DNA of 64,000 bases. Source: Paragyromitra xinjiangensis (lineage: Eukaryota; Ascomycota; Pezizomycetes; Pezizales; Discinaceae). Made by a program: the position numbers and the translations under genes. Of the stretch, positions 1-64,000 are shown piece after piece. The stretch covers positions 1,178,001 to 1,242,000 of the forward strand of contig JBCAMK010000018.1 in assembly GCA_038503065.1 (NCBI GenBank), written 5' to 3'. A model generated the notes under the pieces. The model ran no database searches, was not told the origin of the DNA, and saw only the letters and a list, made by a program, of their open reading frames with translations. Position 1 is the stretch's first letter. Every line of letters begins with the position of its first letter.

Positions 1-574
1 TCAATTGGACGACTGGAACTCCCAGTCAATACCGGGCTCCAATATGAACCCAGACAATTATTCCGCAGCTCGGTGTTTCTATACCGAGGTAACAAGAGAT
101 CTTCACAACCCCGCATTAGTAGCGAGAGTTTAGCCTATTCTCCATTATGGCAAAAACATCGGTAACCCACATCTCGCTTCAGCGCTTCCCACCACTCTCA
201 CCCGCAGTTCCCCCACATCGGCACTGTGGAGCCGGGGTTTACCCCTGCAGAACCGTTAACGGGAGTCCGATGGTTGTGGCGGTCGGTAACTAAACTTCGC
301 GACTTCAGCCGGGTCGGAAGAAGTTCAGGCTGAACTCAAGTTTGCGGTTCCTGGTTGTGTAGATCAATAACTAATCGAGCAAGAGCTCAATCTACCCCAT
401 GGGGTCTGCGTGCTGTCCGGAGGTATGGACGGAGAGGGACTACTGTGGGAGCGGTGGGAGTGGTTTATAAGGTGGTGATTCCTCCCAGCTGCTTGTGGTT
501 CTCTTTCTGGTCGGGAACTGGTATTCGGGTCGATATATCTGACTGAACGAAACCCGGGATAGAGATACCCAGCC
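1..574. other. Upstream region of the sugar transporter, no gene seen
   Basis: I see no gene here. Open frames are short and have no protein-like composition. The stretch probably holds the promoter of the transporter whose ATG is at 575. The sequence around 466-500 is T- and C-rich, and a TTTATAA run lies at about 464, which could serve as a TATA element. This placement is inference. Confidence 0.4.
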
Positions 575-2380
575 ATGTATCGTATAAGCAATATCTACGG
601 TTCGTTTCGTGTTTTTGGGAGTAAAGGGCTGTATGCTGACGATTGATAGTGCTCGCCGCGTTTGGCACAATTGGGGGTGCCCTCTTTGGTTTTGATATCA
701 GTTCCATGAGTGCATGGATTGGTACAGATCAATATCTTGATTACTTCAATAGTCCAAACTCGGATCTACAAGGCGGGGTGGGTACTGCTTCTGGATATCT
801 CTGGCCTCTACTAACATCTATAGATCACCGCCTCTATGTCTGCAGGTTCATTCGTCGGTGCATTAGCAGCTGGATATCTCTCCGATATCATGGGCCGACG
901 ATACGCATTAGTCGTCGCATCAATCATCTGGATCATTGGATCCGTCGTTTCCTTGAGCGCCCAGAATGTGGGACATTTAATCGCTGGTCGTATCATTAAC
1001 GGTCTCTCCAGTACGTATCACCCAGGTTATCCTATTCCCATCTTATAGACAAACCCTAATAGCTCCCATCCTCAGTCGGCATAATGTCCTCCCAAGTCCC
1101 CGTCTACCTCGCCGAACTCTCCCCAAAGAACATCCGCGGGCGCGTAGTCGGCATCCAACAATGGGCGATTGAATGGGGGATTCTAATAATGTACCTGATA
1201 TCCTACGGCTGCACCTTCATCTCCGGGCCCGCCTCCTTCCGAACCGCCTGGGGTATCCAAGGCATCCCCGCCATAATCCTCTTCATCGCACTCTTCTTCT
1301 TCCCTGAATCCCCACGCTGGTACGCCTCCAAAGACCGCTGGGACGAAGCCCTCGACGTGCTCGCCCTCCTCCACGGTAACGGAGACATCCATAACCCGCT
1401 CGTTCAAGCCGAATTCGAAGAAGTCCGCGAAGCCCAAGCTATCGCAGCTCAAGGCGCGGCCATGTCCTGGCTTGGTCTCTTCGGCCCGGACATGTGGCGT
1501 CGAACAACGTACCCCCCCCTTCCTCCTCCCCTCACACACAATACTAACACACACCAGCGCGGCCCTCGCCGCACAAATCTGGCAACAGCTCCTCGGCGGC
1601 AACGTAATGATGTACTACATAGTCTACGTCTTCCAAATGGCCGGCCTAACCGGAAACGTCAACCTAGTCTCCTCATCAATCCAATACGTAATCTTCCTCG
1701 TCACCACAGCCGTAACCCTCTGCTTCATCGACCGACTCGGCCGTCGCCCTCTCTTCCTCTACGGCGGTATCGCAATGGGAGCTCTCAACTTCGCCGTCGC
1801 AGGACTCATGGCTACCGGCGGCCACTCAGTTACCAACGTTGCCGGGAACTACAACATCAAGTGGCAAGTCCACGGCAGCTACGCCACAGGCGTCATCGCA
1901 TGTAGCTACATCTTCGTCGGGTTCTACGGACTGACCTGGGCTCCCTGCGCATGGGTCTTCATCTCCGAGGTTTTCCCGCTACAGTATCGTGCCAAGGGTG
2001 TGGGACTCGCTACCGCCGCGAATTGGATCTTTAATTTCGCACTGGCGTATTTCGTCCCGCCTGCGTTCAAGAATATTCAATGGAGGACTTATATTATTTT
2101 TGGTGTGTTTTGCTTTTGTGGTGTGGTTCATGGATATCTTATGTTCCCTGAGGTAAGTCTTCCCCCATCGTATCACCGTTACCCGCCGCTGACTTAACCT
2201 CCCCACGGATAGACTGCTGGGAAGACGCTTGAGGAGATTGATTTCCTGTTCAAAGGGGATGTTCCAGCGTGGAAGAGCTCGAAGGTTGGGTCGAGGCTAG
2301 ATGACAGGGTTGATGAGCTAGACCATAAAGCTGGGGATGAGGAGAAAGCTGGGGCGACGACAGTAGAGAGAACTGAGTAG
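575..2380 (+). CDS. MFS sugar (hexose/xylose-type) transporter, six exons
   Basis: Exons read from the sequence: 575-599, 650-777, 824-1010, 1076-1508, 1558-2152, 2213-2380, giving 511 residues in one open frame. Introns are 46-65 nt, start GT and end AG, and mostly show CTAAC or CTGAC branch sites. The 25 nt first exon encodes MYRISNIY, which joins VLAAFGTIGGALFGFD, the usual start of fungal hexose transporters. Sugar-porter signatures are visible: GRR in the first cytoplasmic loop (DIMGRRYAL), PESPRWY before the central loop, QQLLGGN at the start of the second half, and DRLGRRPLF. About twelve hydrophobic segments are present and the length is typical. It should sit in the plasma membrane and import a monosaccharide with a proton; the substrate cannot be read from sequence. 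No damage is seen. Family is certain; sugar specificity is unknown. Confidence 0.93.
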
Positions 2381-3748
2381 TGTTTTTTCTTTTTTGTTTA
2401 CTATTTTTAATGATGGTTTATTCGTGTTGTGGGTTCGTGGGTGAACTATAACATTTTGTGTTGTTTTGTTGGGATGTCGTGGGGAAAGAACGATAGGCGA
2501 GTTAACTATGAGCTGTGGATTTGACATTCTTATTTAATTATTGAGGCGACTTAACGTCGTTCCTAGCTGAAATTTCAGTTTATCCTTATGTGCTGCGTGC
2601 GAGGACATGGAGAAATAGATGACAGTAGAACACCCACACCCCCACCCCCCATCAACCATGGCAAAACAAACTGGGAAAGACAGGAATCCAGCTTATCAAG
2701 ACCTATGTTCGATCCCACACATCCAGCGTTGATACTACTGCATGTGGTTTTTGGTTGGGGGTTAGGATAATTACCCAAGCGATATCAGATACATTTCGAG
2801 CGTCATGCATGAAGAAGCGATATGATAAGGTCGTGGGCCATTTTGCTATCTGAACTGTTGTTTTAGAGATGTGGGTGAGTGGCGGATGGGGGGATGGGGT
2901 ATCTTGGCACATGTGCTTGCTGGAGTGTGATCTGCTGTTGCATGGTCATGGACTATCACTCGGCTTCTTCACCTCCTACTTTGTTGTAATATTGGGGCAC
3001 GTAGGGAGGAATAGAAGGCTTGATTGCTTGCTTGCTAGGTGGGCATATGGCCCCTATCTAAATACTCTCTCGGGTGCCTGTCTCTCAATCATTTCCGATC
3101 CCGAAGGCCAAGCCCCGTATTAGGAAGCATCTCCAACATACCTCCCCAGCTAGTAGTAGCAGTAGTATATTCATTTACGTACGTATACCCAACCTACTTC
3201 CCCAGCTAGAGGTAAACTTTTTACACACTAGATACCTCCTTATAAACCCAGAGCACCCTAGAGAAGCGAAAGCCAGATTTATCGTGTACCTAGTTAGACG
3301 ATTACTAATAATCCCCCATAGCGGCCTTTTCCCAACACGCAAGGCTCTAGTGACCTTGCGAAAAAAAAACTTCGCTTTTCCCGTTATTGCGAGCATAGAA
3401 TTACCATAGATGATCTCCCTTCCGGTTCGGTTTATGATTGCCTCAATATACCGTTTTCCCTCTAGGGGTCTGAAAGAGGGGTGGGCACTCTCCACTATGA
3501 TTCCACCGTGAAGTTGTCAGGCCAGTTGTCTGGGGTGTTTCAGCTCACTTCCCTACTCTGGGGTGCTTCAAGTTTTTACGGGAAGGCATCCACTAATTCT
3601 TTAGGTTATCGTGGGTTTCGTTTGGGGTAAAAATATCTCTTGGTTATCTCTGGGGTGAAAGAATCGTCTAAGGTAAGCGTGAGGCTCAGCAAATGGACTC
3701 ATAAATAAAGGTTCGTATGGAAAAAAGTGTAGCATAATATCATGATCC
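2381..3748. other. Intergenic, no gene recognised
   Basis: Holds the 3' flank of the transporter and the 5' flank of tRNA-Pro. Open frames here lack ATG starts in good context or look like low-complexity translations. Between about 3528 and 3650 the phrase TCTGGGGTG recurs three times with variation, a degenerate short repeat. An A9 run lies near 3361. Confidence 0.4.
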
Positions 3749-3829
3749 GCCCTGATGGTCTAGTGGTATGATTCCTGCTTTGGGTAACTTAAATGCAGGA
3801 GGTCTCCGGTTCAATCCCGGATTAGGGCC
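3749..3829 (+). tRNA. tRNA-Pro(TGG) with 9 nt intron
   Basis: The acceptor stem pairs GCCCTGA with TTAGGGC. The D arm contains TGGTCTAGTGG, the standard A box and typical of fungal tRNA-Pro. The anticodon stem CCTGC/GCAGG encloses TT-TGG-G, followed by a 9 nt intron (taacttaaa) after position 37. The T arm is TCCGG-TTCAATC-CCGGA, a good B box. A T-rich Pol III terminator follows at about 3830-3840. A second copy lies on the minus strand at 50536-50617. Confidence 0.93.
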
Positions 3830-4557
3830 TTTCTTTTTTTCGCTCCCGTTTTTGGAAGTAAACCTAATGTTGTGGGCTCAATAGGCTTAGATTAAGTCAC
3901 CTGAGTTCTGGATGTCTTTGGATGAACTTTGGCCAAGGCGTTGAGTGGAGGAGAAGGTTAGTCACGGATGATCACTCACATAGTCTTGGCGTGTCGCGCT
4001 TTTTCATGGGCTTTGTGGAATGGCATTCCCGGTGATTACGTCGGGATAGAGACGCGGTGTTCAATCTGGTGGTATATTCGGGACTATTTTTGGTAATAGG
4101 AATTACTCGTCGAGTATAGAGAAACCGTGGAGTCGTCTGTCACGGAGAGAATTTATACGAGGTGTCTGTCTCTTTAGGCAAAGTGTTTTCTAGAATTCCT
4201 CTAGCCTAGCAATAAGCGAGCACTTCTGAATAGAGTACTCACAATCATGCTCAGAAGATGGCTAATCCCACACCTAGCCCCAATCTGCTTCATAGCCGGT
4301 AGGTTAAACGCTGGGGTCGAGGCATATCACTAGTAAGCTTTCAAGAAACGATGATTTTTATAGAGATATGTCGTGATGGATCTAGAGTACATAGCTGAGT
4401 ATAAGAAACTAGACTAAAACTACATATACGGTAATTAATGGAAACTATAATCCGGAGGATGAATGGGTAAAGACAAAATGTCAAGACAACTTGCTATAGA
4501 AGGTTGAAACGGCATCTGGGCGGCATTTTTTTAGATCGTCTATATACCCAACTAACC
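3830..4557. other. Intergenic, no gene recognised
   Basis: Between tRNA-Pro and the stop codon of the ankyrin gene. I see no coding exon, repeat or RNA gene. It includes the 3' untranslated region of the minus-strand ankyrin gene. Confidence 0.4.
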
Positions 4558-6246
4558 TTAACTATTACCCACACTTTCATGGCCAGCAGTTCTCTCTTCT
4601 AACACCCTAAATATTGCAGCTTCTCCAGGTCCGTTGGTAATTTTCCCTCTCGCAAGTTCCATCGGTGTTTGCCAACCAGAATCCACAAGGCTCGGGTCCG
4701 CCCCAGCCTCCAACAGCAAAGTGACCATTGCCTCGCCTCCTGCGAGTACTGCATGATGAAGCGCGGTTCTGCCGTCATCATCTTGGGCATCGATTTCGGC
4801 GTCATTATGGAGCAGTAACCGAGCGATATATAACATGTCATCGCATGTGCCCCTATTACTTTGTACTATATACTTGTCATGAGACTGCCAGGCGATTCCA
4901 GCGGCTGCAAGAATGAGCGCTGTTGAGTTTGTGTGGTTGTGGAGATTAACCTCAGCTCCGTGCCTGAGCAGTAGCGTCACGATTTCTCTTTGCCCACGTC
5001 CAATCGCATTGTGGAGTGGTGTGTTGAGGAGGCAACAGGTATTGTTTACGGGGACCCCTTTTTCGAGGAGCAGTGATACGAGCGTAGTGTCTGCTGAGGG
5101 CAGTTTTAATGCTCGATGAAGTAGTGAGTGGCAGCCTATGCTCACGTGGTCTACTGGTGCTGTTTCAATCAAGAATCTTGCTATTTTGTAACGTTGAGAG
5201 TCCATCGCTGCGTCGATGAGGGAATACCCATGCGACGGGTGGGCAAGTTCCCACGCGCCCGCTTCGACGAGCAACCTCACGACTTTTTCGTTGCCCCCTC
5301 GCACTGCAATATAAGGTGGCGTCATTTCGAGATAGCCACCGGGCTCTCCGGCTACGTCCGCTCCCTGTTCTAAAAGCGACTTGACTACTATGGCCGCAAA
5401 ATCATCATCCGGAATTTCTGCGGCGATACGGAGTGGTGTTATACGGTTCCGATACCTTTCAGTAACATCCGCGCCCTCAAGTAGCACCATAACAACATCC
5501 ATGTGATGGTAAGATCTCGCTCTATCTAAAGGCTTATCTCCAAAGCTTCCCACAGCAAGCCTATCTGCCCCTCCACGTAATAGGAGCTTAACCACTGCTA
5601 TTTGCCCTGTGGTAGCTGCACAATGGAGTGCTGTATGACCATATCGATCCCTCGCATCAATATTTGCTCCTCTATCCAGCAGTAGACGCGCCAGTGCCTC
5701 ATCCCCTATTTTAGCTGCCCAGTGAAGCGCAGGGCCTTCGCGAGATGAGCGTCTGCCTTTTCCGACTCGGACATTAATAGCCACACCCTCTGAAAGTATC
5801 ATTGCGATCGACTCCGTGTTTGCAGCATTTGCAGGTGATAATTGATGGAGGAGTGCTCCCGATTGTCCTTTGATAGTGATTTTTCGGAAGCCAGGTGATG
5901 ATAATAGTACTCGGAGCATGGGTTCGTTTTTGGTGGCGATTGTCCAAAGTAGTGCAGTGAGACCACGTCTGAATCCACTGCGTGCTGCTAGGCGGTATAA
6001 AGGTGTTGCTAGAAGCGTTGCGAGACGACGGTTGGTAATGAGGAAGGCATAGAGGTGCTGAAAGTCATCGATGTATTCTACAATGAGCACGAGGAGCTCA
6101 TTAGGGAGATCTAGCAACGATGTAAATGGCCCTTTTGTCATATTTGCGATGATAATGATGGCGATGGTGATGATGATGATGTTGATGAGGGGTAGATTCC
6201 CATACCCTATGGCTTGATGTAAGTGGTTGCATTGTGCGTGACTCAT
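4558..6246 (-). CDS. F-box and ankyrin-repeat protein
   Basis: A single open frame of 562 codons. An F-box-like segment follows the third Met: LLDLPNELLVLIVEYIDD, with the LP-EL-I pattern, at about residues 44-61. The rest is a run of roughly ten ankyrin repeats with clear consensus cores such as ALHWAAKIGDEALARLLLDR, TALHCAATTGQIAVVKLLL and TALHHAVLAGGEAMVTLLL. The first 35 residues are isoleucine-rich because they translate an ATGATG-type microsatellite, so the true start may be the Met at 6141 (residue 36), just before the F-box. F-box proteins normally bring substrates to SCF ubiquitin ligases, and ankyrin repeats bind protein partners; both roles are inferred from family. In ascomycetes this architecture is a large, variable group, so no ortholog name is given. 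An A/T-rich TATA-like stretch lies near 6305-6320 upstream. Confidence 0.88.
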   Translation of the reverse strand: MSHAQCNHLHQAIGYGNLPLINIIIITIAIIIIANMTKGPFTSLLDLPNELLVLIVEYIDDFQHLYAFLITNRRLATLLATPLYRLAARSGFRRGLTALLWTIATKNEPMLRVLLSSPGFRKITIKGQSGALLHQLSPANAANTESIAMILSEGVAINVRVGKGRRSSREGPALHWAAKIGDEALARLLLDRGANIDARDRYGHTALHCAATTGQIAVVKLLLRGGADRLAVGSFGDKPLDRARSYHHMDVVMVLLEGADVTERYRNRITPLRIAAEIPDDDFAAIVVKSLLEQGADVAGEPGGYLEMTPPYIAVRGGNEKVVRLLVEAGAWELAHPSHGYSLIDAAMDSQRYKIARFLIETAPVDHVSIGCHSLLHRALKLPSADTTLVSLLLEKGVPVNNTCCLLNTPLHNAIGRGQREIVTLLLRHGAEVNLHNHTNSTALILAAAGIAWQSHDKYIVQSNRGTCDDMLYIARLLLHNDAEIDAQDDDGRTALHHAVLAGGEAMVTLLLEAGADPSLVDSGWQTPMELARGKITNGPGEAAIFRVLEERTAGHESVGNS

Positions 6247-6485
6247 GCTTCGCTAAGCAACCTGAGAGACCCTTTATCGGGAGTTAACAATGCCTTGGCG
6301 CTTAAAAATATATATTATATCTCTTGATGGCTGGCCCTTGAACATATAAGGAAAGTGTTCCCTTTCCCTCACGCTTCCTCGGTGTTATGTTATATCCTAC
6401 TCTTGTCCGAAATACCGGTATATTGATACTTATGCAACATGATAGTTAAGTGTGACATCGAGTGATTATTTATGACAGTCAATAA

Positions 6486-6584
6486 GCCACCATGGCCGAG
6501 TGGTTTAAGGCGGCACATTTAAGTTATTCCAAAGACTGAACTGTGCTATCGAAAGATGCGTGCGTTCGAACCGCACTGGTGGCA
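6486..6584 (+). tRNA. tRNA-Leu(TAA) with 17 nt intron
   Basis: The acceptor stem is GCCACCA/TGGTGGC with discriminator A. The D arm is GCC-GAGTGGTTTAA-GGC. The anticodon stem GCACA/TGTGC has loop TT-TAA-G, a 17 nt intron, then C. A class II variable arm (ATC/GAT stem) follows, then the T arm GTGCG-TTCGAAC-CGCAC. A T-rich terminator begins a few bases downstream. The long variable arm and TAA anticodon identify leucine. Confidence 0.94.
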
Positions 6585-7356
6585 ATCATTCTTTTTTGCT
6601 TCCAACAAACAAGCCTTGTATGGATCTTTTGTGGTATGATAGGTGGGGTACGTGATTGAGCGGTCTTCATAGTAGCGACAAACCAGCCAACACACTATCG
6701 ATATCTAGGGTCAGACTAAGTGTTGTTGGATCTTCCCTGATTCGAAATATGACTACAACGAAGCGGCTGACGATAATTAACCAACTTTGCACAGATACAT
6801 ACCAGTACTAATGAGATTACTCTCCCGAATACGAGTCGTTACAATGGATATATTTTGAAGCTGTTGACTATCGTGTTAGGTATTCTTGAGTAGTGTGACC
6901 GCACGTCGTCCAGTTTTAATTATTTTGGCTTCTTGTTTGTTCCGCGTACGTACTCGATCGACGCGGGAGTTCACATATCCACTTAGTTATGCATCTTCCT
7001 GGTAAGCATCTCACGCATTAGTACAATTTAGAGTGTAATAACTTAGGCAATTGGGTATGTCGAATGAAAAGTCTGACTATTTATCTCCACCCCGACTTAT
7101 ACATTATCACTCGATGTAAGTTCTGGTTCAAAATGCTGAGAATTGAGATACCGAGGTCATTTAGTTTGCTTGCTAGAGGCGAAAGTCTCTCTATATATAC
7201 AACTATTGGCTCAGTAGAAGTATCCCTACAGGACAGCTTACCGGTCTTCTAATACTCCAGACACCTCGAGTAGCCGTCTAGATAATCTAAAGCCGGCGGG
7301 GTGACTTGAATAAAAGAAACGCTAAGAAATAGATACGAATGAATAGTACCAAACAG
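6585..7356. other. Intergenic, no gene recognised
   Basis: Start of the gene-poor central block. TA- and CTAG-rich sequence with only short chance open frames. No RNA gene or repeat recognised. Confidence 0.4.
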
Positions 7357-7484
7357 TACTTGTCCTCCAGCATATGAACCGGAAGACGGTGTGTGTGACT
7401 TTTTACGCTGAAGGATTCTGCTCAAACTTCTCAATATACAAAGCCACATCCTTGTTTTTCGGGTTATACATTAGAGGGTGAGTA
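7357..7484. mobile_element. Palindromic MITE, copy 1 of 3 (diverged)
   Basis: It begins TACTTGTCCTCC and ends GAGGGTGAGTA, so the arms are inverted. The core matches two better copies at 9711-9843 and 9865-9998 (shared CATATGAACCGGAA, TGTGTG, TTCTGCTCA and CAAAGCCACA). It is non-coding, about 130 bp, and folds nearly end to end. TA at both ends fits insertion by a Tc1/mariner-class transposase; that assignment is inference. Confidence 0.75.
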
Positions 7485-7512
7485 TGAATAGCCATATCCG
7501 AGGGACGTTTGG

Positions 7513-8064
7513 TGGAAATGTATCATTTAATTCATTTAATGATGCCTATACTGATGCCTTTACTACTCCTCTGGGGGAAAGGCATCGGTAAAAGCATCAG
7601 CAAAGGCATCAGAAAAAGTGTAGGGAAAGTCGTCGGGGAAAGGTATCAGTAAATGCATCAAAAGATGCAAATCTTCCGAAAAACAAGGGTCCAAGTAGCG
7701 GCCAATTGGAAGTAACACATATGAGCAGGGAGTTCAGGTGATAAGCACCCGGCCTTGTTAGGAAATGGCTTGTAAGGGGTATGCAGAAGGGTACTGGTTC
7801 AAACCTCTAGGAATCCACTCTTTTTGAGGAAAATTTTACGATTTTTAGTGTGGGAAAAGGGATGGGAAAGGGCTTATGGCAATGAGGAAATAACACTGGA
7901 AAGGCATCATTTTTCCCTAACTACACTTTTGCTGATCCATTTACTGATGTCTTTCCCACACAATATTTGGTGAAGTAGTTGATGCTTTTACTGATGCCCT
8001 TGCTGATCCGTTTCCCACACAATTATTTTGAAGGGCAATTGATACATCTACTGACACATTTCCA
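7513..8064. repeat. Foldback-like repeat built of GATGC/GCATC modules
   Basis: The ends form an imperfect inverted repeat (TGGAAATGTATCA at the left, TGACACATTTCCA at the right). The left half (7540-7680) carries repeated modules of the form AAAGGCATCAGTAAA. The right half (7890-8060) carries the reverse complements, such as TTTACTGATGCC and TTTCCCACAC. The centre (about 7720-7825) has a Pol III B-box-like GGTTCAAACC at 7796 followed by TTTTT, but I cannot fold a convincing tRNA. No coding sequence. Confidence 0.55.
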
Positions 8065-9495
8065 TCGCCTGTAGAGTAAGCAACCCATTTCCAACATTTA
8101 AGATGCCCCACACCCAGACCGACCTATCTTAATTACAAGTCTTGGCGCTGTTACACGCCAAACGAGCCACCTAAGCCTCGAAGAGGGCTTGTGTTAATCG
8201 GTACTGGAGCCGTTTATTTTCGCACTTAGCTAGAGGTGGAAGCTTATAATTAACAGGCCTAGGCTGAAGCTGCGGGACATTTTGGAAGCAATGAGGAATA
8301 GCTACATCAAGCTGTATCAGAAACGGATATCTCTCCGACAAAAAGTAAGACAAGCCAAAGGGTTGCGATATTAACTCTTGAGGGGCTTGCCGCAGAACTA
8401 ACTTTGGTGGCCTATAAACGAGCCTTAAGCTTGTTGGAATTTTAGACACGCGAGAAGGTAGGAAAGGTTTAATCGCTTGATATCTAAAGGGTGACAGTTT
8501 ATTTAGTTCTATGTACTTGTGTAATATCTAAACGGGGTCATATTAGGAAGATTCTCTAAAAACGGGTGCTCCGCGGGATCGAGTGAGATATTGTGAGGTA
8601 CCCATATTTTCCTATCAAATATAGCGCATAATATCGCATGATATGGGCTGATAGCCACGTGGGATGACGAAATTTACCCTTCCAGGCAACATGACGGGGA
8701 AAACACAGATTAGGCTAGATTTGGATCTTGGGATTGAAACATAAGAGGTATGGCGGCTATTTGGAGGTCGTATTCACTTGGAAGATTTCCTTTCACCGGA
8801 GCAATGACGTTGACCCGCATAAAGCTATCTGAACGCAACTACAAAAACAAATCCACATACACATAGTCGACGCAAAGTTTGGATCCCTCTAATCGGAGCA
8901 CATCGTCCGATCGGAATTTCCTGGGAGTACATCTCATAGGAAATATTGCTAACCTACAAATCTTGGACCGTTTCCTAAGGGCCTTATGCGAAATCGCAAT
9001 ACCCACGCCTACAGCCGTGCATGAGTCAATTGATCAACCTTCTTTAGACTATAGGCCGTGATTACATATGGCACAAAATTCATACAGCGTATGCTTCTCT
9101 CCAATCTTACCGGAGACCTCTAAGCGCTACCGTGATTAGGAACATTTAAATTTCCTAGAAAAATAGATGAATATTTAGCAACATAGTTGACTTCTTTGAA
9201 TGTCTCTAGTACTTATGTCAGCTTGAGCTGAGGATACCCTCGTGATCCTGGCACTTGACCGTGAGAGATACTTGAATCCTAAACCTTTGGATAAAGTCAT
9301 TATGTAATGCGATACGTGTAAAATCGAGGGATGGCGAATGTGTAGCCCGCTACGGCTGTGTCTGATTCTCCGAATATTCTAATTGTTCTGTTACATACTT
9401 GTTTGATCGAGCCCGTTTTTTGCAGGGTTTAGGCCAAAATCACACAGAAAATAATCCCTAAGGGCTATTTATCACATTTTGGAGTGTGCAAGATA
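8065..9495. other. Gene-poor stretch, nothing recognised
   Basis: Only short open frames with no recognisable domain. The longest, on the minus strand at 8171-8449, is a 92-residue frame without family resemblance; I treat it as chance. Confidence 0.35.
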
Positions 9496-9497
9496 TA

Positions 9498-9861
9498 CCG
9501 TAGGGACTCGACAAATACAGACCGTTGCCAAGAGGGGGCGTCTGGTATACTATCCCAATAACGGAGTTGATTGAGCTAATTTTTGGGGTTTTCTCTGTGA
9601 ACTGACTCCGACAGCCTCAGCTGAGCCGTCTCCCCTTCTGTTTTGATGAAAATCGATCCCTCAAAAGGTATAGTATAGCAAGCCTCTTTCTTGGCAACGG
9701 TCTGTACATGTACTTGTCCTCCAGCATATGAACCGGAAAACAAGGGGTGTGTGGCTTTGTATGCTACAGGATTGTGCTCAGACTTCCTAGCATACAAAGC
9801 CACACCCCCCCTGTTTTCCGGTTCATATGCTAGAGGACAAGTATTTGTCGAGTCCCTACTG
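9498..9861. mobile_element. TIR element flanked by TA, interrupted by a palindromic MITE
   Basis: The left end CCGTAGGGACTCGACAAATA and the right end, read on the minus strand, CAGTAGGGACTCGACAAATA form terminal inverted repeats that continue into ACAGACCGTTGCCAAGA. TA lies directly outside both ends (9496-9497, 9862-9863). The right repeat is split near 9706 by the palindromic MITE at 9711-9843; without that insert the repeat is continuous. TA targets and a C(A/C)GT terminus fit Tc1/mariner (Fot1/pogo) non-autonomous elements. It is non-coding. Confidence 0.8.
9711..9843. mobile_element. Palindromic MITE, copy 2 of 3, inserted in another element
   Basis: An almost perfect hairpin of 133 bp: TACTTGTCCTCCAGCATATG at the left is mirrored by CATATGCTAGAGGACAAGTA at the right. 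The arms continue through ACCGGAAAACA and a GTGTGGCTTTGTATGCTA block to a loop of about 20 nt. It interrupts the right terminal repeat of the 9498-9861 element, so it is the younger insertion. TA flanks it. Confidence 0.85.
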
Positions 9862-9864
9862 TAG

Positions 9865-9998
9865 TACTTGTCTTCCGCCATAAAAACCGGAAAACAGGGG
9901 GGGTGTGGCTTTGTATGCTACGGGATTGTGCTCAGACTTTCCAACATTCAAAGTCACACCCGCCCCCGTTCTCCGGTTCTTACGGTGGAGGACAAGTA
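9865..9998. mobile_element. Palindromic MITE, copy 3 of 3
   Basis: The same hairpin family as 9711-9843, in near-tandem: it begins TACTTGTCTTCCGCC and ends GGTGGAGGACAAGTA, with the same central loop region (GATTGTGCTCAGACTT). Most differences between the arms and from copy 2 are single-base changes. Confidence 0.83.
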
Positions 9999-11686
9999 GT
10001 TCTATGCAGCCCCCGCACAACTCTCCGAAGCTTCTGTGGGATTACTGGGCGAGGCAATACCCAATAGAAACCTTGGGGAGGATTTGGGTCGCACCAGTTT
10101 TCCTTTTGGGCATCTCTTGTTATGCTTCTCGGCTTGATGTTCCCCTTGCCTAAGTTCATTGTATTACCACATTTCATAAAAAGTATCCAATGAAACGTAC
10201 TCATTCTCCAGGGTAAGGATTTGAAACAGGGGTATGGTTTGATGCACCAATTTGTGAAGCGCTACTAAAATCCGCTGCCAGCACGCCAAATTTCTAGGTA
10301 CGTATGCTAGAACCCGAGTATAGGGCGTGGTCCGTGAACTCCTCATTTGTTAGAAGCTGAACGCCACCTAGATCTGCACACTATCCTATTGAGACACTGT
10401 AACTGGCATGTAGTATTGTCTGAGTCGGGATCTTCCCAGAGCTTATATTTTCTCACTAGCAGCTTGTTCCGTCGGTACTTAGGCTTTTAACAACTACCTT
10501 GATCCATAGCTACATGTATCTGAGCTGCAGAATAATATATTTTCGGGGATATAGAAATGCTTAAAGCCGCTAATGGCTACGCTAAAGTCCTTTGTTTAGA
10601 GGCTGGGTGGCCTGCATGCTTTGGTTCTGTGCAACTATGTATCTATTATTAAGGGTGCTTTGGGGTAATGCACGCCGTAATTACAATGAAAACCATGCAT
10701 TCCTCATAATTAGTATATATCTTGTTTTCAAAAAGTCTTTAGTACACAAATTCTTGGGGGTAGTAGGTGGTGGTTCATCTTTGGGCAGTAAAGTTTCACC
10801 TAATAGTTAATTTTACATCAATCCAGCGCCTGACAATCGCAAAATGCGGCACTCAGCGCAGTCGCCCATAGTCAGGGTATTTTGGTTTAGCCAGGGCCCT
10901 TTGGTCTAGATTTGTCGAGAAGCACCCACAACTTCATACTATACCGTGGGGGTTCAAACTAAATATAGGTTCCCCACGTCTCAAGGCAAAACATTTCATA
11001 GAACGATTCTTGCAAGCGGAAAGTAAATATACACAAGAGTACAATAGCATAAGCCATATCTCATGACCAGTATATATTCCGAGTACTTTATCTTCTCTGC
11101 TGGAGATAGACCCCATGGAATCGGTACCTAGCTGAGCTTCTCTTGCCTACAAAGATGTGTTATGGCGGGGTGCGTGATCCTCGATTACAATGGGCATTAT
11201 TTCAGTGCCCCTCGAGTTCTACTCCAAAAACCGGGACTATAGGCCCAATCGGGGGGCAATCTGTCCGTTTACCGTTGAAATGATTTACCAATCGGCAACC
11301 TAGGCATCCATTTAAAAGAAAGCAATACCTATGGTATGACAAATTTTGGCAGCGCACCGTACGTGCGCCTTTAAAAACGCCCAGCGCACGCCTAATATTT
11401 TCTTTTTCTGTACCTGCCGCAGGGGCCTGGTGATCGATAATATCAGAAAATCAAAGCTTTCACACCACACCAGTAGCTCAGATCCTCCAACCAAGTCATA
11501 GCGTCGAGATACCTTGCCGAGTTCCGGGGAAAATTGCACTTCCGCAAACAACGGCTGACTTGATAGCCCCGCCCCCAGAATATGCCAAGGGATCTAACTC
11601 GTAAGCCGCATGAATTGACTCGTTGCGGCGAAGCAAAATACAAGTGGATGTAATGCTTCAACTACGTTAGAAGGTCTTTAGCTATT
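9999..11686. other. Gene-poor stretch, nothing recognised
   Basis: Open frames here are short, overlap on both strands and have no family resemblance. I see no repeat shared with the rest of the window and no RNA gene. Confidence 0.35.
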
Positions 11687-11706
11687 TATAAAAACAGCAT
11701 TCCCTA
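11687..11706 (+). promoter_or_regulatory. TATA box and TTCCCTA element of small gene A
   Basis: TATAAAA at 11687 is followed by TTCCCTA at 11700. The ATG lies 115 bp downstream of the TATA. The other three family members have the same arrangement: TATA, then TTCC(C/T) 13-17 bp later, then the ATG at about 100-120 bp. Confidence 0.6.
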
Positions 11707-11801
11707 CATGAACTCTATAACGTCAACTTTCGCGATCGCGGACTATCAAACCTACCAATCAACAGCCCCTCTCTCGATCCTCTACCTGGATTTATTTACA
11801 G

Positions 11802-12133
11802 ATGCCTCCTACGAACCCAACTCGCGCAAATAACCAAGAGAACCGATTGCAACTGGCCGCCAGGGATATCGATGTGCACGAACTTGTTCAGAATTTGAGC
11901 GTAAACGACTCCGATAGTACTGTGAAAGGTATGAGAACGCCTAGTAACTATTTTTCAACTTATCTATTATATGTATATAGCTAAATAGATCATCAGCTCT
12001 CACTCGACCAACAGCAGCAGCAATTGAATTACTTGATGATGCTTCTGGGAGCTCGAGCGGGATGATGGAGCTATATCTTCTGCAGGCTGCCGATGGGGAT
12101 GCTGTAGTTGTATTTACAAGGTTACAAACTTGA
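11802..12133 (+). CDS. Small protein of the MMxxYL-EDxVVVF family, member A
   Basis: Exons 11802-11928 and 11997-12133 give 87 residues. The 68 nt intron is phase 1 (GTATGA...CAG). Exon 1 is polar, Asn/Gln/Asp-rich and has no signal peptide or membrane segment. Exon 2 begins ALTRP and carries GMMELYLLQAADGDAVVVF followed by TRLQT and the stop. The same C-terminal motif occurs in the genes at 19988, 27580 and 40700, and the last five residues match member C (TKYQT). I do not recognise the family. A small cytosolic or nuclear protein with a short structured C-terminus is likely. The gene lies alone between repeats. Confidence 0.7.
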
Positions 12134-12805
12134 AGGTGGATGATTTTAAGGGAGTAACTAAGCTTCAAAACTAGACCAAGGTAAATATTCACATGATATG
12201 GGAAGTTCTCTCACTTTGTTAATGAGATTATAGGGCCGAAACGTTTGTGGAGCGCTAGTTATTGTGGTCGTAGCTATTCGGGCCGGTGGGAGAGTTGTGT
12301 TATGTGGTGTTGGTGATTCTATCCACCGCACCATTAGTCTCTGGGCTCTTCTAACTTCCGCCAAACATTTAGCTAGTTGGTGTGGAGAGATTTAAGTTAC
12401 TTTAGTTTGTTGCATAATCCGGTTAACTTCTAGTCCCCTTCTGAGAGAAATAAACCTCCCTTTCGAGCTCTTAGATTCTTAGCTTCTTTTTGTAGGATAT
12501 ATCCAAAGAGGGCTGCTGGTATCCTCTCATGTACAAAAGTTTCCACATATTGACGACGAATTCTTGGCCTCGCACCACTAACGAAACCTGATGGAAGTAA
12601 GAGTTAGTGGTTGAACCCTCTGTGTAATTCTTTTCTGTGCACTTTCGTTCTTGTGCTCGGAGTAAAGATAGCTATAGCTTAAATTTTGGGAATGGTTCAC
12701 GACGAATTTGAGGAGCGGGAAAGCCAGCAAAACTACTCCTACTATTTCACCCTCTCGGCAAGTGACCGCTTGAAGCGATGCTCATATCGCACCTACTATA
12801 GTGCG

Positions 12806-13224
12806 GGAATCGATAAACGTGTGCCTATATGTGACCTATAATGCAACCGAGACTTGAGCATTTTTGAGGGTTGGGCATGATGTTGTCATCATACTGGGGT
12901 TCAGATGGTTCAGATTGTATTCTGGTTAGGCTTAAAAAGGTCTCACAGACCGGAAAACCCCATAGCACCCCCTGAACTGGGTGGAGCTAGGCTTCAAAAT
13001 GTTGCATTTTTTTCTTTTTTTGTGGGTGCTCCCACTGCATCACCACCCAAAACCAAACTTTTCAAAGTCCAATTACACCATGAAAATATCTCCATTTTCG
13101 AAAAGCTCCCTATAGGTATTGTGTTTATCATATAGTGAATCACTGTATAGGATTGTTTTCTTAAAAACCTGCCCTATTTAGCTATAATAGATCGTTCTGA
13201 AAGAGGTACACGTTTATCGATTCC
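12806..13224. repeat. Perfect 17 bp inverted repeat bounding a possible TIR element
   Basis: GGAATCGATAAACGTGT at 12806-12822 is repeated exactly in inverse orientation at 13208-13224, about 385 bp apart. Similarity extends weakly outward (CTAT and GGC blocks). The interior has no coding sequence that I recognise. A non-autonomous DNA element is the simplest reading; I found no clear target duplication. Confidence 0.55.
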
Positions 13225-16200
13225 GCCGCCATAGGTTTGGCTCCCCGAGGAATGGGATGTATGAAGTGGGATCAAGTTGTTATAATTACTTTTAATTCGT
13301 CTTACTTTAAACACCGCATACGCAGGGCTAGAAGTAAGGGCGAAACAGTCGTTCAGGCCGTTAAGGCACACGCATCTTGAAATCGCAACTATTACCTGAC
13401 CCCATTAGATCCCACCAGAGCACGCGGCTGAGAACGCGGGCCGACTGTTATGCAGGCCCAGCAAAGCCGATTGGACAGGAGATGCAACTCCGTACTAAAG
13501 ATATATCTACAAGGATTCACGCAATCACTTTTTTTCGGTTTCATATCAAGACCATATGGGTCTTAGGGTACTACGACCTATGAACTCTCCAGCCAATCTC
13601 CAGCTGCGATTTTGAAACTCTGACGAGATTGAGTTTAGCGTCGCCATGACTTCTGGTAGACCCCAACTGCAGGTTGGGAAGAACGCACGTCCACACCGTA
13701 AATTATAGTCGCCTAAACTTGTCCAATAACTAGCTAAGCTAGCACGATTCAGATACGGTCGAGACTGGATGTTTGGCGGGCAGGGATGTTTGGCGTAGGA
13801 ACTAAACTTCACTACCCCTATCCGTTATACACCCCGGGCCCTATCCGCTATATACCGAACTATAGCTCTGTAACGCAAGGCATACATGGCTAGCCGCTTA
13901 GGTGTGCTCTCGCCTAATTTAACTCAGGGACCGGCCCACTTACTATTCGCTGAATCTCCAATCCAGCTAGCCACAAGGTTTCTTCGAAAAAAAGAAGGGG
14001 TGGCATAAACCGCCAGCCCGAGTCGATAGCTTCGCCTCAGAGTTAGCATCTACAGTTGCACCCAGCCTCGTGCCCATACACACAGCCCTACGGTACGCAG
14101 CAAGCTGCGCAGTGGGGCTGGGCACGAGACTAAGTTGCACCTCGTTATGCCGGACACCCAGAATGTAGTAGATCTCGTACGGGATAGCAAGTTTTCCTAA
14201 AGAATCTGAGACAGCAAATTTATTTTGCAGCAGAAAAATGTTTTGGCTAGGGTATTTTGTACGGCACAGCAAGGGGTTTGGCATACTGAGTTCCGGCATA
14301 GCGAGGTGCGACTGTAGTAACCTAGGATGCAGTGGTATTTGGAAATTGGGTCTTATCACTCTGTTAGCAGCGCTATAGGTAGGCTCGGGAGGTGGAAAGA
14401 ACATATCAGGTAAGGGAAAAACCTACTACTCCTCACCCTTCCTCACAGTCTCCTAGTGGTGGATCGAATAGTTCGGTGCTCTATTCAAGAATTGATGCCA
14501 GGACCTACTACTGTAGAAACCTATTCGCTATGGAGTAATTTTGAGTCAGTATGAGTAAATTAGTGAAAGGAACATAAACTGGGTGCTTAGACGAGCTGAG
14601 ACATCATCAGGTGTCACTTGCTTGTGAATAGCTACTTCCAAATTGAGATGCTAAATTTCCTAATCTAGCTCGATGTAGCTATCCCGTTGTTGCGGTTTTA
14701 GCTTGTTTATATACTTTGAAGATGCCTTCTCCCTAACTATTGAAATCATGATACCGTTCCCTAATATTAATATATCATGAATCCTATTCGATTGTATTAC
14801 AATATCCCAAGGCTGCTAACTAGAACCGTCCGAAATGTTAGTACGCGAGTAAGATAAAATCGATCAATTTTTGCTGTCGTTCGCCACCTGGAAAACATAC
14901 ATTTGTAAATAAGGTTTCAGTTCGCCCGGGATAGGCTGTCTAACAATCATATTTCTTAAACTGATATCTATTAGTATTTACTGCATGGGAAATACCTAGG
15001 TTGGAGGTGAAACCCTTGCATATAAAGTGAGACTGGAGTTCCCGATCCACCCGAGCTATAGCCACACATAGTCAGACAGAAGCAATAGGTTATACCATTA
15101 ATTACTTGTTAACGTCATGGCAGGAATTTTTAGCAATGAAGTTGGACATACTAATCATGATGCACCCAATTTAAAATCCGATCCTTGCGGGTAACGCGTT
15201 GTGTCGTATGGTTAAAGTTTGAGCTGCACGTGTATGCGTAGTACCCATGTCAGGTTGAACCGCCGGCCTGGTGCCAAGATGACTCAGCATCTCGTGGAAC
15301 CTCAACTATCACTCAACTAGTGCCTAGCGTGTAACAAAGAGTGTGTGATGAGAAGTGCGTTGAGCGTTGAGCATTACCTAGTCTACTACTGTGGGTGGGC
15401 TTGGTTTAGCTCGGTGAGTAATAACTAGTAGCCCACGGTTTGGCTTGAGTGTAGGGTGAAAACCCAGAGATACTAGGATACTATAGCTAAGAAGTGGATT
15501 TGATAGGATATCCTGCTATTGTATGATGTAGAGAAACGGTGTTGTAAGGTGCACCTTACCGGCCGACTTGCTATCGCAGTTGGTATTCGGTCGTTAAATT
15601 GGAAGAATGTAGACATTCTGAAATCTTTATAATCAGGAATTTGATTTGAAACTGGTCATGGTGCTTGCGAGGCCTAGGCCTAGGGAGCTTGCGAAGACCA
15701 GGGATGCTTATCTAGGTAAGAAGTTTTGGGTGTAGCAATCAGTTTCATTTGAAAACAAGATCGCCGAACTGTATGCTTATCCCCTGGATTGCAATCGGGT
15801 GTTTCCACGTGCACGGACTTTAGTCAGCGAATTTGAAGCATCTCGGCTTAGCATATTCAGCACATCGATATATCCCCCAGCAAATTCTTGTGTCTTACAG
15901 CCGGGAATTCATAAACAGAGGCTTAGCAAGGCCTATTATCTCTGCTACAATTGGCAAGTTTAGGTTACAGACCTCTAGAAGGAACCGAGCAACTAAAGCT
16001 CAAAATATTGAATTTCGGTGCGTAAGGAGTTACGATCTAGGAGATAGCGCGAGTAGGCTTATATAGAGGACGCCCACATTGAGAGTCTACTGTAGTCATA
16101 GTCTAATGTAGCTACCTGGCTATAGGATGCTAAGGGTGTTAGTGAGCGGCAATTTCCCTGTGGAAGATACCTAGTACCTATAGTCGTACTGAATCTAGAT

Positions 16201-16670
16201 AATCCACCGAAATTCGCTCGATATAGCAAATTATTCGCTACAGCAAGTGATTCGCTATGTGAAGATTCGCTATAGAAAGGCCGGTACGGCTGTATTTTCT
16301 TCGTTTGATTTGAACTAGGATCAAAACCTCTTAGTTTGCTAACGTGAGGGGTGGGTCTACATTTTGTTTGAGCTTGTACTTGGGTCATGGGTGTGCAGAT
16401 GGAATATCGGGATTTCTCACTCTGCGGGGAAAAATTGTGAGACCTATTCCATCTCCATATACTTGACTTGAGTGTGAAATATATACCCTTCTGGATCCCA
16501 TAGAGCAGTATCCTAGGTGCAGGCTAAACTTAATTACACATTTTGCAGGTAATTGCAAGGTTGCTAAGGTTGTTTTCAGGTAGGATTGTCACACGGCTAT
16601 CTCGGGGGGAAAACAAGCCGCGCAAGCGATTTTTTGTATCATATTTACATATTCGATATTGTACTCGTGC
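13225..16670. other. Gene-poor stretch
   Basis: Apart from the dispersed repeat at 14066-14132 I see no gene. From 16210 to 16280 the phrase ATTCGCTAT(A/G) recurs four times within 70 bp, a degenerate local repeat. The minus-strand frame at 16059-16388 overlaps this repeat and is unlikely to be a gene. CTAG- and TA-rich composition suggests decayed transposon DNA. Confidence 0.35.
14066..14132 (+). repeat. Dispersed short inverted-repeat element, copy 1
   Basis: The core TACGCAGCAAGCTGCG is itself a hairpin (GCAGC/GCTGC) and is followed by GGGGCTGGGCACGAGACTA. An imperfect inverse of the end, CCTCGTGCCC, lies at the left. The same unit occurs at 18160-18204 (inverted) and 22413-22460, with a decayed copy at 53241-53290. 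Confidence 0.7.
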
Positions 16671-16885
16671 TCTACCATAAGTACCTGAAAACGGTGTCGG
16701 TGGTTCGTTATTAGTATGCCACCATAGCCTAAGGGCTGGATGTGTGTATGAATTATCAATCAATCAATCAATACCTGAAAACGGAGGTGGTATGGAACTT
16801 TTTGCTAACTAAACTGTGAAGCGTTGCCGCGGGGCGAACCAAAAGCTGTTGCCACCAAAGGACATTTTCAGGTACTTATGGTAGA
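16671..16885. mobile_element. Small TIR element carrying a LINE fragment
   Basis: TCTACCATAAGTACCTGAAAA at 16671 is exactly inverted at 16865-16885. Removing the 77 bp LINE fragment and one 13 bp target repeat leaves an element of about 125 bp. TA occurs two bases inside each end, so the true termini may be CCATAAG flanked by TA. Confidence 0.75.
16695..16771 (+). mobile_element. 5'-truncated LINE insertion (77 bp)
   Basis: The 3' end reads CCATAGCCTAAGGGCTGGATG and then a (ATCA)n tail. It matches the 3' end of the full-length LINE at 39064-39112, which reads CCATAGCTTTAGGGCTGGATG before an (ATCT)n tail. The fragment is bounded by a 13 bp direct repeat, TACCTGAAAACGG, at 16682-16694 and 16772-16784, the expected target-site duplication. 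It lies within the left terminal repeat of the 16671-16885 element. Confidence 0.85.
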
Positions 16886-18159
16886 CCACGCGCAAGTAGC
16901 TATAAGAGTTGTGTTTCGTGAAGCTGAGCCATTCGATTATAGGGTTTTATAAGCACAAAGTTATCTAAATCTCCTTGTTAGTAGGCTTTACTTGAGAGGG
17001 GTTTTCGAGGTTAACTCTATATATTTTAGGTATATATTGGGATGAGATCAAATCCCCGAAATGTATGGCAACGAGAAACAACACTTTGCGACCCTGACCA
17101 TTAGTACAGAAACAATCATCCAACGTTAATATAGTAGGAAATAAGCCACTAAAAAGTAGCGATGTGGAGTCGTCCTTTGCGTCAGTTTCCCTCCCTTTGG
17201 GATGCAACTTTGAAAACGCGTTACATCTTAGAAGTTAATCTCACCCCAAGTATTCGCGATGCATTGACTTGATTTGTAGGTTGTAAATTCCCGTTAGATC
17301 TTGGTGGTTTTGTGTTTTCTACCCAGGAAACGGCAGGAGAATAGGGCCAGACAAGTGAATTGATAAGACACGGTTTCCGCGGAATCCGATTGCATGGCGC
17401 TCATCAAGAAAGAATTTTCCTTTGTCAAGGGTTTTTGGTTGGCTGGAAGATTAAGGGTTTGAAAGGGAGTAAAGCAAAAAGACTAAGATGAAGGTATACG
17501 TGCTGTTAGGTACGGCACCGGTGTCCCGTCACTGAGTCAATAAATGGCTGTACGATTCTGCAAGTTCACGGCAATGACATTTATGGGGTACAAGGAGATC
17601 AGAAAATGACATGTCTTGTTTTCTAACTAAGTAAAGGAAAGACCTTTGCTGGCTATTGTGATACCCCCGGGTTCATTACGTATACCATATTTGGTCGGGT
17701 TTCGGCCACACCGCTACGTACCCCGAGAAACACCGGCATGCATGGCGCTTCCGGCTCCGACTGATATGTAGTTCTCAGGTCATCCGATTTTATAATCATC
17801 TGCCAGACGAAATAGGTGAAGTCCCCCTGATACGATCTATACGTATACGAGAAAACTGCTCGTAGGAAAAATCTAGATGAGATTGCATGTCAAGATCCGG
17901 CACATAGAAGATTTTAGCGCTCAGTGTGAACCTAATAGAGACTACGGTAGTTGAGTTCATCCTAACTATTCGTGGGCTCGATTTTTGAGTTTTATCCCCA
18001 CGATCGATGATTGGGTGAGAATTTCTGTTCGGGGGTCATTCGAAAGGGCTCAGTGTATACGTAACCATAGCAGAGTGGGGTATATGCACGAAAAAATAAT
18101 TTGCCGGCAAATTGATCAAGTAGCACACTTGTTCGAACGTTCCAGGGCTTGGTCCCGTC

Positions 18160-18204
18160 TAGTCTCGTGCCCAGCCCCACTGCGCAGCTTGCTGCGTACC
18201 GTAG
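18160..18204 (-). repeat. Dispersed short inverted-repeat element, copy 2 (inverted)
   Basis: Reads TAGTCTCGTGCCCAGCCCC and then the hairpin core CGCAGCTTGCTGCGTA, the reverse complement of the copy at 14086-14132, nearly base for base. It is embedded between GGTCCCGTC and GGGACGGGAAC, which themselves resemble an inverted pair. Confidence 0.7.
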
Positions 18205-18805
18205 AGCAGCCATAGGCAGTAGGGACGGGAACTAACAACCTAGTCCTGTACATGTGTAAATTAATGTGGCAGGGTACCCATGCTTCGCTCAAATCATGTA
18301 AGCTGTTACGCTCAAAACCTTAGAGGTGACAAATGGTAAAGTTGGTCGCTAATTTTACAATCGGAAATTACCTAAGATCTTCAGGTTACAAGGACCCGGC
18401 CAAATCAGTTATCGTACATTTGAAATAAAAGTATGGAAAACTCTTCTAATCAACCATTGGCACCAATGTGCCCTTACGTAGCTACAGTGTAGTCAGCAAA
18501 CGACTGAAAAGCCTTGGATTCCTCCATGGAGCTTGAATTAATCGTTGCGTATTAACCTTGGATACATATAATATTTTGGTTTCGTAGCAATCGATTGACT
18601 GGTGTTTTATTTTTTCGTACTAAGCAAAGCCCCATCACTTTAGCTAGGTATCCTATAAGTTTGGGATTGATCTTCACAGATCTATCGTTTGGAGTGCGAC
18701 CTGCACACAAGCTTAAGCCGGCAAATTTAGTGCAGATAGCTATGGTATGATCCATTTACCTTTAGTTTGGCGATGTATAGGGTTTAAGTCTCTACAAGGT
18801 GTAGA

Positions 18806-18982
18806 AATGCATCAATGAGCCTAGCTCCCATACAAACCTAATTGTAAAAGGCACAAAGTGATGCATTTACAGGGCACGTTAGTTGTAAATGCATCATGGG
18901 GTGCATTTCCCGACGGCTATGCCTTTCCCGACGACATCCCCGACGACATTACCCTTGAATGATGCCTTTCTCGACGACTTAC
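18806..18982. repeat. GATGC-module repeat related to 7513-8064
   Basis: Contains AAATGCATCA near 18806, TGATGCATTTAC near 18860 and its inverse GTAAATGCATCA near 18886. GACGACAT and TGCCTTTCCCGAC repeats follow. The same GTAAATGCATCA word occurs near 7651. It appears to be a partial or rearranged copy of the same repeat family. Confidence 0.45.
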
Positions 18983-19869
18983 CACCTAGTCATACCACAG
19001 GAGTCAAGGCATCTCCACTGAAAATTCTGCATTTTGCCGGTTGTTGTAGTTTTAAACTTCCAGTTATACACCAAAGTAAAAACTGTGGGCCTTTCTAGTG
19101 GTAGTGGAAAAGAGCTACCCGGGTTATATTTGTTTACGCTCTAGCGATAAAAGTTTCTTAGCTAGTAGGCGCACGTGCGTGTGTGTTGATTAATTAACCT
19201 CTCCTTACCTATCATATAACTCAGCACCATGATCTGGAAGAGTTTTCTGTGGCCAACTTAAAAAAGTCTCACAATTCATGTAGCGCGGAATGAAGTAGTA
19301 AATTAATGCAGCACGAAACTGTCGAGTGATTATTCATGTAATTATAATACATATTGTGGTTAACGTTGCATGTTCTCAAATATTTTTTCACTAAGTAGGT
19401 TCAGTCATGCTCAGAGTGCTAGCAGTTGTGGGTTACTTTGCAACTTAAATTTGACAACACTTCTGTTGACTAAATTTTAAGATCTCTAGCACTAGATACA
19501 CGGGGGGGTTTTATGAAGATATGGTCGGTTTCAGGTTTCAAAAGTCTGGTAAGGCTCGTGCGGTGAGTGATGGAGTTCTTGCATGAAGTTTAGCTCAGAA
19601 GATATGGCGCAGTTCGATCGTCACATATACAAGTGACACGGGAAGTCTGTACAAACTTGGTAGAAAAGCGCGCTGTTACGGCCGAAGGGATCAAATGGTA
19701 TGATCGCCTCAGGAGATTATAGCGCCACTGGCCCCGATCACAAGAGAAAGGGAAGGGTCGGATTGTTGATATGTACCGGTGTAGATACCATGGCCATAAA
19801 GAGGTCGGAATGGCAGATAATACCAAGCCTATGGGAGCGCTCATGGTCGAGACGTAGATTTAGATAAGC

Positions 19870-19893
19870 TATAAAGCCTAGTGAAATTCCCTA
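19870..19893 (+). promoter_or_regulatory. TATA box and TTCCCTA element of small gene B
   Basis: TATAAAG at 19870 and TTCCCTA at 19887 lie 118 and 101 bp before the ATG at 19988. The arrangement matches members A and D. Confidence 0.55.
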
Positions 19894-19987
19894 GCGTGTA
19901 CCTCAGAGTTCTCAAAATTCTGGGAATTACTATTGAAGACACTTCATCGTACCCTACTTTATTTACGTGATACTACCGTTTTCACCA

Positions 19988-20272
19988 ATGTCTACAACAC
20001 CTGCGCGCAATCAGCAAAATCTCGGTCCAGGAGGCCCGAAATACCCACCAGATCTACCGCAAACTCGATCATCCCTTGAAACTATAGAAAATCTTTCGGC
20101 ACTCGGCAAGTTTGTCCAACCAGCTCTTTCTACGGGTATCACGCGTACGGAATCACTTGCTATCACTCGAGGTGTGATGATGGAGAGATATCTTGGGCAA
20201 AGCGCAGATGAAGACTCAGTTGTCGTTTTCGGAAGATCCCAAATTTCAAGGCTCGAGTTCCCGCAGGAATAG
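19988..20272 (+). CDS. Small protein of the MMxxYL-EDxVVVF family, member B
   Basis: A single open frame of 94 residues from ATG at 19988. The N-terminus is Pro/Gln/Asn-rich (starts MSTTPARNQQN, like MSAPRQQNQ of member C). The middle carries GITRT and AITRG, matching the TR motif of A and C. The C-terminus holds GVMMERYLGQSADEDSVVVF and then GRSQ with a 13-residue tail. Unlike the other three members I find no intron at the expected site. The site where C has its acceptor reads TTG-CTATCACTCGA here, so it may be read through. No signal peptide. Function unknown. Confidence 0.68.
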   Translation: MSTTPARNQQNLGPGGPKYPPDLPQTRSSLETIENLSALGKFVQPALSTGITRTESLAITRGVMMERYLGQSADEDSVVVFGRSQISRLEFPQE

Positions 20273-22130
20273 TTTGGCTTCCTTAATGGTGACTAAGAGC
20301 CTCTCTCCTTCGTTTAGAAATCAAATGTCCAAGAAGTTTCACTTACACTTGAGCTCAGTTGCCATGCCTTGGGCGCACTATATACGACCTAGCTTGATAA
20401 TGCGGGAATACACGAGGATAAACCAAGTACGACTGATGGCTTCCTTTAGTTCTTTGACATGTGATTTATGTATTTTCTTTTCATCTTTCTTGGTTCCTGT
20501 GTCTAGTTACCTTGGTTTAGTATTCAATTTATTAGTTTATGTACCGTGGTTTAAACTCAAGAGTAAGTGCCGAACAGTCGAACCTGTCACCTAATCGGAA
20601 GAGTATCCGATAAGGCATGTTTCCGTATCTAAATGATTCCAAGCTATGGCTCCGAGGATCACGCTCGAGTCTCATTTTCGATCATGATTTATTAGCTACG
20701 TATAATGCCCAGATTCGAACAGCCTAAAGATAGCTTAATCTTTGTATATATATAGGCGACAAAGTTTCTAGACTGCTGATTACATATATATTCCGCATTC
20801 GCCCCTCACCTAATAGCCACTACTAATATTGTAATCACATTTAACCTTGATACGCATGCAGGAACCTTATGGTGTCGTGTATGCTGATACCGGTGGAACG
20901 TGTGGCAGGGTTTTGGTTTAGTCGCGCGTGCCTTTATTCAGCTACAGGGTGGGTTCTCATTTACCTAACACTGGGGCTTGGTAAGGGGGGTTTTCGCCAT
21001 TTTAAATTATTTACTGTTGCCCAATTACAAATCCACTGACAGGGTTACGGTATATACTCAATGAACCCACCACCATCATCCACCTACCTGCAAGCTGGCC
21101 CACTATGTATTCCAAGTTTGTCATATATATCAGAGTACACGCGTATACTAGGAAAACCTATTGTGATTCCGCTCAGAAATAATTCCAAGTCGATTGGAAT
21201 ATGATCCTGGTAGAGATTTAATAAAATTGTTTTCGGGTAATTAAGGATTCTCAATAATACTAGGAATTAATATAAAAATTCAAGGGGACTAACCTGAGAA
21301 ATAGGACTAGAATTTTTTAATGCATCCGAATCCCAAATTCACCACCGGAAAATTTTACCACATCATGCGATCGAACTCAAGATCACACAATAGAACACCG
21401 TATGTGTATAGGTGAAATTATCCCCTTAGTACTAGTTAGTACGAAGCTGTAAGTTTAGTTCCCAAAACGATCACTTCGAAGGTTCTTTGCAAACCTTCTA
21501 ATTCGCATTTGGTGAGTATATTTCAACCAAGACTATGAGCGATTAAGCTTTAAGTTACGCGTTCATTACTTATAAAATGTATATGATTGTGATACCATAC
21601 ACATGCGAAGCGGGCCGTGCTATCCACGCGAACCAGTACCAGGCCGCCTTCGCCTGCTCGGTCAATGAAAACCGGCGCCTTCCTAGCCCTGCGCTGCGAT
21701 GTTGCGACTACCTGCCTCCTGTAGAATGCATATCTGTGATACTGTTCTTTGCGTATTTTTTTGTCGCGGGGTAAATTCATCGAGACTCAGTGGGCTCAAG
21801 AGCACTTCCGACGAAGTGATTTTACTCGTTAGAGCAGCCACATCCGAGTTGACATTATAGTTAGTGCAGCCGCCCATACTAGCTGGCATAACTTTAAGGT
21901 CGGCCACCAGTACTACTTATCTCCATTGCGCTGATGTGGCTGGTCAACGCGCCGAGAGGCAATATTTTGCCGAAGGAAACCTTATGATATATTTGTAGTT
22001 TTATACCTTTCATGTAGGCTCGTTCCCATCTCCTACTGCCTGCAACTACTACGCACCGTAGGGGCTGGTGTACTTACCCTTCCGAATTGTATGAAGAGTC
22101 TGTTCGGAGTTTCCTCGGAGCTTCAAATCT
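20273..22130. other. Gene-poor stretch, nothing recognised
   Basis: The 133-residue frame at 20193-20594 overlaps member B in another phase and is not supported. No other feature recognised. Confidence 0.35.
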
Positions 22131-22326
22131 TCGGAAGTTTTTCGGGGGTAATTGGTACTTAATTTTACTAGTGGGTTACATACAATTGCTTGTACCCTAG
22201 GGGGGGGGGGCTAATATGGTAGGCGAAAAAAGGCCCGGGCTTCGAGGTTTTCGGAGGTTTTCGGGGGTAATTTGATACTTAAATTTGTGAGGAAATCCCA
22301 TAGAAATACTTGTACCTCCGGAGGGG
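22131..22326. repeat. Two tandem diverged copies of a ~75 bp unit, period ~120 bp
   Basis: TCGGAAGTTTTTCGGGGGTA at 22131 and TCGGAGGTTTTCGGGGGTAA at 22251 start two units. Each continues with TGATACTTAA-like and A(T/A)ACTTGTACC blocks. A run of eleven or more G follows the first unit (about 22200). Confidence 0.6.
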
Positions 22327-22412
22327 AGAACCCTCCCCGAGCAAACGAAACCCCCGGAGAGCCTCTGGCTTATTTCGGGCCTTTTTAGGACCCGAGCTTT
22401 TAGTAAACCAGA

Positions 22413-22460
22413 CCCTACGGTACGCAGCAAGCTGCGTGCATGGGGCTGGGCACGAGACTA
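22413..22460 (+). repeat. Dispersed short inverted-repeat element, copy 3
   Basis: CCCTACGGTACGCAGCAAGC through GGGGCTGGGCACGAGACTA, same orientation as copy 1. The only notable difference is GTGCAT for GCGCAG in the centre. Confidence 0.7.
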
Positions 22461-22878
22461 CCTTTCATGATACTTCTATATTGCGTTGTGGCTCACTCCT
22501 TTGAGGGACATCTAATTTATAATTGAGCCGGTCTGGTAATCACCGCGCGCCCCCAGACTGCAGCTAGCAAGTGAAAATATGATATATGAGTAGGAGTGGA
22601 TATCGATGTAAAAGGTGCTTGAGTGAATTTAGTATGGTTTGAGGTATTAGGCTATCATAAATTAAATTATAGAAAGGTGTATAGCCTGACATGATGGTTC
22701 TGCTTTGGATACGAACTTATAGGTTTAGGGCTTCATAGACTCGTACTCGCTCTCATTGAAATAGTAAATGTACTTGATTGATTGGCTGATTGTTCATTAA
22801 GTACATCCAACCAACTGCATTATGGTACTACATGTATAATTATAATAGGTGTGCTTTTTTGGAGTAACTTATGCACTA

Positions 22879-22898
22879 TAGCTAGCTAGCTAGCTAGC
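22879..22898. repeat. (AGCT)n microsatellite
   Basis: About five units of TAGC/AGCT. A similar shorter run lies near 31787-31802. Confidence 0.8.
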
Positions 22899-22919
22899 CC
22901 TACGGCACAGAGATTTTGG

Positions 22920-23810
22920 TGGTAGAGGATAGATTACCCTCATGGGGAGGATAGCTTATCTTTTTCCAGCCAAAAAGGGCAGGTTTCGGGCCAAAAAGGG
23001 TAGGTCATCCTCTCCTGAGGATATTGAGATAAGCCATCCTTTGAGGGGGGATATATATCCTATTATAAGGATATGATGTGGTCTGTGCAGAGTTATCCTC
23101 TCCTGGGGGTACCCTGAATTCGAGTAGAAATGATATCCCCCTCTAAAGATACTGTGAATTTGAATAAGATACTTATCCTGTGGTACTAGAGATACTTATG
23201 TTTACCACAGGATAACTTTGTAGACTAACTACATCAGGAAACAACACAAGAACAAAGGAATCATCAAAAGTTTAATTTGCTTTCATCAGCAGCGCCATCA
23301 GCAGCCATATTCCGTCTATGGGCTAGTCAGACTTGGGGAATCCTTTTTAAAAGTATATTTTTTATTCTCCCACTTTTCTTTATCTCCCTATTGCCTGTGT
23401 GTGGGTCTAGTTTATGGCTCGCCCATCATGATTCTATCTTATTTGTAGCCCATGAAGCCCAGGCCGTGATGGTCGAAGATCATGATGGAGGTTGTGGGGA
23501 CTTAGCAGTTGTTCCCCTGCCAACCTCTCCTCCCTGCTAACTTCTCCCCTGCCGCCAGCTTATCCCCTTGGGTCACCTACCTTCTGGCTTTATCTCCTCC
23601 ACAGGATAAATTACCTTCTCTACAGGATAGACGACTATCTTCTCACAAGGATGAACAAGATAAAGGCAGATTTATCCCCACATGTACAAGGAGATGATTT
23701 ATCATCCTCTCATACCATATTTATCCTTTGCCATTCTGCAGAGAGTGGTTCAGTTGTTGTCCCCGGTTTTTGGATAACTTATCGTTTCGATTTTGTACCA
23801 TAGGAACTAT
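22920..23810. repeat. AGGATAA/TTATCCT-rich region of unknown nature
   Basis: More than fifteen occurrences of GGATA, TTATCC or CATCCT in both orientations, many in longer shared phrases (CAGGATAACTT, ACAGGATAAATT, CATCCTCTCCTG). Two copies of GCCAAAAAGGG(C/T)AGG lie at about 22972-23006. It is not a simple tandem array. Open frames on the plus strand at 23277-23803 fall inside it and look like translations of the repeat. Candidates are a decayed Helitron-like or foldback element, or a dense set of GATA-factor sites. Confidence 0.45.
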
Positions 23811-25275
23811 GTAACACAGCCAATAGGGGAAATTAGATGCAGACATATGCTTATGGAACTTCTCCCGATCCAACGCAGGGTGCGCTATACACATCCCACC
23901 CTGCCGAAAGACTGTTTGAACGACTGCACACCCATGTCGATTATTATGCACCGTGGCCCATTTTACGGCGGCAAACGCGCGATCAATGGAACCCTGAGCA
24001 AGTGAACCTGAGAGCTAGCGAGTTATTATTTTCGGCCAGGCAAAGGTCAAATATCTGATCAACGCTCTGATTAACGGAGAATATCTATTACTTGGGTCTT
24101 GTGCAACGGGGACCTGCAGAAAGCAGAAGTTTTATGGCATACATCCGGATATCCGTATAACTATTGAGCTATTGGGTTGTGATGGAGCTTTTGGTGGACG
24201 GAGTTTCCCGTGGCCTTATACGCATATGCATCCCAGGGATATCGGAAGCCACATAATCTAGCATCCGACGCCCAATAGAGTTGCCGGAAATCAGACACAA
24301 AAACTTCATCTTACGCTTCTGTAAGTCTACTGAGGGTAATATCTTCGCCAAAATGCTTTACCAGAATTTCCATTCGTCGTTTATCCTAGGATCTTTTGAA
24401 TCGCTACCACCTTGCGGAGTGCTGGAGTCAGGGCCCTTAGGGATATGGTGCGATGCCCAGTGCCTGAACGGGAAACGGTAATTGTACATAAATCTAGATG
24501 TTTCTATCGTGCCAAGAGTGGATGTACATTCTATAACTTAGAAGGTGGAAATTATGGTTGGAGGGGCAGCCCTTACGCATAATTCATAGCCAGAAGTATA
24601 CTCTGCATGTGAATGCAGTGATCATGAGTTACGGTTGTATCAGGTAGGATACTGAGTTTCCAATTAATCGCTAGCAGTTCGATCTCGATGACTTGCAAAA
24701 TCTGAGACCGAAGATGAGATAAAGAACCAAATCCTTTAGATTTAATTTGGTTCCCATGATTAGCACAGAAACTAGAAAAAGATAAATTCGCGAATCAAAC
24801 ATCCCAGCTCAACGCCGCGATGCGAGGTGTGCGTGTGTGTTCCGTATCCCGGCACCCCGTCTAAATTCAAGGCTAGATAAGATCATTGGCTTACATACAC
24901 TACCTTGCATGTTTCCGCCAGTATCGTACTTCAGAGTGATACACGTGCGTTCCACGGGAAGGCTCCTAGATTGCTGTCACTACCTGAGTAACATTACCAT
25001 TTAGCATCTCAGTGATGTGCATAGGGTGCACGAAAGTGGTGCACAATTTGATCTGTAGTGCAACCACCTAGTCTAGAGGGTAATAATATATAAACGACTA
25101 AGTCGTCTAGCTAAAGGACTACCCCACATTGAATGACCCCCCACTAAACGACTTGGTCATTTTAGCACACAAAATTTCTCACCCAGAGGAGCTAAGGAGA
25201 TGGCAGGAAGATGTATCTGAGGCGGGAAATGTTATTCTCCTAAGTTTTTTTTTTCATCACTTGAAATCTCTAAGT

Positions 25276-25291
25276 CCCTAACCCTAACCCT
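25276..25291. repeat. Short interstitial telomere-like run
   Basis: CCCTAACCCTAACCCT: two full units and most of a third. This is the complement of TTAGGG, the usual telomere repeat of filamentous ascomycetes. At this length chance is possible. Confidence 0.5.
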
Positions 25292-25361
25292 CAGATATCG
25301 TAAAACGCCCCAAATAGATGACTTTGAGAGTGAAAAAAGTGCAAACATATTTATAAATCTC

Positions 25362-25440
25362 CTAGATGGCCTAATAGCTAAGGGACTCGAAGATTATTGA
25401 GCAGTTAGCATGTTCAACTCCCCCCCATCCTATTGTTTTT
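25362..25440 (+). other. tRNA-like Pol III unit, probably a tRNA relic
   Basis: TGGCCTAATAG at 25367 fits the A-box consensus. TGTTCAACTCC at 25411 fits the B box, and TTTTT ends the unit at 25440. A TATTTATAAAT stretch lies about 15 bp before. GATGG/CCATC could form part of an acceptor stem, but the anticodon arm does not fold well, so I cannot assign an amino acid. Confidence 0.35.
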
Positions 25441-27478
25441 CTTTCCCAGCCTAAAAGACTAAAAGACTTTGTCGTTTATTAACGGTGGCCAAAAACATGA
25501 CGATTACTCCATAGAGCTAAGGCCGCACTACCAAATGTTTCTTGGAGATAGTCACAGCTTTATTCTTTTCATGCTTTATTTGGATGCCAGGAATCCAATC
25601 TAGACATGTTACTTAGCCATACCGATGCTACTTACAGTTTCTCTATGAGCTATTGCGAAATTTCGTTGTTAGGCAAATTGTGCATCACTTTCGTGCGCCC
25701 TATGTATATACAGACCGTGTGCACCGAAGCTTAAACATGACAGTTATGAATTTACGTATCCCCCACACTCGTTTGGGTAAATGCTCAAAACCGCATCTAT
25801 CAGACTGCACACCTATCCACCCTGTATCAGAACCCCCACTCTGAAAGGCTCCGATTGAATAGAATCATTCTTGGCTGGAAAGATTTCAAGTACAAGGCAA
25901 CAAATCTTGAACGTAGACGAAATAATTAAGGCAAGCCTTCCTAGTTGATCTTTGGGCCAAGAGAACACCTACTAGAGTGAAGAAAGATGTGCGCATCTTG
26001 GGGCTTAGCTAAATTCATCCAGAGTATCTACGAATAATTACGCGAACACGACACTATCCCCCACGCTCGTACGTATCGCATGAGGTTTAAGGATTGAAGG
26101 GGGCTACACCGTGAAACGATTGCTTAATTCCCGGGATGAATAATCATCTACCCGAAAAAAATCCAAGTCGTCTAGACAAGCAATGACGGAAATTTAGGCA
26201 CCAGGAAGTCCCATGTCTAGCGCAGACGCCTTCACTACCCGGCACCCGGACAGATGATGATTGGTTAATATTTAGCAGAGAACCCTTGCTTAAGCAGCGG
26301 AGAAGCCAGTGTCTGGGAAGGCGTCTATTTTAGTTGCTTATAAAGTCGTCTCTTGAAGACGCCAACGCTATAGGAAGCTTTAAGTAATCCCGCAACCTAC
26401 TTGAGCTGCCCTTTTACTTCGCTTAGATAAGTCACACGAGCAGTAAGTGGCAGTGAAGCTCTCGCGCCGCCTGCGCCTCTCCACTATTGTGGTGCGAAGT
26501 AGTACAAACCCCTGCAGCTGCTTATATCCCTGTAATCCTCCGCCTTCCAGAATATAAACGCAACACAACCCCTGGAATCTCCAATGCAGAGCAATTGCGA
26601 GCTTCGGCGACCCAGAAGTTGGTTGTAGCCCTATCACAAGGCTGTCATTCCGCTTACTTATGGCATAGGCAGCTGCAGGAGCAGGCGGAAGTTCCTGAGA
26701 CGCCCGTCCCAAACAAAAAGCCCTACAGGTGCAAGTTGCGATGAGGCATCGGTGGTTCGAGCATTCTAGAGTTAAAAAATCGGAAATCGTTCATAAGACC
26801 CAGGAGGCAAAGCAACTAGACACGTACACACCTGATTGATAGCGAGGCATTCCGGGTAGACTTGGAGTTAGAGCACCGATCACCAGACAGGAGCATAGCC
26901 CAGCCTTGCTTTTATATATTCGCACATTTCTCCTCAAGCCCCAACTAGGAGGCTGATATAAGCAGGCGAACACGGCTGCTTCGCCTAAAGGTCCTAGCTT
27001 TTTCAACGGCGAAGATCCACTACGCCGTACTATCATATCTACCGAAATCATTCTAGCAGGTACTCGCAAAGCAAAAATTATTGTTTTATATTTGTATATG
27101 AGACAACATGTGGGAAGCATGGGGCGAAATAGGTCGATGTCGTAGTACTTGGAGTCTTCGGCCTAGTATCGGGCGTGTATATCTCCAAACTAGTTTCTCG
27201 TCGTTCATTCATAAGCGGTTGGGTCTCGCACGGGTTAAATAGCAATTCACTAGATATTACGAACTATCTAAGGTCTTGGGCTCGTAGGAATCCCATCACC
27301 CTGGAAGTGTTCATCAACACAGGTATTGTGCTCATAGTAGCCTGACGAGAAATACTCAGTAGGTAACAAGCGGGCGCAGTTAGGTTCGTTCCCATGACTT
27401 GCCTTATATGTGCGTCGTCTATCAACACGCTCTCAGGTTTTTCTTCACCTTCTTTCACCCTAGCCCATCAAGCCAGGG

Positions 27479-27500
27479 TATAAGTAGAACAGCTTCCTCT
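27479..27500 (+). promoter_or_regulatory. TATA box of small gene C
   Basis: TATAAG at 27479, with TTCCTCT at 27494 in place of TTCCCTA, 101 bp before the ATG. Confidence 0.5.
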
Positions 27501-27579
27501 CCGTGTGAATCTCAAAACTATCACTCAAACGGTTCAATTCTATTCTGCTCCCTACCTCCCTCTACTACTATTACCACTA

Positions 27580-27837
27580 ATGTCTGCCCCACGCCAACAA
27601 AACCAACCAAGGCCAAAAGCCTCACAAGAGGCTTCCAAGCCTCAAGCTCCACCTGGCTCCGCCCAGACTTCTTCAAGTACTACCACCCAATAAGAATCTC
27701 CAGCCTGAATGCTAATATAGTCACAAGCTATCACTCGAAAGGATCCCAATACCCCGAAGAGCCCGATGATGGAAAAGTACCTTAAGCAAACACCAACAGA
27801 GGATCCAGTAGTAGTGTTTACTAAGTATCAGACCTGA
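27580..27837 (+). CDS. Small protein of the MMxxYL-EDxVVVF family, member C
   Basis: Exons 27580-27676 and 27728-27837 give 68 residues. The 51 nt intron (GTACTA, branch GCTAAT, acceptor CAAG) is phase 1, the same phase and position as in A and D. Exon 1 is Pro/Gln/Ser-rich. Exon 2 begins with an ITR motif and carries SPMMEKYLKQTPTEDPVVVF, ending TKYQT. It is the shortest member and may show the minimal protein. No signal peptide or membrane segment. Function unknown. Confidence 0.72.
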
Positions 27838-30800
27838 AGACGGGGACGTTCTATACGATGACAATCCTTGGAACAGAACAGGTTTGTGGTCGTCTGCGTC
27901 TGTCAAAAAAACACTACTTATTCAATCATAGTGATTCTCAAAATGGAGTAACACAGCTATACTCGGAAAGGTTGGCTTCGTAGGAGGTTATAGTTTTAGG
28001 CCGCGTCCTGAGTCGAGCTTTCTACCGGCAGATATCTTTCATTTTTCCCTTTGTCCGATTACTTGGGCTGGGAATAAATTGTCGCTCCCACCCACGTTAC
28101 AACCGGGTGATTCCGATGGTTGCCGAGCGGGAAGTTATTCCCACCCCAAGTACATAGATATTATTTCCGGGATCATGTTTTTTGGTGGCTTTCTTTGGTG
28201 TATGGCTGTAATTTTACTTGTATCTTTGACCCAAATATTAAAATCTCAAATCTACGTTTCGACTTATCAATATATGGTGTATTTGACGGAGTACTACCTG
28301 TGGTGGTGGTTTCTTCTGTGATGACTACAGTTTTAGATCAAAGAGTATAGTACTAATTAGTGCTGTATAAATACCGTAGCAATGAAGCCAGGTAGGGAAG
28401 AATTCAGACTCGACAGGGCTACCCAGGAAAGCCCAAGCCCCCAACCTAATTCAGATTAGTAGGTAGCCGGGTGCGTGATTTCTTGCCTCTAGATATGACT
28501 ACCTAGAGCTTGGTATGTACCCTCTACCGAGGCTGGAACCCTCTCATGTCATAAGTAACTGTAAGGAATTGGGTTTACGGGAAGAACCTCTCTATATTTA
28601 AGATTGGAGAAATCCGAGGCTGTCTTGAGGAGCAGTCTGCAATTCTCTCGCGCCTAGATTTTATAGGGATAGTAACAAAGAACGCCACCTCTCGCCCCAA
28701 ACCTCCTGTGTTTCCTGTGATCAGATGGCTGCCCCTGTCTGTTCCACAGCCGCCGGGCCGAGCCGCATATGTACATGACGCATACGCAATAACCTTTTGA
28801 GGATACCAGGGTACGCTTCGTAATATTCTGGATCAGGGTTCTCTCCCGACGCGATCACTTGCAGGTTACAGCTTTTGAATTGAGGGCACCGGCGTCCACA
28901 CCAGAGCTCACAGATTTCCAGTGCGAGCCTAAAGTTTCCCGGAGTCGTAAATTAGAATGAAAAAGCTGAGAATGCACGGGCCATTATTGTTGGAATCGAA
29001 TGGGATATAATTGGCTCCAGCGGGCTCCTCTTTTTTCCCCACAGCAGTAGCTATAGGCAGCAGACATAAAGGTAAAATACGCGAGAAAATTAGGCAGACA
29101 GGCAGACTTCGCCTAGTTCTCCGTCTAGACAGGGCTCTGCATACCGTGGCTTGAGTTTTTGGATGCTTCCCGCCTCCCAGCCTCTACCTAGGTAACAATG
29201 TATCTGTTACCAGGTTGCGGTGTATAGTAGATGCAGTCACTGACCTCGGTGGACCTCGGCTGCGTTGCGACAGGGTGTCGCCAAGATCTAAGTTCGCGTG
29301 ACCTAAACAAATTACTTGGGTCACACCAAATTGCCTTGGCGCAATGTGTACTCCAAGATAGAGAAGGTTTCTTTAACGTGGCCTGATATCGTCCCAATAA
29401 GTGAAAATCTAAATATGTCTTGCAGATCGAGGTCCTCACCTCTTCCATCCTGAGTTTCGCATGAGCAATTGCAAAGTGTAAACTGCCCGCGTTAATTCTA
29501 AGACTTAATTTTCCACCAGCATTGTGGGGGCGATGATAGATGTTCAGATAGTGTTGCTACCTACAAACCCATGGAACACAAACCGTTACCAAGAACTCAG
29601 CCTGTAAGGGGTATGAGCGATTGTACTAATTGTGGAAATCGCCTTGTACCTAAACCCAAGAGTTGAGAGTATCACTACCTCCTGACGTGTTATTTTGACC
29701 TTAGCAGGTATGGTTTATTAAGCCACGCTCTGAGTAACAGTCTATATTTGATGAGTCCCTACTAAATACCCTTTAACCGTGGACGTGGTAAGATGGTTTT
29801 ACGTTTTTACTCTATGATTGCACTTTCTTAAACCATCTTTCTAGTATACCCTAAGTCAAAAATGATCGCCTAGCATAAATATAATCAAGATACAATATAT
29901 CTACTTGGGGATTTATCGGTATTTAATATATGCAGTAATCATAGGAACTCCTTATATATTTAAAGACCTTCACTAAATGCATTTACTCGATTAGTGCGTG
30001 CTCACTTTGAATAGCTCAGCTGTCACGCACCTGATTTAAAAAGGATTACCACATAGTATTTTGGTTGTGAATCTGTCAGTATCAACTGTTTTAATCATCA
30101 GATAGTCTCCTTTCCAACTGTTATCTACGAATTTAGATATAATCATAAGGTATCACTCGGCTTTCATAATCAGCGCAATTTTGAAGATAGTAGGTGCGTA
30201 GGGAGCGGTTTAGTTGCTTTCTGGGGGCTAGCAACATACGCTATGTATTTATTTGTGAAGTGGCCCCTGAGTGTCTCTCATTTCCGACTTCAAAGCCATA
30301 CATGTATGCATGCCTGTATACGTATCAGAGGGGTTTCGAATGTAATTTTTTGGGATATTAGGCACATAGAGGAGTAACAGATCAGTTTATTGATCTCTAG
30401 AGGCTGGTCCTATTTATATACCTATATAGTAGTCCCAAAATACCCGTGTGCTCAGGTACTTATGTCTTTCGCTCCGAAGCCTGCAGCTGGCCCGAGAGAT
30501 CCTTCTCTCGGCTGGAATAGATACTGAATACTACATCCGTAAAACGCCTAGACATTACTCAAATATCATTAACCCTTCTGGGTCTTTCATTAGCGAAAAA
30601 TAATTATTCTTGGATATTTGGAATTTTCGATGGGGAATTAACTAATCCTCAAGGCAGATTGGCCATGGTAGATGATGCATGAAGATTGCCTAAATCAGTA
30701 AACCGATTGACCGGAAACATGAATATAAGTGGGGACACATGGGCCTAGCATTCAATGATAATCAGCTGGAATTTCAAAATACTAATCAACTGCAAACCCG

Positions 30801-32080
30801 TTCTTAGCGAGGAATGAGACATGGGAAAGAAAAGCCAATTGTGTTCTAGGGTGCCATGCACAAGATAGGGTGGCTTGACCCTTTTCAGTTCCAGGTTACG
30901 TATGTATCTACCTCTAAAACTCTGCCGAGGATCTGCCGCAATTTATAGAACAGACACATATACCCAACGTTGGCGAGAGCTGTATGTTTCCATGGTTACG
31001 CAAAGTTTCTTCGCTACCCCTCAGTTTTCACGTGCTTTTTTCCGACTTACAATCTTGCTTTGTTTCAGATTCCAATGTATAACAACGGAAAGAGGCGATC
31101 CTTGGACTCGCATATGCAACTCAAGAATACCCATACCTGGTACTGGGGCACTTTGGGTGTCGGATCTCCTTCTTTCTTTGGTTGTATCTAAGTTCGGAAG
31201 GTATCTTGCTATAGTGCCTACATCTAAGAGTTATGTAAGAAAATATAATGATTACGTTACCATGTATCATTCATTATAGCGGAGAATTTTTCTATACGCG
31301 TGTTTGGAGCTGTGTTGATCGAAGGGGGGCCTAACCAAAGCCAGCATAACAGACATGGCAGCTAGAAAAGTAACAGGAATCTAGAAAGTCCGGAACATAT
31401 TCAGGCTATCAGAGTGGTAGGGCGCTCATTCTCTCGCTCGCATTTTTGACTTCGTTCTTATTTTGACGGATGGCTATGGTTATACAAATGACAGGGCACG
31501 TCAGCTCGCATGACAAGTATGGGACGAGTTTTTGGGGGTGCATCATTCTCGGGAGCCCGTATAAAATTGGGAGGCTTAAGCCCCATCGTTTAAAGGCCAC
31601 GTGTGATATCTTACTTGCATCGCTCCGCAGAATATGATATGGTCTCATAGTTCCTAGTATGAGACCCTATATACCGGACCACGAAAGACCGGGGTTCTTA
31701 ACCTATCTTTTAGCGAATAATCATGGATGTAATCAATAAGGTTATGACACTTTTACCTTCTAACAGAAGATCCATAAGATCCAAAGCCGCTAGCTAGCTA
31801 GCTGTGTATGCTGGAGAATCACTAGATTACAAAAAGTTCTATCCGCGGACTCCTGGTGCTTAGTCGTATGACGAGAAAATTATGTTTGGAGCATCAGCCA
31901 AGTCGCTAAGATCGGGATGAAGTGGTAATTCTATGCTCAACTAAGCCGAATCGAATAGCTGCATATCTCAGTCGTAAGCGCCTTTTACTGCTAGGTCCCA
32001 GTCTTATAACGCATACGCTTGACGTCTGTTTTGGATCAACCCATGACATCAAAATTGGGAGGTCATCCTTCGGGTTCCTA
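27838..32080. other. Gene-poor stretch, nothing recognised
   Basis: Longest open frame is 134 residues (30875-31279, plus) without family resemblance and in a region of mixed short frames on both strands; I do not call it. No shared repeat recognised apart from a short (AGCT)n run near 31790. Confidence 0.35.
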
Positions 32081-32826
32081 CAGTCACTCATGGGGTGACG
32101 GCGAATCCCGTCTGATGGCGAACAGGGGTTTTTGACTAATAAATGACCGAGAAAATTGACAGCTTAGCAAATCCGTACTGAAATATACAAGAAACAACAC
32201 CACGGTTAGGACAAATTTTCGAAAATAAATCAACAACCAACAGTCAGAACAAGAAGCAGAGCACATATTCGGAATCAGCAGCCTTTTCTCTATCAGTATA
32301 CCCCTCTGTGAAAATCCAACTCACCTTTCACAGTTTTTGGGTGTTTCTACTCCATCTTTTGGGTGGCACCCCACCAAAATTGGCCAATTCTCCCCCAATT
32401 TTCGGGTTTTTCAGCACTTACACAACAACCATAAGGCACAACAAAGAGAAAATTTAGGAGAAGCTGCAGCTGATACAGACAGAGATAACCAGCTACTTTG
32501 TTTTGACAAAACTGATAAAATACAGCTTCAACTTAGGAAAATCTCGGCGGAAATTTGAAACCTAAGCCACCCAAGGACAACACATCACAAATTTGCCAAG
32601 ACTTCTAGCACCTTCCGGAAGGCACTAGACAGATAATCAAGATAAGACTGATTAGATAAAACCGATCAGATAAGATCAACCAGATAAGACAAGATTACAT
32701 AAAAAATCCCCCCAAGTATATGCCCACAGTCATCAGCTGGGCTGTCGTACTTACTATTTTCTATAGAATACTAAAGAAAGAAATCACAGCCACTGCTATC
32801 ATAAGCCTACTAATCAAAAAGGAAAA

Positions 32827-34971
32827 ATGAACAAAGCAGGAGCATGGGGTAGGACGGTGACAATCAATGGCACCAAGTACGAAGTATTCATGAAATACAC
32901 CGGCGTTTGCCATACAGGATACCCCGGATACACCAGAGCACTGGCAGGACCCGAGTACGGAAATCTACTGGAGCAGGGAACGAAGTGGTTCGTCCCCAGT
33001 GGCATGAGCTTGAGAAGCAAAAAACCAATCCTGGAGGAAATCGAAGAAGAATTCCTGGACAGAACCACATGGGATGAAGAGAATAAAAACGGAGGCAAAA
33101 GAGTGAAAGCAGAGGTGGTCGAAATTCCAGACAACATGGAGGAGAGTGACGGAGAGTCATCCATCACAGAACAGGCAGCCACAGGAATTTACGGAGATGG
33201 AGGAGCGTGGAACGAACTTGCACTGCCAATAAGCAGGGAGTCAAGCCCCCTGAGCAGCCAAGCGTCCAGCACAGAAGACATGGACATCCAGATTGAGAAG
33301 GCAGAGGCCATGATACAAGGGGCAAGTAAGGATGTCCACAGAGAAATCGTCGAGATAGTCAACGAATACCGAAACAATCACAAGGATGAATACAACCCAG
33401 CTGAAATGGATATCACGCAAGACAGCAAGGAGGTCCAATGTAAAGGTAACATAACACCGGAAGAAGACAATGATGCTGACATGATGGAAGTGCAATGGAT
33501 GGAGACTATGAGGGAAGAAGACTGGCATGCACTAACAGCACAAGTCATGGAAGGGTACAAAGCTAAAGGAGGAAATGTGAATGAACAGGTCAATGCAAAG
33601 GAAGCCTTGGCCAAAGCTATTAATGAGGAAAAAGAGTCCAGAAAGGAAAAACGGAAAAGACCAGCAAACGACGTAGGCCTCAAAGCTACACCAGCATCTA
33701 CAACACGTCGCATACTAGCAAACACCAAGAGAGTCATCACCGAAAAAGCGATTACAGGCCTGCTAGCCAGCAAGCATGCAAGCGTGAACCCACCAAAAGG
33801 CAAAGAACGAGAAGCACCCAGAACTCGGACACCACAAAGAGGAGAGCCAGCGGGCAGAGAAATGACAATTGAGCAACGAATGGGAGCAATGGAACGAAGA
33901 ATGGGAACCATGGAGTGGAATGTTAGGGAACTAAAGAAGGAAGTTGAGTATTGGAAAGGGAAATACGAATTCAGTGTACAAGGACACAGGAAGCCCACAA
34001 CTGCAGACAACCGCCCACCCCCTCCTCCAGCTGTCCCACATATCGATTACCGCAAAACAACAGCACCAACAAGACCATACACCGCAGCTACTGGGGCAAA
34101 CAGCGTGCCCTTGAGCTATGCGCAAATGGCCACCCGACACTGCCCAGTTACTGATCATCAGCAATGGCAAACAGTAGCCAACAAGGATAACACCGCCAGG
34201 ATCAAAGCAAGAGAAGAATACACCAGGCGCGCAGTCCAAAGAGAATTGAAGGAAGAAAAAGAGAACGAGGGAGCAGTAGTAATCGACATGGGGGACAAAC
34301 CACTAGCAGGGGTGTCGCTAAGCCAAGAGGTACTAATTCAAAAAGCAGCTGATATGGGAATTGACAAAACTAGCATTCAAAGGGTCAACACAACAGTCAA
34401 CGGTAACCTCAAGGTCATCATCAAGACGGCAAGCGAAACCAAAACAGTAGTCAGCAAGCTAATGGAAAGGGGAGTAAGGTCCCGAACCCTGGAAAGTTGG
34501 GCTGGCATAGTAATCTGCGGATGGAGTGTCAGTGAATGGAAAAACAAGATGCCGGAGCTGGGGCAGCTCATTGAGGAGACATGGGGAGTCAAGCTGATGA
34601 AAGAACCTAGATGGTTAGCTAATGACAGAAGCGAAGGAGCCGGAAAGGACAAACAATCTATTGTCGTACACGTCGCTAAAGCCTCAGACCAAGCAATGAT
34701 CCTGCAGAACAGAAGCTTCCAGATGAAGGACAATGAAGGGTACACCATCAGCAAAGGACAACAAGGTTTCGGCATGTGGATGAGGGAATTTACCAAGAAC
34801 GGAGGAACCAGCAAGGAAATCAAATGCAATCGGTGCACGGAAAAGGGACACATGTGGTGGGCATGCAAAAATTTGAAGAAATGCAGTCACTGCGAAGAAG
34901 GCCACACTGCATGGGAACATGTTACTCGGGGAATAAGAGGAGACACCAACCCGAAACCCACTCGTAAGTAA
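32827..34971 (+). CDS. LINE ORF1, gag-like nucleic-acid-binding protein
   Basis: An intact frame of 714 residues. The N-terminal half is acidic. Residues about 340-365 form a short Met/Glu/Arg-rich coiled-coil-like stretch (EQRMGAMERRMG). Close to the C-terminus are two zinc knuckles: CNRCTEKGHMWWAC (C-x2-C-x4-H-x4-C) and CSHCEEGHTAWEH. ORF1 proteins of this class coat the element RNA and act as chaperones. The stop codon TAA overlaps the ATG of ORF2 in the sequence TAATG. No nonsense codons. Confidence 0.9.
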   Translation: MNKAGAWGRTVTINGTKYEVFMKYTGVCHTGYPGYTRALAGPEYGNLLEQGTKWFVPSGMSLRSKKPILEEIEEEFLDRTTWDEENKNGGKRVKAEVVEIPDNMEESDGESSITEQAATGIYGDGGAWNELALPISRESSPLSSQASSTEDMDIQIEKAEAMIQGASKDVHREIVEIVNEYRNNHKDEYNPAEMDITQDSKEVQCKGNITPEEDNDADMMEVQWMETMREEDWHALTAQVMEGYKAKGGNVNEQVNAKEALAKAINEEKESRKEKRKRPANDVGLKATPASTTRRILANTKRVITEKAITGLLASKHASVNPPKGKEREAPRTRTPQRGEPAGREMTIEQRMGAMERRMGTMEWNVRELKKEVEYWKGKYEFSVQGHRKPTTADNRPPPPPAVPHIDYRKTTAPTRPYTAATGANSVPLSYAQMATRHCPVTDHQQWQTVANKDNTARIKAREEYTRRAVQRELKEEKENEGAVVIDMGDKPLAGVSLSQEVLIQKAADMGIDKTSIQRVNTTVNGNLKVIIKTASETKTVVSKLMERGVRSRTLESWAGIVICGWSVSEWKNKMPELGQLIEETWGVKLMKEPRWLANDRSEGAGKDKQSIVVHVAKASDQAMILQNRSFQMKDNEGYTISKGQQGFGMWMREFTKNGGTSKEIKCNRCTEKGHMWWACKNLKKCSHCEEGHTAWEHVTRGIRGDTNPKPTRK

Positions 34972-37900
34972 TGATGAGTTACAACACACCGGAGAAAAAG
35001 GGCAACAGCAAATGTGTGACGATAATACAACAAAATTGCAATAAATCAACCATAGTCATGCAAAATCTAATGGACATTGGAGGAACAACGGACATTTTAG
35101 CAATACAAGAACCATGGATAGGCGAGAAAAAATGAAAGCGAAAAATTGACAGTGCAGTCGACATAGGAAATGGCCAAATAACCGTGGGACACAGCGGCTA
35201 CGATATAATATTTCAACACGGAGTCAATGGAGGAAAGGCAAGAGTCATGTGGATGATAAGAAAAGATAGCAGGCTTAAATGGACAGTAAGGGACGATTTA
35301 TGGAAACATTGGGACGCAAGTATCCTGGACATGCAATTAACTAATAACAAGATCCTACGGATAGTTAACGTATACAACCAGGATCACAGCGAAGGAGAAG
35401 GATGGTGTATGAAAGACTTCCCTATTAACCTGGGAATAGAAGCAGACCTCATGGTGCTAGATGACTTCAATGCGAAGGGAGCACTATGGGATACAAGAAG
35501 CGAAAGCTTAAGAGAAGAAATGGTTATGAACATAGTGGAAAGAGAAGAGCTAACGTTACTTAATGAAGTAGACTGAGTTACCTGGACGAGAGGTGCCGCC
35601 AAAAGCATCTTGGATCTCACATGGTGTGCGATAAACATGGAACGCCGATGTAATTGGAAGATCGATGAGGAACTGGACTTAGGATCGGATCATGCCACCA
35701 TCCAGATCGAATACCACGAAACGGCAGAACGAGTCAACAACCCATTGGGGAAAAGATGGGACTTAAAGCACGCAGATTGGGAATCAGTCAGAAGAGAGAT
35801 TGAGGAAGCAATAGGGGAGAAATCGGCAGCATGGGCGAAAGCAGTGGAAGATAAAGAGGTGGAAGTTATCGCAGAGCTACTAGAAGTAGTCATCAAGAGA
35901 GGCATGGATAAAGGAATACCGGTAGCAAGGATGACATGGCGAAGCAAAAAATGGTTCGACGAGGAAGTGCGAGCCAAAAGGAAAAGGGTCAGCCAATGCA
36001 GAAGGTGGAAAAAAGGAAGCAGAGGGGGGGCAGAAGAGGACGTCAGCGAGTGGAAAAAGCAAAGAAACGAGCTGTACAGGTTAATCAGAAAGAAAAAGGT
36101 TGAAATGTGGGACACGTTTATCCAAGAAGCCAAAACTCAAAAAGAAGCCTGGACAGTTTGGAGGACGTTAAACCAGCGGATATACACCAAAACACCCACA
36201 ATTCACACGAGAGAAACCACAGCAAGAAGTTTCGAAAATAAAGAAAGGTTGTTCAGAAAACAGCTCTTTCCGGAAGCGCCGGCAAGAGACCAGGAGAGAA
36301 AATTACCTGGGGCAGGGTGCTCAGTACACACCAAGGTATCGGATCCGGAAATAAGAGCAGCAATCGAAAGCCAAGGAAACACGAAAGCGCCAGGACCGGA
36401 TCAAGTACTCAGCAAAGCAATCAAAGAGGCAGGCCTGAAGTTCCATGGCTGGATGCGAGAAGGCATGGATGTGATGTTAAGCAACGGAGAGCACCCGAAG
36501 CGCTGGCGCAAAGCAATCGGAGCTATCATTCCAAAGCCGAACAAGGGGGATTACACAACGCTGCGAAGTTATCGACCAATATCCCTGCTGAACACAATGG
36601 GCAAGATATTGGAAAAGATAGTTGAGACGAGAATCACCAAACACATGGAAGAGAATATGTGTTTTCACAACATGCAATGGGGAGGAAGAAGAGAAAGAGG
36701 TGTTGAAGAGTGTGTCGAATTCACTATGGAGTGGATAAAAAAGAAGCAAGAAAATGGAAAGAAGGTCGTTCTAGTAGCAATGGATGTGGATCAGGCATTC
36801 CCGAATGTTGCAAGAATAAGATTAAGCAATAGAATGAGGGATGCAAGGGTGAACGAGGAGTCAGTGAGATGGATTGAAAGTTTTATGGAGGAAAGACAGG
36901 TTAAGTTGAGGTTTGACGGCAGAGAAGGGAAATGGGAGGACGTCAGTACAGGAATTCCGCAAGGCAGCCCCATATCACCACTGCTGTTCAACACATATAT
37001 TGCCCCCCTCTTGAAACACCTCGAGCAGCATACAGACAAGAACTACCCAGACAACGTGATCACACCAACGTTCATCGACGATGTCACATTAGCGGTAGCA
37101 GCCAATATGTGGGAGGAAGCCATGGAGAGAGCAGAAGAGATGATAGAAGAGGCAGAAAAATGGGCTAGAGAGAATGATGTGAAGTTCGCGGGAGATAAGT
37201 TGGAATGGATTCGTATTGGAAAAGTTAATAATGGGGTAAAAGAAAGATTATGGATGCCAGACGGAGCAAGTAAGGAGGAAAGCATAGTCATGAGATGGCT
37301 GGGGGTATGGATTGATAGAAAGTTGGATTTTAAAGAGCATGTAAATATCAAGATAAAAAAGGTGGAAAGAGTAAGTGGAGGACTTATGAGGTTAGCTAAA
37401 GGGGAGAAAGGATGTGGAGTGGGGAATTTGAGAAGGATGTATATAGCATGCGTGCGGAGTGTGATGGATTATGGATCACGAGTGTGGTGGAAAGAGCAGA
37501 AAGGGCTTGCGGAGAAGATGGATAAGGCGGATCAGAAGGCTATGCGAAAGCTAGCAGGACATCTACGAACAGCCCCAGGAGGCGCAATCCAAGTCGAAAA
37601 CGATCTCATACCGAATGAGATACGCATGCGAGAGAGGCAACGGCGAATAACGATACGAACATTGTACAAAAGCGAAAATCATCCGATGAGGGAAATGGTG
37701 GAAGCAGAAATAGGAATTAAACAAGAAGAAGAAAATTGGCAAGGAGGAAGAAGGAGGAACAGGAAGAAATTGTGCGGAGTTAAGAGGGGAGTGGAGTTAA
37801 TTGATGAAGAAATTGGAGGAAGATGGAAAAAGTTAGAAAGACACAAAGCGATAGAAAAGAAGGAAAGCAAATGGGAAAAGAGAATAAGAGAAGGATTAGT

Positions 37901-38894
37901 TATACGAATAGGAAGAAGCGACGAAGAAGGATTGACAGAGCAGAAAAGAAGAAGGGAAGGAGAGGATGAAGTGGTTATGTACACAGATGGATCGAAGATA
38001 GATGGAAAAGTGGGAGTTGGAGTGTGCAGGCTGGGAAGAGATGGCGGGTTAGAATGGGGAGCTAGTTACGGCATGGGCAATGAGATGGAGATCATGGATG
38101 CAGAAATGGTCGGGATTAAGAAAGCAGTTGAGCAAGGGGTGAAAGAGTGCAGGCGAAAGGAAGTTAGGAAATTGGTGATAAGGATAGATAGTCAGGAAGC
38201 GATGAGAAGGATAGGGAAGAGAGAAAGAGGGCCTGGAGAAATGATGGCGCATAAAGTTAGATGGGAAATGGATGCGGCAAGGACCAACGGCATTACAACT
38301 ACCTTCGAATGGATAAAGGCTCACGTCGGAATAAACGGCAACGAAAAAGCGGACGCCTTAGCAAAGAAAGGCACAAAGCAACCCTGAGATAAAGATAGCT
38401 TTATATCTTTAGCCTATTTGGGAGCCAAAGCAAGAACCGACAGCATTACACAATGGACACAATTCTGGAAAAACCATCCAAGCAAAGGATCAAGATACGA
38501 GCTTGAACCCACACGACAAAAAGTGGTGAGATTTGCAGCACACGAACGAGAAGGCCCAGTAATCCTCAGCAGGCTTAGAACCGAACACATATGGGTCCAT
38601 GAATACGCCAAAAGAATTGGCAAACGAGACGACGATAAATGCGAATGTGGAAAAGGCAAACAGGATGTCAAACACATGTTAACGGAATGCATGTTCAGTT
38701 TGGATGCAAGAGATGAAGCAATAGAAGCGCTAGGAGAAGAGTTGTCGATTGCGCTGCTACTGTATACGAGCGAAGGAGCAAAATGGGGGATTGAGATATG
38801 GAGAGAATTTAAGCGAGGATTGAGAGAAGCGAGAGGGGAAGTCGAGAGAGAAAATGAGGAACTGGGATGGGGTTTTGGAGAGCTGGAGCGTTAA
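34971..38894 (+). pseudogene. LINE ORF2, endonuclease-RT-RNase H polyprotein with three stops
   Basis: One frame of 1,308 codons starting at the ATG that overlaps the ORF1 stop. Endonuclease motifs QQNCNKS and AIQEPWIG are near residues 21-54. The RT core has GIPQGSPISPLLFN and the catalytic FIDD at about residues 701-704. RNase H follows with MYTDGSK at about 1003 and AHVGINGNEKADALAKK near 1115. A C-terminal zinc motif CECGKGKQDVKHMLTEC is near 1224. Three in-frame stops interrupt it, near 35133, at 35574 and at 38385. All are TGA and all could come from one C:G to T:A transition. Their contexts are not the CpA context expected of classical RIP. The frame is otherwise undamaged. Confidence 0.9.
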
Positions 38895-39185
38895 TAAATT
38901 GTTATAAGATGTTATTTTATTTTATATTTAGGTTATGCGGTTGTTTGGATGGTAGTTGTGTTTTTTATTTTGTTTTGGTTTTTGGATTTGTTTTTGTTTT
39001 ATGGTTATTTTATTTTATTTTTTATTTTTATTTTTATTTTTATTTTGTTTTTAGCGTATATCGCCATAGCTTTAGGGCTGGATGCGTAAATGAAAAATCT
39101 ATCTATCTATCTGTACTGAAATATACTGCGCATAACCCCTGTTCGCCATCAGACAGGATTCACCGTCACCGCGTGAACGACTGTA

Positions 39186-40600
39186 ATGTTAAGTTCTATC
39201 ATTTTTTGCTAGATAGGTATTTTGTCTCCCTGGGGGCGGTTTAAGTTGGGCGGTGCTAGAGGGTAGGCTGCACTTCCTTTCTTGGAATGTCCACCTAGCT
39301 GCTTGGTTCCTGAACCCTTTTTAAGCACAATTTGTAGGCTGACTATAAGAAAACCGGAGCCCTGGGCCGCTGGCGCGGCTTCCAAGCCTCCTTTATCGCG
39401 TGGACGATCTAGAAGTTTTTCCAACGGCCCACGATTTGGAATCTGTCTCAGAGATTCTTATATCCCGCCGCGCGCCGTGTGGGTTAGGGTTTGCTGATCA
39501 ACAGCCGGTATACCGGAAAGGGTAATAAAGTCCTTTTTACAAGCAACCCCAGCATTCGGAGTATTGGCCGCTGCGAACCAATATAATTAAATATCAGCGA
39601 AGCCGATACATCTACGCGACCACGGTAAAGATAATTTCCTTGAGCTCGCTTACGATTCTCGCCTCCTGTTTTGACTATTATCACATGTCATCCTGTTTGT
39701 CTGCCTTTTGATTGCCGGCTCTTGTGTGCACGGGCTTGACTGAATATAAGCCTTTCCCCCAGCAACGGGCATTAATATCACCGACAGCCTTCGTTTCAGT
39801 CTAAAACCACTATCAGTGTGTGGATACTTGATTGGATACTAGCTTTTACTTCCCTGGCGCGCCATGCATGTGTACGGAATTGACCGAATTATCAGTGTTC
39901 GTTTATTGAAATCACGTATGAGATTTACCCGAAAGCCGGTGATCGGCGCAGCCGTTGCGTGGGCAAGCGAGGGCAGATATTGGGAAAGGTTAGGCGATAA
40001 GCTACTTGCTCCTTATATCAACTTCATGTCAAGTGATCATGTGTGGATATACTTGATTCCGCGGGACAGGATTAGAAGACAGTTGTCCAGGACCTTATAG
40101 CTACAAAAAGCTCCGATGGCGCGATGTATTCAGTGATAGCAGAGTACACTTCTGCAGTAATCGGCATGGTTTGTGACCAACTACATAGTTATCCTGAGCC
40201 ACCAACAGCATCGTATAGGCCCATGAGACTTGACGCGAAATGCATGATCCCGACATCACAATAAAACATCGAGCTTCTCCACTCAAATACTATCTGGTCT
40301 GTCCCTGGTTGAATAGCTACTCTAAGGTATAGGCACAAGAGCTAGATAAAGTAGTCTCTCAGAACCCTCGTGATAACCATTAACGTGATAATTTATGTAG
40401 AAGGGGGCCACTGACAAGGCAACTATCCTCACCTCGGACCTCGTGATAAGACATCCCACTAGTCTAGCGTGTCAAGCTCACCTTATCAGCGGAAAGCCTT
40501 GGAGTGAAACAGGAGAAGATGGTTGGTGGATATAAGGTAATGATATTCGTATGAGGAGTAGTTGGATTTGATAAGCCACTTCCTCCCCCAAACACAGTTA
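39186..40600. other. Gene-poor stretch, nothing recognised
   Basis: Flank of the transposon nest up to the promoter of member D. Only short frames without family resemblance. Confidence 0.35.
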
Positions 40601-40623
40601 TATAAATACGTAGGACTTCCCTA
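40601..40623 (+). promoter_or_regulatory. TATA box and TTCCCTA element of small gene D
   Basis: TATAAAT at 40601 (within GTTATATAAATACG) and TTCCCTACA at 40617. The ATG follows 99 bp after the TATA. TTCCCTACA is identical to the element of member A. Confidence 0.6.
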
Positions 40624-40699
40624 CAATGAAGTTTAGAAATAGGATTAATAAAATCAACCATCACCAGACGATTACACTACTGCTCTTCCACCTTGTCCA

Positions 40700-41042
40700 A
40701 TGACTATTCCTCATCCTTCTTCTACAAGAGGGCAAAGAACACACGTTGACGAATCACTTTTACGCCAAACAATGGAGCTTTCTCTTGGGCCTATAACATG
40801 TAATACTCCAAAATTTAGTGAGCTTTTCCAGCTCGAGGCACTGCAGGAGTATTGGAGAACTAACGTTTGACTTATTCGCTATAGCCGAAACTGAGACGCC
40901 CAACGCCTCACCGAGTGAGATGATGAGAAGATACATTCAACAGAGTACGAAGGAAGATCCCGTTGTGGTGTTTGCAAGATCGGGGGCTGAGAAATCAGGT
41001 GGTGATGATGAAGAGCCTGAGCAGGTAGTGGGATCTGGATAG
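40700..41042 (+). CDS. Small protein of the MMxxYL-EDxVVVF family, member D
   Basis: Exons 40700-40817 and 40885-41042 give 91 residues. The 67 nt intron has donor GTGAGC, branch ACTAAC 21 nt before the acceptor, and acceptor ATAG, in phase 1 as in A and C. A second donor at 40801 (GTAATA) would also keep frame. Exon 1 has an amphipathic stretch ESLLRQTMELSLG that resembles VHELVQNLSVN of member A. Exon 2 has SEMMRRYIQQSTKEDPVVVF, then ARSG and an acidic tail. No signal peptide. Function unknown. Confidence 0.7.
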
Positions 41043-42510
41043 TTTTGTACTTGAGAAAGTGGTCGGAATTACAGTCAGGGTACCAACTCATAGCCCCAGC
41101 TAGAGAGTTTTCACTATATCTCTCATGAGTTTCTAAGATCTTGTTTTTCAAATTTGTGATGACCGTTCCTTAGTTTAGAGATTTTGATTCCTTCGTTCAT
41201 ATCTTACTACAATATGATTTTTTAGGGGAATATGTCTGGATAGGAGAAACCCGAGCTCTTTCCAAGTAAGTGATAATTATTTGCCAAAAAAACAACTGTG
41301 CTCAGGATTATTTTCTGGGCGAGTTTCGTGTTAGTACGCTAGCTAGGCGAGCAACGCTTGTTGTATCGGGGACCTAGTGTTACTAACAAGCGATCGATCT
41401 TAGTGCTCCGGCCTCGGCTCGCTAGTTCTGTCTAAAAAAAGACAAGCCCTAAGCAGCACTGAGCAGGTGGGAGTGGGGGCTTTTTCGTTGCATAACCCAC
41501 CATCGTGGTAGGGGCTTCTACTAGTGGAGCAGCCCGCCGTTAGGGGTTTTCAAGGTGTAGAAGCTTGTAATGGCATAATTCCTAGCTCGCTAGCAAGTTC
41601 ACCAAAAAGCAACATCGCCCCCAATCCTCTCAAACGACCCCCTGCTTTTTTTATTTACTTGTTTGCACATCCCCCCCCGGGACAAATGGTTCCCGATGTT
41701 ACACCGAAACAAGATTTTTTTGGAGAAGCCTGATATCAAACACCAAGACTCAACGCTCCCGTAAGGACTAAATGACTACTACTCTAGCGAGGATACACAG
41801 ACCTCATATGTGCCAGCACGGTGGCATTTACGTATAACGTAAATCTTTTACTCTAGACAAATATGGAGTGTTGCGTGTGCGCTGTCGTGATCACACAGTT
41901 AAGTTCGCAATCTTGGCATCATATGGCACAGCCACCGAATATGGCTACTCTATAATGCCAACGGCATGAATTTCTTCAGCCAACTCGATACTTAATGGTT
42001 GCAAATTTCTAGGGCTGAAGAGGAGCGGGGGATTCTAAACTAGGCCGATATCTAGCATCAGCTATTCCGGTAGCATGGGTTGATGATGGTGATTATGGAT
42101 TCATCAAGTACATCGGTAGCATGGGTATGAACATAGCCGGGTCTACAAGTGCCAAGTAGAGCAACCTTGGGGTAATTATTTTGGTGCTGGGATCCGCACA
42201 TGACTAATAGTGGAGGCATTTTACTAGGAACTCATATCAAAATATTCTCCCCAGGTAGCATGGATGGACCTAAATCGCTAGTATCTGTAATTTCGATTTT
42301 AAGCTTCTAACTATTACCAACACTTAACTCATTCCAACCCTCGACACATGAGCTACAAGCAGCTATTTTAATATTTAATCGACGGCTTATATAGGTAGTC
42401 GGTGTAGCAGAAGCGCACGATCCTCATAACGGGACGTAAAAGGGCGTCGAGTGAGTTTTTCCAAAGACGCTGGACCTTAGTTGCATAACGGGTACGCTAG
42501 GTGATAGCTA

Positions 42511-42566
42511 GCAAGCGACTTAAACCTCCAACCTCGGTTTTGGGTTACCGTTACACCAACCGTCGC
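42511..42566 (-). pseudogene. Relic related to tRNA-Arg(CCT)
   Basis: Read on the minus strand it gives CGGTTGGTGTAACGGTAAC and then CCGAGGTTGGAGGTTTAAGTC and GCTTGCT. The functional gene at 49429-49500 reads CGGTTGGCGCAATGGTAGC, then CGAGGTTGAGGGTTCGAGTC and CTTGCT. The anticodon arm is largely missing and most substitutions are transitions. Alternatively, both descend from a shared tRNA-derived repeat. Confidence 0.55.
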
Positions 42567-43060
42567 TAGATGGTTTACGATCGTGCAACCCTAGGGGGGG
42601 CCTTGGCCTTATCTCGGATACGAGATTATGATGCCCAGCCGGGTAGGCCAGTTTAAGCTAGGCCTTGGGATACGGCTGACAAATTAGGGCTAAAAATTGA
42701 TAATTCTAGTCCAGCCTTTTGAGAAGGTTCATTTGTATTTCATGGGTGAGGTTGGTATCATGAGATATCACTCGCAGACCTAGCCATTACTACTGTTAAA
42801 AATCGGCTTCCTAATCGGGTAACAATACTCTAGTGGGAGAATATCGTGGGACTAGAGGTGAAGATTTTCCTGTGCTAGCACGTACGCGTTATCTATAAAC
42901 TGGGGTCTGTATGGACTCCTTAACCAAGCCCTCTCTGTCTCCTGATCCTGTATATTCAAAACAGCTACTCGTTGAAATTTTAGGTATTTACTAGGTAAAG
43001 GATTTGGTGAAAAGAGGAGGTGTGTTTCATTGCTAGTGTGGTACTCGGCTTCCGTTATTC

Positions 43061-43076
43061 CGCGGCATATGCCGCG
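43061..43076. repeat. Perfect 16 bp palindrome with imperfect arms
   Basis: CGCGGCATATGCCGCG is its own reverse complement. The flanks (CTTCCGTTATTC at the left, TATACCGAATACCG at the right) are a weaker inverse pair, so the whole could be the centre of a hairpin element of about 55 bp. Confidence 0.6.
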
Positions 43077-43576
43077 TATACCGAATACCGCACCAAATTA
43101 AGGGAACCAGGAAACCCGTATCTCCGAATTATTGCTGGAAGTGTGGCTCTGCCACAAGCAGCTCCCTTTTCCTCTACCCAATATCTGCTATTCTGACTGG
43201 AGTTTTTTGATTCGTTCTTACACTGTGCATAAGTTCTAGTAGGGTTTGATGCCTAAAAGCCTGGTTAGTTTTTATTAAGTAACCACCCAATTAAGCTGAA
43301 CGACAAAAAAATGTGGTGAACCCTTTGATATAAAACGTCCCAGAATTCATTACAAATGATGCTAAATTAGATAAACGTTGAACCCACTAAAAAACACTAC
43401 CCTTTTCGTGGATGACGCCAAAAAACGACGGACCTGAACCAAAAACCAAAAAAACAATTCGCTCTAAGCCCAAAAATATAATTTGACTTGACATGAACGA
43501 TCCCTTTTTGACCCAAAATTCATAGATGTCCTTCATCCCAGCTGGAAGAACAAAAATCCCACATCGTAAAGCTAAC

Positions 43577-46500
43577 TTAACAAAAATAGGGAATCACCAT
43601 TCTCTCTAAACTCCATTTAGGCCTTCCTTTCTTCCACCGAACACCTACAAACGCCGCAATTATAACCACCGGTAGCACACTTCCCAACTCCCCCAATCCA
43701 GCCCACTCTGGTGCAATTCTAATAACCACGAATCCTCCTCCAGCAGCAAGAACTGCAAAGAAGTTCCATAGCACCGCCCATGCAAAAGAAACCCAAATGC
43801 ATGTCCTAACCCGTTTGCTGAGATCAAGAAAGTTGATGATACTGTTAAGTGATGTCGATAGAATAGCCACATCGGCTGCTGATATAGCCACCGAAGTAGA
43901 ATCGGACATTGAAAGACCAACGTCGGCTTGCGTCAGAGCGACTGCGTCGTTTGTACCATCACCGAGGAAGAGGACAGTGGGATGATCAAGGGTTGGTTCT
44001 CTATCTCGGCCCTGTGGCGATAACCGTTCCTGGAGTGCTTTTATTTCTGAAGACTTTTGTTCTGGAGAGCAGCTGGATCTGCAGTTTTGCCCTGGGATCC
44101 CAAGAATCCGAGAGACTTTTTCCACCGCTTGCTTGTGATCGCCGGAGAAGATATAGGTCTCAATACCTCTTCTGTGGAGCTCTGCAATAACTCCCGCGGC
44201 CTCGGGGCGGATAGTATCCTCAAGCCCAAAGATGGCTTTAAGCTCCTTGTTGATGGACAACGTAAACACGGTTAACCCCCGCAAAATCACTTCCCTAACC
44301 AACGGATTCTCCTGGCCGGAAGGCGCACACCAAGATGGTTGCCCACCCCTCAAGAGCTTGGCATCAATCGTCGTTTCTAGACCCTTCCCTACAACAGTCT
44401 CTATTATGGCCCCGGGGTACTGCTCCGCGCTTCCCATACTTGCCGCTAAAGCCCTAGAAACCGGATGTTTTTCGCCTTCACACAAAATCTTAATCAATTT
44501 CTGTGTTTCTTGATCGGTACCGTCAATCCATTCACCCTTGACAAGCGTCTTTCTGAATACCACCTCCAACTTTCCTGTGGTTAGGGTTCCTGTCTTGTCG
44601 AATACAATTTTGCTTGCTTTCCAGCCTTTCTCAACTGCAATCACGTTCACAAATAAGAACCCACCCTTCCTCATAGCGACTCTGCTTGCAAAAACCATGA
44701 CCATCGGTACAGCGAGACCAATAGCACAAGGGCAAGACACAGCTAGCGTAGCGACCGCGTAAGAGATCGCGCCCACTGCACTGTCTCCCCAACGTTGGTG
44801 TCTAAGTAATCCACCAACTAAAAACCAAATCACAAAGATTACCACCGAAACAGCGAGAACAGCGGGTGTTAGAATGGTGGCGAACTTATCAGCCATCTGT
44901 TGTGTTTTTGGTTTCTCTCCACCGGCGGATCGAACCATGCGTTTGATTACCGATACCGTGTTTTCGTGCATCAGTCTCGTGACTCGATACTTCAGTCTAC
45001 CGTTCACAATGCTGCTCCCCGCCATCACTAATTTGCCAATCTGGATAACGGCAGGTTTCGCTTCTCCAGTCAACAAACTTTCGTCAACCTCAGCTTCCCC
45101 GTCTACTACCACGCCGTCCGTGGTAACAGTATCACCCTTCTCAGCAACCAGTATATCGCCATACTGGAGCAACCTCTGATCAATCTCCTGTACGCCATCA
45201 CCTTCCACTAGAAGTACTGTTGTAAAGTCCTTCTTATTTCGATCACCGAGAACAACGACCCGCTTTAACGCCCATAGCCTAACCTCCCCAGTAATCCATC
45301 TCCCTGCAAGGATCAGAGTGACTAGCAAGCAACACGTTTCGAAGAAGGGTTCTCTGCCTGTTTTTCCAAGTGTCTTATTGATGAAATCGATTATGAAGAT
45401 GGCAACCGAAAACCCCCAAGCAGCCATTGTAGCAACGAGGACAAGAACATCCATGTCAATTCTGCTGCCGCCAGCTCCACCATATATCATCGTCCGGAAC
45501 GCGCTTAGGTATATTCCGTAGGCCATCCCCATAACTATTGTCGCGAGAGGCATCTGAATGAAGTATTTCAGGACCTCGTCAACGTGTGGCAGTGGCGCCC
45601 ATGCTAAAACCACAACGGGTATCGTTATTACTGCAGCGATGAGAGTTATGATACCTAAGTGTTTTAGATGCTTCCTCCCAGCGTGAGATGCGATGGCTTC
45701 ATCATCTGGTGTGTCGACCAATTTGGCGTCAAACTTGTCGTTTTCGCGGTTGATGGCGCTTAACAGATCCCGGACACCAATAGTGACCGAATTATACCTA
45801 ACCTCCAATGTAACCCTTCCCTTATCAATCTTGAGTAACCTCACATTTTTAACAGCTTCCATCTCCTGTATCAAATTGTGATTCTCGTTGCTATCGATTT
45901 CGATCCGAATCTTACCCAGGCCAGCTTCGTCGAGACTCCCGCTATTCATAATGGTCACCCGAAATCCGGTTTTCTTTCTAAGGGTCTCGACAACCTCAAT
46001 TTCTCCTTTGACATCCGGCAAAAAGTTCATCTCAGCTCTGTTATTCAGAAAGCTAACCTTAACACTATCAGGGAGAATGCCGTTCATCGACCTCAAAATG
46101 TGTATAACTTTATCCGCACAACCAGTACAAGTCATGCCCGTGATTGTCAGCGAGAGAAACCGCAGGATAGCAGCGTCTTGACCTATGTCAACTATGAACT
46201 CTTCTTCGTCATCCTTTTCGTTAAGAGATGCTGCACCGGAAAAGCAACCCCCCGAACAAGAATCTGACTTGATTGTGGTCTGACTCGCGTTGCAGCATCC
46301 CCAACCCATTGTGCGAGCAGATGACTTAAAGGTCCCTGGAATGACCTCGCGAAACGTGCTCGTGATAGCCTTCATAGACGCGCAATAGCATTTCACCATT
46401 GAATTTGTATGTGAGCTAGGCATTGACTTGCCGCTAGATTCGGCACGGAGAAGACAAGAGGAGCAGGTTTCTGTTTTTGAAGGTTGGTGATGGTGATGAC

Positions 46501-47085
46501 CGCTATTTCTGTGCTTGTGCTTTTCGTGGTGGTGGCTATCGTGGTGATGGCTATCGTGGTGATGACTATCATGGTGATGGCTATCGTGGTGATGGCTATC
46601 GTGGTGACCATCATGATGATGACCATGGTGATGACCTTCGTGTGAGTGAGAAGCAGACTCGGTATGAACGCTGTCAGAGCAGCAGTTCATCTCAGGTGCT
46701 GTTTTATCCAGATGAGAGTATTTATGGATGTACGCTGCATATTTTTGAACGCATTTTTCTTGAGTAATTTGTTAGCTATTAGGGACATCTCAAGGGCTAA
46801 TGTAGCCAAATGGCTCGTCATACCATCACAGCCACATCTTCCTTCTTCTTCAGAGCAGCAGCAATTCTCTTCTGCTACTGGTTGAGCGTCATAAATTTGC
46901 TCGATTTCACTAACATTACTTGCTGCAGCTGGCTGCTTCTCGGACAAGCAACCTACCCCGAAATTCGGGTGGCATTCAGACACTGATGGAGCTTCGCTGT
47001 GGGTTGATGCAATAGATGAACATGGCTCCTGCTGGTCCAGAGCAGGATGCGGACAAGCTCTAGAGCTGGAACCAGCGATGTCCAT
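43577..47085 (-). CDS. Copper-exporting P1B-type ATPase, His-rich N-terminus, two exons
   Basis: Exon 1 is 47085-46824 and exon 2 is 46758-43577. The 65 nt intron has donor GTATGA, branch GCTAAC and acceptor CAAG. The joined frame has 1,147 residues. Exon 1 is Cys-rich (EENCCCSEEEGRCGCD, continuing into EKCVQKYA across the junction). Residues about 125-180 are a His/Asp/Ser repeat encoded by a 15 bp minisatellite. A metal-binding domain has GMTCTGC (Cys 298 and 301), and a second degenerate HMA-like domain follows. Pump motifs: CPC in a membrane helix (763-765), DKTGT (Asp 808), HP (852-853) and GDGTND (1020-1025). CPC and SCPCAIG indicate Cu+ transport. Related fungal pumps such as CRP1 and CrpA confer copper tolerance at the plasma membrane. 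No damage seen. Without the splice, the two parts look like separate frames overlapping as ATGA. Confidence 0.92.
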
Positions 47086-49428
47086 TGACTTTGATGAAGG
47101 ACTTTAAATCCAGCAGCGGCTTCAATGATTAGTTGTTGGGGCTGATAAAGTGGCGAATGAACAGTGAAGGGGGGATAGATGAGACGGCTTACGATGAGGA
47201 AACTCAAAGCTGCAAGAGATGAAGTGATGTCGTAGCGACGAGAAAGTTACCCCGGCGAAGCCGCGGCGTTGCGGGCAACGGGGTTGCTAGGATGAATAAA
47301 GGAAAGATGATCGAGATTTGGCAGAACTGATATGAAACTCTTTGAATTGGCGGATAGAATTCTATGATGTAGGTCCAATTGTATGAGAAGACCTAATACC
47401 AACGAGCACGTTGGAGAGTCTCTCTGTCAGAGAAGCCCTGCGGAGAGAAAGACTACACGCTGCTGAAACGCTCCTGTAATTGACTGTAGATATCCAGGAT
47501 AGCGGCATCCTGTAGCTATTCGCTGCTTCTTTCCCTAGAGTGTATGATCTGGCGTCAGCTGCAGGATCATGACCTGGGAAGGTTAGGGCAAGGTGCTACT
47601 ATTCGAGTCCTATCACACTCCTATGCACCGGATAGTTGCATCTGACCACTCACCTCTATCTACTCGTGACTGGAACCGCGATGCTGGACGTTTTTTCTTT
47701 TTTGGATGCTGTATGGCGACCAATCTCATGCAGCCATTCGCAAATCCTGTACAATGTATCAGTGCAAGGAACTCAGCCCTCGGGACACCCGGCAAGCAAG
47801 TACTACAGAATTTTCTAACTTGTGAGTTGCTTAACCTGTGACTTGCCTGATCTCCTTGAAAACCGTGGGATTGAAGAAGGTTGCCGCTACCCTCATCTTC
47901 ACGCCCTTTTCTGGTCCCCAACCACCCCCAACCACCCACCTCTCGCTAGACTGTAACGACGGATGCTGTAGAAGAAAGAAACTGAACTCGTCTCCTCGTC
48001 CTTCGGTTGTCTTGGCAAGCTTGCAGCGAGATGCAAACGATAACCGACATGCCTCCCTCGATTGCCTGTTGTCTCATATGCATCGGGGATTGCGCCAATT
48101 CCGGGTTGGAGATTTGCATCTAACCAACATCTAAGACAGCATATGGGGAGAGGAAAAAAGAACACATAACGTTTCTCCTGCTGCCATCCGTCCGGGTGGG
48201 AGGCTAGATAGGCCACCGGCTTGGGAGAATTCACAATGCGCATTTCTTTTGCGCTTGCGTTTTCAGGCGGATAGCCGTGCGCGGACAATCAATCTCACGC
48301 GATAGATCGTAGTCATGAGGTGTTTCAGATTTTTCTACACGAGCATGCTCGCTGCCCTCGGCTACAATGCAATCGAGTCCAAACACAGATCTTACATACT
48401 GGCCTAACCCTGCCCCAGATCCAGCACAAACACGACATGTGTGGGGTAGGTTCTGCGTTGTCACCGCAAAGACAAATAGTGTCCTCGATGCACCTTCATC
48501 CCTAAACTATCCCGGACTCCCTCCCGGGAAAAACTATCGGAAACCGCTGAGTTTCCCAGCCCGGAAAGGAGCTCCGGTTGCACGTGCCCGCGCACATATG
48601 AATAATAGAGATTAAGAGCCCTCGTGGAGAAACGAAGTTGGGACCACTTCATCGCTGTACTTAATTTTAATATACAACTAACGACTTTTGCTGGGATCCA
48701 CTGCAAAGAGCCTTCTGGATATGTTCAGCTGGAGGAAGCGGATGGTTCCAGGTTCATGTATTATCACTCATCATCATTTGCCAATGATCCCTGCATAACT
48801 TCTTCCATCCCTGTCAGCAAACTGATTGTTGGAACCACAATCTTATCTAATCTCACATAAATGCCCGCAGAGCCCCCACAACGCAGCAAGATAACCCACC
48901 ACATTTAAACTTTAGTAGTTCGCGGGTGTTGTAAAACTTCCAGCGCTAAGGCTTCGGATAGGAAACAGTTTGTTTTATGATCACACCACGTCGCCGAGCA
49001 CACTACATACCTGGTGTTGGGGTGGTCTGCCTAGTTGACCACTACCGCCCAGGTGGGTTCGGGTCATGTAGAGCAACCCTCTTCTACCTAACCAGTGGCC
49101 AGGGTATAAAATCAATATGTACGGTGTGCGAAGCCATAGAGTGCGTAAACCTCCCGCGCACCACCTTTGGTTTCATCGGGTTGCCCGATTATTGTTCTAA
49201 GACTAGCACTTATACTATCCCAGAGGGTGTTAGCTGATTTAGCGTTACTTTATCCCACATCTCTAGTGGCGGAATCTACGATTTCCAGTGGCACTCTGTG
49301 GCTTTCGCGCAAATTAATCTATTGAAGAGGGTGTGCTGGAGATTTACACACCCTGCATCTATGGGTTCGCACACCATACATAGAAGCACAGAATCCCAAT
49401 CTCCCACAAGCAAAAGATATTTCAGGCA
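47086..49428. other. Upstream region of the copper ATPase, no gene recognised
   Basis: Carries the promoter of the minus-strand ATPase. About 165-200 bp before its ATG there is a GC-rich hairpin: CGTTGC-GG-GCAACG at 47267-47280, enclosed by CCCCG (47250) and CGGGG. Open frames at 47.6-48.7 kb overlap on both strands and have no family resemblance. Confidence 0.4.
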
Positions 49429-49500
49429 CGACCAGCAAGGGACTCGAACCCTCAACCTCGATCTTAGGAGGACCACGCGCTACCATTGCGCCAACCGGCC
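49429..49500 (-). tRNA. tRNA-Arg(CCT), no intron
   Basis: Read on the minus strand: acceptor GGCCGGT pairs with GCTGGTC with three G-T wobbles; D arm GCGC-AATGGTA-GCGC; anticodon stem TGGTC/GATCG with loop CT-CCT-AA; T arm GAGGG-TTCGAGT-CCCTT; discriminator G. The A and B boxes are standard. Wobble pairs in the acceptor make me slightly cautious. No long T run follows directly. Confidence 0.82.
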
Positions 49501-50535
49501 AGTTGACAATGTTGACTATCATTTAGTGTGTTAGTCATACGATAGGAACCGAGATGAGTGAATACCGGAACCCCAATACGTTCTGCCGCATTGTTTACTA
49601 GATTCCGGCAGTAACAGAAGGGCGGATAACTTTAACTTTGGTCGGGTAGATAGTTACGTGGCATATATACAATATGCAGTAACAAGTGGGTTCCGGAAAC
49701 TAAAATGAAGAACCAACCAAATCACAACCCAAAAGTTAAAACCTGGGATCGACAAAATTTGTTTATATGGTGTTAGCGCCTATCATGTCGGGATTATGCA
49801 CGTGAATTTCCTAAATTAATTTATATATAAATTAAAGTGGTTGCCACTAGCTGCAAAGTGGTTGCTGTTGGGTATTTCCCTAATACCATGTCCTGACATG
49901 ACCTCGGGACGAAAATTAGTGGGAGAAACAAGTATCCAACCGTACGGGAGCTTAAAGTGTTTCACCAGAATATAGATAAAGACGCACTGCGAGCCTTTAT
50001 TAAACAGTCAATCAAGTTATTTTTACCCTCGAACGACCGTTTGAAAATTGTTTAATGAAGAGCCGTCGAGTGATGCGACATGACCCAAAAATGGTGCCAA
50101 ATACGTATATCCACATACCCTGTCACTTAAATTAGATCTCATGATAAACTCACACCATTCAGACTAACCAGCACACTGAGAAAAGGGGGGCGAGCTCTTA
50201 ACTCGAGCGACAATTTTTTCGAGCACTCTATGCGAAAGCGCTCGACTCCCGGGCGCTACGTCCCATAGTGTTCGAAGATTTTAGTGTTAAGAAAGGAATT
50301 AATTCCTTAACCTGACGCAATAAACTCTCTAAAGATAGGAGAGTGAGGTGACAACACTGAAAATTATTGCAATGCAATAATGGCACTCCTAATAAATATA
50401 TCGCGCGAAGATCGGCGGGGACCCTAGAAATGAGCAACCACGATGCCTGATACCGCAAAAATAGCGGAGTATACTCACACTCCATATCCTTTCTACCTAA
50501 TAAAGTTTCTACCTGACAAAAAAACGAACGATGTC
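49501..50535. other. Intergenic between two tRNA genes
   Basis: No gene, repeat or RNA recognised. Confidence 0.4.
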
Positions 50536-50617
50536 GGCCCTAATCCGGGATTGAACCGGAGACCTCCTGCATTTAAGTTTACCCAAAGCAGGAATCATAC
50601 CACTAGACCATCAGGGC
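50536..50617 (-). tRNA. tRNA-Pro(TGG) with 10 nt intron, second copy
   Basis: Same mature sequence as the gene at 3749-3829 apart from one change in the acceptor stem (GCCCTGA/TTAGGGC is kept). The intron is 10 nt (taaacttaaa), one base longer. Flanks are unrelated to the first copy. Confidence 0.92.
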
Positions 50618-53600
50618 TTATGTATTCTGCGCAAATCTACCCTTTCGGATGTGCCAGCCTGTACTGAATGTTATCCCGCCCTTCTAGTCCTAATAATGGA
50701 TGCCGTTTTAAGATTGGTTCGGCTGTCCTCACGCCCGGGAATGTTTTACTGAAAACAGTAACTGATGTGAGGCTAGAACAATACTCCTCTTGAGGATACT
50801 GAACGAGATACATCCAATGATAGCCTTTATGCTGAACTTTAAGAGTATTTCTTACTTACCTTAAGATCCAGGAAATCTGCTTTGGGCTAGTTACGATAAT
50901 CTGAGGGTTCTTTTTCAGGTTAGTAAACATTCGCCAAGCCTGTCTGAGCGTAACGGTGTTTCTAGAGGATCAACAGGGGTCATCTGTGTCCCGAGCCAAG
51001 TTTGAATCGTCTAACGTTCCTTCTTGGTATAGAAAGTGCAGCTTTTAGCTAAATATGCCTTCAATTGGATAGGCACTTTATCCTTAGCCAAAAAGACGAA
51101 GCACCTCTATATCTTTCAGGCCCTAAAGCTTCAATTTCAAATTTCTTTAGCACGCCTAACTCAAACACAGCAAATTCCAATAGAAAATGGTATGAATAGG
51201 GATTTTAGTATCATGGTTCCGCCTAGGCCATAGCAGTTACCAAGAACTCCTTCTGAGCCCACAGGTCTTATTTCAGGCATTCCTCATTTTTGTATCGAAA
51301 GGTTCTAGCTAGAGGATATAGCGAGTCTCGGAAGGCTTAATTAGTGAAGCTAACAACCGCTATCATACTCTACTTTCATCTTCATCTTCACCATTCTCGA
51401 GAACGCAGATGCCTCACGGCTATTGAGGAGTAACCTAGCAAATATCCCTAGGTTAGCCCTGAACGTTCGTCCGTCATTTATACCCGGAAATACATTCCCG
51501 GTGCCGACTGTGAAGTCTGGCGATGGCCTATCCGAGGTAGATAGGATATTCTAGACTTTTTAGTGAGCACACGAGCAGTCAAGGTGGTAGATGGTGTTCC
51601 TCACAATACGTTCACCATCCATGTAGGCACCTTTTGGTCTTATCATAGCGGTAAATATTGGCAAAAGCAGTGATGGAACCAACCCAGTCGTCAACATTCG
51701 TTTTCTTGCGTTTGCGAAGATATCCCTCGACGTAAATCTGTCTGAATCCGGCTCCCCATCGGGTGCGATAATTAGATCTGCTCAACGATAGAGACTAAGA
51801 CGACCATAGCTACCCTCCCTCTGAACATTCGAGCTGCTGGTGAACGTCCCTAAGGACTACCTCGTAAATTTTAGTGAAGACGACCTCAAAAGCTATACGG
51901 GAAAGGGCGCTACTGCCACGGTCGCAGGGCGTGAATGCAACTCCAGGCAGTTCCAGCTTGCTTCATCCTTAAACGGCTGGGGAGGAGATTATCCGAACCG
52001 TAGTCCACGATCACTAGGTCTTCTTCCTCAGTACCAGTTCGGACCATTTTTATATGCACCCGAGTCACGAAGTAGGTGATAGCCTTTTCGATACGTGTAG
52101 GTACTGGGAAGATTTTCAGGGTTGATGTATCGATATTGTAGTCGTATCTGAAATTTATTAGCAGGAGGCTTTAGAATACATGCGAAAATACATCATGTAG
52201 AAGGAAGTAAAGGTTATGTACCGAACAGAATCAGCGGCCTCTTCGTCAATGCTGCGAGGATGATCAAGCTCAGATAGAAACCGCTGGATATCTAACCACC
52301 CTGCGTTATGAACACGTCCGCCAAGAATTAGTAATGCAAGCTTATTCCCTTTTCGGTCGTGCGCTACTAACTCTTGGCACTTGTCATATCCTGTACCTCA
52401 GATACAAAATTAGTTAAATTTCACCCGTTTAACCGCTACCAACTGGATCAAAACCCTTGTTGGCTGTACTAGCTAACCTCCCCTTTAAAAAGGTACCCAG
52501 CAACAGCTCTTGCTTACCAGCGCAGAAAGAAGAAACCGACGAATTCTATATCCATCATATCAAGACAACAATATTCTTATGTTCGCTCCATTATCGACTT
52601 CTAGTGACTCAATCCCATACTCCAGCTAACCAACTCCGCATGTGACACAATTAGTTTCTGAAGGATTAAGGCCTCGATCGTATAAAGTGAAGAGCAACGA
52701 CAAAGCGATTCAAATTCTCGCTTGTCATGAGGTATATGAACCCACGATGACAATTTAAAAGCCTCATGTATCTCAACGTATTGTGTTGTAACATCAAATT
52801 GTACCAATGACTCTTAAATTCCACAGCCGCTGCCCGCGTGTCGTGGTAGGCAATCCCGCTGGGTATCACCGTCTTACCCGTGCTTCGCATCTTCTACACC
52901 TTAGGGAATATGGTTGTTCGGGCAAAAGATCTCGAGACTTCCAGCCTCTTCGGAGATACTCCATACGTCAAAAGCTACGCGAGTTGTCGAAAATATCGTT
53001 CGAATCGTTCGTTAAGGATTTTCCGAGTACCGAGTGTGTTAGGGAGAAGCGGCAAAGTAGCTGGTTAAGCCATCATTTGATTCGCTCCCGAAGCCTTGCC
53101 TTTATTAGCTAGCTACGCCATCTAAAACCTACGGTTACCTACCCCATAGCCACCCCGCGAACTCCTTCCAAACGGTTCAGCACAATTCGAGAAGCAAAAC
53201 AGATTGGAGAACTACTCCGTCATACATTGATGTGCGGTAAGTTCGTGCACGCCCCGCAAGTTTTGAGTGTTGAGGTTGGGCACGAGACTAAATTTTCTCA
53301 TACAGCTGTCTTAACGTCACCACCCAACTCAGCTCATCCATTTGCCTCGCCTCCCTCTCGATCTTCAAGTCGTCACTTCCATCGACTTTTGCTGGCAGCT
53401 TGTTGGATCATGCTTTAGCTCTTGTGGCTGAACCGAGTTAGGCTTCGGGGAAAGGTCTCGGGGGATGATCTCGGACAGAATCCAGGAGCAGAATGGCCCA
53501 CCCGAGGGTGCATTCAACAACGCGAATAGGATCATTTGGCTTGCCGGTGGGGTTTCGTGAGCCCTTCAGAGAACATATAACTAACGTTGGAGGAATACCT

Positions 53601-55020
53601 ATTATTTCAATACTATTCTTTCTATCGGCTTTGGGGATGTTCGCTTTCGCTCAACACTTCAACCTTCGCGCTTGATTACCCCGCCGATTATGGTTATGGG
53701 CCACCTGCAACAGATGACGAGAGGTTATCAAGCACTACCAATTGCCAGTCCACAACACAAAGCACGGCCTGTGCACCTGAAGGACTAGCATACCAAGATG
53801 CAGGAGCAACGAATCGGCATACGACACACGTTTTCCCTGGCATTTTCAGCTGAACTCCGATTAGTCAGATGTCGCTCCAGTTTGTCTTAAAATCCTTCCA
53901 AACTGCAATGGGATGTTTATTTATCGTAATGACCTGGACTCGATTCTCTAGGCAAATGAAGAGTACCGGTTGGCGACGGTGCGCTAGTATAGTATTACCT
54001 ACAACCTGGAACTGACCTTGAAAAGCGCACATAACGTGGTGGTTCCGTGTGCTGGTGATGCGACATGCATGAAATCTGTTACTCTAATGCCTACTCTAAT
54101 CCACGATGTCGCTAGGAGTGTTTCTAGCGGAAAACTTGGAATATCAACATGCTTATGCATGTTCTACCTACTAGCGCACGGAACGAGTTTCACCAAATAC
54201 GAAAAGGCTAGTGACTTCAGCTCCGTAAGGTAATTGAACCATTTGCGGGTAGGTATTACTAGGATTAGCTCGATGCTGCGCTTCCCCTCAAGAATTATGT
54301 TCCAGCTCGATTAGCGTCCTGCGGTCTCAGGTTGGGTTAGTTCGAGGAAGTATTCATCACGATCTCTGGCTAGGATTACTGGAATAAGAGCATGATGTTG
54401 CAGTTAAGTGTGGATGATCTCCGGTAATACAAGTTTAGCGAGGTTGTGGAACGTGCCAGGTCTTGGGATGCTGTCTTAACAAGGTTTGGCTCACGACCTT
54501 CAGGTACCAACCTACCGGGTCCCCAGTCCCAATTCATCTCTCTTCGCTACGGCCTTTTAAATCATCTTATACAATCTTCTATCACCTCGTTTTATCAATC
54601 TGTCCGGTGAAACTTCCCCGCGTAAGGATCTTATAAATAAAGTTGATGCTGGGGGTGCACCGATCGGATCTGATTCGAGGTAGGGCTGGCTGGATCAAGC
54701 CAGGTTTGCTCCGCGCCACGTCGCAAGAGATCTGCTCATGCGTGGTTTTTGGTTCGGGAAGTCAAGCGAATAGGCGCTAGTCCAGGCTTGGCATATAGCT
54801 ATTCCCACAGCAAGCATACCAGTCGTACCGCACGCTAAGAGCATGCTAACCAGTTTGCACTCAATCTTCAAACTGGAAAAATGGCTTGTTAAAAACGCTT
54901 TTTTCTGAAACACATGTGTTCTCTAGTTGTTCTTAGTTGGGGAATGGTAGTGTTGGGTGTTCATAGTGTCGTGGAGGGTTTTAGTTGTCTATGAATTGTC
55001 TGTCTTAATTCGAACTGAAT
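50618..55020. other. Gene-poor stretch with a weak spliced-gene candidate
   Basis: No firm gene. On the minus strand, segments 52625-52518, 52390-52222 and 52147-51915 are open and bounded by plausible splice sites, and phases agree at the middle junction. One in-frame TGA and the modest lengths mean chance is a fair explanation. Nothing resembles a known family. A decayed short repeat lies at 53241-53290. Confidence 0.25.
53241..53290 (+). repeat. Dispersed short inverted-repeat element, decayed copy 4
   Basis: GTTCGTGCACGCCCCGCAAG at the left and GTTGGGCACGAGACTA at the right match the ends of the elements at 14066, 18160 and 22413; the hairpin core is lost. Confidence 0.5.
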
Positions 55021-55022
55021 TA

Positions 55023-55260
55023 CCGTAGTATTTCGCGATTGGACCTCAAGGTCTAATGTAAAGTGGAGAGAAAAATCCGCATAAAAGATGTTTGGGACGG
55101 CTTCACCCGAGCTTTTGATTGGTACAGTTGACTTAACACTAGAATTAGTGGACATTGACTCTCGCTATTGGTCAAACACCAAGAATCTGAGACCTTTCAT
55201 GCGGACTTTCCCCTCTCCACTTTACATTAGGCCTTGAGGCCTAACCGTAAAATACTACGG
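55023..55260. mobile_element. 238 bp TIR element flanked by TA
   Basis: The left arm starts CCGTAGTATTTCGCGATTGG and the right arm, read on the minus strand, starts CCGTAGTATTTTACGGTTAG. The arms stay similar for about 60 bp, to TCCGCAT. TA flanks both ends (55021-55022, 55261-55262). In the first 35 bp all six differences between the arms are transitions. The interior has no gene; the minus-strand frame at 54961-55155 runs across the left arm and is not a gene. Confidence 0.85.
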
Positions 55261-56121
55261 TACTATGAACCATGGGGGCTCTGTCCAGTTCGCTCTTAGC
55301 AACTCTTGTATTTAGGGATAAAGTTCGGAATTATCAAGGCATCCGTATTAGCTCATTATAAAGCCCGGTACGTAACAGAAACTACATGGTTCTGGCTGGG
55401 GCAGAAACTTTGGGTTTGCCATCACAAACAGCGCTTGTCTGACTTATTACTAGGGAAATTTTCAACATTGGAGTTAGGCGACGGCTGAAGTTGCCCTCCG
55501 CTGTACATTGTGCTTGCGCTTTTCCCGGGACTTTGATGTGTTTGTGGAGTTGGGCCAAGAAGAATTATTTTCCTCCAGTTGTATAGAGAAATAATCCCTC
55601 GGTTGGACCATTTACCAGTGCCGACTGGAGTACAAATTAATCGATCGTAACGAACCTGACCAAGGATGTTTTACTTTATAATTCCAATGACTGTCTTGTG
55701 TCTTTGAGTACAAATTGGATCCGTTGAACTAACTTAAAAACGTATCTCTCCGAGGGCGCAGACGTACCCATACCACAGGTTACGCCATGAGCTGATCCGA
55801 GACACCAACAACATTCGTGGTAACTTTATTGCTGTGAGCGCACCTCCGAGACACTGATGCTCTCATACCCGAACCGGCTTCCCGAATAGACTAGATCTTC
55901 GGAAAACCTTGGACACAAGGATTCACTCGTTCACTTCAAAGCAAAGGACCTGAGCCTCGTGACGCCATGCATGCTGATATCTTCTCTCCCTTACTTCAAT
56001 GGGTTTTGAGTAATGACGCACGAATCATTGCTTTTTGTCTTCTCTCGCGATCGGAAATCTAGAGCTGGAATAATACGGGGTCACGATGAAGGATATTCCG
56101 AGTCAATGGATAATTCTGAGG

Positions 56122-56128
56122 TATAAAG
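56122..56128 (+). promoter_or_regulatory. TATA box of the amine oxidase gene
   Basis: TATAAAG 72 bp before the ATG at 56194, followed by a pyrimidine-rich stretch (CTTATCCTTTTCCCC). Confidence 0.55.
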
Positions 56129-56193
56129 AGTAGGGGGTACTCCGAACTTATCCTTTTCCCCAGCGTCGACAGTAACGGATTCACGGCCTCATC

Positions 56194-57862
56194 ATGCATT
56201 TCGTGAAGATACTCCCTGCCTTCCTTTCCCTCCTCCCACTTGCTGTATCAGCAGTGCGGACACGGGATACTGATAGCACGACTACCCACATCAGCACCAA
56301 AGTCCTTATCCTGGGCGGTGGTATGGCTGGTGTGTCTGCTGCTCATTCCCTAGTTTTCGGCTCCAATATCACCGACTTCCTCGTTGTCGAAGCGCGGGAC
56401 GAGCTCGGCGGTCGTGTCAAACAAGGCCACATCGGTGGTCTTAACGTCGAATTCGGCGCGAATTGGATCCAGGGCCTTGGAAACAACCCTGTATGGAAGC
56501 TAGCGCAAAAGTATGGTGTTAAGAACCGGTACTCGAACTGGGCTAGCATCGACTACTTTACTGCATCTGGATGGGAGGCTGAAGGTGGTCCTCTCGAGGC
56601 TGCGGTGGACCGGTATGAAGAAGTGGTGTTTATGGCTGCTTCAGCGGATGCTGGTAGACGACAGGCATTGGGATTGCCGGATTTGTCGATGAAGGCTGGG
56701 TTGAGGATGAATGGGTGGAATCCTTTAACGCCTGAAGAGCGGACTGCGGAGTATTTCTCTCATGACTGGGAGCAGGCGGAACCACCGATTGAGTCGAGTT
56801 TTATTGAGACTGTGGTGGCGTATAATGAGACTTTTATCGAGTCGGGTAATAGCGATAACAATTTGGTTATCGATCAAGATGGGTACAAACAGGTGGTCCT
56901 GAAGTATGGTGCTGAGATTCCGGGGTGGAGTAATAAGGTCTTGCTTAATCAGGTTGTGGAAACCATTGAGTATGATTCGGAGGGTGTGACGGTGACAACT
57001 TCGGGAGGATTGACTATTCATGCTGAATATGCTCTCTGCACTTTCTCGTAAGTTATTTAGCTCCTTCTACTGACTTTCCAATATTAATTCGTGTATTAGT
57101 CTTGGTGTCCTTCAACACGACGACGTCACATTCGAACCCGAATTACCAGAATGGAAACGCGAAGCTATCGCGAACTTCCACATGGCCACATACACCAAGA
57201 TCTTCGCGCGTTTCGAGACCAAGTTCTGGAACGACACCGAGTTCGCACTATATGCAGACCCCGACGAGAGGGGCTACTATGCTGTATGGCAGTCTCTCGA
57301 CGTCCCCGGTTTCTATCCTGGGTAAGCCAACACTCCATCTTACTAGCAGACAATTATTAACACTCACACCAGGAGCAAAATCATATTCGCAACCCTCACT
57401 TCGGACGCTGCATACCGCGCCGAACTCCAAACCGACGCCGAGGTCCAGGCCGACTTCGTAGCTGTCCTACGCGACATGTACGGCGCCGATAAAGTCCCAG
57501 AACCAGTCGAATTCACGTTCCCCCGGTGGACGCTAGACCCTCTGTACCGCGGTACCTTCACGAACTGGGGCGCCGGCGCGACAGTGAAGCAACAGGAAGA
57601 CATGCGTGCTCCTATCGGCGGCGACACCGATCCGGAGAGGAGGCTGTTTTTTGCTGGGGAACATACTAGCCGTAAGTTCTTTGGGTATCTTCATGGTGCA
57701 TACTGGGAGGGAAGGCTCGTTGCGCATAATATGGCGGATTGTATCCTGAGGGGTTGTCTCGAATCTGATTCGACGCTGCTTGTTAAGAGGGATGCGATGG
57801 AGTTGCAGAAGGATGATGTTGCGGCGACGGTTGGAAGGCATAGGAAGAGACAGTGGGGTTAA
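56194..57862 (+). CDS. Secreted flavin amine oxidase (polyamine oxidase type), three exons
   Basis: Exons 56194-57047, 57100-57321 and 57373-57862 give 521 residues in one frame. Both introns (52 and 51 nt) start GTAAG and end AG; the first has CTGAC as branch site. Residues 1-20 form a signal peptide (MHFVKILPAFLSLLPLAVSA). The FAD-binding Rossmann motif GGGMAG starts at residue 41-42. ARDELGGRV and GANWIQG are the standard second and third flavin contacts. The C-terminus has FAGEHTSRKFFGYLHGAYWEG, the flavin-closing motif. The family oxidises polyamines such as spermine or N-acetylspermine, giving an aldehyde, an amine and hydrogen peroxide. Secretion suggests action in the wall or outside the cell. 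Exact substrate is unknown. No damage seen. Confidence 0.93.
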
Positions 57863-58913
57863 ACGGGTAGGTTAATGTGTAATATTTTGGAATGAGTCTT
57901 ATGTTTGGGTGGTTGATAATGTATGATGATAATGATAAGTATTTTGGGTTTGTTCTACAAAGAGTCTCTAGGTACTTGTGTTTGGCTTCATATGGAGAAC
58001 TCTTCGTTATATTATACTAAGCCGTAACACTATGGATGAATCGTAATATACAGTATGCTCGCCATTGTTTATAGTGGATATTTTTCTACTCTCTGGCTAT
58101 CTGATACCTTCCTTTACTTTTCTAAGAAAGGCTTCGGAGTTTAAAGCCCCTTTTGTTTTGGTCCTAACTAACTGCTTACATGTATGCATAAGGTTCTTAC
58201 GATGGGCCTAGAACTCTAAGGTCTTAATCATGGCCTTTGGCTACACTCAACTCTTCATTATCAAGTGACAGCCTATAGCTATGACACTGCAGCTAATTTT
58301 GCATGAGTACTTTATCACCGACTACTTTTCTATTTAAAGCTGCTGACTAAGAATTTAGCGTGGGATTATAAAATCAGATTCGGGACGCCTGGTCTAGATC
58401 GAAATGCTTATTTCCCGACCGCCTTCCTTGGCGCCCTTCACACTCATTAATCATTTCTAATAAAAAGCTGACCCGTTCTTGATCTAGGTAACCTGAAGCA
58501 TTGGGGTCGCCTTCCGGGGATTTTTTGCTAATTGGGAACTTATTTATAAATATCGCTCGAGTGCTCTAGGTAAGTATCGTTCGGCGGAGACGAACGCGAG
58601 CTAATCACTTCAGGTTGGTTACATGTAGGGCTGGCGTATTAAATTCTTCAGCAGTTTTTATCACTCTTTATTCTCTATGAGGGCACTTGTATCATATGAC
58701 TTCATAATACGGCTAGTTCACTGAGACCGAGCTTCTCTCGTGTAATTCATTTCAAGAATATAGTAAGATATCGGGGCTAATAGATAAATTTATTTCGCGG
58801 TTCTTTGGTCGGGATCCCCGCTGCTGCAATATCGGTAGTCTAATTCTTGATCCTTCTTTAAATAATATTTCATTAGTTCTAGAGACCTATCTAGAGGGTG
58901 GAGGTAAGCTTAC
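57863..58913. other. Intergenic between convergent genes
   Basis: Holds the 3' ends of the amine oxidase (plus) and the NLR (minus). No gene or repeat recognised. Confidence 0.45.
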
Positions 58914-61900
58914 CTATAGTTCCTCAATTTTGGTCTTGCAACTGGCAAGCCAACTTCTTGTGTCCTTTGTACTGGGGTGATTGCTACCCAGGGTTTTCTC
59001 CCGACAAGCTAGTACCCTTTCAAATCTTTCCGTTGCATCTTCGTACCTTCCCTGATGGTAGAGCGCAACTGCTGTGTTGTGAACAGTGCTAAGTGTAGAT
59101 GGGTGTTCCTTCCCTAGCACCTTTTCCTTTCCAGCAAGCGCTTTCCCATGCCACTCTAGAGCGTCTTCATACCTCTTCTGATCGGAGAAGAATACTGCCA
59201 TATTGTTGTAAGACTGGAGCGTAAGTGGGTGCTCCTTCCCTAGCATATTCTTCCTTCCCTCCAATGCCCTCATATGCCACTTCAAGGCTTCCTCGTACTT
59301 CCCTTGCGTCTGGAGCACTACCGCTATATTGTTGGCAGTGGTGAGTGTTTGTGGATGGTTTTTCCCTAGGATCCTTTCTCTCCCAGCGAGTGCCTTGTGA
59401 TACCACTCAAGGGCGTCGTCATACTTCTCCTGTTTCTTCAATACTAGCCCGATGTTGTTGATCGAAGTGAGTGTATGTTGGTGATCCATTCCCAGAACCT
59501 TCTCACGCCCAGCTAGTGCCCTGTGGTTCCACTCCAAGGCATCTTTGTATTTCGCCTGACCATCGTATACTAGTGCTATACTGTGCATAGTGTTGAGAGT
59601 ATGTGGGTGTTCCTCCCCTAAAGACTTCTCTTGTGTAGCCAGTACCCTAACATACATCGACATAGCCTCTTCGTGTCTCCCCTGGCTTTCGAGAACTGCC
59701 GCCATATTACCGACAGTACCAAGTGTAGATCGATGCTCTTTCCCCAGGGCTTTCTCCTTCCCGGCTAGTGCCCTACGATACCACTCCAGGGCTTCTCCGG
59801 ACTTCCCTTGCTCCTTCAGATTTAGGGCTATATTGTGGAGACTTTCGAGAGTGTTCGGATCTTCTATCCCTAGGACCTTCTCCCTGCCGGCTAACACCCT
59901 ACGATTCAACTTCAACGCATCTCCATACTTTCCCTGGTCCATAAGTACTTGTGCCATGTAGTGTATAGTAGTGAGCGTATCCGTGCTTTCGACACCCTGG
60001 GACTTTTCCATCCTAGGGACTAACCACCCTAGAAGTGTACTAGCTTCCTTAAGGGCGTGGTTTGCTGCGAATGCGTGTCCTAGGATGAACAAGCTCCCGA
60101 GTAGCTCTGGCTCTGAGCTGAGGTTCTCCACATAGTGGTTGCGGCAGGTGTGTTCGGCGCATGCGTTAATATGGGGCATTATTTGTCTCTCCAAAATCCA
60201 ATTTTCTGGTTTGCGATCTTGCGGAGAACATTCGATAGCGGCGGCAGTTAGTATAATGGCTTCCGATGCTAGTTTTTCTCGGTTGGTCCCTGGCCTTTCG
60301 CGTGACCAACGATGAACGGAAGGGTGTATCCAGAGTGCATTCTTATCACTTTTTCGTTTGGCTAGTGAGAGAGAAGTTATCTCCCTTATTGCATCATTGA
60401 CGGAGGCTTTCTCAACAATTAGATAGCTGTTTAACGAAGAAGTCTTGGGTGCTGGAACTCACAAATGCCGAACTTTTGGAGCTTCTCCGGTGGTAAGAGA
60501 ATATCTAGCCAAATTTCGTCGTTATTGAAGAAAGCGCATAGGAGGAGAAGTTCTTGTGCTTCTTTTCCAAGCGCCTCGAATGAGATCTCCCAAGTTGTAA
60601 ATGTAGACTTATCGTATTGCCAGACACCTTTTGGTGGTACCTTTCCCATAAGATTCGGAAACTCTTCATCGAAGCGGGTGAGATAGTCGGTGATGCTGAT
60701 GCCGCTTGTGTAGATGAACGACCCGGCTTGGTCAAGGGCGAGTGGGAGAGACCAAAGTTTACCTACTAAAACCCCAGCTACTGCCCGTTCTTGGGTAGTG
60801 CAGGCTTGAGTTAGAAATTACAGTCGAATAGCTTGTCAACAATATAAACTCACCTTGGTCAAATTCGCCTAGATCTATTTGAGCGCACTTCCGAAGTATC
60901 TCTGCACCATCACCCTCTGCGATCGTCTTAACTTCTATACCCTCTCCAAGCCTAGCAGAAGATGGTACTCTGCTAGTAACAATAAGGTTCCCAGTGGTAG
61001 TATTCGGGATGAATCCCAGAAGATTCACATTTTCGATATCGTCGTAATTATCAACGATGAGCAGCCACCGCTTATTTTCCTCAGCTCCAAGCCATGACTT
61101 GACCGCTTCAACCGCCACGTTAGTATCAAGAATCTTCCCTGTTTTATTATCAACAGTATCGGGTCGCATCCCAATCACTGGTGCTATGCTCGAGTAATTT
61201 GTGCCCCATTGGCGGGCGTGGTGCGTGACCAATTCCTGAGCAATTCTGACATATCCCTCCGATAAGGTCGCAGTGGATGAAGCATTAACCCACCAGATGG
61301 AAGTGTAGCTATTATAGTAAGAATATGCATAATGTGTTGCAATCTGCGTCTTTCCTACCCCACCCATTCCGTACAGGGCGACAGCATTTCTATGGGGGCT
61401 AGTTCCTACAGGTCGCTGTAATATCTCGTGGATCCTCTTAAGCTCATGTTCCCGACCGGTGAAATTCCGATTCGAGGGGAAGGGTATTTGTGGGAGGATT
61501 GAATATGAGACTTGTGGTATACCAGCGGCTAATAATAATGTATATCGATTTTAAGAAACAGTAATTGTAAGGTTTATCTAGGTCGGGGTCACTAACCCCT
61601 TCGTACATTGCTCTTGATCCTCCAATTATCTTCTATCCTTGGCACAGCTTTTTCAAGCATGAACTTCAGCTGTCTAGAGACCTTTTGAAAGTCTTCGTCA
61701 TTGATATGGGGGTATTTGACCATATCGACATGATTTTTTTGGATAACAATATTGACCGTGTCAGTCGCCCCTGGGATACACGCTGAGTGTTTCGGCACAA
61801 TCTATAGCTGGTTAGTCTCCACAAATTCTGGATGGGGGTTCTCGGTGGACTCACCAAAAGCGACCGGCCAGCAGTAATAGGAGTCTCTTTTGCCTCATAG

Positions 61901-62966
61901 AAGAACTTAGTGTCAAATTCGGATGAAATCGGCACATAAAGCATCTGTGTCCGATCGAGCCATTCCGAGTTATTCTCGAGGTGTTTAAGGAGCTGCGAGT
62001 TCGTGTGTAGCCATATAGATGCTATGTTAACAGCCAGTTGGCCAAGTTTTGCCCCTTGGCCACCACTGTGAGGTGTTCCCATAAAGAGGATTCCATAAGT
62101 CGAGATTTTCATGTCCATTTGATCCTCGCGGTGGCGTTCGTTATAGCCACTCGATAAGTTAAGTGCCTGTGATGCAGTCAGTTGTTAGCCTAGCTACTTC
62201 CGGTACAGATTATTCACTCACGCTCTTCAAGACAAGACCGCCGAGGCTGTGGGCGATGAAAATGATCGGACGGCGCATGCTCTATGTATGTAAGCCCAAT
62301 TCCTTCAACGGTATCTGGGACCGGTCAAACATTTGTATCCATCCTTTTATCCGTGACATCTTGAACAAGCTGCTCTGCATGGCCGTGAAGAAACTCATGG
62401 GTTAGAGGCTCGGAACCATGGGTCCTTGCATCATAGCCGTAAGACATAACTCTGATGTTAGGAAACCTCTCCGGAAGGAGAGACGAGAGCCAGCAGACAC
62501 CATTGGCGGCGGTGAAGGTTTTCTCTCTGTGTCCGTTTAAGCCATGGATAGCGATGATACTAAATGGTAGGCTTATTAGTAGCAGCCCTTGAAGTGACTG
62601 GTTGGGCGTACTCTGTCTCTGCATTCTCTCCGTCATATAATACTTTCAAACCTATACCGGAGTCTGTATCGGTTCTTGGTGATGGGTGTGATTAGATACG
62701 AGCTGTTTTCTTGGGAGGAATTCCGGGCTTACATTGCTACTACCCCACTGCTGTTCTCCACCGGCTCGGGTGTAATTTCGGTAAGTTCATGGCTTACATT
62801 CGTTGGTGGCTTAGAGGTATCTCCGACGGGTTCCGATTGCGCATTTTCGGTCTTCTCGGTTGATGGAAAGTTAGAGCAATCAGCACACCGGGGAACCGAG
62901 CAAATTTGGAACGAGAAATACCCCCTTGGATTTCTTGCTCGCGCAAGGGAAACAAAGAAAGCCCAT
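58914..62966 (-). CDS. Fungal NLR: alpha/beta-hydrolase, NB-ARC, TPR; ten exons
   Basis: Exons from the ATG: 62966-62922, 62854-62733, 62674-62612, 62559-62331, 62281-62222, 62166-61855, 61801-61597, 61528-60854, 60804-60463, 60406-58914; 1,181 residues. All nine introns (49-68 nt) start GT, end AG and keep frame. The N-terminus MGFLCFPCASKKSKG has Gly2 and Cys5/Cys8, suited to acylation and membrane anchoring. A lipase-like hydrolase follows: HGLNGH at 82-87 and the nucleophile elbow AHSLGG with Ser165. NB-ARC has GMGGVGKT (Lys405) and LLIVDNYDD near 501-509. From about residue 824 there are eight kinesin-light-chain-type 42-residue TPRs and a partial ninth. Such STAND proteins act in fungal non-self recognition and can trigger cell death; role here is inferred. 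The last intron (acceptor AAAG at 60407) is the least certain. If it is wrong, the gene has a frameshift at about 60,440. Confidence 0.9.
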
Positions 62967-64000
62967 GACAGTCTTTCTAGCTATTGCCGATTGAAAGGCA
63001 CACACACGGAGGAAGGTTAGGTGGAGTTGAGGGTGAAGAGTAAGATTCCTTCAGATATTTCAGAAGCACGACAGCTCATCTACAAGAACACTAATTGCCA
63101 ACTCATTAAAGAGAGTCCACTGCCTCGAAAGCCAGGGTACCATCCACTCAGTAGGATGCCAGCCAATAAGGATAAAACATGTTTGAGCCATGGTCCGCCA
63201 AAATGAAGATTCAAGCCCACTGCGGGAAAGCTGCACATAAAATCTAGAAGGGTATCTGCAACCCCAGCCTCTAGATCGAGGCTGCGCGGCCCCATCAATG
63301 TCTCTCGGGGGACCAATCTCTAACGCAAAGTGACAATAAAGCGTACGAAATTAACTGTATCCTCTTAGAATATCTACTCAGGAGTTATGATTTTTTAACG
63401 CATGAAAATGATGTATTTTTGGGTCGCATTGCTGCTTCACTTAACAATATTCATTACAGAATAAACCCAGCACAAGCACAAAGTTCACTACTTTACCGGC
63501 CTCCGGTAGAATTTATGAGTAGTAGCACTCACGCAAGCGATCATATGCACTTCCATACAGGCCTGGACTAGTTCGAAAGTAGGAGCAACGAGTAAAATAC
63601 TGCGCATGTATCATACACCTGCATACACCTGCGCGCCAGCATGCAGCAACAGGAATTGCTAGTCAATTGTGTGTGAAGATTAGTGGGTAGCGGGTCGGGC
63701 CGAGCTCTCAAATTGCAGGCATTTCTTGATGAGATCCTATTCGTAGGCGAACATGTGTTTCTACGCGGAGAATATTCATACTCAAAGAACGTGCCACGAC
63801 AAAAGGAAGGCTATCGAAGAAACCGATATAGAGGCTTTTGGCACATTACCGCCAATAACGTTCAGGTGAAGGTGATATTCATGGAGCCAGGAGCTTCAAG
63901 ACTTACTGTGCCTCGCGGACTCCGTGAGGCGATTCGGTTGCGAATTCGCGCGAGAAGATCATTGCCGTTTGCAGGCCAAGATGTCTGACGACCTGAGTAG
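62967..64000. other. Right edge, no firm gene
   Basis: Upstream region of the NLR. A plus-strand frame of 101 codons at 63683-63988 opens from GTG and has no ATG near its start. It is basic and unlike any family I know, so I do not call it a gene, although it could be an exon of something running off the window. CATACACCTGC is duplicated near 63614-63634. Confidence 0.35.

Follow-up and report, generated by a model that had tools for sequence, protein, structure and literature searches.

Evidence for a family of tiny genes with a shared C-terminal module in Paragyromitra xinjiangensis

Results

Four tiny genes in the window

The window, by which we mean the whole stretch of 64,000 nucleotides of Paragyromitra xinjiangensis DNA that was analysed, contains four tiny genes (g1 to g4) on the plus strand. 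Their ATGs were confirmed at positions 11802, 19988, 27580 and 40700, and their predicted proteins (87, 94, 68 and 91 aa, respectively) fall within the 68–94 residues claimed in an earlier sequence-only reading of this DNA. Exon 1 of g1 (11802..11928) encodes a polar N-terminus and is followed by a predicted phase-1 intron of 68 nt (11929..11996), for which alternative acceptors exist, and by exon 2 (11997..12133), which carries the motif MMELYLLQAADGDAVVVFTR. Gene g2 (19988..20272) was read as one open frame of 94 aa without an intron, with the motif MMERYLGQSADEDSVVVFGR. In g3, exon 1 (27580..27676) and exon 2 (27728..27837, motif MMEKYLKQTPTEDPVVVFTK) flank a predicted phase-1 intron of 51 nt with the weak donor GTACTA (27677..27727), and in g4, exon 1 (40700..40817) and exon 2 (40885..41042, motif MMRRYIQQSTKEDPVVVFAR) flank a predicted phase-1 intron of 67 nt with a branch-like CTAAC (40818..40884), for which alternatives also exist. 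The phase-1 intron reported for three of the genes thus stands for g1, g3 and g4 in the models chosen, g2 needing none, but these models are predictions: the one chosen for g1 is one among 24 in-frame models that reach the motif, the one for g3 one among 11, and g4 has five such models with introns up to 120 nt, three of them phase 1.

Upstream of each gene lies a TATA element followed by TTCC(C/T), i.e., TATAAA at -115 with TTCCC 13 bp on in g1 (11687..11704), TATAAA at -118 with TTCCC 17 bp on in g2 (19870..19891), TATAAG at -101 with TTCCT 15 bp on in g3 (27479..27498), and TATAAA at -99 (also reads as -101) with TTCCC 16 bp on in g4 (40601..40621). The proposed promoter layout, with TATA at -99 to -118 and TTCC(C/T) 13–17 bp on, therefore holds in g1 to g4, but is partial or absent in the other members described below. 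As scripted, the pattern has nine matches on the plus strand, of which two are the same g4 site, and three on the minus strand, against an average of 2.8 on one strand in 30 shuffles.

The shared C-terminal motif of 20 residues was found in all four window genes as had been proposed, except that positions 12–13 read (E/G)-D rather than (E/D)-(D/E/G). Six-frame searches of 100 shuffled windows returned no match to the full motif. The DNA pattern beginning ATGATG gave 11 matches against five for the reversed control, and the full motif was present only in the four matches that correspond to the window genes.

Relatives in the genome and in protein databases

When the 48.2-Mb genome was searched, five firm relatives came to light, of which four lie on contig C16 and one on C11, along with two weak ones, c16d and c16e, also on C16. 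The HMM built from the four window genes alone recovered four relatives at E-values of 1.7e-7 to 0.001 (28.4, 26.3, 24.1 and 16.4 bits, versus a best score of 12.8 bits in 20 shuffles and 8.0 bits in the reversed sequence), and c16d, c16e and c16f could not be separated from noise by this HMM. By score, c16d (HMM E 0.097; consensus-search E 0.023) and c16e (HMM E 2.3; consensus-search E 2.61) are weak, and the second unit of c16f reached an E-value of 1.7e-5 with a seven-sequence HMM. The family-consensus search gave ten matches at E<=10, all of them in the window, on C16 or on C11, and missed g1. Three other loci were dropped as chance matches, i.e., C3:465446 (E 3.8), C15:1158821 (E 6.97) and C3:2860897 (E 4.34), the last of which (locus L026) is without the motif on either strand. 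The family therefore comprises nine firm members, four in the window, four on C16 and one on C11, and probably two more on C16. The claim that all genes lie on the plus strand is true of the window cluster, but not of C16, where the strands are -,-,+,-,+,+.

A database of 5.8 billion proteins, in which spliced genes are easily missed, returned only the window sequence and two near-orthologues, P0002 and P0004. P0002 differs from the C11 gene in five of 92 residues, none of them within the motif, and P0004 is an open near-orthologue of the odd member c16e. The sequence-only reading would have been refuted by a lack of further copies in related genomes; this outcome did not arise, the further copies lying in the same genome (C16 and C11) and, as these near-orthologues, in the protein database.

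In the chosen models, eight of the nine predicted introns that precede the module are phase 1 and 47–68 nt long, and the sequence after the predicted acceptor is similar in several members. Two module exons occur in c16f, each after a predicted phase-1 intron; the intron modelled for c16e is in phase 0, and the model does not run on into the c16e module, and g2 and the C11 gene have no modelled intron.

Conservation of the module

Across all 12 module copies, the weak ones included, the glutamine at position 8 and a tyrosine or phenylalanine at position 5 are kept. Positions 12–13 hold at least one D/E in every copy and two acidic residues in ten. The terminal VVVF is exact in six copies, close in three (MIVF, VVVY and VRVF) and lost in three (c16d, c16e and the first unit of c16f). 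The succession of acidic residues and VVVF might be read as a SUMO-interacting motif (SIM), in which case the peptides would be SUMO-dependent adaptors that recruit or block sumoylated proteins. According to a review, SIM cores comprise four hydrophobic residues, often with acidic residues on either side, the core of PML being VVVI, and the consensus core is built from I, V or L in the form hXhh or hhXh (PMC8616421). The acidic positions of the module agree with this description of the flanks, but VVVF, with three aliphatic residues and then F, departs from the strict form of the core. Moreover, the two constant positions, 5 and 8, go beyond what a SIM accounts for, and the hydrophobic run is itself lost in three copies; we regard this explanation as unlikely.

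Synonymous and replacement change, which the sequence-only reading had proposed to compare, revealed clear coding constraint between members, with a mean pS of 0.81 and a mean pN of 0.27 over the 20 motif codons (28 pairs among the eight intact members of the 11). Because the copies were found by protein similarity, pN is biased downwards and the number of kept residues upwards. Synonymous change in the motif thus approaches saturation, whereas the protein sequence is preserved. In the tree built from the 12 module copies no branch is well supported, and the window genes group only weakly (82/82), with c16d and the second unit of c16f among them. The pS and pN values bear on whether the genes are relics, i.e., remains of a transposon or of a single duplicated gene that are decaying and have no function. 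The altered motif in c16d, c16e and the first unit of c16f would fit such decay, as would the stop seven codons after the first ATG of c16d and the dispersed repeats discussed below, but the constraint in the eight intact members, the single-copy loci of g1, g3 and g4 and the open near-orthologue that exists even for the odd member c16e argue against it and make it very unlikely.

Flanks, repeats and neighbourhood

No long shared homology extends past the coding part of the window genes, in line with the claim that their flanks are unrelated. In DNA searches of the g1 (561 bases), g3 (401) and g4 (551) loci, each matched only itself at E<=0.001; these three loci are single-copy and therefore not pieces of a repeat. 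Their position outside any common repeat, as judged by DNA, and the constraint on the motif support the earlier view of selected genes rather than transposon pieces. The interval between g1 and g2, the one searched, is rich in dispersed repeats. A repeat unit as the cause of the gene spacing was rejected, the intervals sharing small repeats only, and Rfam at gathering scores detected three tRNAs and nothing else.

Repeats of this kind, together with the clustering, the strong divergence of exon 1 and the intact and odd copies that adjoin each other on C16, would suit selfish or recognition genes of the spore-killer or allorecognition type, that is, small, fast-diverging, clustered paralogues acting against nuclei or partners that lack them. 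Purifying constraint, as measured over the motif, speaks against such genes, as does the neighbourhood: the best 90 of 180 matches between the C18 region and the C16 and C11 stretches were due to the tiny genes, to ankyrin or transposase sequences and to dispersed repeats, or were short and weak, and no co-duplicated or linked partner gene was seen among them. It is thus quite improbable that the family is of this type.

Known families and secretion

The family had been described as unrecognised, and this is borne out by the searches made of Pfam, NCBIfam, PHROGs, PDB sequences and the protein database. For the eight members other than c16d to c16f, Pfam gave no family at E<=10; the best hits in NCBIfam (E 0.12) and PHROGs (E 0.27), for one member each, are not significant matches to curated profiles, and the single match among PDB sequences, a bacterial lipoprotein at E 0.28, was not counted as a relative. 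Among the literature matches listed, no description of such a family was found. The helix and PVVVFxK of the module resemble the helix and strand with which glutaredoxins begin, so that the proteins might represent truncated glutaredoxin starts. This identity is largely refuted, and we consider it extremely improbable, since neither Pfam, in the eight members, nor the PDB sequence matches contained a glutaredoxin, and the proteins end ahead of where the cysteine site would come.

A signal peptide, which the sequence-only reading had denied, was not apparent from hydropathy in the same eight members; the highest mean hydropathy over 15 residues in the N-terminal region ranged from -0.57 to 0.63 in seven of them and was 1.04 in c16b. 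In eight members, exon 1 consists of 45–89% S/P/Q/N/T/A/G.

Discussion

The four window genes very probably make up one local cluster within a genuine family of small protein-coding genes, which is supported internally by the 20-residue motif, the predicted intron position and the clustering pattern. Its members share a C-terminal module, are clustered, are under coding constraint in that module and have, by prediction, a common exon–intron layout. The family is rapidly diverging, the short conserved tail being the only part that its proteins have in common, and is, judged from the sequences found, probably lineage-restricted. Genes this short easily escape both gene finders and homology searches.

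We tentatively propose, with a probability of about 0.45, that these genes encode intracellular peptides with a docking module. Each protein would be a non-secreted peptide consisting of a disordered N-terminus, encoded by exon 1, and the docking module, encoded by exon 2. As read from residue propensities, the module would form an amphipathic helix (M-M/L-x-x-Y/F-L/I-x-Q) followed by a pair of acidic residues and by a short strand of hydrophobic residues (VVVF). It may clip onto one common intracellular partner, probably by contributing its strand to a beta-sheet, and the variable N-terminus could provide each paralogue with an output of its own. The family would gain members by local duplication and lose them by decay. 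A bolder, and rather unlikely, version of this scheme is that a new single-exon module behind a phase-1 intron was duplicated and given ever-new disordered N-termini, yielding a toolkit of tiny adaptors that plug into one conserved machine, possibly via SUMO or another beta-strand acceptor, and that diverged in an arms race or through self-recognition. If the docking reading is true, the family would offer a clear test case for the origin of new proteins through retention of one small module and replacement of the rest, and the module would be a ready bait for its partner.

Orphan genes are reported from fungi such as Zymoseptoria (PMC4502367), and the tiny genes resemble such orphans in that no recognisable relatives were found outside close kin. 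They differ from them in having paralogues with one exon module and a predicted gene layout in common, which sit in two clusters and, in one case, singly. With SIM proteins (PMC8616421), the tiny genes share acidic residues adjoining a four-residue hydrophobic run, but the helix MMxxYLxQ and its constant Q lie outside that definition, and the last residue of the core is F. Among lineage-specific families of small fungal proteins, the one with the IGY motif in Marssonina brunnea (PMC4367982) reportedly also combines small size with a single short conserved motif and expansion within fungi. The IGY-motif proteins are reportedly secreted, carry their motif at the N-terminus and number 107 members, whereas the tiny-gene family has a C-terminal motif, no apparent signal peptide, and nine firm and two probable genes.

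Four small genes in the window

The four small plus-strand genes proposed in the sequence-only reading (g1-g4, with ATGs at 11802, 19988, 27580 and 40700) were found at those coordinates, with predicted proteins of 87, 94, 68 and 91 amino acids in our gene models. All four encode the proposed C-terminal motif, M-M-x-x-Y-(L/I)-x-Q and onwards to VVVF, a full match to which was absent from 100 dinucleotide-shuffled windows. The proposed promoter layout, a TATA box 99-118 bp upstream of the ATG that is followed after 13-17 bp by TTCC(C/T), likewise precedes each of the four. This pattern, picked after inspection of the sequence, was found by script nine times on the plus strand (g4 being counted twice) and three times on the minus strand, against an average of 2.8 per strand in 30 shuffles; therefore, four occurrences in register ahead of the ATGs of g1-g4 are unlikely to have arisen by chance.

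The view that these are genes and not pieces of a transposon is supported by a genome DNA search, in which the loci of g1, g3 and g4 each matched themselves only. Comparison of the intervals revealed no long common flank, in line with the claim of unrelated flanks. The g1-g2 interval contains dispersed elements, one of ~440 bp (12797-13237) occurring in at least 20 other places (40 of 581 candidates scored). This element and two shorter ones (14133-14317, ~185 bp; 15775-16047, ~270 bp) have many copies across contigs and are possibly MITE-like.

Other features of the window include a LINE at 32079-39185, flanked by a 52-bp inverted repeat (88% complementary). Its ORF1 (32767-34971) is zinc-knuckle-like by eye and has no Pfam match, while ORF2 (35577-38387) encodes a reverse transcriptase and RNase H, has in-frame stops on both sides and is followed by a T-rich repeat. 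A cluster of direct and inverted repeats, ~70-88% alike (9699-9998 and 7356-7485), has relatives near the gene cluster on contig C16 discussed below. A heavy-metal P-type ATPase lies at 43577-46771, with an in-frame 15-bp tandem repeat at 46524-46607, and a STAND-type gene on the minus strand (58914-61550) consists of separate open frames for tetratricopeptide (58914-60458) and NB-ARC/AAA (60759-61550) regions. The LINE, ankyrin and STAND genes suggest that the host is an ascomycete.

Relatives elsewhere in the genome

Protein and HMM searches extended the family beyond the window to contigs C16 and C11 of the same genome (48.2 Mb, 22 contigs; queries g2, g3 and g4). The g4 query matched C16 at 1299.5 kb (c16a) and 1306.1 kb (c16b) and C11 at 1654.0 kb, each with an E value of 0.038 to 0.081, and these were judged convincing because the motif aligned when the reverse strand was read. 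In 254 kb of fetched sequence, an HMM of these three and g1-g4 retrieved c16c (C16, 1328.6 kb; E 3.5e-12); it gave no extra copy above threshold within 40 kb on each side of the window. The c16c query in turn matched c16f (C16, 1367.3-1367.6 kb), and a family consensus matched c16d (1319.6 kb) and c16e (1355.5 kb) on the same contig. All ten consensus matches at E<=10 fell inside C16:1.299-1.368 Mb, the window or C11; g1 was missed. Among the best 90 of 180 rows of a comparison between the C18 and C16/C11 regions, no partner gene common to them was seen.

An HMM from the window genes alone scored c16c at 28.4, c16b at 26.3, the C11 gene at 24.1 and c16a at 16.4 bits, compared with 12.8 bits for the best of 20 shuffles and 8.0 bits for reversed sequence; the C16 and C11 stretches scored had been picked through g4 matches, except c16c. 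With this HMM, c16d (7.1 bits), c16e and c16f were all within noise, and the seven-sequence HMM gave E values of 1.7e-5 for the second unit of c16f, 0.097 for c16d and 2.3 for c16e. On these sequence comparisons the family comprises nine firm members, with c16d and c16e counted as probable because they lie within the cluster, were matched by the consensus (E 0.023 and 2.61) and have a similar post-acceptor sequence; such counts are lower bounds, since only the best candidates are scored in the search.

Gene structure

The phase-1 intron claimed for three window genes is predicted in g1, g3 and g4 in the chosen models; alternative in-frame models exist. Across the family, an intron before the motif-bearing exon 2 was modelled in nine of 11 genes (eight of the nine in phase 1; 47-68 nt), and as models were selected for in-frame arrival at the motif, the phase is only partly independent as evidence. 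Several members have similar sequence directly after the acceptor AG (CTCTCACTCGA in g1, CTATCACTCGA in g3, CTACCACTCC in c16e); g2 has CTATCACTCGA in the same frame without the AG and is read through. The intron of the c16e model fell in phase 0, and this model does not continue into the c16e module; c16d, in which seven codons from the first ATG are followed by a stop, was modelled from the next ATG. In c16f (positions 220-775 of the fetched stretch), two module exons, each after a predicted phase-1 intron (54 and 52 nt), form a single 149-aa frame. Such a double module would be expected if a symmetrical exon had been duplicated, although c16f might also represent two decayed genes that became fused.

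Selection and near-orthologues

Eight intact members were compared in 28 pairs across the 20 codons of the motif. Synonymous differences per site averaged 0.81 and replacement differences 0.27, the latter biased low because protein similarity was the means of recognising copies. Near-saturated synonymous sites with an intact frame are unlike neutral fragments. Of the matches in a protein database of 5.8 billion entries, P0001 and P0003 are the window sequence itself. P0002 differs from the C11 gene at five of 92 residues, all outside the motif, and P0004 from c16e at six of 67. One of these six is the first residue of P0004, where a GTG codon was probably taken as the start, and another is a position where P0004 has L like the family and c16e has F. 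From these differences, P0002 and P0004 probably belong to another strain or species.

Possible mode of action

Eight members had no match in Pfam, NCBIfam, PHROGs or PDB sequences, consistent with the claim of no known family. In the same eight, the residues S, P, Q, N, T, A and G make up 45-89% of exon 1 (its limit in g2 and C11 set by comparison with other members), and exon 1 lacks a long hydrophobic stretch, which agrees with the proposed absence of a signal peptide. In 12 module copies, weak ones included, Q8 is invariant, with Y or F at position 5, M or L at position 2 and, in every copy, an acidic residue at positions 12-13, a constancy partly built in because the copies were found by this motif. 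Exact VVVF occurs in six, close forms in three, and it is lost in three. Residue propensities give a weak indication of a helix that is followed by an acidic turn and a strand. Exon 2 may thus act as a docking module, whose helix and strand would bind a common partner, while the variable N-terminus would change the output of each protein. A specific version of this reading is a SUMO-interacting motif: acidic residues adjoining the hydrophobic four fit the description in the review PMC8616421, whereas the terminal F of VVVF and the better-kept helix count against it as the whole story. Among the literature results listed, no paper describes such a family.

As a kind, small-gene families specific to a lineage are already known.
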